A program made the translations under genes and the position numbers. 64,000 nt of DNA from NCBI GenBank assembly GCA_030789695.1, contig CM061142.1:607733659-607797658 (forward strand), written 5' to 3'. This DNA is from Scilla litardierei. Taxonomy: Eukaryota > Streptophyta > Magnoliopsida > Asparagales > Asparagaceae. Positions 1-64,000 of the stretch are shown here, in pieces. Every line of letters starts with the position of its first letter. Within the stretch, counting starts at the first letter, position 1. A model generated the notes under the pieces. That model was given only the letters and a program-made list of their open reading frames with translations. It did no database searches and was not told where the DNA came from.

Positions 1-1
1 C

Positions 2-434
2 GACCCTTCAGCTGATAGAGGGAAGCGTCCTATGGAGCAGTACCAGCCACCTGCTAGGCCGGCAATGAGGCCAGTTCAGACGGTGCCATTCAAGAGGCCT
101 GGAGCACCAGTGCAGAATCAGAACAAGGGCCCGTGCCACTTCTGCGACAAGCCAGGACATGTTCAGGTCAACTGTAGGAGGAAGTTGGGACTGTTCTTAG
201 TTTGTGGAGATGCCTCACATGCTGCGAAGGATTGTCCGAGAGCCCGTCATGCTATAGTTGGAGCGCCAGCCCCACTGCAGATGAGAGCGCCTGCCCCAGT
301 CCAGAGAGGACCTGCTGTTCGTGGACCACCTTTGGTGCCACAGAGGCAGATGTTTCAGCGAGCAGCGCAACCCCAGAGGCCAGCATACACCATGACCGCT
401 ATTGAGACTGAGGAGCTGGATGGAGTTATTGCAG
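2..434 (+). CDS. Tekay gag C-terminus with zinc knuckle (partial, exon-like)
   Basis: This is the C-terminal nucleocapsid part of Gag, which packages element RNA. A CCHC zinc knuckle is visible (CHFCDKPGHVQVNC, C-x2-C-x4-H-x4-C, about codons 44-57 of the window's frame). A second knuckle follows, but its first Cys is Phe (LFLVCGDASH...C), so it is probably non-functional. The stretch after it is rich in Pro, Ala and Gln, as in Tekay Gag-protease linkers. The frame is open from base 2 and enters from outside the window. It runs on to a stop at 449-451, but the family alignment breaks at 434, exactly at a GT. I read 435-547 as an intron, after which the Gag-Pol frame resumes in the protease. 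Confidence 0.8.
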
Positions 435-547
435 GTATACTCCAAATCTAGTCTTTCATTTCGTAGTATAGATCTAAATGTTAGCTATGTTTGTTTGCCT
501 TGCTTGTTAGAGTAGTTTGGTTTGACCGTAGTCCTTTCGTATCCTAG
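435..547 (+). other. Putative 113-nt intron between gag and protease
   Basis: The stretch starts GTATAC after GCAG and ends in a T-rich tract and CCTAG. It contains stops in the gag frame. The codon split is phase 1: G at 434 joins GA at 548. Leaving it out places the residues before 435 next to those after 547 in the register expected for Gag-protease of this family, with no extra or missing residue. Splicing itself is inference. Copy B does not reach this region inside the window. Confidence 0.55.
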
Positions 548-995
548 GAACCATTCTAGTTTCCTCCCACCCTGCCTTGGCTTTGTTCGACTCCGGTGCA
601 TCCATGTGCATCTTATCTCGGAGATTTGTTACAAAGCACTCCATTCCCACCCATACACTTCCTAAGTGTTGGGACATCACTATAGGGAACGGAGTGGTGA
701 CTGTGAACATGGGTTGTCGAACGATTCCTTTAGTGGTCAGTGGACACGAATTATTTACCGATTTCATCGTCCACGATCTACCGCATTTCGATGTCGTTCT
801 TGGCATCGATTGGCTGGGAGACTTCCACGCCTCGATCGACTGCCATAGCAAGAGAGTCGTATTCTGGATTCCAGGCCATCCGGAGTTCGAGTTTCGTAGC
901 AGAGACGAGTCTCTTGGACCCATCAGATTTCGGGCCAAGCCGGAGGCACCGTTTGTAGCAGCTATGCAGATGGAGATGGAGATCGAGCGACCAGC
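548..995 (+). pseudogene. Tekay aspartic protease
   Basis: This is the retropepsin-like protease that cleaves Gag-Pol. The active-site motif is LFDSGAS near 583-603, where DSG replaces the usual DTG; Ser at this position is common in plant Ty3 elements. The downstream segment VLGIDWLGDFHASIDC is the conserved end of the domain (GMDWL-type motif). The frame stays open to 1062, but the family signature before the RT (a V-x-DF-x-DVFPED block) is in another frame from 996. A one- or two-base indel somewhere in 900-996 therefore separates protease from RT. The start at 548 is the proposed splice acceptor, because no ATG is expected in an internal polyprotein domain. Confidence 0.75.
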
Positions 996-1775
996 ATTGT
1001 CAGAGACTTCGACGACGTCTTCCCGGAGGATATCTCAGGTTTGCCACCCGACAGAGCTTTAGAGTTTGGTATTGATCTTATGCCGGGAGCGCAACCGATA
1101 TCGAAGGCACCGTACCGTATGGCTCCCGCTGAGCTCGAGGAGCTGCGGAAGCAGTTAGATGAGTTGCTACAGAAGGGTTTCATCCACCTTAGTGTGTCAC
1201 CATGGGGTGCACCAGTTTTGCTTGTGAAGAAGAAGGATGGGTCCCGCAGGATGTGCGTGGACTATCGAGCGCTGAATGCTGTCACGGTGAAGAATAAGTA
1301 TCTGCTTCCACACATTGACGACATCTTCGACCAGCTTGGAGGTTCGAGAGTTTTCTCGAAGCTAGACTTGAGGAGTGGATACCATCAGTTGAAGGTGAAG
1401 AAGGATGATGTTCCGAAGACAGCTTTCTGGACGAAGTACGGACATTATGAGTTCGTGGTCATGCAGTTTGGCATGACCAATGTGCCAGTTGTGTTCATGA
1501 ATTTGATGAACTTGATTTTCTATGACTTCCTGGATAAGTTTGTCATTATCTTCATCGACGACATCCTGATTTATTCGAAGTCTGAGGAGGAGCACAGCTG
1601 TCATCTTAGGACAGTGCTGGAGACGCTGAGACGACACAAGCTATATGCCAAGTATAGTAAGTGTGAGTTTTGGCTGGACAGAGTCGCATTCCTAGGACAC
1701 GTGGTGTCTGGTGATGGCATATCTGTAGATCCGGAGAAGGTCAGAGCAGTTCAAGATTGGCCGACTCTGTAGTCA
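996..1775 (+). pseudogene. Tekay reverse transcriptase
   Basis: This is the RNA-dependent DNA polymerase of the element. The visible blocks are the entry block DVFPED...GLPPDR, the [18 protein letters not shown] motif, [11 protein letters not shown] with a catalytic Asp, and the [10 protein letters not shown] box, the family form of Y-x-DD. The region from 1041 to 1769 is continuous. A TAG stop at 1770-1772 lies in the conserved linker to RNase H, where the family usually has Gln. The frame continues unchanged after it, so this is a single nonsense change, probably CAG to TAG. The stretch [11 protein letters not shown] shows two or three unusual residues relative to the family norm and may reflect decay. 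Confidence 0.9.
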
Positions 1776-2340
1776 ATGTCATACATCAGGAGCTTCCTTG
1801 ATTTAGCAGGTTATTATTGGCGGTTCATCAAGGATTTCTCGAAGATTGCAGAGCCGATGACGAAGCTGATGAGGAAGGATGTGGAGTTCCTTTGGTCAGA
1901 AGCTTGTGAGGAGGCCTTTAGTATCTTGAAGACAAGATTGACCTCAGCATCGGTATTGGCAGTGCTAGATCGAAGCGGAGGTTTCGAAGTATATTGTGAT
2001 GCATCAGGGAAGGGCCTAGGATGCATCTTGCATCAGCATGGCCACGTGGTCGCGTATGCTTCTCGTCAGTTGAGGACTCATGAGAAGAATTACCCGACGC
2101 ACGATCTGGAGTTGGCAGCGGTAATTTTTGCACTGAAGATTTGGAGGCACTTCTTGCTGAGTGAGAGCGTGAAGATTTTCACCGATCACAAAAGCTTGAA
2201 GTACATCTTTACGCAGAAGGAGCTCAACATGCGTCAGAGGCGATGGTTAGAGCTCATGGCTGACTACGAGATAGACTTGCAGTATCATCCGGGGAAGGTG
2301 AATGTTGTGCCGGATGCTTTGAGTAGGATTCCCACTGCTA
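1776..2340 (+). pseudogene. Tekay RNase H
   Basis: This is the ribonuclease H domain that degrades the RNA strand during reverse transcription. It follows the RT tether (SFLDLAGYYWRFIKDFSKIAEP). The catalytic residues fall in VYCDASGKGLG (first Asp), THDLELAAVIFAL (Glu) and FTDHKSLKYIF (second Asp). The end of the domain is marked by the conserved NVVPDALSR segment near 2303-2330. The frame is the same as the RT and is open here. The domain looks intact, but it lies between a stop at 1770 and later breaks, so no full Pol could be made without readthrough. Confidence 0.9.
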
Positions 2341-3740
2341 TGATGCGTACTGCTGACTGGAGGATTCAGCAGGAGCTGAGAGAGATGGATTTGGAGGTCG
2401 TCCTACCTGGTGTGGTTCTTTCATTCATGAATTTGCAGATTCAGTCCACGATCGTGGATCGGATCAAGGCGGCACAGGCAGGAGACCCGAAACTGCAGAG
2501 GATCAGGAGGCAGGTTGAAGCTGGACTCCGAACGGAGTTCGTGATTCATGAGGATGGTTCGCTGCGGTACGGCAGCAGACTCTGTGTACCTGCAGGTGAT
2601 GTTCGGGAAGAGCTGTTGAGCGAGGCTCGTAGCTCGCCATATTCTATACATCCTGGAGGCACCAAGATGTATAAGGACCTCCGTCTGAACTATTGGTGGA
2701 TTGGCATGAAGAGGAGTGTGGCATGGAGCGTTGCCAAGTGTTTGATATACCAACAGGTGAAGGCTGAGCACCATCGTGCTGCTGGGTTACTGCAACTGCT
2801 TCCTATTCCGGAGTGGAAGTGGCAACATATTACGATGGATTTCGTGACTGGTTTACCTCGAACCCCGAGGCAGAACGATGCAGTCTGGGTGATCGTCGAT
2901 CGATTGACTAAGTCTGTGCACTTTATCCCCTTCCGAGTGGGCCAGTCTACGAAAGCTTTGGCGAGGAAATATCTAGAGGTAAAACTTCTTTTCTACTTCT
3001 CTTTTAATTTCCTCTTTGAGTTAGTTGTAATGTAGACCGTGTACGTGCAGGAGATTGTACGCTTACATGGAGTCCCCGTGAGCATCGTGTCCGATAGAGA
3101 CACGCGATTCACATCTCAGTTCTGGAGAAGTCTGCAGGAGAATTTGGGTACGAGTCTGAGTTTCAGCACGGCGTACCACCTGCAGACCGATGGCCAGTCA
3201 GAGAGGACTATTCAGATCCTGGAGGATATGCTGCGAGCTTGTACGCTCGATTTGAAGGGATCGTGGGAGGACCATCTCCAATTGGTAGAGTTTTCATATA
3301 ACAACAGCTGCCAGGTGAGCATTGGCATGGCGCAGTTTGCTGCCTTATATGGGAGAAAATGTCGATCGCCACTGAGCTGGGATGACATTGGAGATCGGGA
3401 GCTATTGGGTCCAGAGATGATAGTGGAAGATGTGGATGTCGTGAGAGACATCAGGGAGAAGCTTAGAGTTGCACAGGATCGCTTCAAGCATTGGGCAGAT
3501 GCCAAGAGGAGACCCTTGGAGTTTCAGCCTGGAGATCACGTCTTCCTGAAGATTTCTCCGAACCGCAGAGTCATTCATTTCGGGAAGAAGGGAAAGCTGA
3601 GTCCAAGGTATATTGGGCCATTCGATGTGCTAGAGCGTGTGGGAGCAGTGGCCTACCGCCTTGCTCTGCCACCGTCTTTGGAGCGAGTTCACGACGTATT
3701 CCACGTATCTCAGCTATGTCGGTACGTCAGTGATTCGTAG
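2341..3740 (+). pseudogene. Tekay integrase, interrupted by an intron-like stretch
   Basis: This is the DDE integrase that inserts element DNA. The N-terminal HHCC zinc finger is damaged: the first His position reads ARSSPY, and the second Cys of C-x2-C is Tyr (CLIYQQ). The catalytic core shows Asp in ITMDFVTGLP, Asp in VSDRDTRF, and Glu in TDGQSERT. Bases 2979-3050 break the core with a stop but have GT and AG ends. Residues on either side align with the family without a gap when they are left out. The GPY/F-type module ([14 protein letters not shown]...AYRLALPP) and the VFHVSQL motif follow. A TAG at 3738-3740 ends the frame; copy B has TCG (Ser) there, so the A copy carries a C-to-A nonsense change. 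Confidence 0.9.
2979..3050 (+). other. Putative 72-nt intron inside the integrase core
   Basis: The stretch begins GTAAAAC after GAG, is pyrimidine-rich (TTCTTTTCTACTTCTC), has the in-frame stop TAG, and ends TACGTGCAG before GAG. The flanking integrase codons are in the same phase (phase 0). The same stretch sits at the same codon in copy B (63740-63810, minus strand), where it is 71 nt with the same GT and AG ends. Retention of both ends with a one-base length change inside argues for an intron present in the family before these copies diverged. Confidence 0.65.
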
Positions 3741-3950
3741 CACACGGTTGATTTCTCAGAGATTACAGTTCGCCCAGACCTGACGTATGACCAGCAGCCT
3801 GTGCAGATTTTGGACCGTCGACAGAAGCAATTGAGGAATAAGGTAGTCGACCTGGTGAGAGTGATGTGGCGTCACGGATCACTTGGAGAGTCCACTTGGG
3901 AGCGCGAAGAGGAGATGAGAGAGCATTATCCTTTCCTGTTTACTGATTAG
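3741..3950 (+). pseudogene. Tekay chromodomain
   Basis: This is the C-terminal chromodomain of the integrase, thought to steer insertion toward chromatin marks. The visible core is VQILDRRQKQLRNK...LVRVMWRHG...STWEREEEM, typical of Tekay/Del elements, and the frame ends in TAG at 3948-3950. It is in the same frame as the integrase and is cut off from it only by the TAG at 3738. Copy B carries the same domain on the minus strand at 62834-63076. Confidence 0.88.
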
Positions 3951-3978
3951 AGTTGTTGATAGAGGACGAAATCTTTAT

Positions 3979-3993
3979 TTTAGTGGGGTAGAA
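3979..3993 (+). promoter_or_regulatory. Polypurine tract of Tekay copy A
   Basis: TTTAGTGGGGTAGAA lies immediately before the LTR start TGTAACGG. A purine-rich tract next to the 3' LTR primes plus-strand DNA synthesis. Copy B has AAGTTGGGGAGGA in the same place on the minus strand. Confidence 0.75.
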
Positions 3994-4674
3994 TGTAACG
4001 GTCGCTTTCCGACCTTACGAATTTTCTGCGTGCACGTGCTTTATCGTGCACATATTTTTATTTGGCTATTCCTGGATTCCGAAATATGCGATGTGTTATG
4101 CCGTTGTGATCGTTTGGGAGTGTAGAATTTTATAGTAATGTTTGGGAACGCCGATTCACGGTTCGTTTTCTCGCAAAACGATTTTGAACGAAAGGGGCGT
4201 TTTAGTCATTTGTCTCAAAACGCCGCTTCCAATTTTACGTAAATTTTTGGTAGGTGTTACGCACGATTAGGCTCCATAGATCTGTGCGTCTCGTCTCCAC
4301 GATCGCCCTGGTATTTTCGGAATATTTTTCTGACGCCCGATTTGAGAGATATCACCCGGAATAACCTCGACCGTCGATCTCCCCAATCAGATTCAAAATT
4401 CAAATTGTTAGCCAAATCTGGCTAAATCTTTCTTTTAAATCGTTTAAAAATTTTTCCTAATCTTCTTCTCTAATCTCCCCTAGATTTACCCCAACTTGTA
4501 CACCCTCTTACCCCATATCTCCCCTCCTTTAACATTAAACCTAGTGTTATATAGTTTTTACCTATTATTATAATAACCCTAGCTTTAACCCTAAGCCCTA
4601 ACCCTATTTTTCCTATTCCCGCAGCAGACCTAGGGCTAACTCAGCCGTCGGCCCCCTAAAACACAAAAATCCCT

Positions 4675-4676
<2 letters not shown>

Positions 4677-4738
<62 letters not shown>
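4677..4738 (+). repeat. (TC)n microsatellite
   Basis: About 31 TC dinucleotides run without interruption inside the Tekay copy A LTR. The corresponding place in copy B (near 62280-62310) has only short CT-rich stretches, so the microsatellite expanded in copy A or its lineage. Confidence 0.95.
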
Positions 4739-4742
<4 letters not shown>

Positions 4743-5499
4743 CCTCCCTCTCTCTACCCTCCCTCGCACCCACGGCGAGGCCGCCACCGCGCTCCCCGCG
4801 CCTCCCCGACATCGCACGAACCCGCCCGCCCGCCGTCGTGATCGTCCCGTCGCATCGTCTTCCCCGCGCTGCCGTGACCGCCGAGCCCCCATCCCGATCG
4901 CCGCTCCGCTGCCGCGATCCACTCATCCCCACCGCGATCCTCGTCGCCGCACAAGCTTCCCAGCGCCGCTGCGCTCCCCTCACGGATCCCTGCACCGCCG
5001 ACGGCCGCTTGCTTCTCTCCCCTCTCCGCCGCCCTCGCCGTGCCCCCTCTGATCGCCATCTGCTTCTCCGCCGCTGCAGATCCCCGCGCCGCCCGCCATC
5101 GCTACCCGCCGCCGCATCATCCCCTCATCCGCAGATCCCTGTGCACGGCCCCGCTCTCAGTCGCTCATCCGTAGCCCCCGCGCCGAGACCGCACCGCCAC
5201 GATCCCCAACCGCGGCCGCCCTTAACAGCGCCCCGACTGCGGCCGCTCCCCTCTCTCACGGCCCCAGTCCGCCGCCACTCTGCACACGCCGGCGATCCAC
5301 CGGTGGCCCTCGCAGATCCGGCCGAGCACCCCCTAGGCTGGAGGCACCCCGCGACGACTTCTAGGCTGAACAGCCCGTGGACTTACGTTCCAACGGAGTT
5401 TCGTCACCGTTACGTGCCGTAGCCCGCTGTTTTTACTGTCGGACTGACCGTGCTCGCTGCCCGGACGAGTCTCACTACGCTACCCGTAGTCGAGACGCC

Positions 5500-5504
5500 G
5501 TTGA
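5500..5504. repeat. Target-site duplication (left) of the LARD
   Basis: GTTGA directly precedes the element that starts TGTAGGG at 5505. The same five bases follow its other end at 14504-14508. Confidence 0.92.
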
Positions 5505-6145
5505 TGTAGGGAATTGGCGGTCACTTAGGGCACAAAAATTTCTAGTCCCGTCTTAGGTCGGACGGAACAAAGAAACAAAAATCATTTACAGCGGAAGAAA
5601 AACTAGTTAATCTAAATTAACAAGCAGTTAAAACATTTTAAACTTAGCCCTAAGGTCCAAGACCCTATGCCAAGATCTATGCCGACTTGGGATGGATCTG
5701 ACCATCCCAAGAAGGATCTAGCCTACTGCGATTAAACTAAACTAATGCTAATAAAATACTTTAACCACATACCCGGAATCTCAACCCTGGAGCAGGCGAG
5801 ATGTTCCGCGCCGTCTTCCGAGCTGCTCCCGTCCCACGCCGAGCCGCTCCTTGAACTGCTCCCCGAACCGCTCCTCGAACCGCTCCGCATCCCGAGGCGA
5901 TCAATCCCCGTGCCGCCGAGCCAACCACGCGTCGAAGAAAGTTTCACGCGAGTGAAACCTCCGCCTAGATTTCAGATCCAGAATCCGAACTCCTTCGTGG
6001 CTTTGCTAGAGCCCTCAGGAGTAAGGAAGAAATTTAGGGAGATGAGAAATATTAATTTAAGCCTAGATCCGAGCGTGCTCCAACATTTACGAGAGCTGCT
6101 CAGATCTAGAGCTTGGGACGAATTTTGAGAAAGGGGGAAGACCCC

Positions 6146-6196
6146 TATTTATATAGGCGGCGGACTCTCCCCTTTTCTCAAAATCCGATGTGGGAC
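6146..6196 (-). promoter_or_regulatory. LARD LTR promoter: USE-like motif plus TATA box
   Basis: Read on the minus strand, GTCCCACATCG (6196-6186) is identical to the plant snRNA upstream sequence element. It is followed after 30 bp by TATATAAATA (6155-6146). Transcription should start shortly below 6146 and run toward 5505. The other LTR has the same layout at 12657-12707. Confidence 0.7.
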
Positions 6197-6524
6197 TAAA
6201 TAATGAGTTAATTAAAATCAAGTTAGTTTGCACTTCACAAAGTGCAAACTTCCGTGAATTTTAACTCACTCACCGTTGAGCTTCAAGATTGATACAACCT
6301 ATCAATACGACAAGCGTTCAACGGTGAACGTATAGGAAAAAACCGTTCGTCAATCGGAGTTCGTTTGAACCTCCAATTGAGTGTCCAAAGGTCAGCCCTA
6401 GGCTAGTTTTTCGCAAAAACTGAGCCGTCATTTGATTCTGCACACTTAGGGTTCAAACCCCTAGAGGTGGGGCCCATGGGTGGGCCCCACGCATCCAGCG
6501 CGCACCAAAAATGCCCAAGTCGCG

Positions 6525-6706
6525 CCTGGGCAGAGCCCAGGTCGCGCCTGGGCTCGCCCAGCCGCCTGGGCGAGCCCAGGCCCGCGCCTGGGCTCTGCCC
6601 AGGCGCTGGGCAGAGCCCAGGCGGCCTGGGCTTAGCCCAGGCTTGCGCCTGGGCTTGCCCAGGCCGAGCCTGGGCTAAGCCCAGGCAGCGCCTGGGCTAG
6701 CCCAGG
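6525..6706. repeat. Array of nine GC-rich palindromes in the LARD LTR
   Basis: Nine head-to-tail units of the form CCTGGGC, 2-3 bases, GCCCAGG, with spacers of 2-4 bases (often CAG, TCG or CG). Two units have lost one stem base. Each unit can form its own hairpin and neighbouring units can also pair. The partner LTR has seven units (13036-13177). Confidence 0.92.
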
Positions 6707-8031
6707 CAGCCTGTTCTGCCTTGCATTTACTGGGCCTGGCCTGGTCTGATCCTTTGGGCTGTTTTGGCTCTAACTTGAGCATTTGGTGTCCGATTTGGAC
6801 GTCGTTTGAACCTGGGTTTAGACCGGAGTATTTCCGTCTTACCCGTGAACTTTTCCTTGCGTTTATATTATTAAATATTGTATTAAACAATTTAATACAC
6901 ATTTAATCGCTTTTCCATCAAATGCAAAATAGTCCCTATCTAAGCTTAAATTACCATTTGCATCAAATGCAATTATCTCTTCTTTTGCATCAAATGCAAA
7001 TATTCTCCCTAACTATTTTCTACCTATTACTAGACGAAGGTCGCACTCTTTGTGTGACCCTACGGCCTGACCCTACTACAGGTTGGGCTCGAAGCCCTAT
7101 ACGACAAAGACCACGAGCAGTGGCTGCCGTCCCTGTTTCAGCATCATCATAATGTGGTTAGCTCATCAACATGAGAATTGTCGGGACCACCCTGATTGTG
7201 TCTGTGATGATTTCTGTAGTTATAGTCTCTTCGTCTAAACTGTGTCGTGTAGATCAAGTCTGGGGTACGGTTAAACTGTCAACCCCAATAACTTGACTCC
7301 GGTTAGTTTCGATCAATCTTTAGTCAATAAATGTTGGACTTCTTCCAACATACTCTGCACAGAGTTTTTACTAAAGACCGAACTAACTCTACGACACTAA
7401 CTCCCATTGACCGGGAGAGACGAATCCTCTCTTGGTCATTACTCGCCTCGTACGTTTCAAGTGACACCCAATCAAAAGACCTTTCGACAGGCATTGCCTC
7501 GAAGCTAGGTCAGTTGATATAAGTGGCACCGTTCACGCACAGGTTTGTCAAAATGACCTCAAGTCAAAAGACCAACTATCCTATCATCACTCAGAGTTAT
7601 CACTGACAGATTGGTCAATATAACCATATGATAACTCTAGTGGATCGTTCAGTGAACTCATTCTAATGAGCACCTGTGTCTCGTCTTCGACTTCGCCAAG
7701 TCAAGCGATCATGAGATCATCGCCACCGCTAAACGGTGAAGACTAAGACACAATGGTCTATCCGATGTTTCGATATCCTTGTCTCGGAACATCTACGACC
7801 ACGAACCATTTTAGACTTATGCTACAGACGGTCAAACGTTTCTCCATGATCGAGATACTCATATCGTTACCCGTTTGACCTTGCATAAAGTCTCAGGACT
7901 TTACCTAAGTTGATATCTAATTATAAAATAACTTGGATAAATCATTACCAAACAGCTTACTGTTATTTTGAACAAGATGTTTGTGCTATTCACACAGGAA
8001 TAAATGGCCTCGAGGGCATAATATTCCTACA

Positions 8032-8046
8032 TCTCCCACTTGCACT
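8032..8046 (-). promoter_or_regulatory. Polypurine tract of the LARD
   Basis: On the minus strand it reads AGTGCAAGTGGGAGA just before the LTR. The TR-GAG-like element has ACGTGCAAGTGGGAGA in the same place (40170-40186). A second PPT-like GTCAGTGGGAGC lies at about 8410-8421 in the interior. Confidence 0.75.
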
Positions 8047-9492
8047 CAGGCCCATTTATCTCGGTATATTATACCGTTTTTACACATAAGTTTTCCCGAC
8101 TTCATGTGGTAGAGCCTTCGTGAGTGGATCTGCTAAAACCGTCTACACTATAGACTTAAGGGGTTTCTATGTTCATGTCAGACCAACCATTTGAATCTCA
8201 TTCAAATAATTCATTTGGTCTGTCGGAATCCATAATATTTTATTTTACTTGGATCTTATCCAGTTTATCGTACCTTACGATAATCATTTAAATTTGTTAA
8301 TGGTCATTTTAAATGGCTCATATCTATTCTTGATAAAGTATCAAACCTTTTGATTACTTTGTCAAAATGTATGTTCCATCCCTTTGATGATTCACATGTA
8401 ATTTATACGCTCCCACTGACCTTGAAAACTATCTGGCTAATTCATATAAGTCAGTCTGTCTAAATCATATTTAGAAAAATGAACTTATAAGTGAATGCTC
8501 CAATTTTCATGGTCAACTTAAGCGTTTTACATCGGCTTTGGTCCGAGTAGATCTGTACACATCTGTTGGCGAAACCAGTTTCATCATAATCTGTTTTAAA
8601 GAAATTAGGATGAAAACCGTTCCCGTCCAACATTATTGTACTTCACTATTTTCTTTTCTGCATCAATCTTTCAACTTAAAGATTTACTTGCAGAAAGTGA
8701 GGAAACATTTTCCTTGGGCACGTAAACTAAATTCTCAAATTTATTTACGCACACGGACCTGCATCAAGTTTTAAATCGGAGTTACTACTCCAAATTTCAT
8801 CTTAGAAGTTGACTAAGTCATCATCAGTTATGATGTCTAACTCGACAATCCGTCTCACGAGATTCGAGTAATAATACAACTTCCTTACGATTGATTTATT
8901 GAATATATTATTGATAATGTCCTTATATAACATTATAAAAACCTAGGCATTACTATCTGGGACTTAACCCAGAGGGAGGAGTAAACTCAGAGTCACTTAT
9001 TTATGGATCGCACCAAGTCTAACTAAGTGTGATTCATACCTTTTAACACACCGATGTGTTAACAAACTTGATCTGAGAGAAAATCACATTTTCTTTTAAT
9101 TACAGAAGATTTTATTTAGCTAAGTATTTGACCATTCGATCTAATCGAATCAGTTTAAATACTTTACTCATTTCGTTCTTTATTTTATCAGACTTGTGTT
9201 ACATCAAGAACACGTGTCTTAATAAAATATACGAATAACTTATTTTGGTTAATCTAGACTCGGGTACATCAGTATGTACTAGACTGAGTTCGACAACTCA
9301 TTCTCCCACTGTCTCACAGATGGGTTTCGGCCATTGTATCTAAGAGGCTAAGACTCACAAGTGTCCGTAGACTTCATAATACGAGAGGTCAGACCCCTCT
9401 TTATGTGACTTGTGAAGCTTAATCTCTTGATACGGCCTAATCTAATTTTACCATATAAGTTTGCTACTATCTTGTGTATTTATATATTAACA

Positions 9493-9527
<35 letters not shown>

Positions 9528-12002
9528 TTTACAAATTACTTAACACAAAACATTACTTCAGAAGCAATGTGACGACATTCGTCAAAATGTGTTAGACGTT
9601 TTTGTATAACAACTTATTCCGAAATGTGACATCAAAATATGTCACGTTTTCATTTCCTCCTATTTATGCCTCTACTAATGATAAATTAAACTAACTTTCT
9701 CAATTGACTTTCCGAAGTGCCTTCTTCCTTTTCTAAATCACATTTAGATATCAACATAAATAAATAGCTATGCAAGCAACTTATGTATCCAAACGCTTGA
9801 GCTTTGCAATCTTGAGTGTAGCTCAAGAAGTTGCTTGTCTCAAGATCCGGTTGGGATACATAGTCTTGCACCGCTCATGCACTCGTATTCGACTCAAACG
9901 GTTTAATCGAATTCTCAAACTTTGCGGATCAAAATTGTTTGTCCATACAACCTTGAGGGTAGCTCGGCAAGTTGTAGGGAGAAACATACTTTGAATGTCC
10001 TATATGTTCAAGCTGCCTCATATAGAGACGAGTGACATGTAGCGCGAATTTATTTGTTGGACCCAGAACTTAATGAAATCATATTTCTTAAGTCTGTTCT
10101 TTAGAAGGTCATTTAAGGTCAATGAGAATATAGTTTTAATTCTATCAATTAGAATTTAACTCGATATTCAATTAATCAACTTATTGACCAGTTAACTAAT
10201 TCCAATATTATCAATTGATTCTTTGGTAAACATAGTCTTGCCCTAGTTTTAGCATATGTTCAATATTAAATATAGGTAGATTGGCTTTTATCTATCTATA
10301 TCCTCCCACTATTTTTACGAACGTTTTACAGCTTAATAACGAACGATTTAATCGAATTAAAAATTAATGGGTTAGAGTTCCAATCACCTTGAGTCTAAAC
10401 AACCTTGAGTGTAGCTCAACAAGTTGATTGACTCTGCGATCGGAAGATGACTCTTCATCGATCATATCTGATATGACTCTCTTAATCGGTTTTTGCCCCT
10501 AGCCATTCGTGATCATGAGTGTGCTCATCCAAATCACAATGTCTAGTCTAGTCGGACCCTTGTTTTCGTGTCTAGCCTGACTTGCCACGCAGCTCGGTGT
10601 ATGCACGATACGTTGGTTTGGGTCAGGTCTTAGACTACATCTAGGCAGACTACATCCTTGACTAAACTTGCGCCGCCGCTCGGTGTATTCACGACAACGT
10701 CGGTTTGGGTCAAGTCAAGATGTCATCTTATGTATTTAAGAAGTTGGTTTCTACAAGGTTGCCATGTCACAGCTTGAGTGTATCTCAACAACTGTAACAC
10801 GGGCCCTATAGTTGCTAACCCCTAAAACAAGGAGGGCTACGGCTAATCTTGAAAAAGATCATTAACGTATTTGACTTAGATATAGTCCAGGGTGTCATAC
10901 AATCATGATTCGCGACATTGCGGTCCAGCGGAACTCAGCCAGGGAATTGACTAAGCCAGGATCACTATCCCTTAAAGGGTGATCCAGAACTCTTAGCCAA
11001 GCACATTGACTGGATCATGGTCAATTGAATGAAGCTTGTCATTTTTGTATGTATGACATAGAATAAACAGCTTTTATTAACAACTAATTAATCCTATCAA
11101 CTAGTTGCATCCTTAAATTCAAAATTTTAGGATTTGTTTAATAACTTTTATTAAGTCCTTATCAACTATAAGGTTCACGTGCTACCATAATCATTATCAG
11201 GATTTTAATAAATTTTATTAACAACGCTAGAAGCGAAGTCCTTTAGTGAAAATTAATTATAACAATTAGAATTGAAAAATCATTTAAAGGACTACCCTAA
11301 TCAAGAATTAGGTCTTAATATTGTTGTTAATGTTTTATTGAAACATAGCATGTCATTAAAATTCAAGTAATAAATTTTAATCATTTTAATGGCTAACCTA
11401 AAGGGTTGTCTTGTGTTATCAAATAAGGGACAAGATTAACAAGCCATTAAAATAAAGCTACACTAATTTTATCAACATAAAATGAAAGTGTATATCTATT
11501 TAACAATTAAATAAACTACGTTTATCGTATAAACAATTTTTTAGACTTTTAAAAGCAGTTTTAAAAATATCTTATAAATTTAAAACATTACTTTAAAAAA
11601 TTTTCATGTTCAAAAATTTATCATATACAATTTTTAAACATCTAAAACATTTTAAACTTATCGCATAAATTTAAAGCCTTAAAATCAATTTTAAAATTTA
11701 TCACATAAATTTAAAAACACCATTTTAAAATTTCCATGCTTAAAAAATTTATCATATAAAAATTTTTAGGCATCCAAAATAACTTTAAACTTTTAAAGAA
11801 TTAAAATTAGTTTTAAAATTATCACATAAATTTTAAAACGTCATTTTAAAAATTTTCATGTTCAAAAAATTTATCACATAGAATTTTGAACTTCAAAAAC
11901 ATTTTTAAAATTATCTTATAACTTTAAAAAATTTAAAAGTATTTAAAAAGCATTAACAGGTTTAATGAAATCGCAGTACCTAGATCGACTACGCAAACCT
12001 AG
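8047..12002 (-). other. Non-coding interior of the LARD
   Basis: About 3.96 kb with no open frame resembling a retrotransposon protein. The part next to the primer site (about 11040-11960) is extremely A/T-rich with repeated TTTTAAAA-type words. The same feature follows the primer site of the gag-bearing relative (36180-36800). Around 10400-10960 it also shares sentence-like blocks with that relative (around 37400-37930), including the ACTCAAGGTT words and the tract around CTTAGTCAATTCCCTGG. The place where gag would lie holds no gag-like frame. Confidence 0.8.
9498..9523. repeat. (TA)n microsatellite
   Basis: About 13 TA dinucleotides lie in the LARD interior. Confidence 0.93.
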
Positions 12003-12015
12003 GCTCTGATACCAC
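12003..12015 (-). promoter_or_regulatory. Primer-binding site of the LARD (Met tRNA type)
   Basis: On the minus strand, TGGTATCAGAGCC follows the LTR end after one base. This sequence is complementary to the 3' end of plant initiator tRNA-Met and is typical of Ty1/copia elements. It fixes the element's orientation as minus. Confidence 0.9.
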
Positions 12016-12656
12016 TGTAGGGAATTGGCGGTCACTTAGGGCACAAAAATTTCTAGTCCCGTCCTAAGTCGGACGGAACAAAGACACAAAAATCATTTAC
12101 AGCGGAAGAAAAACTAGTTAATCTAAATTAACAAGCAGTTAAAACATTTTTAACTTAGCTCTAAGGTCCAAGACCCTATGCCAAGATCTATGCCGACTTG
12201 GGATGGATCTGACCATCCCAAGAAGGATCTAGCCTACTGCGATTAAACTAAACTAATGCTAATAAAATACTTTAACCACATACCCGGAATCTCAGCCCTG
12301 GAGCAGGCGAGATGTTCCGCGCCGTCTTCCGAGCTGCTCCCGTCCCACGCCGAGCCGCTCCTTGAACCGCTCCCCGAACCGCTCCTCGAACCGCTCCGCA
12401 TCCCGAGGCGATCAATCCCCGTGCCGCCGAGCCAACCACGCGCCGAAGAAAGTTTCACGCGAGTGAAAGCTCCGCCTAGATTTCGGATCCAGAATCCGAA
12501 CTCCTTCCTGGCTTTGCTAGAGCCCTCAGGAGTAAGGAAGAAATTTAGGGAGATGAGAAATATTAATTTAAGCCTAGATCCGAGCGTGCTCCAACATTTA
12601 CGAGAGCCGCTCAGATCTAGAGCTTGGGACGAATTTTGAGAAAGGGGGGAGACCCC

Positions 12657-12707
12657 TATTTATATAGGCGGCGGACTCTCCCCTTTTCTCAAAATCCGAT
12701 GTGGGAC
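12657..12707 (-). promoter_or_regulatory. LARD 5' LTR promoter: USE-like motif plus TATA box
   Basis: On the minus strand, GTCCCACATCG (12707-12697) is followed after 30 bp by TATATAAATA (12666-12657). The positions relative to the LTR ends match the other LTR. This copy would drive the full element transcript. Confidence 0.72.
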
Positions 12708-13035
12708 TAAATAATGAGTTAATTAAAATCAAGTTAGTTTGCACTTCACAAAGTGCAAACTTCCGTGAATTTTAACTCACTCACCATTGAGCTCCAAGAT
12801 TGATACAACCTATCAATACGACGAGCGTTCAACGGTGAACGCATAGGAAAAAACCGTTCGTCAATCGGAGTTCGTTTGACCCTCCAATTGAGTGTCCAAA
12901 GATCAGCCCTAGGCTAGTTTTTCGCAAAAACTGAGCCGTCATTTGATTCTGCACACTTAGGGTTCAAAACCCTAGATGTGGGGCCCATGGGTGGGCCCCA
13001 CGCATCCAGCGCGCGCCAAAAATGCCCAAGTCACG

Positions 13036-13177
13036 CCTGGGCAGAGCCCAGGTCGCGCCTGGGCTCGCCCAGGCCCGCGCCTGGGCTCTCCCCAGGCGCT
13101 GGGCAGAGCCCAGGCAGCGCCTGGGCTAGCCCAGGCAGCGCCTGGGCTAGCCCAGGCAGCGCCTGGGCTAGCCCAGG
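13036..13177. repeat. Array of seven GC-rich palindromes in the LARD 5' LTR
   Basis: Seven CCTGGGC/GCCCAGG units, the last three being identical (CTGGGCTAGCCCAG core with CAGCG spacers). This points to recent expansion of one unit type and loss of others compared with 6525-6706. Confidence 0.92.
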
Positions 13178-14503
13178 CAGCCTGTTCTGCCTTGCATTTA
13201 CTGGGCCTGGCCTGGTCTGATCCTTTGGGCTGTTTTGGCTCTAACTTGAGCATTTGGTGTCCGATTTGGACGCCGTTCAAACCTGGGTCTAGACCGAAGT
13301 ATTTCCGTCTTACCCGTGAACTTTTCCTTGCGTTTATATTATTAAATATTGTATTAAACAATTTAATACACATTTAATCGCTTTTCCATCAAATGCAAAA
13401 TAGTCCCTATCTAAGCTTAAATTACCATATTGCATCAAATGCAATTATCTCTTCTTTTGCATCAAATGCAAATATTCTCCCTAACTATTTTCTACCTATT
13501 ACTAGACGAAGGTCACACTCTTTGTGTGACCCTACGGCCTGACCCTACTACAGGTTGGGCTCGAAGCCCTATATGACAAAGACCACGAGCAGTGGCTGTC
13601 GTCCCTGTTTCAGCATCATCATAATGTGGTTAGCTCATCAACATGAGAATTGTCGGGACCACCCTGACCGTGTTTGTGATGATTTCTGCAGTTATAGTCT
13701 CTTCGTCTAAACTGTGTCGTGTAGATCAAGTCTGGGGTACGGTTAAACTGTCAACCCCAATACCTTGACTCCGGTTAGTTTCGATCAATCTTTAGTCAAT
13801 AAATGTTGGACTTCTTCCAACATACTCTGCGCAGAGTTTTTACTAAAGACCGAACTAACTCTACGACACTAACTCCCATTGACCGGGAGAGACGAATCCT
13901 CTCTTGGTCATTACTCGCCTCGTACGTTTCAAGTGACACCCTATCAAAAGACCTTTCGACAGGCATTGCCTCGAAGCTAGGTCAGTTGATATAAGTGGCA
14001 CCGTTCACGCACAGGTTTGTCAAAATGACCTCAAGTTAAAAGACCAACTATCCTATCATCACTCAGAGTTATCACTGACAGATTGGTCAATATAACCATA
14101 TGATAACTCTAGTGGATCGTTCAGTGAACTCATTCTAATGAGCACCTGTGTCTCGTCTTCGACTTCGCCAAGTCAAGCGATCATGAGATCATCGCCACCG
14201 CTAAACGGTGAAGACTAATACACAATGGTCTATCCGATGTTTCGATATCCTTGTCTCGGAACATCTACGACCACGAACCATTTTAGACTTATGCTACAGA
14301 CGGTCAAACGTTTCTCCATGATCGAGATACTCATATCGATACCTGTTTGACCTTGCATAAAGTCTCAGGACTTTACCTAAGTTGATATCTAATTATAAAA
14401 TAACTTGGATAAATCATTACCAAACAGCTTACTGTTATTTCGAACAAGATGTTTGTGCTATTCACACAGGAATAAATGGCCTCGAGGGCATAATATTCCT
14501 ACA

Positions 14504-14508
14504 GTTGA
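14504..14508. repeat. Target-site duplication (right) of the LARD
   Basis: GTTGA, identical to 5500-5504. The Tekay LTR continues directly after it. Confidence 0.92.
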
Positions 14509-15170
14509 CACTGCAGATCCCCTGTCGCCCAGACACTACGTCCGCACTACTCCAGACACCAGAGAGGCTGGTTTTCCCGAAACTTGTAGTGCAACCCACC
14601 CGTAGAGAAAACTAGAAACCTACCTAAAATCGGCAACATAACACATTAAATTTACTTTCTGCTCCCTTAAAACGATGTGTAACCGTAGATTGACGATCGC
14701 ACTTTTTGACTGTGCACATAGGATAGAATCGTCGGATAGGCTGAACGGACATCTTGACTTGTGACTGTTAGGGTAGCCACGTCCAACCTAGAAACGAACC
14801 TAAATAGGATTTATTGAAAAACACGACCTGATACTGTCACCGTGACCTGTTTCAGACGGACTACCGCGGACGCGACGACTGGACGAGACGCCCTGGACAG
14901 ACGACGCACTCGCCATCACAGGCAAGTGAACCCACTTGTGTTTATGACCGCGTCTTGGTCTTAAATTGTTAAAACTGTTAGACTGTGAATGTACAGGACC
15001 GGACGTGAAATGATAGCGTCCGGGACACCCTGACAGCCTAGACTTGACGACGAAGTCTAGGCGTAAAGACAACAACTTTTGACACCGTATGACTATCTTG
15101 TGTGTGCGTGCGTGTGGACACCCTAGAATAACCTTTCCTGTCTTGTCACGTCCCGTCCCATCTTGCACAG

Positions 15171-15325
15171 CCCAGAGGTCAATAGGGCACTCTCCGAGTG
15201 ATCCCTTGTCATGATACACAGCCCTAGGGCAATAGGGCACTCTCCGAGTGATCCCTTGTCGTGATACACAGCCCAGAGGGAAATACGGCACTCGCCAAGC
15301 TAGAGCGAGTGATCCCTTGTCTTGT
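15171..15325 (+). repeat. Tandem subrepeat inside the Tekay LTR, three units
   Basis: Three units of about 56 bp each contain GATACACAGCCC, a GGGCACTC-type block and GAGTGATCCCTTGTC. Copy B has five units of 58-60 bp (60500-60785, minus sense). Confidence 0.85.
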
Positions 15326-15669
15326 CATGTCTTGTCATGTCTTGAATACTTGGGGTTGGGGTAGGGTTGAGCGTGCGCACGGGAAGAGGGTCTGATTCCC
15401 CTCGAACCGTAAGGCGTGAACCCTTTCGTGTCACACTTGTCTTGTCTTGTCCCGCCATGTCCCGACTTGTCTTGACCCTGTTAGGTTAGTCCCGTAGTTG
15501 GTAGCACACGCTATGACTACTACTTGTCACGTTTTACTTTCCTGCTGCGTTTACTTTCTTTTGTTCCTCTGTTATAACCTCAGCATGCTAATCAACCAGT
15601 AAACCATTATTAAATAGTTAAATAGTCGGTACACTTGCAGTTTGGTCTGACCCTCTTTTGTAGACCTTA

Positions 15670-15708
15670 CCTGACGTACGGTTCCTTCTTTTGGTGTTGT
15701 ACGTCAGG
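15670..15708 (+). repeat. Inverted repeat conserved in Tekay LTRs
   Basis: CCTGACGTAC and GTACGTCAGG pair across a 19-base loop. Copy B has CCTGACGTACA/TGTACGTCAGG at 60116-60154. The right arm also ends as a pyrimidine tract plus CAG, so it could serve as a splice acceptor. Confidence 0.8.
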
Positions 15709-15709
15709 T

Positions 15710-15805
15710 GTTGAGCCAGAGTACGTTGACGAGGCAGACTTGTCAGCAGACGTGGAGCCGGAGGATACTGATCAAGAGTACGATCCAGAGGAGGACCAGA
15801 GTTAG
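15710..15805 (+). other. Short acidic reading frame in the Tekay LTR
   Basis: Thirty-one codons and a TAG, rich in Glu and Asp (VEPEYVDEADL...YDPEEDQS). It follows the CAG acceptor-like end of the inverted repeat. Copy B keeps the same frame and stop at 60019-60114 (minus strand) with no indel and seven base differences, three of them silent. No upstream exon is recognised, so this may be chance conservation of a young LTR. Confidence 0.35.
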
Positions 15806-16429
15806 AGGCCTCTCATTGTTGTTCCGGAGTTTCTGTTCCAGTTTAGATTGGGTACGTAGCACCTTTTGTTTTCCTGTCTAGGTTGGGTGCTTGCACCGGT
15901 AGTTTTCTTTTCTGCAGTTGTAGCCCTTCGGGCATTTTAGACTCTCAGTACTTTGGATGAATAATTTTTGGAATAAACTGATATGATTTTCCTTTCATTA
16001 CTTTTATTGTTCCGTACTAACTTGCAGGGACCTGTTCCTTCGTTTTGGAATACCACAGAAGCTTATTGGGTCTAAGCTCTCAGCTCCGGCCTAAGCGGGC
16101 CTTAGTCACGCTTCGCCTCCGTACTTTTGGCAAGCGGGGCGTGACAACATTTCAAACAACTTTTGGCAAATTGAAAACCAAATCTTTGGGTTGAAGAACC
16201 GAAATTGCCCAAATCTTTTGGAAAATAAAGTTTGAAAATCCCACTTAATTTAGCTGGAATGAAATGTCTTCTAGCAAACTCTCTTTAACTAAAATTAGTA
16301 ATCTTTAGACTAAGTAGCTTAGTTACATGGATCAAACTATAATAAAGATCGCATGAAACAGTTGAAGTTATGGATAGATGAAGTCAGGATGAAGACAGGG
16401 GCCAATGACATATTTAGATTAAGAATTGG

Positions 16430-16589
16430 GCGGGGGCCGCGCATGCGCGTACCCCCTCTGCAACAAATTATGACGTCCACTCTCCCACTTGGGGAGATGG
16501 TAGGCACACGCACCTCCAGAGTGCAATGGAGGCCATGAACCTAGGCCTAGGCCTTCTTGATCACCCAATGACCCCGTCCAGGTAAGTAT
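16430..16589 (-). ncRNA. U1: U1 spliceosomal snRNA, array copy 1
   Basis: U1 snRNA is the RNA of the U1 snRNP, which recognises 5' splice sites by base pairing. On the minus strand the copy starts ATACTTACCTGGACGGGGTC at 16589, the signature 5' end of U1. Stem-loop I has the GATCAAGAAG loop (U1-70K site). Stem-loop II has ATTGCAC (U1A-type site) between CCTCC and GGAGG arms. Stem-loop III is CTCCCCAAGTGGGAG. The Sm region reads ATAATTTGTTG. Stem-loop IV (GGGGGTACGCG...CGCGGCCCCC) ends at about 16430, giving 160 nt, near the usual plant size. The promoter has USE and TATA at the expected places. This copy has no obvious defect. The Tekay A LTR lies 283 bp downstream. Confidence 0.95.
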
Positions 16590-16613
16590 GGATCATGGTT
16601 AGCCGTGCATCCA

Positions 16614-16665
16614 ATTTAATACACATCTCACCCCATCTAATCTCCCCACAATGTCGATGTGGGAC
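16614..16665 (-). promoter_or_regulatory. U1 copy 1 promoter (USE and TATA)
   Basis: On the minus strand, USE GTCCCACATCG lies at 16665-16655 and TATTAAAT at 16621-16614, with 33 bp between them. The start point is 24 bp below the TATA-like box. The spacing is that of Pol II-type plant snRNA genes. Confidence 0.88.
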
Positions 16666-17752
16666 TAAACCCTCGTTTCACTGGCTTTCTACAGTCCATA
16701 CACACCCAATCTTCCAACCCCCCATTTGGACACAAATTACCACGTACAAGTAAGGTTCATGGGACAACAATAAACAAATGCCTTACAAAGATGAAAAATG
16801 TACTCTGATTAACTGAAACTTAATTTGTGCTTGTGACTATGTGGGCGTGTAAACACCTCTACTTGGTCAAATTAGGCAGAGAAAATAAAAGGAAAAAAAC
16901 GTCTTGCATAGTAACATTTGCCTACATACCAAGATTGCCATGTTGAAGTCATCTATAAAATGCAAAGCTGGTATCATAGTTAAGATGACAACAAAAAAAC
17001 AAACGCATTGCAACAGTCCGTCTAACCAACTAAACTCAAAGATGAATATAACTTACAAGAAAAGGATTCTAACTTTCTTACGGGAAAAAACAAAACATAA
17101 ACGTTAACAAGATTATACCTCAGCTTTCTGCACTAATCCATGCTCTCCAAAGATTTGTAACTTGATTTACGTTAATCTAAACAAATCTAAGATGAATATA
17201 ACTCACGTGATTAAAAATGAAGCCGAAAATTAGAGAAAAACTAATAACATCATCGATTAGAGATAATAAACACGAAGAAAATGGTAGAACGGTATGATTA
17301 AACTAGATAGGCCGGTAAACAATATTGTTGTTTAAAGTTATTTACCTTGGAAAAAGCTAATTGGAATACATAGCTTTTATAGTTAGAAATTGAAGGGGTT
17401 TTGGGTATTTACTTTTCAAATATTACTTATTTTGTAATTTACCATACAAGCCTACCATATTATTTAAATACGTTTCAAACAAATTTTGGCAAATTGAAGA
17501 CCAAATCTTTCGGTTGAAGAACCCAAATGGCCCAAATCTTTTGGAAAATAAAGTATGAAAATCCCATTTAATTTAGCTTGAATGAAAAGTCTTCTAGCAA
17601 ACTCTCTTTAACTAAAATTAGTAATCTTTAGACTAAGTAGCATAGTTACATGGATCATACTATAATAAAGATCGCATGAAACAATTGAAGTTATGGATAG
17701 ATGAAGTCAGGACGAAGACATGGGCCAATAAAATATTTAGATTAAGGAATGG

Positions 17753-17912
17753 GCAGGGGCCGCACGTGCGCGTTCCCCCTCTGCAACAAATTATGACGTC
17801 CACTCTCCCACTTGGGGAGATGGTAGGCCCACGCATCTCCAGAGTGCAATGGAGGCCATGAACCTAGGCCTGGGCCTTCTTGATCACCCAATGACCCCGT
17901 CCAGGTAAGTAT
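17753..17912 (-). ncRNA. U1: U1 spliceosomal snRNA, array copy 2
   Basis: This is a full-length 160-nt copy with the 5' end ATACTTACCTGGACGGGG, GATCAAGAAG loop, ATTGCAC loop, CCAAGTGGGAG stem-loop III and ATAATTTGTTG Sm region. Stem-loop IV reads GGGGGAACGCG...GCGGCCCCTGC and still pairs. The CCCCTGC ending is the closest of all copies to the usual plant U1 3' end. The promoter is intact. No obvious defect is seen. The Tat element is inserted upstream of this gene, between it and copy 3, about 590 bp beyond the USE. Confidence 0.95.
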
Positions 17913-17936
17913 GGATCAAGGTTAGCCGTGCATCCA

Positions 17937-17988
17937 ATTTAATACACATCTCACCCCATCTAATCTCCCCACACTGTCGATGTGGGAC
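17937..17988 (-). promoter_or_regulatory. U1 copy 2 promoter (USE and TATA)
   Basis: USE GTCCCACATCG at 17988-17978 and TATTAAAT at 17944-17937, 33 bp apart, minus strand. Confidence 0.88.
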
Positions 17989-18575
17989 TAAACCCTCGTT
18001 TCATTGGCTTTCTACAGTCCATACACACCCAATCTTCCAAGCCCACATTTGGACACAAATTACCACGTTCGAGTTAGGTTCATGGGACAATAATAAACAA
18101 ATGCCTTACAAAGATGAAAAATGTATTCTGATTAACTGAAACTTAATTTGTGCTTGTGACTATGTGGGCGTGGAAACACCTCTACTTGGTCAAATTCGGC
18201 CAAGAAAATAAAAGGAAAAAAATGTCTTGCATAGTAACATTTGCCTACATACCAAGATTGCCATGTTGAAGTCATCTATAAAATGCAAAGCTGGTATCAA
18301 AGTTAAGATGAAAACAAAAAAAAGAAACGCATTGCAACAATCCATCTAACCAACTAAACTCAAAGATGAATATAACCTACAAGAAAAGGATTGAAACTTT
18401 CTTACGGGAAAAAAAACAAAACATTAACGTTAACAAGATTATACCTCGGTTTTCTGCACCGATCGATGCTCGTGAAAGATTTCTAACTTGATTTACGTTA
18501 ATCTAAACTAATCTAAGATGAATGTAACTCACATGATTAAAAATGAAGCCGAAAATTAGAGAAAAACAAATAACA

Positions 18576-18580
18576 GCATC
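18576..18580. repeat. Target-site duplication (left) of the Tat element
   Basis: GCATC precedes the LTR. The right side has ACATC (27023-27027), one mismatch. Uninterrupted units read AACAGCATCGATTA or AACATCATCGATTA here. Confidence 0.7.
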
Positions 18581-19495
18581 TGTTACGCCTATTTGCCCGA
18601 GGCCCGAAAGACACGAGCCCCGAGACCCGACCGCCGGTCAAGAGCCCATCTGTGCACTCAGGCTCACTCGATAAGGCCCTATAGGGGACCCCCCAAATGT
18701 CGATCCGACCCGGCCCCGGTAACACACCGGTCACTCGCCCACTCCTGCGATAACCGCCCCCTCGATCCCGCTACCACTTAATGGCAGTTATAGGGAGGTG
18801 CTGGCATGGCACAGGGAGCGGCGACGGGGGGCGGATCGAGGGGGCACGATTGAGGGCGGGCGAGCGACGTGGGTCGGGGGCAATCACGGCGGAGGTCTAT
18901 AAAGGGGCTAGGAGGATGACAGGACAAGGGACCCGCCTCTCAGGTATCTAGAAACTAAGGTACTCCATCAACGACCTAGTTCCCCCATTTGATGTCCTTC
19001 CTCCCCCGCTCGCGCTGTGAGACGCCGTTCCGATCTCCTCACGAGTCGAACCGTCTCCGCCGGGCCTCCTCTTTCAGATCTCTGTCTGACTTAGGCATCG
19101 GAGGGGATTTGGCCGGAACCAAGGTCCGGCCCCCTGACGAGTGTTCTCGTCTACGCAGGAGGGCATCAGATCCACGGGCCGATGCTTCCCCTCCGCCCCT
19201 CGCCGACCACGCAACCAGCTGGACGATCGAGGCTTCCCCTCGTCGTCCGACCGCCGAGGCCGAGCGTAACCGACCAAGGCCGAGCGTCTCGACCCGGGCC
19301 GAGGCTACCCCTCGCCCTACCAACGGCCGAGGACCCCGATTCAACCCAGTCGACGTGCTCTACATCGTCTGCTGATCCGACTCGAGCCTCGACTACACCA
19401 ACTCGACTCGCCCGAGGGACCCAAACGGGCCCCTTGACCACGTTGACCGGGTTGTCCACGGTCAACGCTTTGTAGTGAGAAAACACTCTGAAACA
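18581..19495 (+). repeat. 5' LTR of the Tat element
   Basis: It runs TGTTACGCC...CTGAAACA and is followed by the primer site. A TATAAA lies at 18898-18903. It is nearly identical to 26101-27022. Confidence 0.95.
18898..18903 (+). promoter_or_regulatory. TATA box of the Tat 5' LTR
   Basis: TATAAA sits within GGAGGTCTATAAAGGGG, followed by a GC-rich leader. The 3' LTR has the same box at 26425-26430. It should drive the pol transcript. Confidence 0.7.
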
Positions 19496-19497
19496 TC

Positions 19498-19514
19498 TGG
19501 CGCCGTCTGTGGGA
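19498..19514 (+). promoter_or_regulatory. Primer-binding site of the Tat element
   Basis: TGGCGCCGTCTGTGGGA starts two bases after the 5' LTR end. Plant Tat-lineage elements commonly carry this TGGCGCC-type site. I cannot confirm the exact tRNA without a tRNA set. Confidence 0.8.
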
Positions 19515-19550
19515 ACGAACTGTCCCACGAAGAAACAAACCACATCTGCG

Positions 19551-19646
19551 ATGACGCGACCTCCCCCATCTCGACGAAAGGGGAGCAAGGCCCTGACGCG
19601 AGGCGACAGGGCCCGCCATCGTTGGCAAGAATGGGCGTGGGCCTGA
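19551..19646 (+). pseudogene. Residual start of Tat gag
   Basis: An ATG 36 bp after the primer site opens a frame of only 31 codons, basic and Arg-rich, that ends in TGA. A full gag of well over 1 kb with a zinc knuckle should lie between here and the protease, but the protease begins about 90 bp later. The simplest reading is an internal deletion that removed nearly all of gag. No CCHC motif is present. The pol frame opens at 19647, right after this stop. Confidence 0.6.
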
Positions 19647-21605
19647 TGCGAGGAGGATCGTGAGGAAAGGGCCGGGAGGCCCTCCCCGTCCCCACCGGTC
19701 GGGAGACCGAGTGCATCCGTAACGGCGCGCAGCTTGGACGTGGCTTTGGTGGTGTCCGTGGTCATTGACGCTACCATGGTACGGCGGCTGCTTGTCGACA
19801 CCGGCAGCTCCTGTGATGTCCTCTTCCTGTCAACCCTGGAAAAGATGGGGCGGCGGAAAGAAGACATACGACCTCGCTCGGGTCCCGTGGTAGGATTCAC
19901 GGGTCACTCCACCCCCATCGTCGGCACGATCCATCTCCCGGTAACGCTCGGAGACGCGCCGGACTCGGTGACCCTGGCGGTGGAATTCATCGTATTGGGG
20001 ATCGGGTCGGAATACAATGGGATCATTGGCCGACCCCTACTCAACGCCGTCGGCGCGGTAGTCTCAACCCTCCATCAGACTATCAAGTTCCGAACGCCAG
20101 GGGGGATGGGGCAAGTCGAAGGCGACGCGGGGAGACCGAGTATCTGCTATCAACTGGCGGAGGAAGGTCCCGAGGATCGTCTAGCCGACCGGATGGCCGC
20201 GCTCGACTTGAGGAGTGGGCCTAGGCCCGCCCCTGCGGAGGAGCAAGAGCATATCCCGGTCACGGACGTCGAGGGCCGGTTCGTCTCGATCGGGAGAGGG
20301 CTGAGCCAGGACCTGAGGGATCAGCTGATCGAATGCCTGGAGGCGAACCTGGACATCTTTGCTTGGTCACTGGAGGACATGCCCGGCGTAGACCCCCAGG
20401 TGATCGTCCACCAGATCAACGCCGACCCCAACTTCAAGCCGGTCAGGCAGAAGAAGCTTAACCTGGGCGGCGAGAAGATGAAGGCAGCCTCCGAGGAAGT
20501 GGAGCGTCTCCTTGATGCCGGCTTCATACGAGAGGTCTGGTACCTGGAGTGGCTGTCGAACGTAGTGATGGTCAAGAAGCCCAACGGGAAGTGGCGAATG
20601 TGCGTGGACTTCAGTGACCTCAACAAGGCCTGTCCCAAGGACAGCTACCCCCTGCAGCGCATCGACCACCTGGTGGACAACGCCTCGGGGTACGAGATGC
20701 TTAGCTTCATGGACGCTTACTCAGGGTACAATCAAGTCCAGACGGACCCCCTGGACGAAGAAATGACAGCCTTCACGATGGACCGGGGGACTTACTGCTA
20801 CAAGAAGATGCCCTTTGGCTTGAAGAATGCAGGGGCCACCTACCAGAGAATGGTCAACAAGGTTTTTAGCTCCCAGATCGGGAGGAACCTGGAAGTCTAC
20901 GTCGACGACATGCTTGTCAAGTCAAGGCGACCAGAAGACCACATCGCCGACCTGCGGGAGACCTTCGAACGGTTGCGGCGACACCACATTCGACTCAACC
21001 CCGCGAAGTGCACGTTCGGGGTAAGATCTGGCAAGTTCTTGGGATTTATGATAACTAACCGTGGCATTGAGGCTAATCCTGACAAGATCGAGGCGCTGAT
21101 CAACATGCGTGAGCCGACGACGATCAAAGAGCTGCAGAGGCTGAACGGGCGCATCGCAGCCTTAGGGCGATTCCTTTCCAAATCGGCAGAAAGATCGCTC
21201 CCCTTCTTCAAGGTCCTGAGGAAAGCGATCGCGGAACCTTCAGACAATAGGAAGACGATACTATGGGACAAAGACTGCTCCAGGGCGTTCGGAGACCTCA
21301 AAGAGTATCTTCGCAGCCCGCCTCTCCTGTCCAAGCCACGGGAAGGGGAGTCGCTGAGCCTTTACCTGGCGTGCGCGGAGGAAGCTGTGAGTTCGGTGCT
21401 GATCCGGGAAGACGGTGGGGTGCAGTGGCCGGTATATTACACGAGCCGGATCTTGAAGGGGGCGGAGGTGCGATACTCGCCCATGGAGAAACAGGCGTAC
21501 GCCCTCGTCCTCTCGGCACGAAGGCTCCGACCCTATTTCTAGGCCCACACCATACTGATCCTGACCGACTCACAACTGGAGCAGAACCTCAAGAGATTCG
21601 ATCGA
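19647..21605 (+). pseudogene. Tat protease, reverse transcriptase and RNase H
   Basis: This is the first part of pol. The frame opens after a TGA at 19644 and has no ATG near its start, as expected after loss of gag. The protease shows LLVDTGSSCDVLF (active-site DTG). The RT shows VVMVKKPNGKWRMCVDF, MDAYSGYNQ with a catalytic Asp, and VYVDDMLVKS (Y-V-D-D box). The RNase H part reads SLYLACAEEAVSSVLIRED and MEKQAYALVLSARRLRPYF. A TAG at 21540-21542 follows. The next codons, HTILILTDSQLEQNL, continue the domain in the same frame, so this is a single nonsense change. The segment is GC-rich with mostly G or C in third positions. Confidence 0.9.
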
Positions 21606-22380
21606 ATGGGAAGGATGCTAAACTGGGGAGTGGAACTGAGCGAGTTCGACCTCCGATTCAAACCGTGCACGGCCATCAAAGGGCAGGCTCTAGCCGACTT
21701 CATCGCCGAGTGCACAATGGAAGGAAATGGCCCCCCGGAGGAAGAAGACCCATCGACGGTAATTGCTCAACCCTTGTCCTTTCTTTCGGCTGACCACTTC
21801 CAGCCAGGGGATCCAGGAGCGTGGATAGTCCATGTGGATGGGTCGGCCACACAGTCAGGAGGCGGGGCTGGGATCGCAATCCGGTCTCCGGAAGGAAACA
21901 TTGTGGAATACGCGTTACGGTTCGAGTTCCCAGCCACGAACAACGTGGCGGAATACGAAGAGGTGATCAATGGCCTGAGGCTGGCCCTGGAGCTCAGGGC
22001 CGAGTCCATCCGCCTCTTCAGCGACTCGAAGCTCATCGTCAACCAACTCTTGGGGAGTTACGAGGCACGGGAGGAGGCGATGCAGAGATATCTCCCTGTC
22101 GCCAGAGCGGCGATGTCCAAGTTCAAGAACGTGGAAGTCTTGCACCTCCCGCGATCAGAGAATGCACGGGCAGATGCGTTGTCGAAGCTGGCCTCGTCCT
22201 CGCCAAAGGAGCTGGTCCGCACCATGTACATGGAGAACCTGCAGTCCCCCAGCACGGGGGAGCACGAGGTGATGGAAATCGACCAAGAACCCACCTGTAT
22301 GGACCCGATCATCCGATACCTCACTCATGGGGAGGTGCCGACCGATGGGGACGAACGCCGAACCCTGGAGAGAAAGGCGC
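21606..22380 (+). CDS. Tat second RNase H (aRNH) domain
   Basis: This is an additional RNase H domain of the archaeal/plant type, a hallmark of the Tat lineage, where the first RNase H has become a degenerate tether. The visible catalytic motifs are HVDGSATQSGGGAG (first Asp), NNVAEYEEVINGL (Glu), LFSDSKLIVNQL (second Asp) and NARADALSKLAS (last Asp). It spans roughly codons 75-200 of the open segment that starts at 21606. The same frame continues into the integrase without a stop. Position 21606 is only the first ATG after the upstream TAG; the natural protein runs through from the previous segment. Confidence 0.9.
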
Positions 22381-23543
22381 TCCGATACGTGATCCATGAA
22401 GGGACGCTCTACCGGAGACGCTGGACCAAGACGGATATCCTCCCATACTTGAAGTGCATCGGACCGCAGGAAGCTGACTACGTCCTACGGGAGGTTCACG
22501 AATGGATCTGCGGGAATCACCATGGGGGCAAGATGGTCGCACAGAAGATCTTGAGGCAGGGATACTACTGGCCGACCCTGGCCCAAGATGCAACAAGCTA
22601 CGTCCAAAAATGCCAAGAATGCCAGAGGTATGCCCACCACATCTCGACTCCCCCGTCAGAGCTCATCCCTATCGTGAGCCCCATCCCCTTTGCGAAATGG
22701 GGGCTCGACATCATCGGACCGTTTAAACCGGGACGAGGGCAGCGGAAGCATCTGATTGTGGCGGTGGACTACTTCACCAAGTGGATCGAGGCCGAACCGT
22801 TGGCCACCATCACGTGGAAGAAAGCAAAAAGCTTCGTATGGAATTCCATCATCTCCAGATTCGGAGTGCCACGGGCCATCGTCACAGACAACGGGAAGCA
22901 GTTCGACTCCGCAGGGTTTAAAGATTTTTGCGAGGAATGGGGAATCAAGCTTCTCTTCGCCTCTGTAGCGCACCCCCAGACCAACGGAATGGCGGAAGCG
23001 GCCAACAAGTGCATCATAGAGCCCCTCCGAAAGAAAGTGAAAGACGCCGAAGGGAACTGGCCAGAAGAGCTCCCCGGGATACTCTGGTCATACCGGACGA
23101 CCCACAAGGAGGCCACTGGCGAGACCCCGTTCATGCTCACCTACGGGGCTGAGGCGATGGTGCCGGTCGAATTGGGCGAAGAATCTCTCCGCCTCAAATA
23201 CTTTGACGAAGACAGGAACTCGCAGGGTCTGGGGCTCAGTCTGGAGCTCCTCGGCGAGCGACGGGAGCAGGCACTGGCCACCATCATCCGCCAGAAGCAG
23301 AAGGTGGCCCGATACTACAACGCTCGGGTGCGGGGAAGAAGCTTCCACCTTGGGGACTTGGTCCTCCGGAAAGCGGGCTTCAACTCTGATACCGCTCGCA
23401 AAGGGAAGCTCGCGGCCAGATGGGAGGGGCCCTACAAATTCGTCGAGGTCCTCGGACCCGCAGCCTACCGACTAGCCAATATGGAGGGGAGGATTCTCAC
23501 TCACACCTGGAATACGGAACATTTACGCAAGTACTTTCAATAG
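22381..23543 (+). CDS. Tat integrase
   Basis: This is the DDE integrase of the element. The HHCC zinc finger is intact: EVHEWICGNHHGG supplies the two His, and QKCQECQRYA the two Cys. The catalytic core shows Asp in WGLDIIGPF, Asp in IVTDNGKQF and Glu in QTNGMAEAANK. The C-terminal GPY/F-like module (WEGPYKFVEVLG...AYRLANMEG) ends at TEHLRKYFQ and TAG (23541-23543). There is no chromodomain. No internal stop is seen, so this is the best preserved retroelement domain in the window. Its 3' end faces the end of the antisense gene about 110 bp away. Confidence 0.92.
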
Positions 23544-24357
23544 ATGTATCGTTTCCTATGAAATAAATCTATTTTGAATTCATTCCTTTCCAGATAAAGC
23601 AAAAAGATATACAGAGAGGCACACGAAGAGGCCGAGGGGCATTCCCCTCCCTTATTTTTCTCCGGGGGCACCGGTGGAGCCACAGGCTGGCAGCCCACTA
23701 GGGTCTCCCCCCTTACTCCGTTCGACGTCAGGGTACATCTGAAGATCCTCGAAGTTGACCCCCGAGAGTGGGAACTTCTTTTGGATCTCGGACTGACACC
23801 GGCGAAGCCCTTCTCGAACGCCTCCGATAAGGCGGTCTCAACAAAGGATGTGGCATACTCCGCCACGGCATCCTGAGCAATCCTGGCCGGATCCACCTCC
23901 TCAAGCCCACGCATCCGGGCCTCTAAGGTCTCGATCTGGCGTTGGTGCTCCGCCCTCTCCTTCTCGATCTCCCGGGATTTCTCGCCAAGTTGGGCAAGAA
24001 GGACCCTCGCCTGCTCCTCCACCGCTTCTAGACGATCGGAGAGCTCCAAGGTCTCGGAGGCAGCAGCAGGGTTGGGGATCTGCTCAGCTCCACCAGACGT
24101 GTCGGCACCTCTTAAAAGCTCGGTGAGACGCGCCTCGGCCTCCGACTTTGCAGCCAGAGCCAAGGCTCTCTCTCGATCCGCCTCCTCCAGGGCAGAGGAC
24201 AGCTCAGTTACGCGGGAATCCAAGGACTGGACCCGTGCTTCCTCTAACTGACCTGCCTCCCCTTCTCGCCGGGGGCCTCAGGGCCTCGCCCGGCATCGGA
24301 TTTGGCTTTGGGAAGCGCCGCGAATTGACGCCTCATTGAGAGGCCCACCGAGGACAA

Positions 24358-24428
24358 CTGCACCAAAGCAACAAAGGTAAGACAGCGAAAGCAGCTGGAG
24401 AAAGGGGGGACAAGCAGAGACATACTAC
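24358..24428 (-). other. Intron 2 of the antisense gene (71 nt)
   Basis: Donor CAG|GTAGTATG and acceptor TTTGGTGCAG|TTG on the minus strand. Phase 0. Confidence 0.7.
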
Positions 24429-24964
24429 CTGCTGACCAGCCTGAATCACGAAGGTAGCCAAACAGTCACCTCTGACTCCATCCAACACCACCTGATCGGG
24501 AGGGAGACAACAGTTCTCGGCCACTCGAGCGGCGGCTCCGCGGCTCGAAAACACCGACTCCTTCTCCCCCACTGGGAAGCGTGGACGAAGAAGACCCTCC
24601 CCTGACGAAGGGAACTCGCCAGGAGTGGAGTGGAACGCGCCAAGATACCGACCGTAGGCATCAGGAAGAGAACCGTCCAGGAGAGGTGAAGGGCCGACCC
24701 ACGGCCAGGCAACCTCAACGGGGGCGGGTTGAGGTCGATCAGCAGTCGGCAGGACGTCAACCCCCTCGACCCCCTCACGGACCTTCTTGGAGGACCCCAG
24801 CAAGGGGAGAGAGGGAGATGACACCTTCTTCCTTTTTGAGCCTCCGGTCGCGGTCCCGACCCGCTGCTTCTTCCGGACCTCCAGCACATGATCCCTTCTG
24901 CGCGGATCCGGATTTGGGACCTGCACGAGAGCACTGGCGGGAGGGGGACCAAGAGGGAATCCAC

Positions 24965-25039
24965 CTGCACTCAAAGGAGAAATGAGAGACAGAGCAGAGC
25001 CCGGACGACCTCGAAGGGCGAACGCTCAGAGAAGCTTAC
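24965..25039 (-). other. Intron 1 of the antisense gene (75 nt)
   Basis: Donor CTAG|GTAAGCTT and acceptor TTTGAGTGCAG|GTGG on the minus strand. Phase 1, and the frame is kept across it. Confidence 0.75.
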
Positions 25040-25852
25040 CTAGGGGCCACACCGTCTGACGCAAGTTGCGGTCACTAAAGAGGACGTCGATCGAGCGCTC
25101 CCTCGCAGGAATCGCCAGCATGTCCTTCGCCGTCTGCTGCTCGGCGACCGTCGGCTCACCCAGATCGAGGATGACTGCATCGGCCGCCTCCCACCGAACC
25201 GGGAAGGGTACACTCGACGTGAACGTGACAAACACGTATTCCCCCTTCCAGCGTTTCAGGGAGCTCGGCAACCCCAGCACCAGGGTCATCTTCGGGCGGG
25301 CGCTGATGTAAATCCACGCCCCCGATTGGTGGTGGCTCAGGCGGTAGAACTGGCAAAGAGGCGAAGAGAAGGTGCCACTCCCCTCAGCATGCAGACAACG
25401 ATGAACCCGACGAGGAGCCCGACGGCGTTGGGGCAGAATTGACACAGGCACACGTTGTGGGCCTGAAGGAACTCAACGATAAAAGGATGGAGCGGGAAAC
25501 GAAGCCCGAAGCGAAAACACTTCTCGTATATCCCAACCTCGTTGGGGCCAGGAAAGCAGATCCGCTCGTCAGCCCCAGGGGCACGAGCCGAGTAAGGCGG
25601 AAGCAGGTAGGCGGAGCGCATGCTCCCGATGGCAGTGGCACAGATCGACGAAGGCCACGACAAGACCTCTGGGGGCACCCCGAAAAGATCATCCCCGTGC
25701 CGACAAATCACCGAAGGAGGGCTACCCGCCAGACCCGGAGCCGCGTCGCGCTCCGACCGACCCAAACCCGTGGCAGAGGAAGACGACATGAGGCAGAGCT
25801 CAGGCGGAATAGGGATCAGCACAAAGGAGAAAACGACGGGATGGCGGCTCAC

Positions 25853-26100
25853 GAACCCCTCGGCTTCTCAACTTAAGACGACCCCGCGAGCGGTGGGGAT
25901 AAGCTTGCAGCTACAACGTGGCAGCATCAGAGGACCGAAGGTGCTTCGGAGCCCGCGCCTTAAAAGTATCGAACGGGCCAACTCATGATGACGACTAATA
26001 AATGAGTCGGCATCGACTGGCGAGCCTGTCATGGTCGGCGGAAGTCACATCGGCCGAGCCGAACCGGGCAAAGCTGACCGACCCGACCGATGGGGGCAAT
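25853..26100 (+). promoter_or_regulatory. Spacer and polypurine tract before the Tat 3' LTR
   Basis: No gene is seen here. GATGGGGGCAAT directly before 26101 is the likely polypurine tract. On the other strand this stretch should hold the promoter of the antisense gene, but I see no clear TATA box. Confidence 0.65.
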
Positions 26101-27022
26101 TGTTACGCCTATTTGCCCGAGGCCCGAAAGACACGAGCCCAGAGACCCGACCGCCGGTCAAGAGCCCATCTGTGCACTCAGGCCCACTCGATAAGGCCCT
26201 ATAGGGGACCCCCCCCCCCCAAATGTCGATCCGACCCGGCCCCGGTAACACACCGGTCACTCGCCCACTCCTGCGATAACCGCCCCCTCGATCCCGCTAC
26301 CACTTAATGGCAGTTATAGGGAGGTGCTGGCATGGCGTAGGGAGCGGCGACGGGGGGGCGGATCGAGGGGGCACGATTGAGGGCGGGCGAGTGACGTGGG
26401 TCGGGGGCAATCACGGCGGAGGTCTATAAAGGGGCTAGGAGGACGACAGGACAAGGGACCCGCCTCTCAGGTATCTAGAAACTAAGGTACTCCATCAACG
26501 ACCTAGTTCCCCCATTTGATGTCCTTCCTCCCCCGCTCGCGCTGTGAGACGCCGTTCCGATCTCCTCACGAGTCGAACCGTCTCCGCCGGGCCTCCTCTT
26601 TCAGATCTCTGTCTGACTTAGGCATCGGAGGGGATTTGGCCGGAACCAAGGTCCGGCCCCCTGACGAGTGTTCTCGTCTACGCAGGAGGGCATCAGATCC
26701 ACGGGCCGAGGCTTCCCCTCCGCCCCTCGCCGACCACGCAACCAGCTGGACGATCGAGGCTTCCCCTCGTCGTCCGACCGCCGAGGCCGAGCGCAACCGA
26801 CCGAGGCCGAGCGTCTCGACCCGGGCCGAGGCTACCCCTCGCCCTACCAACGGCCGAGGACCCCGATTCAACCCAGTCGACGCGCTCTACGTCGTCTGCT
26901 GATCCGACTCGAGCCTCGACTGCACCAACTCGACTCGCCCGAGGGACCCAAACGGGCCCCTTGACCACGTTGACCGGGTTGTCCACGGTCAACGCTTTGT
27001 AGTGAGAAAACACTCTGAAACA
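26101..27022 (+). repeat. 3' LTR of the Tat element
   Basis: It starts TGTTACGCC and ends CTGAAACA. It differs from the 5' LTR by about 12 substitutions by eye (mostly transitions), a longer poly-C run near 26210-26220, and one extra G near 26350. Confidence 0.95.
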
Positions 27023-27525
27023 ACATCGATTAGAGATAATAAACTAGAAGAAAATGGTAGAACGGTATGATTAAACTAGATAGGCCGGTAAACAATATTG
27101 TTTTTTAAAGTTATTTACCTTGGAAAAAGTTAACTGGAATACATGGCTTTTATAGCTAGAAATTGAAGGGGTTTTGGGTATTTACTTTTCAAATATTACT
27201 TATTTTGTAATTTACCATACATTCCTACCATATTATTTAAATACGTTACAAACAACTTTTGGCAAATTGAAAACCAAATCTTTGGGTTGAGGAACCCAAA
27301 TGGTCCAAATCTTTTGGAAACTAAAGTTTGAAAATCCCACTTAATTTAGCTGGAATGAATAGTCTTCTAGCAAACTCTCTTTAACTAAAATTAGTAATCT
27401 TTAGACTAAGTAGCATAGTTACATGGATCATACTATAATAAAGATAGCATGAAACAGTTGTAGTTATGGATAGATGAAGTCAGGACGAAGACATGGGCCA
27501 ATAAAATATTTAGATTAAGGATTAG

Positions 27526-27684
27526 GCAGGGTCGCGCGTGCGCGTACCCCCTTTGCAACAAATTATGACGTCCACTCTCCCACTTGGGGAGATGGTAGGC
27601 CCACGCACCTCCAGAGTGCAATGGAGGCCATGAACCTAGGCCTGGGCCTTCTTGATCACCCAATGACCATGTCCAGGTAAGTAT
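27526..27684 (-). ncRNA. U1: U1 spliceosomal snRNA, array copy 3
   Basis: A 159-nt copy. The 5' end ATACTTACCTGGAC is intact, but the next bases read ATGG where other copies have GGGG, which weakens the base of stem-loop I. The loops GATCAAGAAG and ATTGCAC, stem-loop III and the Sm region match the consensus. Stem-loop IV has lost one pair (GCGACCCTGC at the 3' side). The promoter is complete. Activity is uncertain. Confidence 0.93.
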
Positions 27685-27708
27685 GGATCAAGGTTAGTCG
27701 TGCATCCA

Positions 27709-27760
27709 ATTTAATACACATCTCACCCAATCTAATCTCCCCACACTGTCGATGTGGGAC
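27709..27760 (-). promoter_or_regulatory. U1 copy 3 promoter (USE and TATA)
   Basis: USE GTCCCACATCG at 27760-27750 and TATTAAAT at 27716-27709, 33 bp apart, minus strand. Confidence 0.86.
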
Positions 27761-28840
27761 TAAACCCTCATTTCACTGGATTTCGACAGTCCATACACAC
27801 CCAATCTTCCAAGCCCACATTTGGACACAAATTACCACGGACGAGTTAGGTTCATGGGACACCAATAAACAAATGCCTTACAAAGATGAAAAATGTACTC
27901 TGATTAACTAAAACTTAATTTGTGCTTGTGACTATGTGGGCGTTGAAACACCTCTACTTGGTCAAATTCGGCCAAGAAAATAAAAGGAAAAAATGTCTTG
28001 CATAGTAACATTTGCCTACATACCAAGATTGCCATGTTGAAGTCATCTATAAAATGCAAAGCTGGTATCATAGTTAAGATGAAAACAAAAAAACAAGCAA
28101 CAATCCATCTAACCAACTAAACTCAAAGATTAATATAACCTACAAGAAAAGGATTCAAACTTTCTTACAGGAAAAAAACAAAACATAAACGTTAACAAGA
28201 TTATACCACTGTTTTCTGCACCGATCGATGCTCGTGAAAGATTTCTAACTTGATTTACGTTAATCTAAACTAATCAAAGATGAATGCAACTCACATGATT
28301 AAAAATGAAGCCGAAAATTAGAGAAAAACAAATAACAGCATCGATTAAAGATAATAAACTAGAAGAAAATGGTAGAACGGTATGATTAAACTAGATAGGC
28401 CGGTAAACAATATTGTTGTTTAAAGTTATTTACCTTGGAAAAAGTTAACTGGAATACATAGCTTTTATAATTAGAAATTGAAGGGGTTTTGGGTATTTAC
28501 TTTTCAAATATTACTTATTTTGTAATTTACCATACAAGCCTACCATATTATTTAAATACGTTACAAACAACTTTTGGCAAATTGAAAACCAAATCTTTGG
28601 GTTGAGGAACCCAAATGGCCCAAATCTTTTGGAAAATAACGTTTGAAAATCCCACTTAATTTAGCTGTAATGAAAAGTCTTCTAGCAAACTCTCTTTAAC
28701 TAAAATTAGTAATCTTTAGACTAAGTAGTATAGTTACATGGATCATTCAATAATAAAGATCGCTTGAAACAGCTGAAGTTATGGATAGATGAAGTCAGGA
28801 AGAAGACACGGGCCAATAATAAATTTAGATTAAGGATTGG

Positions 28841-28999
28841 GCGGGGCCGCGCGTGCGCGTACCCCCTCTGCAACAAATTATGACGTCCACTCTCCCACTT
28901 GGGGAGATGGTAGGCCCACGCACCTCCAGAGTGCAATGGAGGCCATGAACCTCGGCATGGGCCTTCTTGATCACCCAATGACCCCGTCCAGGTAAGTAT
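28841..28999 (-). ncRNA. U1: U1 spliceosomal snRNA, array copy 4
   Basis: A 159-nt copy with intact 5' end, GATCAAGAAG loop, ATTGCAC loop, stem-loop III and Sm region. The start of the second stem reads CCCATGCCGAGG where other copies have CCCAGGCCTAGG. Stem-loop IV has one G less at the 3' side but still pairs. The promoter is intact. This is a candidate active gene. Confidence 0.94.
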
Positions 29000-29023
29000 G
29001 GATCAAGGTTAGCCGTGCATCCA

Positions 29024-29075
29024 ATTTAATACACATCTCACCCCATCTAATCTCCCCACACTGTCGATGTGGGAC
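29024..29075 (-). promoter_or_regulatory. U1 copy 4 promoter (USE and TATA)
   Basis: USE GTCCCACATCG at 29075-29065 and TATTAAAT at 29031-29024, 33 bp apart, minus strand. Confidence 0.87.
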
Positions 29076-29945
29076 TAAAGCCTCGTTTCACTGGCTTTCT
29101 ACAGTCCATACACACCCAATCTTCCAAGCCCACATTTGGACACAAATTACCACGTACGAGTTAGGTTCATGGGACAACAATAAACAAATGCCTTACAAAG
29201 ATGAAAAATGTACTCTGATTAACTGAAACTTAATTTGTGCTTGTGACTTTGTAGGCGTGGAAACACCTCTACTTGGTCAAATTAGGCCAAGAAAATAAAA
29301 GGAAAAACGTCTTGAATGGTAACGTTTGCCTACATACCAAGATTATAACTCAGCTTTCTTCACCGATTGATGCTCCCGAAAAATTTCTAACTTGATTTAC
29401 GTTAATTAAACTAATCTAAGATGAATGTAACTCACGTGATTAAAAGTGAAGCCAAAAATTAGAGAAACGCAAATAACAGCATCGATTAGAGATAATAAAC
29501 TGGAAGAAAATGGTAGAACAGTATGATTAAACTAGATAAGCCGGTAAACAATATTGTTGTTTAAAGTTATTTACCATGGAAAAAGTTGGGGTTTTGGGTG
29601 GTTACATTTCAAATATTACTTATTTTGTAATTTACCATACAAGCCAACCATATTATTTAAATACGTTTCAAAAAACTTTTGGCAAATTGAAAACCAAATC
29701 TTTGGGTTGAAGAACCCAAATGGCCCAAATCTTTTGGAAAATAAAGTTTGAAAATCCCACTTAATTTAGCTGGAATGAAAAGTCTTCTAGCAAACTCTCT
29801 TTAACTAAAATTAGTAATCTTTAGACTAAATAGCATAGTTACATGGATCATACTATAATAAATATCGCATGAAACAGTTGAAGTTATGGATAAATGAAGC
29901 CATGACGAAGACATGGGCCAATAATATATTTAGATTAAGGATTGG

Positions 29946-30105
29946 GCGGGGGCCGCGCGTGCGCGTACCCCCTCTGCAACAAATTATGACGTCCACTCTC
30001 CCACTTGGGCAGATGGTAGGCCCACACACCTCCAGAGTGCAATGGAGGCCATGAACCTAGGCCTGGGCCTTCTTGATCACCCAATGACCCCGTCCAGGTA
30101 AGTAT
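29946..30105 (-). ncRNA. U1: U1 spliceosomal snRNA, array copy 5
   Basis: A 160-nt copy with all landmarks: ATACTTACCTGGACGGGG, GATCAAGAAG, ATTGCAC with intact stem-loop II, Sm region ATAATTTGTTG, and stem-loop IV GGGGGTACGCGCACGCGCGG followed by CCCCC. Stem-loop III has one change (CTGCCCAAGTGGGAG). The unit upstream of it is full length, while the spacer downstream is about 210 bp short. This is a candidate active gene. Confidence 0.94.
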
Positions 30106-30129
30106 GGATCAAGGTTAGCCGTGCATCCA

Positions 30130-30181
30130 ATTTAATACTCATCTTACCCCATCTAATCTCCCCACACTGTCGATGTGGGAC
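30130..30181 (-). promoter_or_regulatory. U1 copy 5 promoter (USE and TATA)
   Basis: USE GTCCCACATCG at 30181-30171 and TATTAAAT at 30137-30130, 33 bp apart, minus strand. Confidence 0.87.
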
Positions 30182-31262
30182 AAAACCCTCGTTTCACTGG
30201 CTTTCTACAGTCCATACACACCCAATCTTCCAAGTCCACATTTGGACACAAATTACCACATACGAGTTAGGTTCATGGGACAACAATAAACAAATGCTTA
30301 CAAAGATGAAAAATGTACTCTGATTGACTGAAACTTAATTTGTGCTTGTGAATATTTGGACGTGGAAACACCTCTACTTGGTCAAATTAGGCCAAGAAAA
30401 TAAAAGGAATAAAACGTCTTGCATGGTAACGTTTGCCTACATACCAAGATTTACATGTTGAAGTCATCTATAAAATGCAAAGTTGGTATCATAGTTAAGA
30501 TGAAAAAAAACAAACGCATTGCAACAATCCATCTAACCAACTAAACTCAAAGATGAATATAACCTACAAGAAAAGGATTCAAACTTTCTTATGGGAAAAG
30601 AACAAAACATAAACGTTAACAAGATTATATCTCAGCTTTCTGCACCGATCGATGCTCCTGAAAGATTTCTAACTTGATTTACGTTAATCTAAACTAAACT
30701 ACGATGAATGTAACTCACGTGATTAAAAAAAGCCGAAAATTAGAGAAAAACAAATAACAGCATCGATTAAAGATAATATACTAGAAGAAAATGGTAGAAC
30801 GGTATGATTAAACTAGATAGGCCGGTAAACAATATTTTTGTTAAAAGTTATTTACCATGGAAAAAGTTAATTGGAATACATAGCTTTTATAGTTAGAAAT
30901 TGAAGGGGTTTTGGGTATTTGCTTTTCAAATATTACTTATTTTGTAATTTACCATACAAGCCTACCATATTATTTAAATACGTTTCAAACAACTTTTGGC
31001 AAATTGAAAACCAAATCTTTGGGTTGAAGAACCCAAATTTCCCAAATCTTTTGGAAAATAAAGTTTGAAAATCCCACTTAATTTAGCTGGAATGAAATGT
31101 CTTCTAGCAAACTCTCTTTAACTAAAATTAGTAATCTTTAGACTAAGTAGCATAGTTACATGGATCATACTATAATAAAGATCGCATGAAACAGTTGAAG
31201 TTATGGATAGATGAAGTCAGGATGAAGACAGGAGCCAATAATATATTTAGATTAAGAATTGG

Positions 31263-31421
31263 GCGGGGGCCGCACGTGCGATACCCCCTCTGTAACACAT
31301 TATGACGTCCACTCTCCCACTTGGGGAGATGGTAGGCCCACGCACCTCCAAAGTGCAATGGAGGCCATGAACCTAGGCCTAGGCCTTCTTGATCACCCAA
31401 TGACCCCGTCCAGGTAAGTAT
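31263..31421 (-). ncRNA. U1: U1 snRNA, array copy 6, Sm site altered
   Basis: A 159-nt copy. The 5' end and the GATCAAGAAG and ATTGCAC loops are kept. The Sm region reads ATAATGTGTTAC instead of ATAATTTGTTGC, which breaks the uridine run that Sm proteins bind. Stem-loop IV is also shortened on its 5' side (GGGGGTATCGCAC). Because Sm assembly is needed for snRNP stability, this copy is probably a pseudogene even though its promoter looks normal. Confidence 0.93.
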
Positions 31422-31445
31422 GGATCATGGTTAGCCATGCATCCA

Positions 31446-31497
31446 TTTTAATACACATCTCACCCCATCTAATCTCCCCACAATGTCGATGTGGGAC
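31446..31497 (-). promoter_or_regulatory. U1 copy 6 promoter (USE and TATA)
   Basis: USE GTCCCACATCG at 31497-31487 and TATTAAAA at 31453-31446, 33 bp apart, minus strand. Confidence 0.86.
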
Positions 31498-32468
31498 TAA
31501 ACCCTCGTTTCACTGGCTTTCTACAGTCCATACACACCCAATCTTCCAAGCCCCCATTTGGACACAAATCACCACATACGAGTAAGGTTCATCGGACAAC
31601 AATAAACAAATGCCTTACAAAGATGAAAAATGTACTCTGAGTAACTGAAACTTAATTTGTGCTTTTGACAATGTGGGCGTGTAAACACCTCTACTTGGTC
31701 AAATTAGGCAGAGAAAATAAAAGGAAAAAACGTCTTGCATAGTAACATTTGCCTACATACCAAGATTGCCTTGTTGAATCATCTATAAAATGCAAAGCTG
31801 GTATCATAGTTAAGATGACAACAAAAAAACGCATTGCAACAATCCATCTAACCAACTAAACTCAAAGATGAATATAACTTACAAGAAAAGGATTCTAACT
31901 TTCTTACGGGAAAAAAACAAAACATAAACGTTAACAAGATTATACCTCAGCTTTCTTCACTAATCCATGCTCTCCAAAGATTTGTAACATGATTTACGTT
32001 AATCTAAACAAATCTAAGATGAATGTAACTCACGTGATTAAAATGAAGCCGAAAACTAGAGAAAAACTAATAACATCATCGATTAGAGATATTACACTAG
32101 AAGAAAATGGTAGAACGATAAGACAAAACTAGATAGCCCGATAAACAATATTGTTGTTTAAAGATATTTACCAGGGAAAAAGTTAACTGGAATGCTTAGC
32201 ATTTATAGTTGGAAATTGAAGGGGTTTAGGGTATTTACTTTTCAAATATTACTTATTTTGAAATTTACCATACAAGCCTATCCTATTATTTAAATACGTT
32301 TAAAACAACTTCATTTATCTGGAATGAAAAATCTTCTAGCAAACCCCATTTAGCTGCAATGCTACATGGATCATACTATAATAAAGATCGCATGAAACAG
32401 TTGAAGTGATAGATAGATGAAGTCATGACTTGGACATGGGCCAATAATATATTTAGATTAAGTATTGG

Positions 32469-32628
32469 GAAGGGGCCGCGCGTCCGCGTACCCCCTCAAC
32501 AACAAATTATGACATCCACTTTCCCACTTGGGGAGATGGTATGCCCACGCACCTCCAGAGTGCAATGGAGGCCATGAACCTTGGCCTGGGCCTTCTTAAT
32601 CACCCAATGACCCCGTCCAGGTAAGTAT
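32469..32628 (-). ncRNA. U1: U1 snRNA, array copy 7, promoter damaged
   Basis: A 160-nt copy with the 5' end, both protein-binding loops and the Sm core intact. There are changes in stem-loop IV (GCGGACGCGC, CCCCTTCCC at the end), and GATTAAGAAG replaces GATCAAGAAG in loop I. The USE upstream is mutated to GGCCAACATCG and the flanking sequence is more diverged than in copies 1-6. It is probably silent. It lies next to the large break in the array. Confidence 0.92.
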
Positions 32629-32651
32629 GGATCAAGGTTAGCCTTGCCACT

Positions 32652-32704
32652 TATTTTAAGCCCATCTCACCCCATCTAATCTCCCCACATTGTCGATGTT
32701 GGCC
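32652..32704 (-). promoter_or_regulatory. U1 copy 7 promoter remnant
   Basis: A mutated USE (GGCCAACATCG, 32704-32694) and TTAAAATA (32659-32652), 34 bp apart, minus strand. Two of the eleven USE bases differ from the consensus found in the other copies. Confidence 0.75.
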
Positions 32705-32844
32705 TAGACCCTGGTTTCACTGGCTTTCTACAATCCGCACACACCCAATCCTCCAAGCCCACATTTGGACATAGATTAGCACGTATGAGTTGGTTCATGG
32801 GACAACAATAAACAAATGCCTTACAAAGATGAAAAATGTATTCT

Positions 32845-32988
32845 TGTTATGAATCAATACTTAGGGGTGGAACCCCCAGCTCTTTATTTATAGCATATAG
32901 AGGAGTGTACATAGATAGGATACAGAAGATATGGGACTATCTATAAGATAGCCGTGATCCTAACCAACTCTGGTATTATCCATTCACA
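32845..32988 (-). repeat. LTR of the copia fragment (144 bp)
   Basis: On the minus strand it runs TGTGAATGG...TTCATAACA, with TG/CA ends. A TATA box (GCTATAAATAAAG) lies in its second half. Confidence 0.75.
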
Positions 32989-33019
32989 ACGCTCCCTCTT
33001 ATCCAGCCATAGGTGTGGA

Positions 33020-33385
33020 CTCTGCTCATGAATACTTCAGGATTCTGAGCGTAGTAGGAGTCTCATATGGGATGGATACTTCGGGATCCTGAGTTTGGTG
33101 AGGTTGGCCTCGTTAAAACCTAGTGGCTATGGAAAATCATGTGGGAGAAACCATAGTTAAGGAAAAAGGGTACCGACGCTCTCTAACTCCACCTGATTCG
33201 TACAAGCGACTCTGTTCATGTTCACTTCGGGATTCTGAGCGTCACGAAGGGGTGGATACTTCAGGATCCAGAGTTGATGTGATTTGTCTCGTTAAATCTT
33301 TTGGCTATGGAAAACCCTGTGGGAAAAACCATAGCTTAGGGAAAAGAGTACAAATTCTCTCAACTCCCCCTGATCTGTAAAAGCC
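33020..33385. repeat. Two-unit direct repeat in the copia 3' untranslated region
   Basis: Units of about 190 and 176 bp share CTTC(A/G)GGATTCTGAGCGT, TGGATACTTC(A/G)GGATCC, GGCTATGGAAAA and AAAACCATAG-type blocks in the same order. Each ends with a CTCC-rich tract followed by CTGAT. Confidence 0.8.
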
Positions 33386-33576
33386 CTTAAGCTTTCAGAT
33401 CTCTTAGGCTTATCTCATTACTCCTATTTACAACATTCCGAAGATATACACAGATTACAAATATTATCACCATCAAGAAGCTACTGAATCCAGAAACTCT
33501 GGAGATGTGTGGTAAGTTTCGTCACCTCTGATGTGGTTTTCAGACTGTGGTCAGGTCCACAATACCAGCCTCTATC

Positions 33577-33783
33577 CTAATCGTCACTGGGATGTGATGT
33601 ACCACCAGGCGCCCTCAAATACACCATTGGTGTGGTGAGGATCTCGGAATGATAAGATGATGTTGCCTTCATAATTTGCTTTGCAGAACTACAGTAGATG
33701 GCCATCCCACTGTGGGTACCCAGTCTGTGATTTCTCAGTATAGGGATCAGACCTGTTAACCTGTATTTGCATAAACATGGAGG
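33577..33783 (-). pseudogene. Copia RNase H C-terminal fragment
   Basis: This is a remnant of the RNase H that ends copia Pol. On the minus strand one frame reads SDPYTEKSQTGYP, matching the conserved SDP-x-x-x-x-SQTGY block. Another reads SSAKQIMKATSSYHSEIL, matching the KQ-x-x-x-ATSS-x-H-x-E-I block with its catalytic Glu region. The two blocks are in different frames, so a frameshift lies between them near 33700. The upstream part is cut by the TR-GAG-like insertion at 33784. Confidence 0.75.
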
Positions 33784-36140
33784 TGTAGGAGGATATATGC
33801 CCATAAGGCAATTTATCCTAAGTGTACGGCTTGTTCATATAATATATGGTGTCCATTATTCTAAGTATGAAATCGTTTAAATAATATACTAGGATAATGT
33901 CCATAGACTTATAGCTAGGTCCTTACGTATCCAGATAAGATCTCGATTATGAGTAGTAAGCGACCGTAAAGAAACAGAAGTCTTAAACGGTTCATGGTCA
34001 TAGATGTGTTGAGAACTGGATATCAACGCATCAGATAGACCACTGTGTCTTTGTCTTACCTTAGGGTAATGATGATCTCATAGTCATTCGACTTGGCGAA
34101 GTTGGAGACGAGACACAGGTGCTCATTGGAGAATGAGTTCATTGAACGACCAACTTAGAGTTATTAAATGGTTAACTTTAACTAAACTGTCTATAATAAC
34201 TCTAGGGTGATGATAGGTAAGCTGGTCCTTAAGATGTGAAGTCATTCGTACTAACCTGTGAGCGAACCGTGTAGCTTAGACCTATGATCTAGCTTCAAGG
34301 CTAGGCCTGCAGAAAGATCTTAGGTTTAATTGCACCCGAAGATCTCTAGGCGAGTAGATGACTAATATGGGATTCGTCATTTCCGTTAAAGGGAAGTTAG
34401 TGTCACTGGCTCAGTACGGTCTTTGTGTTAATCCTCGGCCGGGGTACGTTGTAAGAAGTACAACGTGAATACAACAAAGACCGCCATATACATATCAATG
34501 TTGTCTAATAGGTTTGACAGTAAACCATACCCTAGGCCAACAGGGACACAATCTTGATGAAGGGACTATAGCTAACAGAATTCATCACTGACGTAGCCAA
34601 AGTAAAGCCAACGATGCTTTTGTCAATGGGTCGATCACGTTATGATGATTCTGAAACAGGGACGACAACTACTTCCGTGGTGACCGTCGTCTAGGGTTTC
34701 CGAGCCCCAACCTGTAGTAAGGTCAGGCTGTAGGGTCTCACACCGAGTAGTGTTCGTGTCTTAGTAATAGGAAGATTAATTCATAGAGATTCATTTGATG
34801 AAATTGAATAGTTGACATTCACAAAGCTAGTTGTGAAAATAGGTCGTAGATGCAATATGGACAATGTTGCATTTGATGCAAACAAAAATTAAACGTGTTG
34901 TAAATTGGTTACGGCAATATTTGTAGGAACAAATACATTGGAAAGGGTTACCTGGCTGACGGGATCGTCTCGGTCTAAACACATGTTCAAACCGCGTCCA
35001 AATCGGAGCTCAAACGAGCCCAGAAACGCGAATACAGTCCAAGGCAAAGTGGATTAGACCCACTGGGCTAACAAGCCCATCCGCAAGGGCAAACGGGCAC
35101 GGCCCACTGGCTACAGTGGGCGAACGTCTGCAGCAGCAGCGGGCCTGGCCCGCTGCCCAGCGGGCACTGGCCCACCCTCCTTGCCTTGGGCGGGCGCGTC
35201 TGCAACTTAAGTGATTTTAGGGTTTTTTTGAAACCCCAAATGACGGCTACGAAAATTGATTTCTTGCCCATCTTTGGGCAATTGTTTGAGGGGTCAAACA
35301 AAGTCGAAATTCGTCGTCGTTGGTTCCTACGTGTTCACCATTCGAAGCCCTTCGAATTGATAGCTTGTTTGGTGTCTAAAGTTTAATGGATAAGGAGAAT
35401 TAATTCATTGAAGTTGGCATTTGTGAAATGCTTACTAAACTTCAATTAAAGCTTAATTACCTAAATTGATTTCTCCTATATTGGTTTTAGTCCCATATTG
35501 CTCACAACGAAAGGAGAAGTACCGACTCCCTATATATAAATAGGGGTGCACTCTCTTCGTTGAAAGATGCACCAAGTCCTCGATCGAGTAGCTTTGGATT
35601 TTTGAGCTAGCTCGATCTACGACTAAACTATTCTCCCTCTCTCTTCTTCCTATTCTCCGGACTAGTCCTAGCAAGACTACGAAGGGGGTTTGGATTCGGA
35701 TCCTGACGTCTAAGACGCGGGTCTATTCAAGTGAAACCTTATACCGCGTGTGATCGGCTTAGAGGCGGGTGTCGGCTCAGGCAGATCGGTTCGAGGGTGC
35801 GAGGCGGCTCGGGTGGATCGAGTCAAGGCGGTTCGGCTATGAGGAGCATCCAAAGACGGTGCGAAACATCTTGCCCGCCCCAGGGTCGAGATTCCGGGTA
35901 TGTGGTTAAGTAATTTTTAGTGTAGATTTAATTTTGTCGCTATAGAATAGATCCCTCTTGGGGTGGTCAGATCCACCCCAAGTTGGCATAGATCGGGCTA
36001 GGTTCTGGCTCTCTCAGAGCCTAGCTAAATTGTTTAGCTAGCTTAGTTTTTGATTTTCCGCTGCGCTTTATGCCCCTGTGGTCCGTCCGACTTAGGACGG
36101 ACACAGATCCGATCTCTGAGGGTCCGCCAAAACCCCAACA
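33784..36140 (+). repeat. 5' LTR of the TR-GAG-like element (2,357 bp)
   Basis: It runs TGTAGGAGGAT...AAAACCCCAACA. Between 35050 and 35200 lies a GC-rich patch of overlapping palindromes (GCGGGC/GCCCGC and CCACTGG-type), in the same relative place as the LARD palindrome array. The start of the 3' LTR (40187) matches with few differences. No gene is supported inside. Confidence 0.88.
35488..35542 (+). promoter_or_regulatory. TR-GAG LTR promoter: degenerate USE and TATA box
   Basis: TTAGTCCCATATTG (USE-like, about three changes from GTCCCACATCG) precedes TATATAAATA at 35533-35542 by about 34 bp. Confidence 0.55.
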
Positions 36141-36141
36141 G

Positions 36142-36154
36142 TGGTATCAGAGCC
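36142..36154 (+). promoter_or_regulatory. Primer-binding site of the TR-GAG-like element
   Basis: TGGTATCAGAGCC lies one base after the LTR end. It is the Met-tRNA type typical of copia elements. Confidence 0.92.
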
Positions 36155-38116
36155 ACGGTTATGCTTGTAGATCTATTTTAGCGATGTTTTTAAATCTTTT
36201 AATTGCTTGTTTTAAACATACGGAACATTTTAACTTTATGTTAAAATAATGTTTTGTGTTTTAAAATTGTTTTGCAACATGAAAATTTTTTTTTGGGACG
36301 ATTTAATTTTTATGCGATAAATTTAAATAGGTCTGTCATGTTTAAATGTTTTAAAATTTTATTTTATAAGATAAAATAATTTTAGCATGCAGTTAAAAAA
36401 ATTTTAAAGTTTATGTAACATAAAAGGAATATTTTATTTCATGCGATGATATTGAAAATTCATATTTTTGGTTGCATAAAGATTGAATTTTTTTTAAAAA
36501 GGCTTTATCTGAAAGTTTATTAAATTAATTTCAAATGATTTTAAAAGGGTTTTAAAATTGTTTTTAAAGAATATGTGATATAAAGAAAATTTTATTCCCA
36601 TGAGATGAGATTATAAATTTGTTTCATTTAAATTTCATGTTGGTTTTAAGATTATTCTATGCGATATTTTATCTTAGAAATATATCATTAAAATTTTAAA
36701 GCTTAGGTTTTAGAATTATTTGATAATTTTATGAAACCTAGTTTTATGTGATAAAAATGCTTTAAGCATTGAATTTTAGATGTTTAAATTTAAATGTTAA
36801 ATTTTAGTTTTGCAAGTTGTTTTATTATGTTATAGATAATGTTTTAACTTGCAAGCTTTCATTATATGTCACTAAATGAACCTTTAATTTATGCGGTTAA
36901 ATTATTTGGTTTATGTTTTAATGGACATGTTGAATAATGTATTCATGAACCCTTTAGGTTAGCCATTAACGGATTAAAATTTTATAAGATGAAATTTTAA
37001 TGACTAGTGACATGTTACGTTTTAATAAACAAAACAACATCAAAACCTAATACCAGATTAGGGTAGTCCCTTTTGATTGACAATCATTGTAATAAATCAT
37101 TTAAATGATGATTATCATAAAAGACTATTTTTGAAAAATGTTGTTATTGTCTTATTAAAATCCTAATTAGATTGGGGTAGCAAAGTTGAACGTATGAACC
37201 TTATAGTTGATAAGGACTCAATAAAAATTGTTCAACCAATCCATAAAATTTCGAATTTTAGGATCCACTAGTTGATAAGGATTAACTAGTTTTAATTAAA
37301 AGCCATTTAGTTGTTGGACGAACATAGAATTGATGAAACTCCTTCAATGGATCATGATGTTGGTCAATGTGCTTGGCTAAGTTTGCTAGACCACCCTAGC
37401 TAGTCTAGGGCCCGAGTGGTCCTGGCTTAGTCAATTCCCTGGCCGCGTCCGCTGGACCGCAAGGAGTCGAATCATGACTGTGTAAGTCCATCGACTATAC
37501 CTAAGTCTAATACGATAATAATCTTGTTCAAGATAAATCGTAGCCCTCCTTGTTTTAGGAGTTGGCAACTGTAAGACCCGTGTTACGGTTGTTAAGCTAC
37601 ACTCAAGCTGTGACATGGTAATCTTATAGAAACCGATTTCTTGATAAACATCTTGACTTGACCCAAACCGTCATCTCATCCATACACCGAGCGCCGGCGT
37701 AAGTCTAACCAAAGATGTAGTTTAAGTCCTGACCCAAACCGACGTGTCGTGCATACACCGAGCGACGGGGCAAGTCAGGCTAGACACAAAAATAAGGGTC
37801 TGACTAGGCTAGCGATTGTGATCCGGATGAGCACACTCATGATCACAAATGACTAGGGGTAAAATCGATATGGAATCATAATTAATATGATTGCCAACGA
37901 GTTCGTCTACAGACTGCAGAGTCGGACAACTTGTTGAGACATACTCAAGGTTATCAGACTCAGGGTAGTTGGATCCCTCTCTCACAAATGTTATTTTATA
38001 ATAAACTGTTTATTATTATGGCTTTAATAAATTTAGTGGGAAAATATAGTTTTATTAAAAACCATTGAAACTATACAACGAACATATACTGACTAAAGTA
38101 TTTTCTAAATTGCAGA
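36155..38116 (+). other. Non-coding leader of the TR-GAG-like element
   Basis: About 2 kb with no gene. The first part (36180-36800) is A/T-rich with TTTTAAAA words. Around 37370-37940 lies a stretch shared with the LARD interior, including words around CTTAGTCAATTCCCTGG and an ACACTCAAGCTGTGACATG block. This conserved leader may hold RNA packaging signals; that is inference. Confidence 0.7.
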
Positions 38117-38944
38117 ATGGATTCGGGTTTTAAATATATAGTAGAGAAGAACGTGCTCGATGGAACAAACTATAAAGACTGGCTTAATAACATTAAGTTA
38201 GTCCTTTCTCTAGCCGAGATTGGATACGTGCTATTCGAGGACGCTCCGGAGAAGCCTGAAGATGATGCGACCTTCGAGGAAAAAGAAGCCTATAAGCTAT
38301 ACCAGAGGGATGCAGAGAAGGCCAGGTGCCTTACTCTGGCTTCCATGAATAACGAACTGCAGAGGAAGCATGAACATTTGGATGTTCAAAGTATGCTTCT
38401 TAATGCATAAGAGTTATACAGCAAGCGGTCTAGAGCTGCCAAGTTTGAAGCCACAAGCAACCTCTGGGGCACAAAGATGGAGGGAGGGCCCGTACAAGAT
38501 CATGTCATCAAGATGATCGGGTACGTGAAAGACGCCGCCCAGTTGGGTTTTGTCCTGGACAATGAGATGTCTGTGGCCATTATCCTTAAGTCTTTAAACC
38601 CGGCCTTCAAGCCTTTCATTACTGGTTTCATAATGAATAGTAATGAAACGGATCTTCCTGGTCTCCTCAATATGCTTAGGCAGATTGAGGAGATTGAGAA
38701 GAAACCGACTGCATTGATTGTTGGCTCTGCTTCTTCAGACCAGCAGAAAGGCAAGGGTAAGAAGAGGCAGATCCCACAACCTGCCAAGGCGAAGAAAGGG
38801 AAGAAAAAGACCAAAGGGGCCCCATCAAAATCTGAGTGCTTCCATTGCCATAAGATTGGCCATTGGAAGAGGAACTGCAAGATTTATCTTGCAGAAAAGA
38901 AGAAGGGGCATACTGATGCCTCTACCTCAGGTACAACAAATTAA
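38117..38944 (+). pseudogene. Copia Gag (UBN2-type) with zinc knuckle, one stop
   Basis: This is the structural Gag protein of a copia element. The N-terminal part (GTNYKDWLNNIKLVLSLAEIGYVL) and the middle block (HVIKMIGYVKDAAQLGF...LPGLLNMLRQIE) are typical of UBN2/copia Gag. A Lys-rich linker leads to one CCHC zinc knuckle, CFHCHKIGHWKRNC, near codons 240-253. A TAA at 38408-38410 interrupts the frame, which continues in the same register to TAA 38942-38944, giving about 275 codons. The codons after the knuckle do not lead into a protease. The ATG at 38117 is chosen because the family start sits just upstream of the DWL motif. Confidence 0.88.
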
Positions 38945-40169
38945 AAATTCAATGAAGCATAATTATTTTCAATCACATAGTATGAGATACTAAGACATCT
39001 GTGTAATGTATACAGGAGGCTGATATGAAGCAAGGTTGGAAGAAGTTCAGAGGACGGTCGGCATCTGAGCAATCGTTGCTGCTAGGGCCATGCAAAGACT
39101 TCGAGAGACATGAAGAAGGAGCTGATACTCATTTTAGTTGAATAAAATGTATCATTCCTTAAAGTTAAAACAATGATTGAGTGTCCAACACTCAAAGTTT
39201 ATTTGATAAACATATTATGGCTCATCTTTATCAATCCGTTGTTTTTGGATTAATGTCTCGGAAATTGTGTTTTCTGTTGAAATTGAGATTTGATTAAAAT
39301 TGGCTTAAATTTCAGTGAATATGGCTTTCTGAGTTGGTTGCAAAAATTCTCGAACTACGATGCAGAGCTTCAGAAAATTTTGATTATTTTGGAGCTGAGT
39401 TAATGTTATAGTCAATCAATAGTTAAGTATAAGTTCCAGGAGCGTATAAATTGTGTGTGATCACAATTATACGCATATTAAGGTTAAATACTTAATAAAC
39501 TACATTTGATTCTTAAAGAGTTAATATTAAATGTAGTAAAGGGAAAAGTACAGTGTAGGACGTTTGACTGAGTAAGTCAATGTCAAGATTCCTTAAACCG
39601 ATCTTGACTTGACTCATTCATCAAACCCATCCTGACACTAGTACGTTCCATCTGAGCACATATCAAATGGTTATGTCTTCATAATCTAAATATGATGTAG
39701 GTATATAATTGAAGTACTTAACCAGGAAATTCTTAAAGTCAGTGGGAGCTAGCTCGTATACTTAGTTCCGGTTTCTTGGACTAAGTAAAAAGGATTTCCA
39801 ACTTACTTTAATAATCTATATAAAACATTGAATCAAAATCGTTTTGATTTAATCGACTATATAGAGACTTAGGGTGTCAGTATGTGCTTGACATATTGAC
39901 ACAAGAAGATTGGAATGAGCTGAGACTGACTTATAGAAATGTTAGACCCTACGTCTATATTGTACGTGCTAATTGTTAGCAATACAAAGAAAGGAAAAAT
40001 TGATCCAAATCATTTTTCAAAGGATCAACCTTGTGTGATCAAGAGATGTAATAAATAATCCATTAAAATGCATTATAGATACTCGTTAGTAAATCCACTC
40101 TTAGGTTTGTCATATAAATGTCAAAGTGACTGATATGCTAAACGGTTTGAGATACCGAGATAAATAGCC
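38945..40169 (+). other. 3' non-coding stretch of the TR-GAG-like element
   Basis: No protein frame is seen. An inverted repeat around 39440-39475 (GCGTATAAATTGTG...CACAATTATACGC) could form a hairpin. A PPT-like GTCAGTGGGAGC at about 39737-39748 has a counterpart in the LARD interior near 8410. Confidence 0.65.
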
Positions 40170-40186
40170 TACGTGCAAGTGGGAGA
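40170..40186 (+). promoter_or_regulatory. Polypurine tract of the TR-GAG-like element
   Basis: ACGTGCAAGTGGGAGA directly precedes the LTR start TGCAGGAGG. It matches the LARD tract. Confidence 0.8.
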
Positions 40187-40680
40187 TGCAGGAGGATATA
40201 TGCCCATAAGGTGATTTATCCTAAGTGTACGTCTTGTTCATATAATATATGGTGTCCATTATTCTAAGTATGAAATCGTTTAAATAATATACTTGGATAA
40301 TGTCCATAGACTTATAGTTAGGTCCTTACGTATCCAGATAAGATCTCGATTATGAGTAATAAGCGACCGTAAAGAAACGTAAGTCTTAAACGGTTCATGG
40401 TCATAGATGTGTTGAGAACTGGATATCAACGCATCGGATAGACCACTGTGTTTTTGTCTTACCTTAGGGTAATGATGATCTCATAGTCATTCGACTTGGT
40501 GAAGTTGGAGACGAGACACAGGTGCTCATTGGAGAATGAGTTCACTGAACGACCAACTTAGAGTTATTAAATGGTTAACTTTAACTAAACTGTCTATAAT
40601 AACTCTAGGGTGATGATAGGTAAGCTGGTCCTTAAGACGTGAAGTCATTCGTACTAACCTGTGAGCGAACCGTGTAGCTT
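40187..40680 (+). repeat. Truncated 3' LTR of the TR-GAG-like element
   Basis: It matches the first 494 bp of the 5' LTR (33784-34277), with TGCAGG instead of TGTAGG at the start. Similarity stops sharply at GTGTAGCTTA. The next base pairs start the Helitron-associated DNA. Confidence 0.88.
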
Positions 40681-41639
40681 ATCATTTATTGGATCAAGTC
40701 AATTTGTTTCAACCCTGCAACAGCAAATAGAAAATAGAAAATTTTTTAATTTAGATGTTTATTGGGATTTCATGTCTAATTTGTTCATTAAGCAAATATT
40801 CCAACTACTCCAAATATTCAGTAACAATAAGTTTAGCATTTGAGCTCAATACCCCAAATTGGGATACTCCAAATACTCCATTTTGGGAGGACATGGAGTA
40901 TTTTAAAATTGCAGTTTAAAAATTATTTGGAGTATTTGGAGTATTTGGAATATTGAGCTCCAAATACTCCATTTTGGGAGCTCAATACTCTTTTTTGGGA
41001 TACTCCAAATACTCCAAATACTCCTGACATTGAGTATAATTTGAGTATTGACATGATCAATTAGAAAAACAATATAATTTGAGTATTGACAGGAAACTGC
41101 AAAATTAGAGTTGTTGATAAAATTCCTTATGCTTGGTTTGAAATTGTATCAAAATATGAATATGCTAATTGTATCAACACATCCTGTCATTTGCATATTT
41201 TGCTATTTGAATTAGGGTCCTGATGCCCAGAAACTGAGCAAATGAATATGTCACAGTTTGACATATGGAATTTAAATTTGTCAAATTTATTCAAATGAGT
41301 GATAAACTTCAAATGAATATGTCAAATTCACTTCAAATTTTACAAACTGTGATAAAATTTGAATATGTCAACCTTCAAACTCATTTGAATATGTCAAATT
41401 CACGCATTTGCTCAGAATATTCAACGGTGATAAAATTATGTTAACACTAAGTTTAAATGATTCAGTTGTACGTTGGTATTCTTTGACCAGCCTAAGGATT
41501 TTCGCATTCCCATTTGCTTCACACCAACATGCGAACGGTATGGAATTTGTTAGTATAAACTACTGTATTCATGCTTGATTTATCATCATTAATCAAGTTT
41601 ATGCTATGCACTCAATTTAGGCATCTGTTGATAGTGACA
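40681..41639. other. AT-rich stretch with fold-back repeats, no gene
   Basis: Between about 40855 and 41025 the words CCAAATACTCC and GGAGTATTTGG recur in both orientations, so the stretch can fold back on itself. From 41040 to 41420 short TTTGAATATGTCAAAT-type words recur. No coding frame is recognised. It may be the 5' end of the Helitron; its exact start is not visible. Confidence 0.6.
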
Positions 41640-41895
41640 TATCAGCCTCACGGAAAGGACAAGAACAACATAGCTCTCTCACTGAGCCTATGATTGTTCT
41701 TCACTACCAAGTGTTCGTCGCATTTCATCCTTGCGACAATGGCAACATAAAAGGAATCATAATGATACAATTTTTGAACACGACGCAGAACCATCTGCCA
41801 GGTTATTTCCATTTGAATGTGCCAAAAATCAAATATACTCTACCGTAGTTTAATTGTAATTAGTTTGGGTGTAATTTGGATTGTAATTTGGATAG

Positions 41896-42911
41896 GTCTT
41901 TAGCTCAACGCAGAAGGCGAGATCGAGAGCATGAACAAGAACACCGAAACATATCTCACGCTCTGACGTCTGACAGTGTCCTTGATATGCCTCATATAAC
42001 ACAAACACTGACAACTTCCCCGGTTGAACAAGAAGATGCTGTCTCAGTCTCGCAAAACGCTATGAATTCTGGACAAGTACCTGGACCTTCTGTTAGGTTA
42101 TTATCACCTGACTAAACATAAAATCTATACTACTATCATATATTTTAATTGTAATTAGTTTGGGTGTAATTTGGATAGGTCTTTAGCTCAACGCAGAAGG
42201 CGAGCTCGAGAGCGTGAACAAGAACACCGAAACATATCTCACGCTCTGACGTCTGACAGTGTCCTTGATATGCCTCATATAACACCAGCACTGACAACTT
42301 CCCCGGTTGAACAAGAAGATGCTGTCTCAGCCTCGCGTAACTCTATGAATTCTGGACAAGTGCCTGGACCATCTGTCAGGTTATTATCACCAGACTAAAC
42401 AATCTTTACTACTATCATGTATTTTAATTGTAATTAGTTTGGGTGTAATTTGGATAGGTCTTTAGCTCAACACAGAAGGCGAGATCGAGAGCATGAACAA
42501 GAACACCGAAACATATCTCACGCTCTGACTTCTGACAGTGTCCTTGATATGCCTCATTTATCACCAGCGATGGCAACTTTCCCGATTGAACAAGATGATG
42601 ATGTCTCAGCCTTGCGTAACGATATGATTTCTGGACAAGTACCTGGACCATCTGTCAGGTTATTATCCACCTGACTGTACATAAAATCAATTCTACTTAT
42701 GTATTGTATTTGTATTTAGTTTTGGGTTTATTTTTAATAGGGCTTTAGCTCAACGCAAAAGGAGAGATCGAGAACAAAAACAAGGAAACATATCTCGATA
42801 TATGACTCCTAACAGTATACTTGATATACCTCAAAGCACACATGCATTACCAACTTCTACTGTTGAACATGAAGATGGGGTCTCAGCCCAAGATGCTGAA
42901 CCATCTTCCAG
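41896..42911 (+). repeat. Tandemly duplicated exon module (four copies) of the Helitron gene
   Basis: Four exon-like units lie at 41896-42096, 42179-42379, 42458-42658 (201 nt each) and 42741-42911 (171 nt). Each is preceded by an intron ending GGATAG or AATAG and followed by AG|GTTATTATC. All are phase 2 on both sides, so any number can be spliced in without changing the frame. Each encodes SLAQRRRRDREHEQEHRNIS, then SHALTSDSVLDMPHI and an acidic tail ending GQVPGPSVR. An older exon end (CCATCTGCCAG|GTTATTT at 41801) and a fifth, degenerate start at 42983 belong to the same series. Arg-rich N-terminal segments of this kind are seen in plant Helitron proteins; the duplication in situ is unusual. 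Confidence 0.8.
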
Positions 42912-42982
42912 GTTATTATCTATAGAATCTATCTACTTTAATGTAATTTAAATTTATTTAATGTTGGTTTTATATTGGATAG

Positions 42983-43998
42983 GTGTTTAGCTACATGATC
43001 ACTTAATATACCTCACATAATACCTCCAGTCGCAACTTCTCAAGCTGAACAAGAAGATGATGGCACAGCTTCGATGTTAGTTTGTAGGTCAACTCATCAT
43101 ATAGCTGGTCCGCCAACAGAGGTTGATTATGGTCGACATTATCTTGGATTAATGAACATTCCATGCCCTCATTGTTCAGCCTTACACTGGTTGGATGAAT
43201 GGTTGTCGAGGTCAACTTTGACAACATGTCTTTTTGGAACATGTTGTTTGCAAGGAAAAGTAAAATTGCCAAAACTTAACGAACCCCCTCCAGCACTTTG
43301 AGAATTATATGATGGTGACAGTGAAGCATCAAAATCATTTCGAAAGTATACTCGGGAGTATAATGCAGCTAATGCATTTACCAGCCTTGGTGCGACAATG
43401 GATCAAAGATTGATTGCTGGTAGAGGCCCGAACATATTTACTATTCATGGAGAATTACGCCATCGAACAGAATCACTTCTGCCATAACCGGATCAAACAG
43501 CCAGTTATTTTCAACTTTACATTTATGATCCGGATTCTGCTATAGAGTTACGCAGTAATAGAAATCCACATTTGAGCAAGGATGTCTTACAAATTATTCA
43601 AAATTGTCTATCAGGCATAAATCCATTCATCAAACTATATTTTCAGGCTTATTCTGTTTTAGCTCAAGCAGATTTAGGTGGTCATGATCTTCCTGTATAT
43701 CTGCATTATAATTCAAACAAGGATCATCGACGTTATAACCTCCCAACCGTAGATGAGATTGCGGTTATTTTACCTGGAGATGGCTATCGACCTTCCGGGA
43801 TGCGAGATATAGTTTTACATCTTCGAGGAAATAATCAATTAATGCAAATAAATGAGGCTCGTCCTGCATACTTACCATTACACTATGTCTTATTATATCC
43901 TGATGGTCAGCTTGGATGGGAACTTGAGTTGAAGCAGTGGGATCCAATTCAAAACATATCCACAAGTAGACGCCTTACCATATGTGAGTTTTATGTAC
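42983..43998 (+). pseudogene. Helitron Rep N-terminal region (zinc finger and Helitron_like_N)
   Basis: This is the N-terminal part of the Rep/Hel protein. The frame shows a zinc-finger block CPHCSALHWLDE...CC...GKVKLP, then FRKYTREYNAANAFTSLG, RGPNIFTIHGELRHR and YFQLYIYDPDSAIELRSNRN, then the HLRGNNQLMQINEARPAYLPLHYVLLYPDG block. All are in one frame and in the order usual for plant Helitrons. Stops interrupt it at about 42998 (TGA), 43299 (TGA, in a place that is usually Arg) and 43485 (TAA, usually Glu). The block stops after CEFY at 43998, where 890 bp of unrelated DNA intervene before the protein resumes at 44888. Confidence 0.87.
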
Positions 43999-44887
43999 GA
44001 TCCATACTAGATCTGACCAACTGCCCTTTTCAATTTTCATTTTCTTGACTTTTTTATTCAAATCCAAAAATTCCTCTTTTTTATACATAGGTCGTCGATT
44101 CGGCATTCGATTTTGAATTTTATTAATTATATATTATTATTATTTTTCGAAAATCATCTCGAGTTTCCTTGAGCAGTAAACTAGCCTGAGCCAGGAATAT
44201 AAGGTAATGGGCTAAGCTGTGAGGGGACAGTACTACATAAATAAGGCTTTTAGAATATAGTTGAGTTATCGAAGCCCCGCCACGAAGGAAAACGGGAGTT
44301 CCCGACGATCTCATCTTTCCTCGATCGATAAATGAGGCCAGGCGGTCGTCAATAAGAAGGTCTTTCGTAAAAAAATGAGAGTCTTGCGTGCAGTCCCACT
44401 AGGAAGTCAAAGAGAAAGTATGCCCCTGTCGAACAAAATCTCTGTCTGGTTACGAAGGAAAACCTTGGTGAGCCATAAAATACCCCGGGCTTAGTGGATC
44501 AAGTCGAATCGCGGATTCGTCGAATTTGCGGAAGTTTTCGGAATGGGATTGCCTGGATCCAAACAAGACCAGTATTGGTGCCTTTCCAAAATTATGGAGC
44601 ACAAACTGGATGATCTGGATCTCGAGAAAAGGTTGCGTAAATTGCGACGTTGGGCAAAATTTTTCAAAACTCCATAGACATGCAGAAGAGAAATGCTATC
44701 CCCACTCGGACCATACTTTTACCAAAAGTTTTTTGTGATCTTTTTGTTCAAATAACAATTAAGGTAAAGCAGAGTCAAGAACATCTCGTAGGCTATGGGA
44801 TGCCCATCTTGCATGATCTTGTAGTTGATCTCTTCGAACCTACATTTGGTTTAGGTGCATTAAGAAGACTCTTCCTCAGGACCGGCT
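43999..44887. other. Foreign stretch or long intron within the Helitron Rep gene
   Basis: This stretch splits the Rep protein between CEFY and YRLFERQNEY, which are adjacent in related proteins. It is less A/T-rich than its surroundings from about 44160 to 44560. The style (GAGGCCAGGCGGTCGTC, CCCCGGGCTTAGTGG) recalls plant mitochondrial intergenic DNA, but I cannot confirm that. It could be an intron that captured organellar or genomic DNA. Short open frames in it (60-80 codons) show no recognisable domain. Confidence 0.5.
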
Positions 44888-45800
44888 AGCTACCGTCTGT
44901 TTGAAAGACAGAATGAGTATTCTGCAATTTTGAGAGCTGGAAAATTATTCCAAGAGTTCATAGTTGATGCTTGGGCAACAACTGAGCAAAATCATTTGAC
45001 ATTCATCAAACTTAATCAAAGAAAACTCCGCTCAGAGCTATATCAGGGTCTTGCAGATATTGATGCATATGTCAAATGTGACCAAATTGGACAGCGCATG
45101 ATACTTCCATCATCTTTCACTTGCAGTGCCCGTCACATGTTTGAAATCTTTCAAGACTCAATGGCTATCACACGTTATAACCAGCACCCGGATATTTTTC
45201 TTACCATGACTGCAAATCCAAAGTGGCCGGAAATTACTTCGGCTCTACTACCCAATCAAAAGGCTACCGACCGGGCAGATTTAGTTGCACGTGTATTTGA
45301 GTTAAAAAGAAAGGCTTTGATGAAGGAGATTGATTTTAATAATGTATTTGGAAAGAAAGTAGCACATGTATTTACAATTGAATTTTAGAAACAGGGTCTT
45401 CCACATATGCATGTTCTTTTCTTTCTTCGTGGTCCAGATAAGATTCGTACGTGTGATCAAGTGGATGGAATTATTTGTGCTGAATTTCCTGATCCTGCTC
45501 AAGATCCTGCATTATTCGATACTGTGTCAAAATGTATGGTACATGGACCATGTGGTGTTCGAAATCCAAATGCTTCATGTATGGAAAATGGTAAATGTAA
45601 TAAGAAATACCCTCGAAATTATACAGATGCAACAACCATGGATCGTGATGGATATCCTATTTATCGTCGTCGTAATAATGAACATCGATATACTGTAAGG
45701 GGGCATCAAGTTGATAACCGAGATGTTGTTTCGTACAACATATATCTCTCAAGACGCTTTAACTGCCATATTAATGTCGAAGTTTGTGCTGGGGTAAGGT
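44888..45800 (+). pseudogene. Helitron Rep nuclease domain (HUH)
   Basis: This is the rolling-circle replication initiator nuclease. The frame reads YRLFERQNEYSAILRAGKLF, then LPSSFTCSARHMFEIFQDSMAI and PDIFLTMTANPKWPEI, all conserved Helitron blocks. The HUH metal-binding motif is GLPHMHVLFFL (His-Met-His) near 45393-45425. A TAG at 45386-45388 sits two codons before the motif, where Gln or Lys is usual. Further blocks are CMVHGPCG, CMENGKCNKKYPR and DGYPIYRRR. The frame shifts near 45795, just before the catalytic tyrosines. Confidence 0.9.
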
Positions 45801-47362
45801 GTGAAGTACATTCATAAGTATATTTATAAAGTTCATGATCGGACCACAATGGTGTTGGGCGCAGTAGATGAGATCCAACATTACCTTGATGCAAGATATA
45901 TTGGACCACCTGAGGCAGCTAAGCGAATATTTGAGCATCCCTTACATCAGGAGATTCCGTCAGTTCAAAGATTGATACTTCATTTACCAGGTCAACACCG
46001 TGTTATTTTTGATCCAGATGAAGATGTAAATGCAATAAGGTCAAGGGCTGAAAACGAGAAGACAACTTTGACTGAATTTTTTACATGTTGCGCTTTGCAT
46101 GAGTCTGCACATGATCTCACATATCAAGAATTTCCTCAAAAGTTTGTGTGGCATTCGTCAACAAAGGTCTGGACTCCAAGACAATCTGGATATGCAATAG
46201 GCAGAATGTATTTTGCATCCCCTAATTCTGGTGAGCGATTTTATCTACGGTTGCTACTAACAGTTGTTAAAGGGCCAACATCGTGTGAAAATTTACGCAC
46301 ATACAATACTATCGAGTACCCTTCATTTAAAGCAACATGTATTGCAAGAGGTCTTCTTAAAGATGATTCCGAGTGGAGACAATGTCTTTCCGAGGCTTCC
46401 ATTATGAAAACAGGATATCAATTACGAAGACTGTTTTGTATTATTCTTATCGAATGTTCACCGATCGACCCCCTTGCATTATGGAATGAATTTTCAATGC
46501 ACATTTGCGATGATCTTCCACATAAACTACACACTTTATTTGCAATTTATACCCCAACTCAAGGCCAACTTGAAGATTATGGATTATTCCTTATCAATGA
46601 ATTGCTTGAAGAGTACGGTAAGTGTCTATCCGACTTTCCACCAATGCCACTTCCTACTGGAGATTGGAATGCAATTGTTGGCAATAGATTGTTGCATGAA
46701 CATCAGGAACTTATAAATAAAGCGACACAAATGGATGCACAAAAAGACATTGATTGCCTCAATGATGCACAACGCAATGCTTATTCAGCAATTACTTCAT
46801 CCGTATTTGAAAATAAAGGTACTACATTCTTCTTGAGCGGCGGTGCTGGAACTGGAAAGACTTTTTTGTACAATGCAATAGCAACAATATTACGTAGTCT
46901 TGGAAATATAGTTATCACCGTCGCGTCTTCTGGTATTGCATCATTGCTACTAGCGGAGGTCGGACTGCACATTCCACATTTCGTATCCCGTTAGATGTGC
47001 ACGATAATTCAATTTGTAATTTTAGCAAGCAATCCATGCAAGCAAAATTATTCAGAAAAACGAAACTTATAATATGGGATGATGTACCTATGCAACATCG
47101 GCACTGTGTTGAGGCAGTGGATCGATCGTTAAAAGATATCTGTGATAACAACAGATCGTTTGGTGGTATTACTGTTGTTCTTGGTGGTGACATCCGACAA
47201 ATCTTGCCCGTCATACCAAAGGGGGTTCGAGAAGAAATTGTTGGCGCCCTATTGAGACGATCTGTATTATGGTGCTATGTACACGTTTTGATATTGGATC
47301 AGAATATATGGTTAAATAACTCATCTACTGAGAATACAAATTTTGCAAAATTTATTTTGGAG
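45801..47362 (+). pseudogene. Helitron Rep C-terminus and Pif1-like helicase, first part
   Basis: It begins with the two-tyrosine motif KYIHKYIYK (Tyr-x3-Tyr), which forms the covalent link to DNA. It then passes through the linker ([24 protein letters not shown] and the [13 protein letters not shown] block) into the superfamily 1 helicase. Walker A is GGAGTGKT at about 46840-46863, followed by [10 protein letters not shown] frameshift near 46955 moves the rest ([14 protein letters not shown] block, then [12 protein letters not shown] as Walker B, and [17 protein letters not shown]) into another frame. The exon ends at a GT donor after TTTATTTTGGAG at 47362. Confidence 0.9.
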
Positions 47363-47447
47363 GTATTTTATTTCAAGCCTAATTCAATTTTACGAACTAT
47401 TTTTATCTTACCATTCCTTAAACTGAAATTATATCTATATGTATTAG
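47363..47447 (+). other. Intron in the Helitron helicase (85 nt)
   Basis: Donor GGAG|GTATTT and acceptor GTATTAG|GTTGG. The flanking helicase codons are in phase 0 and continue the conserved LPSNI block. Confidence 0.75.
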
Positions 47448-48210
47448 GTTGGGACAAATCCTACAGAAGTGGTAGAACTTCCTTCTAACATATTCAGGTG
47501 CAAGGATTTAAACAAGTTAATACTTCGAATTTATCCGCAGCTTGATATTGAGGGTGCAGTGACTCCGGCATACCTTACTGAACGAATAATTCTTTCTGCA
47601 CGGAATGATGATGTTACTTTTATAAATGCTGCTGCATTAAACATTTTTCTGAGATAGAAGATTATGTATCAAGCTGCAGACAGTTTGTCTGAAAATGAAG
47701 AAACCGATCCAACCATTATAAATAGATATCCAACTGAGTACATAAACTCTTTGGATCCTCCAGGGTTGCCACAATTTACACTTGAGCTTAAGTTTGGTTG
47801 TCCTATTATTTTATTACGAAATATTGCACCTAAAGACGGGCTTTGCAATGGCACTAGATTGATGGTTGTCAGATGTGCATCACGCGTCATTGAAGTTCAA
47901 ATTTTAAATGGGGATAAAGCCGGTTGTTTTGTGTTTATTCCAAGAATATCTTTGTCACCATCGGCTACAGAATTACCTTTTCATATGACAAGAAGGCAGT
48001 TTCCTGTCCGTGTGACATGCTATGACGATTAATAAAGCCCAAGGACAATCTGTAAAGTTCGTTGGAGTTGATTTGCGGACCCCAGTTTTCAGTCATGGAC
48101 ATCTTTATGTGACACTTTCAAGGTGCACATCTTTTGATCGTGTATGTGTCCTTCTTCAGCCCAACATAAATAACACAGTAAACATCGTTTACCCAGAAGT
48201 TCTGCTATGA
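47448..48210 (+). pseudogene. Helitron Pif1-like helicase, C-terminal part
   Basis: This is the last third of the helicase. The visible blocks are [65 protein letters not shown] and, after a frameshift near 48015, [15 protein letters not shown] residues followed by [23 protein letters not shown]. The last block is the classic C-terminal motif of Pif1 and Helitron helicases. A TAG at 47655-47657 breaks it. The frame ends in TGA at 48208-48210. Confidence 0.9.
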
Positions 48211-48495
48211 TTTCCAATGTATGATAAAAATTGTATGTAATTTTTTTATCTTTCTTTCTTTACATTGTTTTATTAATATTATTTGTTTAAATGGTCTTTT
48301 AAAAAATTATTTATCACTTGTTGTCTAACATGCAGGTATATCATTATCATACGTTACCAAGCTTTAAAATGTGGACACACATTACCATATATGGCAGGGC
48401 AAGAAATTTTTTCCTTTACTACATTTCATTGCATGACTTAATAGTTTTCGGTATGCATTGTTTGATAAAATATATTGGTTTGTATTTTTATATAG

Positions 48496-49136
48496 ATAGA
48501 TGATGATGAAGATTTGGCAAAAACTGTAAGTTTCTTATCATAATTCTACATTATATATTTTATCTACTATGTTTGCATTAACATTTTTGGTCTCATAGGT
48601 TCTGTTACTTCAAAACAATCACATAAATGTCAAGCTACGGGGTTATATCAGATTTTGGTTTGATAAGGTATGCATACCGTTACAAACATTCCCTTTTTGC
48701 CATTAAAAATTAGTTACTGTTTATTATTATTATTATTTTCAGCAAATTGCTAAAAGAACTTTACAAGCAACGGCGACGAGTCACATCGAAGACAAAGCAA
48801 CCTTCTTTTCCGAGGTAATATAAAAATCTTAGATTTTGGTTTTCAAAATATCATGTTCATTGACCATCCAAATACCTTTTTTGTTATAGAAGTGGAAGAT
48901 GGTTCTTGCCGAGCTTGCTTGGTTCCAAAAAGCACGACCTCCACCACTCCAACGAAAAAAGGTAAATAAATGTATAAATTTAAAATTTTCCATATTATCA
49001 AATATATATTATTTTTCTAAGAAATTTATGTTCTTAATTTATCTAGGTTATTGCTCATCCCATTAACTCTCCACTTTGGATTGAGCTTGACACGTCATCT
49101 TTTTATAATGTGATGATGAAAAGGTTTTCTGCTTAA
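48496..49136 (+). CDS. Unrecognised five-exon reading frame downstream of the Helitron helicase
   Basis: Five exon-like segments (48496-48525, 48599-48667, 48743-48814, 48890-48961, 49047-49136) each have AG before and GT after, except the last, which ends in TAA. Their lengths (30, 69, 72, 72 and 90 nt) are all multiples of three and all junctions are phase 0, with no stop in the joined frame. The translated pieces include NNHINVKLRGYIRFWFDK, AKRTLQATATSHIEDKATFF, WKMVLAELAWFQKARPPP and NSPLWIELDTSSFYNVMMKR. I do not recognise the protein. It could be the 3' exons of the Helitron transcript or exons of a captured host gene. The true 5' start is not visible; an exon near 48336 is possible. 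Confidence 0.5.
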
Positions 49137-52100
49137 ACATGATGAAGGTAATAAAAGTGAGTTGTACAAAGTAATTAGATATATCTTCGTTTCTAATTTT
49201 TCTATTCTAATCTATGATTTTATTTTTTATTTTCAGGACACACGGCCCTAGCTTCATGTGTAAATTTTGTTGGTTTTAAATGCCTGTGTGAGAGATGGTG
49301 TTTTTGAAATTGGACTACATGGTTGTTCAATCCAAAATGTATTTTTGTGTATATTTGTTCATAGTTAAGGGTTTTTTCTTTTAGCATATAGTTTAGGTTG
49401 TGTGATATTATTATAGTCGATGTAAAAAAATGTTGTCTTAAGTACTATTTTGGTTGAAAATATGATTTGGGGAAAACTCCCTTCAAAAAATCACTGAGTA
49501 CAACTTTATCCTTTGTAGAAGAAGGAAAATTTTATTAATATCTTTGTCTCAATGATGTTTCTTATTTATTTCTTAAGAAGGAAAGTTTTACTAATATTTG
49601 AAGCTAAATTTGGTGTTGATCTAAATAATAGCTTAGAGGGTGTTGATCCCCTTTGGACTTTTTTTATTTTTTCCCTGTTGAGGAAAGTTGCCTTTCAGGT
49701 CAATGGCCACGAGCAGCCTTAATTCATGTTCAATGGAAGCTAGGATGGTGGAAATTCTAGCAAGTGGTCCATGGACCATGGGGGATGAATGAATTCGTGC
49801 CAGGTATATATCATTTTATTCATATAGGACAGCTTTATATGGGTCTAAATTTTGTTTTTTGTGTTTTGTATTTTGATAACAGGATTTTCATTTTGATATG
49901 TTTTTTGGAGCTTTGCAAAAATACATGTAGCTGGTTTTTATAACAAGCATCAGAATGTGGAACCAAAAAACAAACAATAACATTAAGGTGATTTTGTTTG
50001 CCAAGCTCCACATTCAAGTGTGAACAATCCATCAGAATTTATTTGCAAAATTCGAGCTTGGTTCTCACTATTTGTGTTTTGTATCTCAAACAACAAATTT
50101 CACACCAAAATTCATTAAAACCTCAATAGCCGACGTGTACGTAGATTTCCAGTATTATTTTGTTTATGGGGAAAAATTACTCTTTTTATTCTAGATTTAT
50201 GAAAGTTTAAGATTTCATAGCAATTGCTCATGTATGCAATGCTCCCGGAATTTTGTGAGAAAGGTTTCATTCGGGCTATATTCGCAGTTTTGCAAGCAGA
50301 TTTTGTGATCATGGATCAAATGATGTTGGTTCTCACTGTTAGTATTCTGATAACAGGTTTTGGTAGACATCACTTTATGTGTTTTTCACCTAATGCACGT
50401 CTTTTTCATGGTGTTTGATTCACTTCATCTAGGACTTGACACCAACTCTTATTGTGGTGAATCATGGTTGATACCCCTTCATCAAAATTTGTATCCCCCA
50501 CAAATCTTCCTTTGACTTTCCTTTGAGAGACATTGTACAAATATTGACATAGCGTGCTGGAAAATTGCTTCATTTGGGTATTTAGGCCTTGATTTCCTCG
50601 ATGTGGCTTTTGATTTATAGAACTGATATGGGTAAAAGCGTAGTAATATTCAGTTGAATTTGTTCTTGGATATGTGATGGGTGACAGTGAAGGTGCTCAG
50701 AGCTTGGCAAGTTTTTTTCCTTTTATCCTTTTTCCCCTCTGTATTATATATGGGTATTGAAGTTTCGTATCAAGAATGCTGCCATGCTTTGTAAATCATG
50801 TGTTATTAAAACTATATGTTGAAGAACTTGATGATTGACAATTGGTTCACTAGCAACCTGAATGTAAGATGCACATTTTTTTCTTCAATTGGTTGTCCCC
50901 TGATGTCGGCCAACTGTTTGTAGCAAAGCCTATAAAAAATGTTTTCTATTATGTATCTTTGGTGAAACTAAGGATCGACTAGTTCAAACATCATGTTTCA
51001 GATTTGTTTTGCAATTTCTGTCACAAATATGCATATTATATAGCATATGGCAACAAATATTATGGTTTATTAGGATGGCCAGAAGACTAGCATTAAAAGG
51101 TTCAAAGCAATTTCAAATTAGATAGGAATGGGGCTAGGGAAAAAAATATCCAGGTCATATTTAGTGCTTTAGGGAGATTGGACAGGTCTGTTGAGAAAAG
51201 ATTGGGTCCAATATGAATTAACAATTTTCCTACTTGCATTTTGCTTTTGATGAGATTAGGTGGTTGAAAAATTGAATCTTGGTGGGACTGTGATAATTTG
51301 TGAACCCAAAAATAGAGAAGAGGATGTAGATAACAGGTCATGGCATAGTAATCCTCATGTACGCATGCTATGAACATTGTGTATTCTGTTGACACTGATC
51401 AATTCTTATACTTAAAAAAATTATTATGTATTCTATGCAAATCATCCGTAAAGAACAAGAACTTTATATGAGCATGGAAAGTGGTAAATTAAGCATACTT
51501 TGATATTCAATTGAACTTTCTGACACCGAATTCTTGACTACATTCCATATATAAGATACTTTTGAGTGATATGTTGCTCCTTAAAAACTCTGGCTTATGT
51601 TGATACATTCCATATCAAGAATGAGCATACGTTAATACATGCATCCAGATTGAATAGCAAACATGGTTGTGAAAAACTCTTGCTTCCTTCGTAGCTGCAG
51701 ACAGATATACATGCATACCGATATGTCGCTACAAAGACAACTGCAGACCGATATACGTGCAGACCGATTTCGGTTAAATCATTGCTTAAAGTTCAGTTTT
51801 TAGTGGGTTGTTTTGGAATATTCATCATGAAATCATCCTTTTTTGGAAATGAAATCATCCTTCACTCACTGGGGTTGCATTGTTGCTTAAACCTATGTTT
51901 TCAGTGGTTAAGTTATAGGATTTATTATTTGGGATGGGCTTATCTGTTAATGTATACGAACCTACATACGTAATTTATGATGTTTAAGAATCATAGGTAT
52001 TGTATTGCAATTAAATAGTTGGGAGGTTCATTGCAATGGGATTATAAAGGGCTCTATCTTAATGGTTAAGCTTGGATTGGGTTGATATCATTCAGTCCAT

Positions 52101-54061
52101 TTTGTAGTGCATGTTTCTGCTTTTTGTGTCTCAATTTTTGAAGGCTAAGATTTAAATAGAGAAAAAACTGCATGCCAACATAATTAATTGTTTAAATGTA
52201 TGCAAATTCAAGCTAGAGTTGTCACATATTTATTGGAAGGTAATGATGTTATGGGAGATGCAAAACCATGGTCTGGGAAAAGTTTAGCTTTCTAGATACA
52301 TGTAGTATATGAAATGTTCCCTTTGCAGCAAATACTATGATAGCAAGTTCAGTTAAATAACAAACAAGTAATGGGAAAACTTTTGCTTTCTTGATACCTA
52401 CAGACCGATATACCGATATGTTTCTGTAAGAGAACTTGGGGCAATTTAACTGGTTCTATATGAGATTGTAAAGGGAATGTTGTGTATGTAGCTACAATCA
52501 TTCGAAACAATATGTAGTGTTTACATCTTAGAATTGGTTGATGGGGGAGTTTAGTTGGAGCTTTGCCAGACCTACATAATCCCAACACAAAATCAGGTTC
52601 TTGATTACATTACCTGTATATTTTAATCTCACATCCTTGCATTTAGAAATTCCATAAATGCTTATGAAGTAAATTAAAAATACCCCCAAAAAAGTAAACC
52701 GATATATGAGTGCGAAGACTAAAATAAAGAAACATCTATATACATCAAAAGCTTTGTATGGCCAATATTTGTTTATAAAATGAATAATCGCATTTGGAAA
52801 GGATAACATATTTGGTAAGATGAACAGATATTGTAGCATGTAGATTTTGTTAGTTCTATGAATTTGTTTATGTTATTTTAATCAGTCCATGTATAATATG
52901 GATAGCTCTCAATTGTGAACTTCCCATGAATTTGCTTCTTCATCAAATATTGTTATCAACTTCTATGTTTTTTGTATTTAATTTTAAAATCTGTCAGCTT
53001 TGGGGTTTTGGTCCAATTTTAGTTGTCTATGTGGCTCCATCTTCTGTTGCATGTTCTCAAGATTTATTTGTGTGTGTATGAAGCAAATTTATAGCGCACT
53101 TGGGTGCAACCCATATGTTTGTTGTAATGCTGGCAAAGAATCCAATGAGAAAAGTTACATCTCAGTAAACTGTTCGAATCAAAATTTTGAACAATTATTT
53201 TTAGCAGAAAATTTTATCTTATATTATATTTTGATCTTAAATTTTGAATTCTTTGGATCAACCAAGAAGAAAACATTAGCGAAGCAGAAAAAAAGGAAAA
53301 ACACAACAAAAAGACATAATCTCGGTTTTGAGTTCGAGGTAAAACTTTGAACAAAAATTGTACTTTCATCAAATAAATATTGATCTTATCTTATCATGTA
53401 TTTTGATCTTACATTATGAATACATTTCATCAATTAAGGAGAAGAAATCAGGGAAGAAGAAGTAAAAGGAAAAAAATGTGATGTGCACCTTGCGCGGTGA
53501 ATCCAGTTTCAAAGAAATCGGTCAAAGTGTGTCATAAAGTTTTGATCTTAGTGGTTATTGCATGTTCTCGCTATTTTTGTGTGTGGATGATTTCTGCGAG
53601 TTGAGCATCGCTGGGTATATTCCAGCACTTAAATTGGAATGTTACCTTCAGCACTTAAAATATTTTACCTTTAGCACTTCAAGTATGCATCTTGCACTGT
53701 CTTTGATCTTAATTTCAGCAGGGATGGTAGCTGGATTAATGGCACACTAAGTGATCACCCATAATGGGGGAGCAATCATCAATGCTTTGAGGTAATCAAT
53801 TACCACTCCTACCCCCAAAAGTTAACTAAATCTTAATTTTAGAAGTGTCAAAATTTTGAATCTGAAAGCTCATTAGAAGTGTCCTAATCATCCTTCTATA
53901 TTGTTGGATTTGAGCTTTAGCTTTGCGAGATGTTATGTTGGTGAAAATTTGAAATGGTATTAAAATAATCTAGATGTTAGTTATTTGTCTGCATCCAAAA
54001 TTTTAATCTGAAAAAAAATATTATGAGCATGTAATTGCAGTTGTTTGATTCTTTGTACGTA
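49137..54061. other. AT-rich intergenic stretch, no gene recognised
   Basis: Nearly 5 kb without a supported gene. Open frames up to about 116 codons occur but are A/T-driven and show no domain. Around 53215-53300 and 53395-53470 a block (TTTTGATCTTA...AAGAAGAAA) is present twice in diverged form. Short words CAGACCGATATAC recur near 51700-51770 and 52400. This stretch may be Helitron interior or captured introns, but nothing in it proves that. Confidence 0.6.
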
Positions 54062-54640
54062 GGTGGTACATGCACATTCTAAAAATTTGTTCAAAAATGT
54101 GGATGTTGTTTGTAGTTCTCCCATCATGTACACTTTTTTATGCTTGCAAGAGTATACATGCACATTCTAAACATTCTAAAATGTGCATTTCTAAACATTT
54201 TTTATACTTATAAATAATGTACAGGCACATTCTACAAATTTGGTCAAAAATGTGGATGTTGTTTGCAGTTCTCCCATCATGTACACTTTTTATGCTTACA
54301 AGAGTATACATGCACATTCTAAACGTTCTAAAATGTGCATTTCTAAAAAAAATTTATACTTATAAATTATGTACATGCACATTCTACAAATTTGTTCAAA
54401 AATGTGGATGTTGTTTGCAGTTCTCCCATCCTATACACTTTTTATGCTTACAAGAGTATACATGCACATTCTAAACATTCTAAAATGTTCATTTCTAAAC
54501 ATTTTTTATGCTTATAAAAGTGTACATGCACATTGTAAAAGTTTGTTCAAAAATGTGGATGTTGTTTGCAGTTCACATATATTAGTTGTTTTATGTGCAT
54601 GTTTATTTCAGTTCATAGAAATGTGCTTTTCTAAACATTT
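54062..54640. repeat. About 152-bp tandem repeat, nearly four units
   Basis: Units start at about 54067, 54220, 54371 and 54522. Each contains GTACATGCACATTCTA, AAAAATGTGGATGTTGTTTG and AAATGTGCATTTCTAAACA blocks. The fourth unit is partial. The open frames inside are a result of the period and not genes. Confidence 0.9.
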
Positions 54641-55232
54641 TTAGTTCAGGAAAAAAAGTCTTGGAATGTAAATTTAATGAAAAAAAAGTCTTTCTACAAA
54701 TTTTTATTTCAATATTGCCTATAATGAAACTCAAAGCCAACACGCCGGTATTATGCATAATACATGGTGGGAGACATGCAATGTTTTTGTTCAGTGTTAA
54801 ATTAACCTGTATGTATCACGTGCAGTATGCATAATACATGATGTTAAATTAAGTCGTAAGTATTATGCAAGTTAAATTAAGGATGTTCTCATATAGTATA
54901 AAACTTTAACAGCATGTTCTCATTTTTTAACAAACTTGAATAATACATTATGTAAGTTCCCAATCTTTAATACATGATATGCTTACTCGGGTGATTTGAT
55001 AGGATTGTTACTAACATAATTACCTACATGATTGCATTATGGTGTATTCTCTCTTTGTTGTTTTTACAGGTCTTTTGTGAGGAAAGGTGAAGACCAATTA
55101 AATAGATAATGCTTTCAGGAATCTTTATGTTCAGCATTATTGTTATGCTCAACAAGTTTAAAATCCCTTTTTAAAATCCCTTTTTAATAAACAGGTCTCA
55201 TGTTTTAATATGTGCATTTATTTTTCCTTCAG
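54641..55232. other. AT-rich stretch, no gene recognised
   Basis: Words such as TATGCATAATACATG recur near 54755-54845. No exon-like segment with a known protein match is seen before the acceptor at 55231. Confidence 0.6.
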
Positions 55233-55471
55233 GGTTTGGCCATCAGCACTTTCCAGGTCATCTTGGTCACAACTATTGTTGGAGGTAATTAAACATTATC
55301 AACAAAGTTGTGCTTCAAGATATACATCCTTTTTACTATTGACGGTCGCTAACTGAAGTTTGTGTTTTTGCCAGTGTTATTACATGAGTACTTCCCTACG
55401 TTCATAGAACGAATTATCATGTTTACACCATTGATTGGGTTACCCTTACTACTCTTCTTTGTGCAAGCCCA
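55233..55471 (+). pseudogene. Captured fragment of a BASS-family transporter gene (two exons)
   Basis: BASS proteins are plastid sodium-coupled metabolite transporters of the bile acid:sodium symporter family. Exon-like segment 55233-55284 follows a TTTTTCCTTCAG acceptor and encodes GLAISTFQVILVTTIVG. It ends at GT. The next segment, 55375-55471, encodes HEYFPTFIERIIMFTPLIG. After a one-base shift the residues TTLLCASP follow, and it ends at a GTAAGT donor. STFQV...VG-x-L-x-HE-FFP...E-x-I...TPLIG...TTLLCASP is the pattern I know from BASS1-like proteins. No other exon of the gene is found nearby, so this is a fragment, with the frameshift showing decay. Confidence 0.7.
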
Positions 55472-55739
55472 GTAAGTCTGTTAACTTTCTTTTGAAGTAC
55501 AACCGCAATAGAAATGGTGATGCTTTAGTTGACAAAATTATGAAGTGCTAACTCACATATACATGTGAATTAGGAGTTATTATTAGTAGTTATGTGGTTT
55601 TTGATATTTTTTATGCTTTTATTTCTTGCTGCTCAATTCAACGGTTAATTGCATGTGGATAATTGCACAAATAACTCTCGAATTCATTTGTAAGAATAAA
55701 TAGATTTGGTGAATAAAAAACCTTTAGTTGACATCTCCT
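55472..55739. other. Short AT-rich stretch, no gene
   Basis: It continues directly from the BASS exon donor and may be its captured intron. Confidence 0.45.
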
Positions 55740-55990
55740 ATTAAAGGTTGCAAGAATGACATGAGGCCGAGCTCTACCTTAAATCACTCAGCAATCGGGT
55801 CATCGCCCTTGAGATCAGGTTCGATCAGGCTTTCGACCCGAAGATCACTGACATCGATGGGAAGCAACAGTGGATGACAGAGTTCAGTGGGAAATGGATG
55901 GCGGAGGCGAAAGTCGGGGAGGAGAGGAACGACTAATGGATGGTGGCCATGTGGCAGGCCTCCGATGAAGGCCAGGACTGGCGGAGATGA
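55740..55990 (+). pseudogene. Coding-like GC-richer fragment of unknown origin
   Basis: One frame reads HEAELYLKSLSNRVIALEIRF, DQAFDPKITDIDGKQQWMTE and FSGKWMAEAKVGEERND before a TAA, then WMVAMWQASDEGQDWRR. Base composition is more GC-rich than either side, with many charged residues and a Trp-rich tail, so it looks like an exon remnant. There is no family I can name. Confidence 0.35.
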
Positions 55991-56774
55991 GGGTGGTCAA
56001 ACCATGCTGTCGGCCACTGATTAAATAAGCAAACTACATTTTCCTTACTTTGAGGTATTTAAATCTGTGTCAAAGCTTTGATCTTCTTACTGTAATGTTG
56101 AGTTTTTAAATATAAATTAGCAAAAAAATTTTATTTCTTAGTTAAAATTAAGATGATATTGGGGGTGATTGAGCAAGCTACATTTTCAGTTTTTTATTGT
56201 CATTAGGGTTACGCTATGGTGTTTTATTGTCATTGGCGGGAGAAAGACAGCCTATGACCGTCGGGCCAAGGGGGAAATAAAACGGGAGTTTGATCCCCTA
56301 GCCACAGCTCATGCCCTATCGTTGACATTGAGTCCTTGCGCATGGGAACGGCTTGGAGGAAATGTTGGGTGCTATCATTGAGGCCTTAATGCTCTCGGTT
56401 GCGGAGGGTGTTGGACATGGCCCACCGTCCGAAACTGGGCAGACCTAGCGTATCATCCTGGGCTTCGACCGGAATATCGAGCTCATGGGATGCTAGGTAC
56501 CACTATTAGAGGCACTGTCTCACCCTGGGTCGAGTCAAATATCAAGTGTCATGAGTGCTCTAGCCCGTGTTAGCGGGGATTCATTTCTTGTCTTTTTCAT
56601 TTCTTTCCGTTATTTCTACACTACCCACACATATCATCCGCGTAGCTCTCACAAAACCTAGGCGAGGCTGGTAGCCATCAAGCCATCCACCTCCCTGTGT
56701 TCGGTATACCCGCACCCTACACTAACCGTGCACTTGCGGTAAAACGACACCGCACCCAAACTGTAAACGGGGTG
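55991..56774. other. Stretch without a recognised gene, right border of the foreign block
   Basis: The left half is AT-rich. From about 56210 to 56770 the sequence is balanced and non-repetitive in this window. Similarity to the U1 repeat unit starts abruptly at about 56774, inside stem-loop IV of U1 copy 8. Confidence 0.55.
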
Positions 56775-56935
56775 CCGGTCACGCGCGCGTGTGCGTACCC
56801 CCTCAGCATCAAATTATGACGTCCACTCTCCCACTTGGGGAGATGGTAGGCCCACACACCTCCAGAGTTCAACGATGGCCATCAACCTTGGCATGCGCCT
56901 TCTTGATCACCCAATGACCTCGTTCAGGTAAGTAT
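56774..56935 (-). ncRNA. U1: U1 snRNA, array copy 8, degenerate
   Basis: The 5' end ATACTTACCTG is kept but is followed by AACGAGG. Stem-loop I loop GATCAAGAAG is kept. In stem-loop II the U1A-type motif is lost (ATCGTTGAACTCTGG in place of ATTGCACTC). The Sm region reads ATAATTTGATGC. Stem-loop IV is diverged (GGGGGTACGCACACGCGCG, then TGACCGGC). It lies at the border of the foreign block. It is almost certainly a pseudogene. Confidence 0.9.
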
Positions 56936-56955
56936 GGATCAAGGTTAGCCGTGCA

Positions 56956-57011
56956 TTTTATTTTAAACCCATCTCACCCCTTCTAATCACCCCACACTGT
57001 CGATGTGGGAC
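56956..57011 (-). promoter_or_regulatory. U1 copy 8 promoter
   Basis: USE GTCCCACATCG at 57011-57001 and TTTAAAATAAAA at 56967-56956, 33 bp apart, minus strand. The promoter is better preserved than the gene. Confidence 0.8.
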
Positions 57012-58098
57012 GAAACCCTGGTTTCACTGGCTTTCTACAATCCGCACACACCCAATCCTCCAAGACCACATTTGGACACAGATTACCACGTATGAGTTAG
57101 GTTCATGGGACAACAATAAGCAAATGCCTTACAAAAATAAAAAATGTAATCTGATTAACTGAAACTTAATTTGAGCTTGTGACTATGTGGGCGTGGAAAC
57201 ACCTCTATTTGGTCAAATTTGGCCATAAACATAAAAGGAAAAAAACATCTTGCATAGTGACATTTGCCTACATACCTAGATTGCCATGTTGAAGTCATCT
57301 ATAAATGCAAAGCTGCTAACATAGTTAAGAGGGAAACTAAAAAAACAAACGTATTGCAATAATCCATCTAATCAATTAAACTCAAGGATGAATATAACCT
57401 ACAAGAAAAGGATTCAAACTTTCTTACGGGTAAAAAACCAAACAAAAACGTTAACAAGATTATACCTCAACGTTCTGCACCGATCCATGCTCCCCAAAGA
57501 TTTGTAACTTGAATTACGTTAATCTAAACTAATCTAAGATGAATGTAACTCACGTGATTAAAATGAAGCCGAAAATTAGAGAAAAACTAATAACATCATC
57601 GATTAGAGATATTAAACTAGAAGAAAATGATAGAACAGTAAGATTAAACTATTTAGCCCAATAAACAATATTGTTGTTTAAAGATATTTACCAGGGAAAA
57701 AGTTAACTGGAATGCCTAGCATTTATAGTTAGAAATTGAAGGGGTTTTGGGTATTTACTTTTCAAATATTTCTTATTTTAAAATTTACCATACAAGCCTA
57801 TCATATTAGTTAAATACGTTTCGAACAACTTGATGCAAATTGAAAACCAAATCTTTAGGGTGAAGAACCCAAAAGGCCCAAATATTATGGAAAATAAAGT
57901 TTGAAAATCCCACTTAATTTAGCTGGAATGAAAAATCTTCTAGCAAACTCCGTTTAACTAAAATGAGTAATCCTTAGACTAAGTAGCAATGTTACATGGA
58001 GCATACTATGTTAAGGATTGCATGAAACAGTTGAAGTGATGGATAGATGAAGTAAGGACTAAGACAGGGGCCAATAATATATTTAGATTAAGGATTGG

Positions 58099-58257
58099 GC
58101 AGGGCCGCGCGTGCGCGTACCCCCTCTACAACAAATTATGACGTCCACTCTCCCACTTGGGGAGATGGTAAGCCCATGCACCTCCAGAGTGCAATGGAGG
58201 CCATGAACCTAGGCCTGGGCCTTCTTGATCACCCAATGACCCCGTCCAGGTAAGTAT
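58099..58257 (-). ncRNA. U1: U1 spliceosomal snRNA, array copy 9
   Basis: A 159-nt copy with ATACTTACCTGGACGGGG, GATCAAGAAG, ATTGCAC with intact stem-loop II, stem-loop III CTCCCCAAGTGGGAG, Sm region ATAATTTGTTG and stem-loop IV GGGGGTACGCGCACGCGCGG with a CCCTGC end. Its TATA box (TATAAAATA) is the most canonical of the array. No clear defect is seen, so it is a candidate active gene. Confidence 0.94.
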
Positions 58258-58280
58258 GGATCAAGGTTAGCCGTGCATCT

Positions 58281-58333
58281 TATTTTATACACATCTCACC
58301 CCATCTAATCTACTCACAATATCGATGTGGGAC
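58281..58333 (-). promoter_or_regulatory. U1 copy 9 promoter (USE and TATA)
   Basis: USE GTCCCACATCG at 58333-58323 and TATAAAATA at 58289-58281, 33 bp apart, minus strand. Confidence 0.9.
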
Positions 58334-59424
58334 TAAACCCTCGTTTCACTGGTTTTCTGCAATCCGCACACACCCAATCTTCCAAGACAACATTTGGACA
58401 CAAATTACCACGTAGGAGTTAGGTTCATGGGGCAACAATAAACAAATACCTTACAAAGATGAAAAATGTATTCTGATTAACTGAAACTTAATTTGTGCTT
58501 GTGACTATGTGGGCGTGGAAACACCTCTACTTGGTCAAATTTGGCCAAGAAAATAAAAGGGAAAAAACGACTTGCATAGTAACATTTGCCTACATACCTA
58601 GATTGCCATGTTGAAGTCATCTATAAAAAGCAAAGCTGGTAACATAGTTAAGATGAAAACTAAAAAAAACAAACGCATTGCAACAATCCATCTAACCAAT
58701 TAAACTCAAAGATGAATATAACCTTCATGAAATGGATTCAAACTTTCTTATGGGGAAAAAAGCAAAACATAAACGTTAACAAGATTATACCTCAGCTTTC
58801 TGCTCCGATCCATGATCCCCAAAGATTTGTAACTTGATTTACGTTAATCTAAACTAATCTAAGATGAAAGTAACTCACGTGATTAAAAATGAAGCCGAAA
58901 ATTTGAGAAAAACTAATAACATCATCGATTAGAGATATTAAACTAGAAGAAAATGGTAGAACGATAAGATTAAACTAGATAGCCCGATACACAATATTTT
59001 AGTTTAAATTTATTTACTAGGGAAAAAGTTAACTGGATTGCTTAGCATTTATATTTAGAAATTGAAGGGGTTTTGGATATTTACTTTTCAAATATTTCTC
59101 ATTTTGAAATTTACCATATACGCCTATCATATTATTTAAATACGTTTCGAACAACTTGATGCAAATTGAAAACCAAATCTTTCGGTTGAAAAACCCAAAA
59201 GGCCAAAATATTATGGAAAATAAAGTTTGAAAATCCCACTTAATTTGTCTGGAATGAAAAATCTTCTAGCAAACTCTGTTAAACTAAAATGAGTAATCTT
59301 TAGACTAAGTAGCAATGTTACATGGATCTTACTATATTAAAGATCGCGTGAAACAGTTGAAGTGATAGATAGATGAAGTCAGGACTAAGACATGGGCCAA
59401 TAATATATTTAGATTAAGGATTGG

Positions 59425-59576
59425 GTGGGGGCCGTGCGTGCGCGTATCCCCTCTGCAACAAATTATGACGTCCACTCCCCCACATGGGGAGATGGTAGGT
59501 CCACACGCCTCCATGGAGGCCATGAACCTAGGCCTGTGCATTCTTGATCACCCAATGACCCCGTCCAGGTAAGTAT
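59425..59576 (-). ncRNA. U1: U1 snRNA, array copy 10, stem-loop II deleted
   Basis: A 152-nt copy. The 5' end, GATCAAGAAT-type loop I, stem-loop III and Sm region are present. Stem-loop II reads GGCCTCCATGGAGGCG: the whole loop with the ATTGCAC U1A-type site is deleted, leaving only the closing arms. Stem-loop IV has one change in each arm. Tekay copy B is inserted 24 bp beyond its USE. It is probably non-functional. Confidence 0.93.
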
Positions 59577-59599
59577 GGATCAAGGTTAGCCGTGCATCT

Positions 59600-59652
59600 T
59601 ATTTTATACATATCTCACCCCATCTAATCTCCCCACACTGTCGATGTGGGAC
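59600..59652 (-). promoter_or_regulatory. U1 copy 10 promoter (USE and TATA)
   Basis: USE GTCCCACATCG at 59652-59642 and TATAAAATA at 59608-59600, 33 bp apart, minus strand. Sequence beyond the USE is replaced by the Tekay B LTR from 59677. Confidence 0.88.
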
Positions 59653-60018
59653 TAAACCCTTGTTTCACTGGTTTTCTGTCACGCCCCGCTTCCCAAAAGT
59701 ACGGAGGCGAAGCGTGACTAAGGCCCGCTTAGGCCGGGGCTGAGAGCCCAGACCCAATAAGCGTCTGTGGTATTCCAAAACGAAGGAACAGGTCCCTGCA
59801 AGTTAGTACGGAACAATAAAAGTACTGAAAGGAACGAGCATATCATTTTATTCCAAACATAATCATCCAAAGTACTGAGAGTCTAAAAACGCCCGAAGGG
59901 CTACAACTGCAGAAAATGGAACTACCGGTGCAAGCACCCAACCTAGTCAAGAAAACAAAAGGTGCAACACACCCAATCTAATCCGGAACAGAAACTCTGG
60001 AACAGCAACGAGAGGCCT

Positions 60019-60114
60019 CTAACTCTGGTCCTCCTCTGGATCGTACTCTGGATCAATGTCCTCCGGCTCCCCGTCTGCTGGCAAGTCTGCCTCGTCGACG
60101 TACTCCGGCTCAAC
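60019..60114 (-). other. Short acidic reading frame in the Tekay B LTR
   Basis: Thirty-one codons plus TAG (VEPEYVDEADLPADGEPEDI and following YDPEEDQS). It has the same length, frame and stop as 15710-15805 in copy A. It may be an exon of an LTR transcript or conserved non-coding DNA. Confidence 0.35.
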
Positions 60115-60115
60115 A

Positions 60116-60154
60116 CCTGACGTACAGCACCAAAGAAGGAAACTGTACGTCAGG
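60116..60154 (-). repeat. Inverted repeat of the Tekay B LTR
   Basis: CCTGACGTACA and TGTACGTCAGG pair across a 17-base loop. Counterpart of 15670-15708. Confidence 0.8.
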
Positions 60155-60499
60155 TAAAGTCTACAAAAAGTGGTAAGACTCTACTGCAAGTGTATCAACT
60201 TTTAGACAAAGATTTACTGGTTGATTAGCATGCTGGGGTTATAACTGAGTAACAAAAAGAAATAACGCAGCAGAAAAGTAAAGCGTAGCAAGTAGTAGTC
60301 GTAGCGTGTGCTACCAACTACGGGACTAACCTACAGGTGTCAAGACAAGTCAGGACGTGACGGGACAAGACGAGACAAGACAAGTGAGACACGGAAGGGT
60401 CCATGCCTTACGGTTCGAGGGGGATCAGGCCCTCTTGCCGTGCGCACGCTAAACCCAACCCCAAACCCCAAGAATGACAAGACAAGACAAGCACGACAA

Positions 60500-60785
60500 G
60501 GGATCACTCGCTCTAGCTTGGCAAGTGCCCTATTGCCCTCTGGGCTGTGTATCACGTCAAGGGATCACCCACTCACTGGTGAGTGCCCAAATGCCCTCTG
60601 GGCTGTGTATCAATACAAGGGATCACTCTCTCTAGCTTGGAGAGTGCCCTATTGCTCGCAGGCTGTGTATCAGTACAAGGTATCACCCACTCACTGATGA
60701 GTGCCCTATTGCCCGCAGGCTGTGTATCAGTACAATGGATCACTCTCTCTAGCTTGGAGAGTGCCCTATTGCCCGCAGGCTGTGC
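60500..60785 (-). repeat. Tandem subrepeat inside the Tekay B LTR, five units
   Basis: Units of 58-60 bp begin GGATCAC at about 60501, 60562, 60620, 60680 (as TATCAC) and 60738. CTAGCTTGG-bearing units alternate with ACTCACTG(G/A)-bearing units, suggesting dimer-wise expansion. Copy A has three units. Confidence 0.88.
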
Positions 60786-61599
60786 AAGACGAGATGGGAC
60801 GTGACAGAACAGGAAGGGTTATTCTAGGGTGTCCACACACACGCACACACATGATAGCCCTACGATGTCAAAAGTTGTTGTTGTCAGGCTCAGACTTCGT
60901 CGTCAAGTCTGAGCCGTCAGGGGTCGTCCCAGACACTATCATTTCACGTCCAGTTCTATTTGTTCACAGTTATCAGTTCTAACCAACTAAGGCCTAAGCA
61001 CGGCCAAAAGTGCAAGTGGGATACACTTGCCTGCGATGGCGAGTGTGTCGTCCTCTCGAAGCATCTCGTCCAAGCGTCTCGTCTGTGGAAGTCCGTCTGA
61101 AATAGCGCCACGCGACGGTGTCAGGTCTCGTTTTCAGAAATTCCTATTAGGGTTCGTTTCTATGTTATCGGGACTATCCTATTCGTCAAAAGTCACATTT
61201 TGATATTTCAGCCTAATCGACGATCTATCCTATGTGCACAGTCAAAAAGTATCTTCGTCGATTCTAGATTTGTACAACGTTTTACTGGTGCCGGAAAGAA
61301 ATTTTATTTCAAATTGTCGACTTTTAATTTAGGGTTCAATCAGCTATTGTGGGGGTTTCTACGAGTTCGGGGGACCAACCTTTACCGGAGTTCGTCGTAG
61401 GATGGAAGTCGTGTCTGAACGGAGAACTCCTCAGCGTCAAATCTGGTCCACGCACGATTTCCCAAAAGCTGAAACTTGCGACGAAGGCCTACGACGTGTC
61501 GTAATGTCGTAGACGACATTTCCACGAAGTAGAACACCCAAGTGGGGCCCACAGCAGTGCTAGGGGTCAATGGGGGACCCACTACACTTCTGGAGAACT

Positions 61600-62130
61600 T
61601 GGGGGGCCCACGGTGGCAAGCGTTGCGACGGATGTGAGGTTGCAACGAAGATCATCGGTCGCAGCTAGCCGGTGCGGGGGTTTCTCTCGGTCAGACCGAG
61701 AGGAGCTCTCGGTAGGGCGACTTGCAGCGCAGCGGAGGCGGGGCTTGGTGCGGAGCGAGGGGTTCCCTCGTTCAGACCGAGCGGATCTCTCGGTCGGACA
61801 CAGCGGGTGCGGGCTGTGCAGCGCTTGGGGGCGATGCGGAGCGGGCTCTCGGTCGGTGCGGGCGAAGTCTTTGGTCGGGCGCTTGGGCGGGGGTTGCAAC
61901 GAAGCGGGGTGCGGAGCGGAGCGGGGTGCGGGCGTTACCTTCGGTCGTAGCGGGCGGATGCGGGCGGTCTCTTCGGTCGCAGCGGGGCGCTGCGGGTTGC
62001 AACGTTGCAACGTTGCAACGTTGCAACGTTGCGGAGCGGGGGCGGATGCGGGCGATGGCCTCGGTCAGACCGAGGAAATGCGGGGCGATCCGTCGGTCGG
62101 GCACGGGGCGGTTGCTGCAACGTTGCGACG
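61600..62130. repeat. GC-rich low-complexity segment with short repeats
   Basis: Words CGGTCAGACCGA, TCTCGGTCGG and GGGTGCGG recur at irregular intervals. At 61997-62032 the self-complementary octamer GTTGCAAC is repeated four times. Long open frames on both strands are by-products of this composition; I support no gene. Confidence 0.75.
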
Positions 62131-62792
62131 AAGTTTGGGGGGTGTTTTTGACGGCTAGGTTTTGGGTGGCTGCGAAAATAAACTTGCCTAGGGTTTATTT
62201 AAATAGAAAAGAAGGTTAGGGCTAGGTCTAGGGTTTTAGAAATAATTAAAAATAGATTTAAAAATTAATTACAACAATTTCTCTCGTCTCTCCCTCACGC
62301 AAGGATCTGTGTGGCTAAAAAATATGAGACTTGGTCAAAAATTATTTTAGCGAGTTATATTATAATAGAAATTTTATTATAATTAAAATACTTTTAAAAG
62401 TAGGTTTTAAAATTAGTTAAAACTTAGTCAAAAATGGAAAATCGGTCAAATTAAGTCCAAAAATTGTAAAATAAATATTGAGGTGATCGGGGCGACGAAA
62501 GAAAGAGAACAAAGAAGACAGATCTAAATTTCGACGTCGAGAGACGAAACTAAAAATAGAAACGTCTCGCGTCAAAACAGAAATTCGTGACGTCACATCA
62601 AATAAGATAGAATCGCGGAAGAATGGCTCGAGAAATGTCGTTCCAAAATAGTTCCACAATCAAATACTCTCAGAGACGATCACAACGACATATCACACAA
62701 AAATGTTCAAAATCAAATAGAGTATAAAATAAACACGTGCACGGTCAAAAACACGTGCACAAAGAAAGTACGATCGGAAACCGACCGTTACA

Positions 62793-62808
62793 TCCTCCCC
62801 AACTTAGA
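62793..62808 (-). promoter_or_regulatory. Polypurine tract of Tekay copy B
   Basis: On the minus strand, AAGTTGGGGAGGA directly precedes the LTR start TGTAACGG. Confidence 0.78.
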
Positions 62809-62833
62809 AATGATTCTGTCCTCGGAATCAACA

Positions 62834-63076
62834 TCAAGCACCGCTGGGAAAAAGATGCGGGAAGCGCTCTCTCATATCATCCTCACACTCCCAGGTGGAC
62901 TCTCCAGGTGATCCGTGACGCCACATCACTCTCACCAGGTCGACTATCTTATTCCTCAACTGCTTCTGTCGACGGTCCAAGATCTGCACAGGCTGCTGGT
63001 CATATGTTAGGTCCGGGCGAACTGTAATCTCTGAGAAATCAACCGTGTGCGACGGATCACTGACGTACCGACGTAG
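62834..63076 (-). pseudogene. Tekay copy B chromodomain
   Basis: This is the minus-strand frame from after the TAG at 63079-63077 to a TGA at 62836-62834. It reads LRRYVSDPSHTVDFSEITVRP, then the chromodomain core VQILDRRQKQLRNK...LVRVMWRHG...STWECEDDMRE. The domain is the same as in copy A (3741-3950). TCG at the codon equal to copy A's stop at 3738 shows that copy A, not B, mutated there. The C-terminus differs from copy A (RFPHLFPSGA against HYPFLF). Confidence 0.88.
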
Positions 63077-64000
63077 CTAAGATACGTGGAAAACGTCATG
63101 AACTCCCTCCAAAGACGGTGGCAGAGCAAGGCGATAGGCCACTGCTCCCACACGCTCAAGCACATCAAATGGCCCAATATACATCGGGCTCAGCTTTCCC
63201 TTCTTCCCAAAACGAATAACTCCGCGGTTCGGAGAAATCTTCAGGAAGACGTGATCTCCAGGCTGAAACTCCAAGGGTCTCCTCTTGGCATCTGCCCAAT
63301 GCTTGAAGCGATCCTGTGCAACTCTAAGCTTCTCCCTGATGTCTCTCACGACATCCACAGCTTCCACTATCATCTCTGGACCCAACAACTCCCGATCTCC
63401 GATGTCATCCCAGCTCAGTGGCGATCGACATTTCCTTCCATATAAGGCAGCAAACGGCGCCATGCCAATGCTCGCCTGGTAGCTGTTGTTATATGAAAAC
63501 TCCACTAAGTGAAGATGGTCCTCCCATGATCCCTTCAAATCGAGCGTACAAGCTCGCAGCATATCCTCCAGGATCAGAATAGTCCTCTCAGACTAGCCAT
63601 CAGTCTGCGGGTGGTACGCCGTGCTGAAACTCAGACTCGTACCCAAAATCTCCTGCAGACTTCTCCAGAACTGAGATGTGAACCTCGTATCTCTATCGGA
63701 CACGATGCTCACGGGGACTCCATGTAAGCGTACAATCTCCTGCACGTACACGGTCTACATCACAACCAACTCAAAGAGGAAATTAAAAGAGAAGTAAAAA
63801 GAAATTTTACCTCCAGATACTTCCTCGCCAAAGCTTCCGTAGACTTGCCCACTCGGAATGGGATAAAGTGTGCAGACTTGGTCAATCGATCTACGATCAC
63901 CCAAACTGCGTCGTTCTACCTCGTGGTCCGAGGTAAACCAGTCACGAAGTCCATCATAATATGTTGCCACTTCCACTCTAGAATAGGAAACGGTTGCAGC
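63077..64000 (-). pseudogene. Tekay copy B integrase (partial)
   Basis: This is the integrase core and C-terminus on the minus strand, entering from beyond 64000. Visible blocks are MMDFVTGLPRT (catalytic Asp), [18 protein letters not shown], the intron-like stretch (63740-63810), [15 protein letters not shown] (second Asp), a TDG-x-SERT motif whose middle codon is TAG (63595-63593), [38 protein letters not shown], and the module [20 protein letters not shown]. Further TAG stops lie at 63918-63916 and 63079-63077. No functional integrase can come from this copy. Confidence 0.9.
63740..63810 (-). other. Putative 71-nt intron inside the copy B integrase core
   Basis: On the minus strand, donor GAG|GTAAAATTTC and acceptor TACGTGCAG|GAG, at the same codon as 2979-3050 in copy A. 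It is one base shorter, so it would shift the frame if kept in the RNA. Confidence 0.65.

Follow-up and report, generated by a model that had tools for sequence, protein, structure and literature searches.

The analysed window, a stretch of 64,000 nt from Scilla litardierei, contains ten copies of the gene for U1 snRNA, an RNA with a role in mRNA splicing, all of them on the minus strand. As anticipated in a preliminary description, every copy matches the Rfam covariance model for U1 (RF00003), with scores of 78.6 to 128.1 bits against a gathering cut-off of 69.5 bits (E-values 4.7e-32 to 9.2e-18, alignments spanning model positions 1-166), and the window holds no further gathering-level match to this model. 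ATACTTACCTG is present in all ten copies, and the 5′ splice-site recognition sequence ACTTACCTG is exact in each of them, which bears out the common 5′ start that had been claimed. A search for CAGGTAAGTAT, which is complementary to the U1 5′ end, with one mismatch allowed and 0.99 sites expected by chance, returned exactly the ten copy sites, each without mismatch. Exact matches to the 20-base U1 5′ end were found neither in viral_contigs nor by text search of the literature.

Most copies also keep the loops and the Sm string, again as described before: loop I is kept in 8, loop II in 8, the SL III loop in 9 and the Sm string AATTTGTT in 8 of the ten copies, and loop I, loop II and the Sm string occur together in six. 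All ten depart from the Rfam consensus TTTGTGG just after or within TTTGT, the Sm region being TTTGTTG, TTTGATG or TGTGTTA. The alignment consensus shows the expected U1 fold, with SL I-IV around the junction, and so do the individual folds of copies 2, 3, 5 and 9. Copy 9 is the only copy for which folding energy was compared with shuffled sequences; its value is ordinary (z -1.17; 23 of 200 shuffled sequences do equally well) and thus the support for the structure comes from the Rfam model.

The copies form a head-to-tail repeat with a unit of about 1.32 kb, and the units are 87.4-95.6% identical (units 7 and 10 are partial). Five of the nine spacings between neighbouring 5′ ends are 1315-1323 bp, in agreement with the period first reported; two are 1106 and 1207 bp, and two that cross inserts are 9772 and 24307 bp. 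By self-BLAST and unit mapping, three minus-strand segments were delimited: segment A (16147..18580) with the end of a unit, unit 1 and the start of unit 2, segment B (27023..32844) with the remainder of unit 2 through the start of unit 7, and segment C (56784..59677) with units 8-10. Rfam finds U1 alone in the unit, the spacer being about 1.16 kb. In a permissive Rfam search of 16147-18580 no second RNA gene was detected in the spacer: beside the two U1 copies it returned a single further match, CRISPR-DR60, with 20.3 bits against a cut-off of 45.

Unit 2 is split by a Tat-like gypsy element on the plus strand (18581..27022), which was defined by its LTRs (18581-19495 and 26101-27022, K2P 0.013) and its domains (RT, RNase H, an extra RVT_3 RNase H, integrase); its flanks, GCATC and ACATC, are alike in four of five positions. 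A composite, partly annotated block of mobile DNA of about 24 kb (32845..56783, no strand assigned) also interrupts the array and carries Helitron_like_N and PIF1 helicase domains at 44930-47488 and a repeat pair at 33779-34278 and 40182-40681 (K2P 0.031 over 500 bp). Assuming units of 1.32 kb, about 0.95 kb of unit sequence has disappeared across this block, where unit 7 retains 376 bp and unit 8 begins 17 bp inside U1. The left flank is a plus-strand gypsy element (1..16146), assigned by domains at 1041-3740 (RT, RNase H, integrase zinc domain, SH3_Tf2-1) and by an LTR-type end, ...TGACA, that meets the array at 16146; we infer that the two are continuous. Nested within this flank is another LTR element (5505-14503; duplication GTTGA; LTR K2P 0.020). 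The right flank (59677..64000, minus strand) is an element of the same gypsy family in opposite orientation, which places TGTCACGCC... against the array, has SH3_Tf2-1 at 63077-63562 and runs off the window. Since both visible array ends abut LTRs of this one family, the true ends of the array lie outside the view.

A substitution rate of 1.3e-8 is used for LTR dating; with this rate, which may not be that of the species, the K2P values of 0.013, 0.020 and 0.031 correspond to ages of about 0.5-1.2 Myr. The four insert junctions lie at four different unit positions (+443, -668, -216 and -101 from the U1 5′ end), which speaks against a target-site preference of the inserts. The domains and LTRs confirm the colonisation by gypsy LTR retrotransposons and Helitron-bearing DNA that had been reported, but the copia label is not upheld, as the evidence for it is a single gag match below threshold (24.2 bits against a cut-off of 27). 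The statement that the whole window was originally one U1 cluster overreaches: array-derived DNA accounts for 11,149 of 64,000 bp (17%), part of a unit is missing at the 24-kb block, and both array ends are hidden from view.

Each flank of the array is an inverted copy of the other, which first suggested that the array might be the cargo of a large inverted-repeat mobile element. Inverted matches pair 15180-16146 with 59677-60654, 14645-15324 with 60611-61307 and 2790-4124 with 62665-63999, and total about 3.0 kb over the 4.3-kb right flank. However, gypsy domains and LTR-type ends (TG...CA) are present in the flanks, whose identity is 77-89%, and this points to two separate, opposed insertions of one family; terminal inverted repeats distinct from such separate elements were found at neither array flank. 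We consider a cargo origin extremely improbable.

The promoters were compared with the criteria for plant Pol II snRNA genes, namely a USE (RTCCCACATCG), a TATA box at Pol II spacing and a 3′ box, CA(N)3-10AGTNNAA. The USE is exact in nine copies and degenerate in copy 7, so that the USE-type motif ascribed to every copy holds for all but this one. A TATA-like box at -32 and a gap of 33 bp between USE and TATA are found in all ten copies; according to PMC9845283, this gap represents the spacing of RNA polymerase II, not of Pol III. The TATA-like box is TATAAAATA in two copies and differs from it in eight, among them copies 1-5 with TATTAAATT. An exact 3′ box occurs in none of the ten copies; with one mismatch it is found in eight, a level that is also reached by 38% of random 44-mers from the array. 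The 75 bp before U1 show no reduced variability relative to the rest of the unit (63rd percentile).

Six copies keep every core RNA element tested, and only one of these, copy 9 (58098..58257; Rfam 124.5 bits), combines them with an exact USE and TATAAAATA; it is the best candidate for an active gene. Copies 1 (16430..16589; 127.2 bits) and 2 (17754..17912; 123.1 bits) each have one mismatch in the SL II stem, along with an exact USE. Loops and Sm string are likewise kept in copy 3 (27526..27684; 114.0 bits), where bases 15-16 are changed, one junction-stem pair is lost and the 3′ box lacks the CA, in copy 4 (28840..28999; 124.6 bits), which has one SL I stem mismatch and a unit reduced to 1106 bp by a spacer deletion, and in copy 5 (29946..30105; 128.1 bits), with one SL III stem mismatch. 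In copy 6 (31263..31421; 115.3 bits) the Sm string has become AATGTGTT and the unit, of 1206 bp, is recombinant, while copy 7 (32469..32628; 111.7 bits) has a changed loop I (GATTAAGAAG) and, beside its degenerate USE, CTTAAAATA; both are probably dead. Copy 8 (56767..56935; 78.6 bits), with changes in loop II and Sm string, an altered SL IV and a 3′ flank that differs from those of the other copies, is a pseudogene. So is copy 10 (59425..59576; 93.5 bits), which has a USE and TATAAAATA and in which an 8-nt deletion takes most of loop II and the last base of loop I is changed. The array is thus not clean, as it had been called: visible damage affects four or more of the ten copies, of which four lack one or more of the core RNA elements, and in five of the remaining six a mismatch falls in the junction stem or in SL I-III.

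It was then considered whether the array is nevertheless at work, with most copies expressed as U1 variants whose differences are tolerated or used. The exact 5′ end and the retained promoter spacing in all ten copies are in line with this, as is the frequency of private changes in copies 1-6 and 9, which is slightly but not significantly lower in U1 than in the spacer (15 of 1049 positions against 160 of 7236, p 0.11, odds ratio 0.64). With copy 8 added the p-value is 0.61, and copy 8 by itself has 10 of 150 against 39 of 1081 (p 0.08); units 7 and 10 were omitted because their spacer is just partly within the window. Arabidopsis U1 genes that are regarded as active have a mean identity of just 87%, according to PMC545797, where such variability appears as normal, and variation by itself is therefore no proof of death. 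Nevertheless, this reading appears quite unlikely to us, given four copies with lesions in loop I, loop II or Sm string, a TATA-like box that differs from TATAAAATA in eight, and compensatory changes that were sought among 48 predicted pairs and found in none.

Conversely, a U1 copy that was already inactive may have been amplified in the manner of a satellite, giving an array with no active gene. The near-neutral divergence of the copies (over 8 units, 5.3-6.5% for U1 against 8.3% for the spacer), where U1 is not significantly below the spacer, would fit, as would the missing exact 3′ box, the departures in the Sm region and the abundance of mobile DNA. We consider this unlikely in view of the complete set of elements in copy 9 and of the 123-128 bits reached by copies 1, 2, 4, 5 and 9. 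Stretch-wise divergence and invariant runs were computed on eight of the ten units. Within the unit, the two longest runs without any variation fall in U1, at +16 and +96. Together with the 11-nt 5′ end, invariant in all ten copies, and the exact USE in nine, they hint at residual selection and so speak against decay; but such runs arise in 13-20% of shuffled-column trials, and 7.3% of all 11-column stretches match the 5′ end in invariance. Changes of the C>T and G>A types, taken together, are 2.8-fold more frequent at CpG than at other sites, a pattern as in methylated DNA.

Units have recombined, as unit 6 is a mosaic of unit-1 and unit-9 types. In its gene-proximal part, 50 of 57 decided sites side with unit 1 over unit 9, compared with 18 of 44 in the remaining part (Fisher p 1e-6, with the split picked after the pattern was known; two of 103 diagnostic sites match neither parent and were left out). 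The window-by-window nearest neighbours concur.

Building on the directly observed sequence, model matches, promoter geometry, insertions and recombinant unit, we give a probability of about 60% to a tandem plant U1 array that was built by unequal exchange and is now decaying. Repeated unequal exchange of the 1.32-kb gene-plus-spacer unit would have produced the array, each unit bringing its own RNA polymerase II snRNA promoter. Retrotransposon or Helitron-bearing DNA breaks it at two places and adjoins both visible ends, and on this reading copies 8 and 10, and probably 6 and 7, have been lost to decay. The array perhaps holds one to four transcribable genes: copy 9 may still yield a transcript that is assembled into U1 snRNP, and the same is possibly true of copies 1, 2 and 5. 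A plant host is suggested by the USE and by the element families, and we infer that most of the working U1 is supplied from outside this locus. In another scenario, which must be called very unlikely, the unit with the changed TATA box TATTAAATT would have spread by unequal exchange, and homogenisation would have silenced the locus before it was filled by retrotransposons, one copy being left intact in RNA and promoter; if true, concerted evolution would itself have killed the gene array.

Tandem snRNA arrays are already known. No U1-only tandem array from a plant was found among the literature matches listed (titles and abstract openings). U1 genes of tomato, soybean and wheat are reportedly the subject of older papers. 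In Arabidopsis, according to PMC545797, there are 14 U1 copies, seven U1-U4 clusters and some pseudogenes. The U1 RNA, the USE and TATA promoter, the multicopy state and the pseudogene copies are common to both plants, whereas in Arabidopsis the clusters pair U1 with U4 at a distance of 180-300 nt and the ten Scilla copies are U1 only, with spacers of about 1.16 kb. Animal examples of repeated snRNA gene units are RNU2 (U2) of primates and the U1 gene repeat of the sea urchin, both from titles cited in PMC4291461; the likeness, and concerted evolution for RNU2, are taken from paper titles. Unlike these arrays as titled, the one described here shows 4-13% unit divergence, pseudogenes and breaks by retrotransposons. 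Mobile DNA inside multicopy U1 loci is shared with Dada transposons, which target U1 genes (PMC3706591), but the Scilla inserts have no common target site.

In summary, the array does not indicate a new mechanism. As a U1-only plant array with datable retrotransposon breaks and a traceable recombinant unit, it would be useful for measuring the pace at which arrays of small-RNA genes become homogenised and disappear, and also for testing whether the U1 variants in plant RNA derive from decaying arrays.

When the whole window is searched with Rfam, U1 reaches gathering level ten times, always on the minus strand (copies 1 to 10, numbered from left to right, 16430-59576), and no other RNA family does so. 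Exact matches to CAGGTAAGTAT, which is complementary to the 5′ end of U1, lie at ten sites in the window; chance would give 0.99 if one mismatch were tolerated. With ten Rfam matches and ten exact 5′ ends, the preliminary description of ten minus-strand U1 copies in a repeat is confirmed. Each gene and its spacer form a head-to-tail unit of ca. 1.32 kb, and self-BLAST finds the two repeated as one block over 16147-18580, 27019-32844 and 56784-59677. Neighbouring copies are 1315-1323 bp apart in five of nine cases and 1106 and 1207 bp apart in two; the spacing is lengthened by inserts in two. Units are pairwise 87.4-95.6% identical, units 7 and 10 being partial, and array-derived DNA sums to 11,149 bp (17% of the window).

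An LTR element (18581-27022) cuts unit 2 in two. It carries reverse transcriptase, RNase H, an additional RNase H (RVT_3) and integrase, a domain set consistent with the Tat group. Its LTRs differ by a K2P distance of 0.013, and it is flanked by GCATC/ACATC. The central 24-kb block of mobile DNA (32845-56783), across which about 0.95 kb of one unit is absent, begins with TGTTATG at its left edge and carries Helitron_like_N and PIF1 helicase domains, a 500-bp repeat pair and a sub-threshold match to a copia-type gag. This block also contains a 283-bp tandem repeat (3.2 copies, 41882-42784) and a 152-bp tandem repeat (3.3 copies, 54066-54574).

The array abuts LTR-type ends at 16146 (...TGACA) and 59677 (TGTCACGCC...), and may continue past both flanking gypsy elements (1-16146 and 59677-64000). 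As the flanks match one another in inverted orientation (77-89% identity over ca. 3.0 kb, in three main pieces), they can be mistaken for a terminal inverted repeat; with LTR-type ends where they meet the array, they read as two oppositely oriented elements from a single gypsy family. Both copies of this family carry a 50-60-bp minisatellite (15166-15293 and 60496-60784) with differing copy numbers. Nested in the left one is a further LTR element (5505-14503) with 2.5-kb LTRs (K2P 0.020) and a perfect 5-bp duplication (GTTGA); parts of this nested element have 67-75% similarity, in opposite orientation, to DNA in 33779-40682.

The fold of the alignment consensus has stem-loops I to III arranged around a junction, plus an unpaired Sm region and stem-loop IV; none of its 48 predicted pairs shows a compensatory change. 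When copies were folded singly, keeping the 5′ end and the Sm region unpaired, this fold was recovered by copies 2, 3, 5 and 9. In copies 1 and 6 the pairing of stem-loop I differs, in copy 4 that of stem-loops I and II, and copies 7, 8 and 10 deviate in other ways. The 5′ end is retained in all ten copies, the stem-loop III loop string in nine, and loop I, loop II and AATTTGTT in eight each; copies 1, 2, 3, 4, 5 and 9 retain all five. There is one mismatch in the stem of stem-loop II in each of copies 1 and 2, a lost junction-stem pair in copy 3, and a mismatch in stem-loop I of copy 4 and in stem-loop III of copy 5. Copy 9 is free of all these changes, although, like copies 3 and 4, it has G-G as the outermost predicted pair of stem-loop IV; its folding energy (z -1.17) is not distinctive on its own. 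The Sm region of the ten copies reads TTTGTT, TTTGAT or TGTGTT, compared to TTTGTG in the Rfam U1 consensus, possibly a lineage-specific form of U1 or an old lesion.

The upstream promoter element (USE) string TCCCACATCG is exact in nine of ten copies, and in all ten a gap of 33 bp separates the USE from a TATA-like box at -32. According to a review (PMC9845283), plant snRNA genes have a USE-TATA spacing of four helical turns for Pol II and one turn less for Pol III; the copies are thus of the type transcribed by Pol II, which is what U1 should have. The USE-type promoter and the families of mobile elements suggest that the host is a plant. Only copies 9 and 10 have TATAAAATA, and the TATA-like box is TATTAAATT in copies 1-5, TATTAAAAT in copy 6, CTTAAAATA in copy 7 and TTTAAAATA in copy 8. 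The plant 3′ box, given as CA(N)3-10AGTNNAA in PMC5079582, is exact in none of the ten copies. Eight have it with one mismatch, which is no evidence, since 38% of random array 44-mers do likewise.

Among eight units, U1 differs pairwise by 6.5% (5.3% over its first 135 nt), compared with 7.7% for the promoter and 8.3% for the spacer. When all like stretches of these units are ranked by variable columns, the first 135 nt of U1 come at the 8th percentile and the first 152 nt at the 13th; the stretch of 75 bp upstream of U1 comes at the 63rd. Taken together, copies 1-6 and 9 have private changes at 15/1049 in U1 versus 160/7236 in the spacer (p 0.11), a difference that is gone once copy 8 is added (p 0.61). 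The two longest invariant runs fall within U1, but equally long ones arise in 13-20% of column-shuffle trials. Constraint since duplication is therefore weak, or confined to a small number of copies. Changes of the C>T and G>A kinds together affect 7.6% of CpG bases versus 2.7% elsewhere, as would be expected of methylated DNA.

Unit 6 was compared with units 1 and 9 at the 103 sites that tell these two apart, two of the sites being undecided. In its gene-proximal part it has the unit 1 state at 50 of 57 decided sites, and in the other part at 18 of 44, the others showing the unit 9 state (p 1e-6, with the split point picked after the pattern was seen). Nearest neighbours per 200-column stretch switch in the same way. 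Such a pattern is the signature of crossing-over or conversion within the array.

According to PMC545797, Arabidopsis carries 14 U1 genes, of which seven lie within U1-U4 clusters, and its active U1 genes have a mean identity of 87%. A U1-only 1.32-kb unit present in ten copies is a layout unlike those clusters. It is nevertheless a known kind of locus, since repeats of primate U2 and sea urchin U1 genes exist, judging from titles cited in PMC4291461; in the literature searched, none of the matches listed describes one in such a setting. The array, which had been called clean, is not so: the locus is best read as a U1 array in decay and undergoing recombination, in which one copy is well kept and a few more may be.
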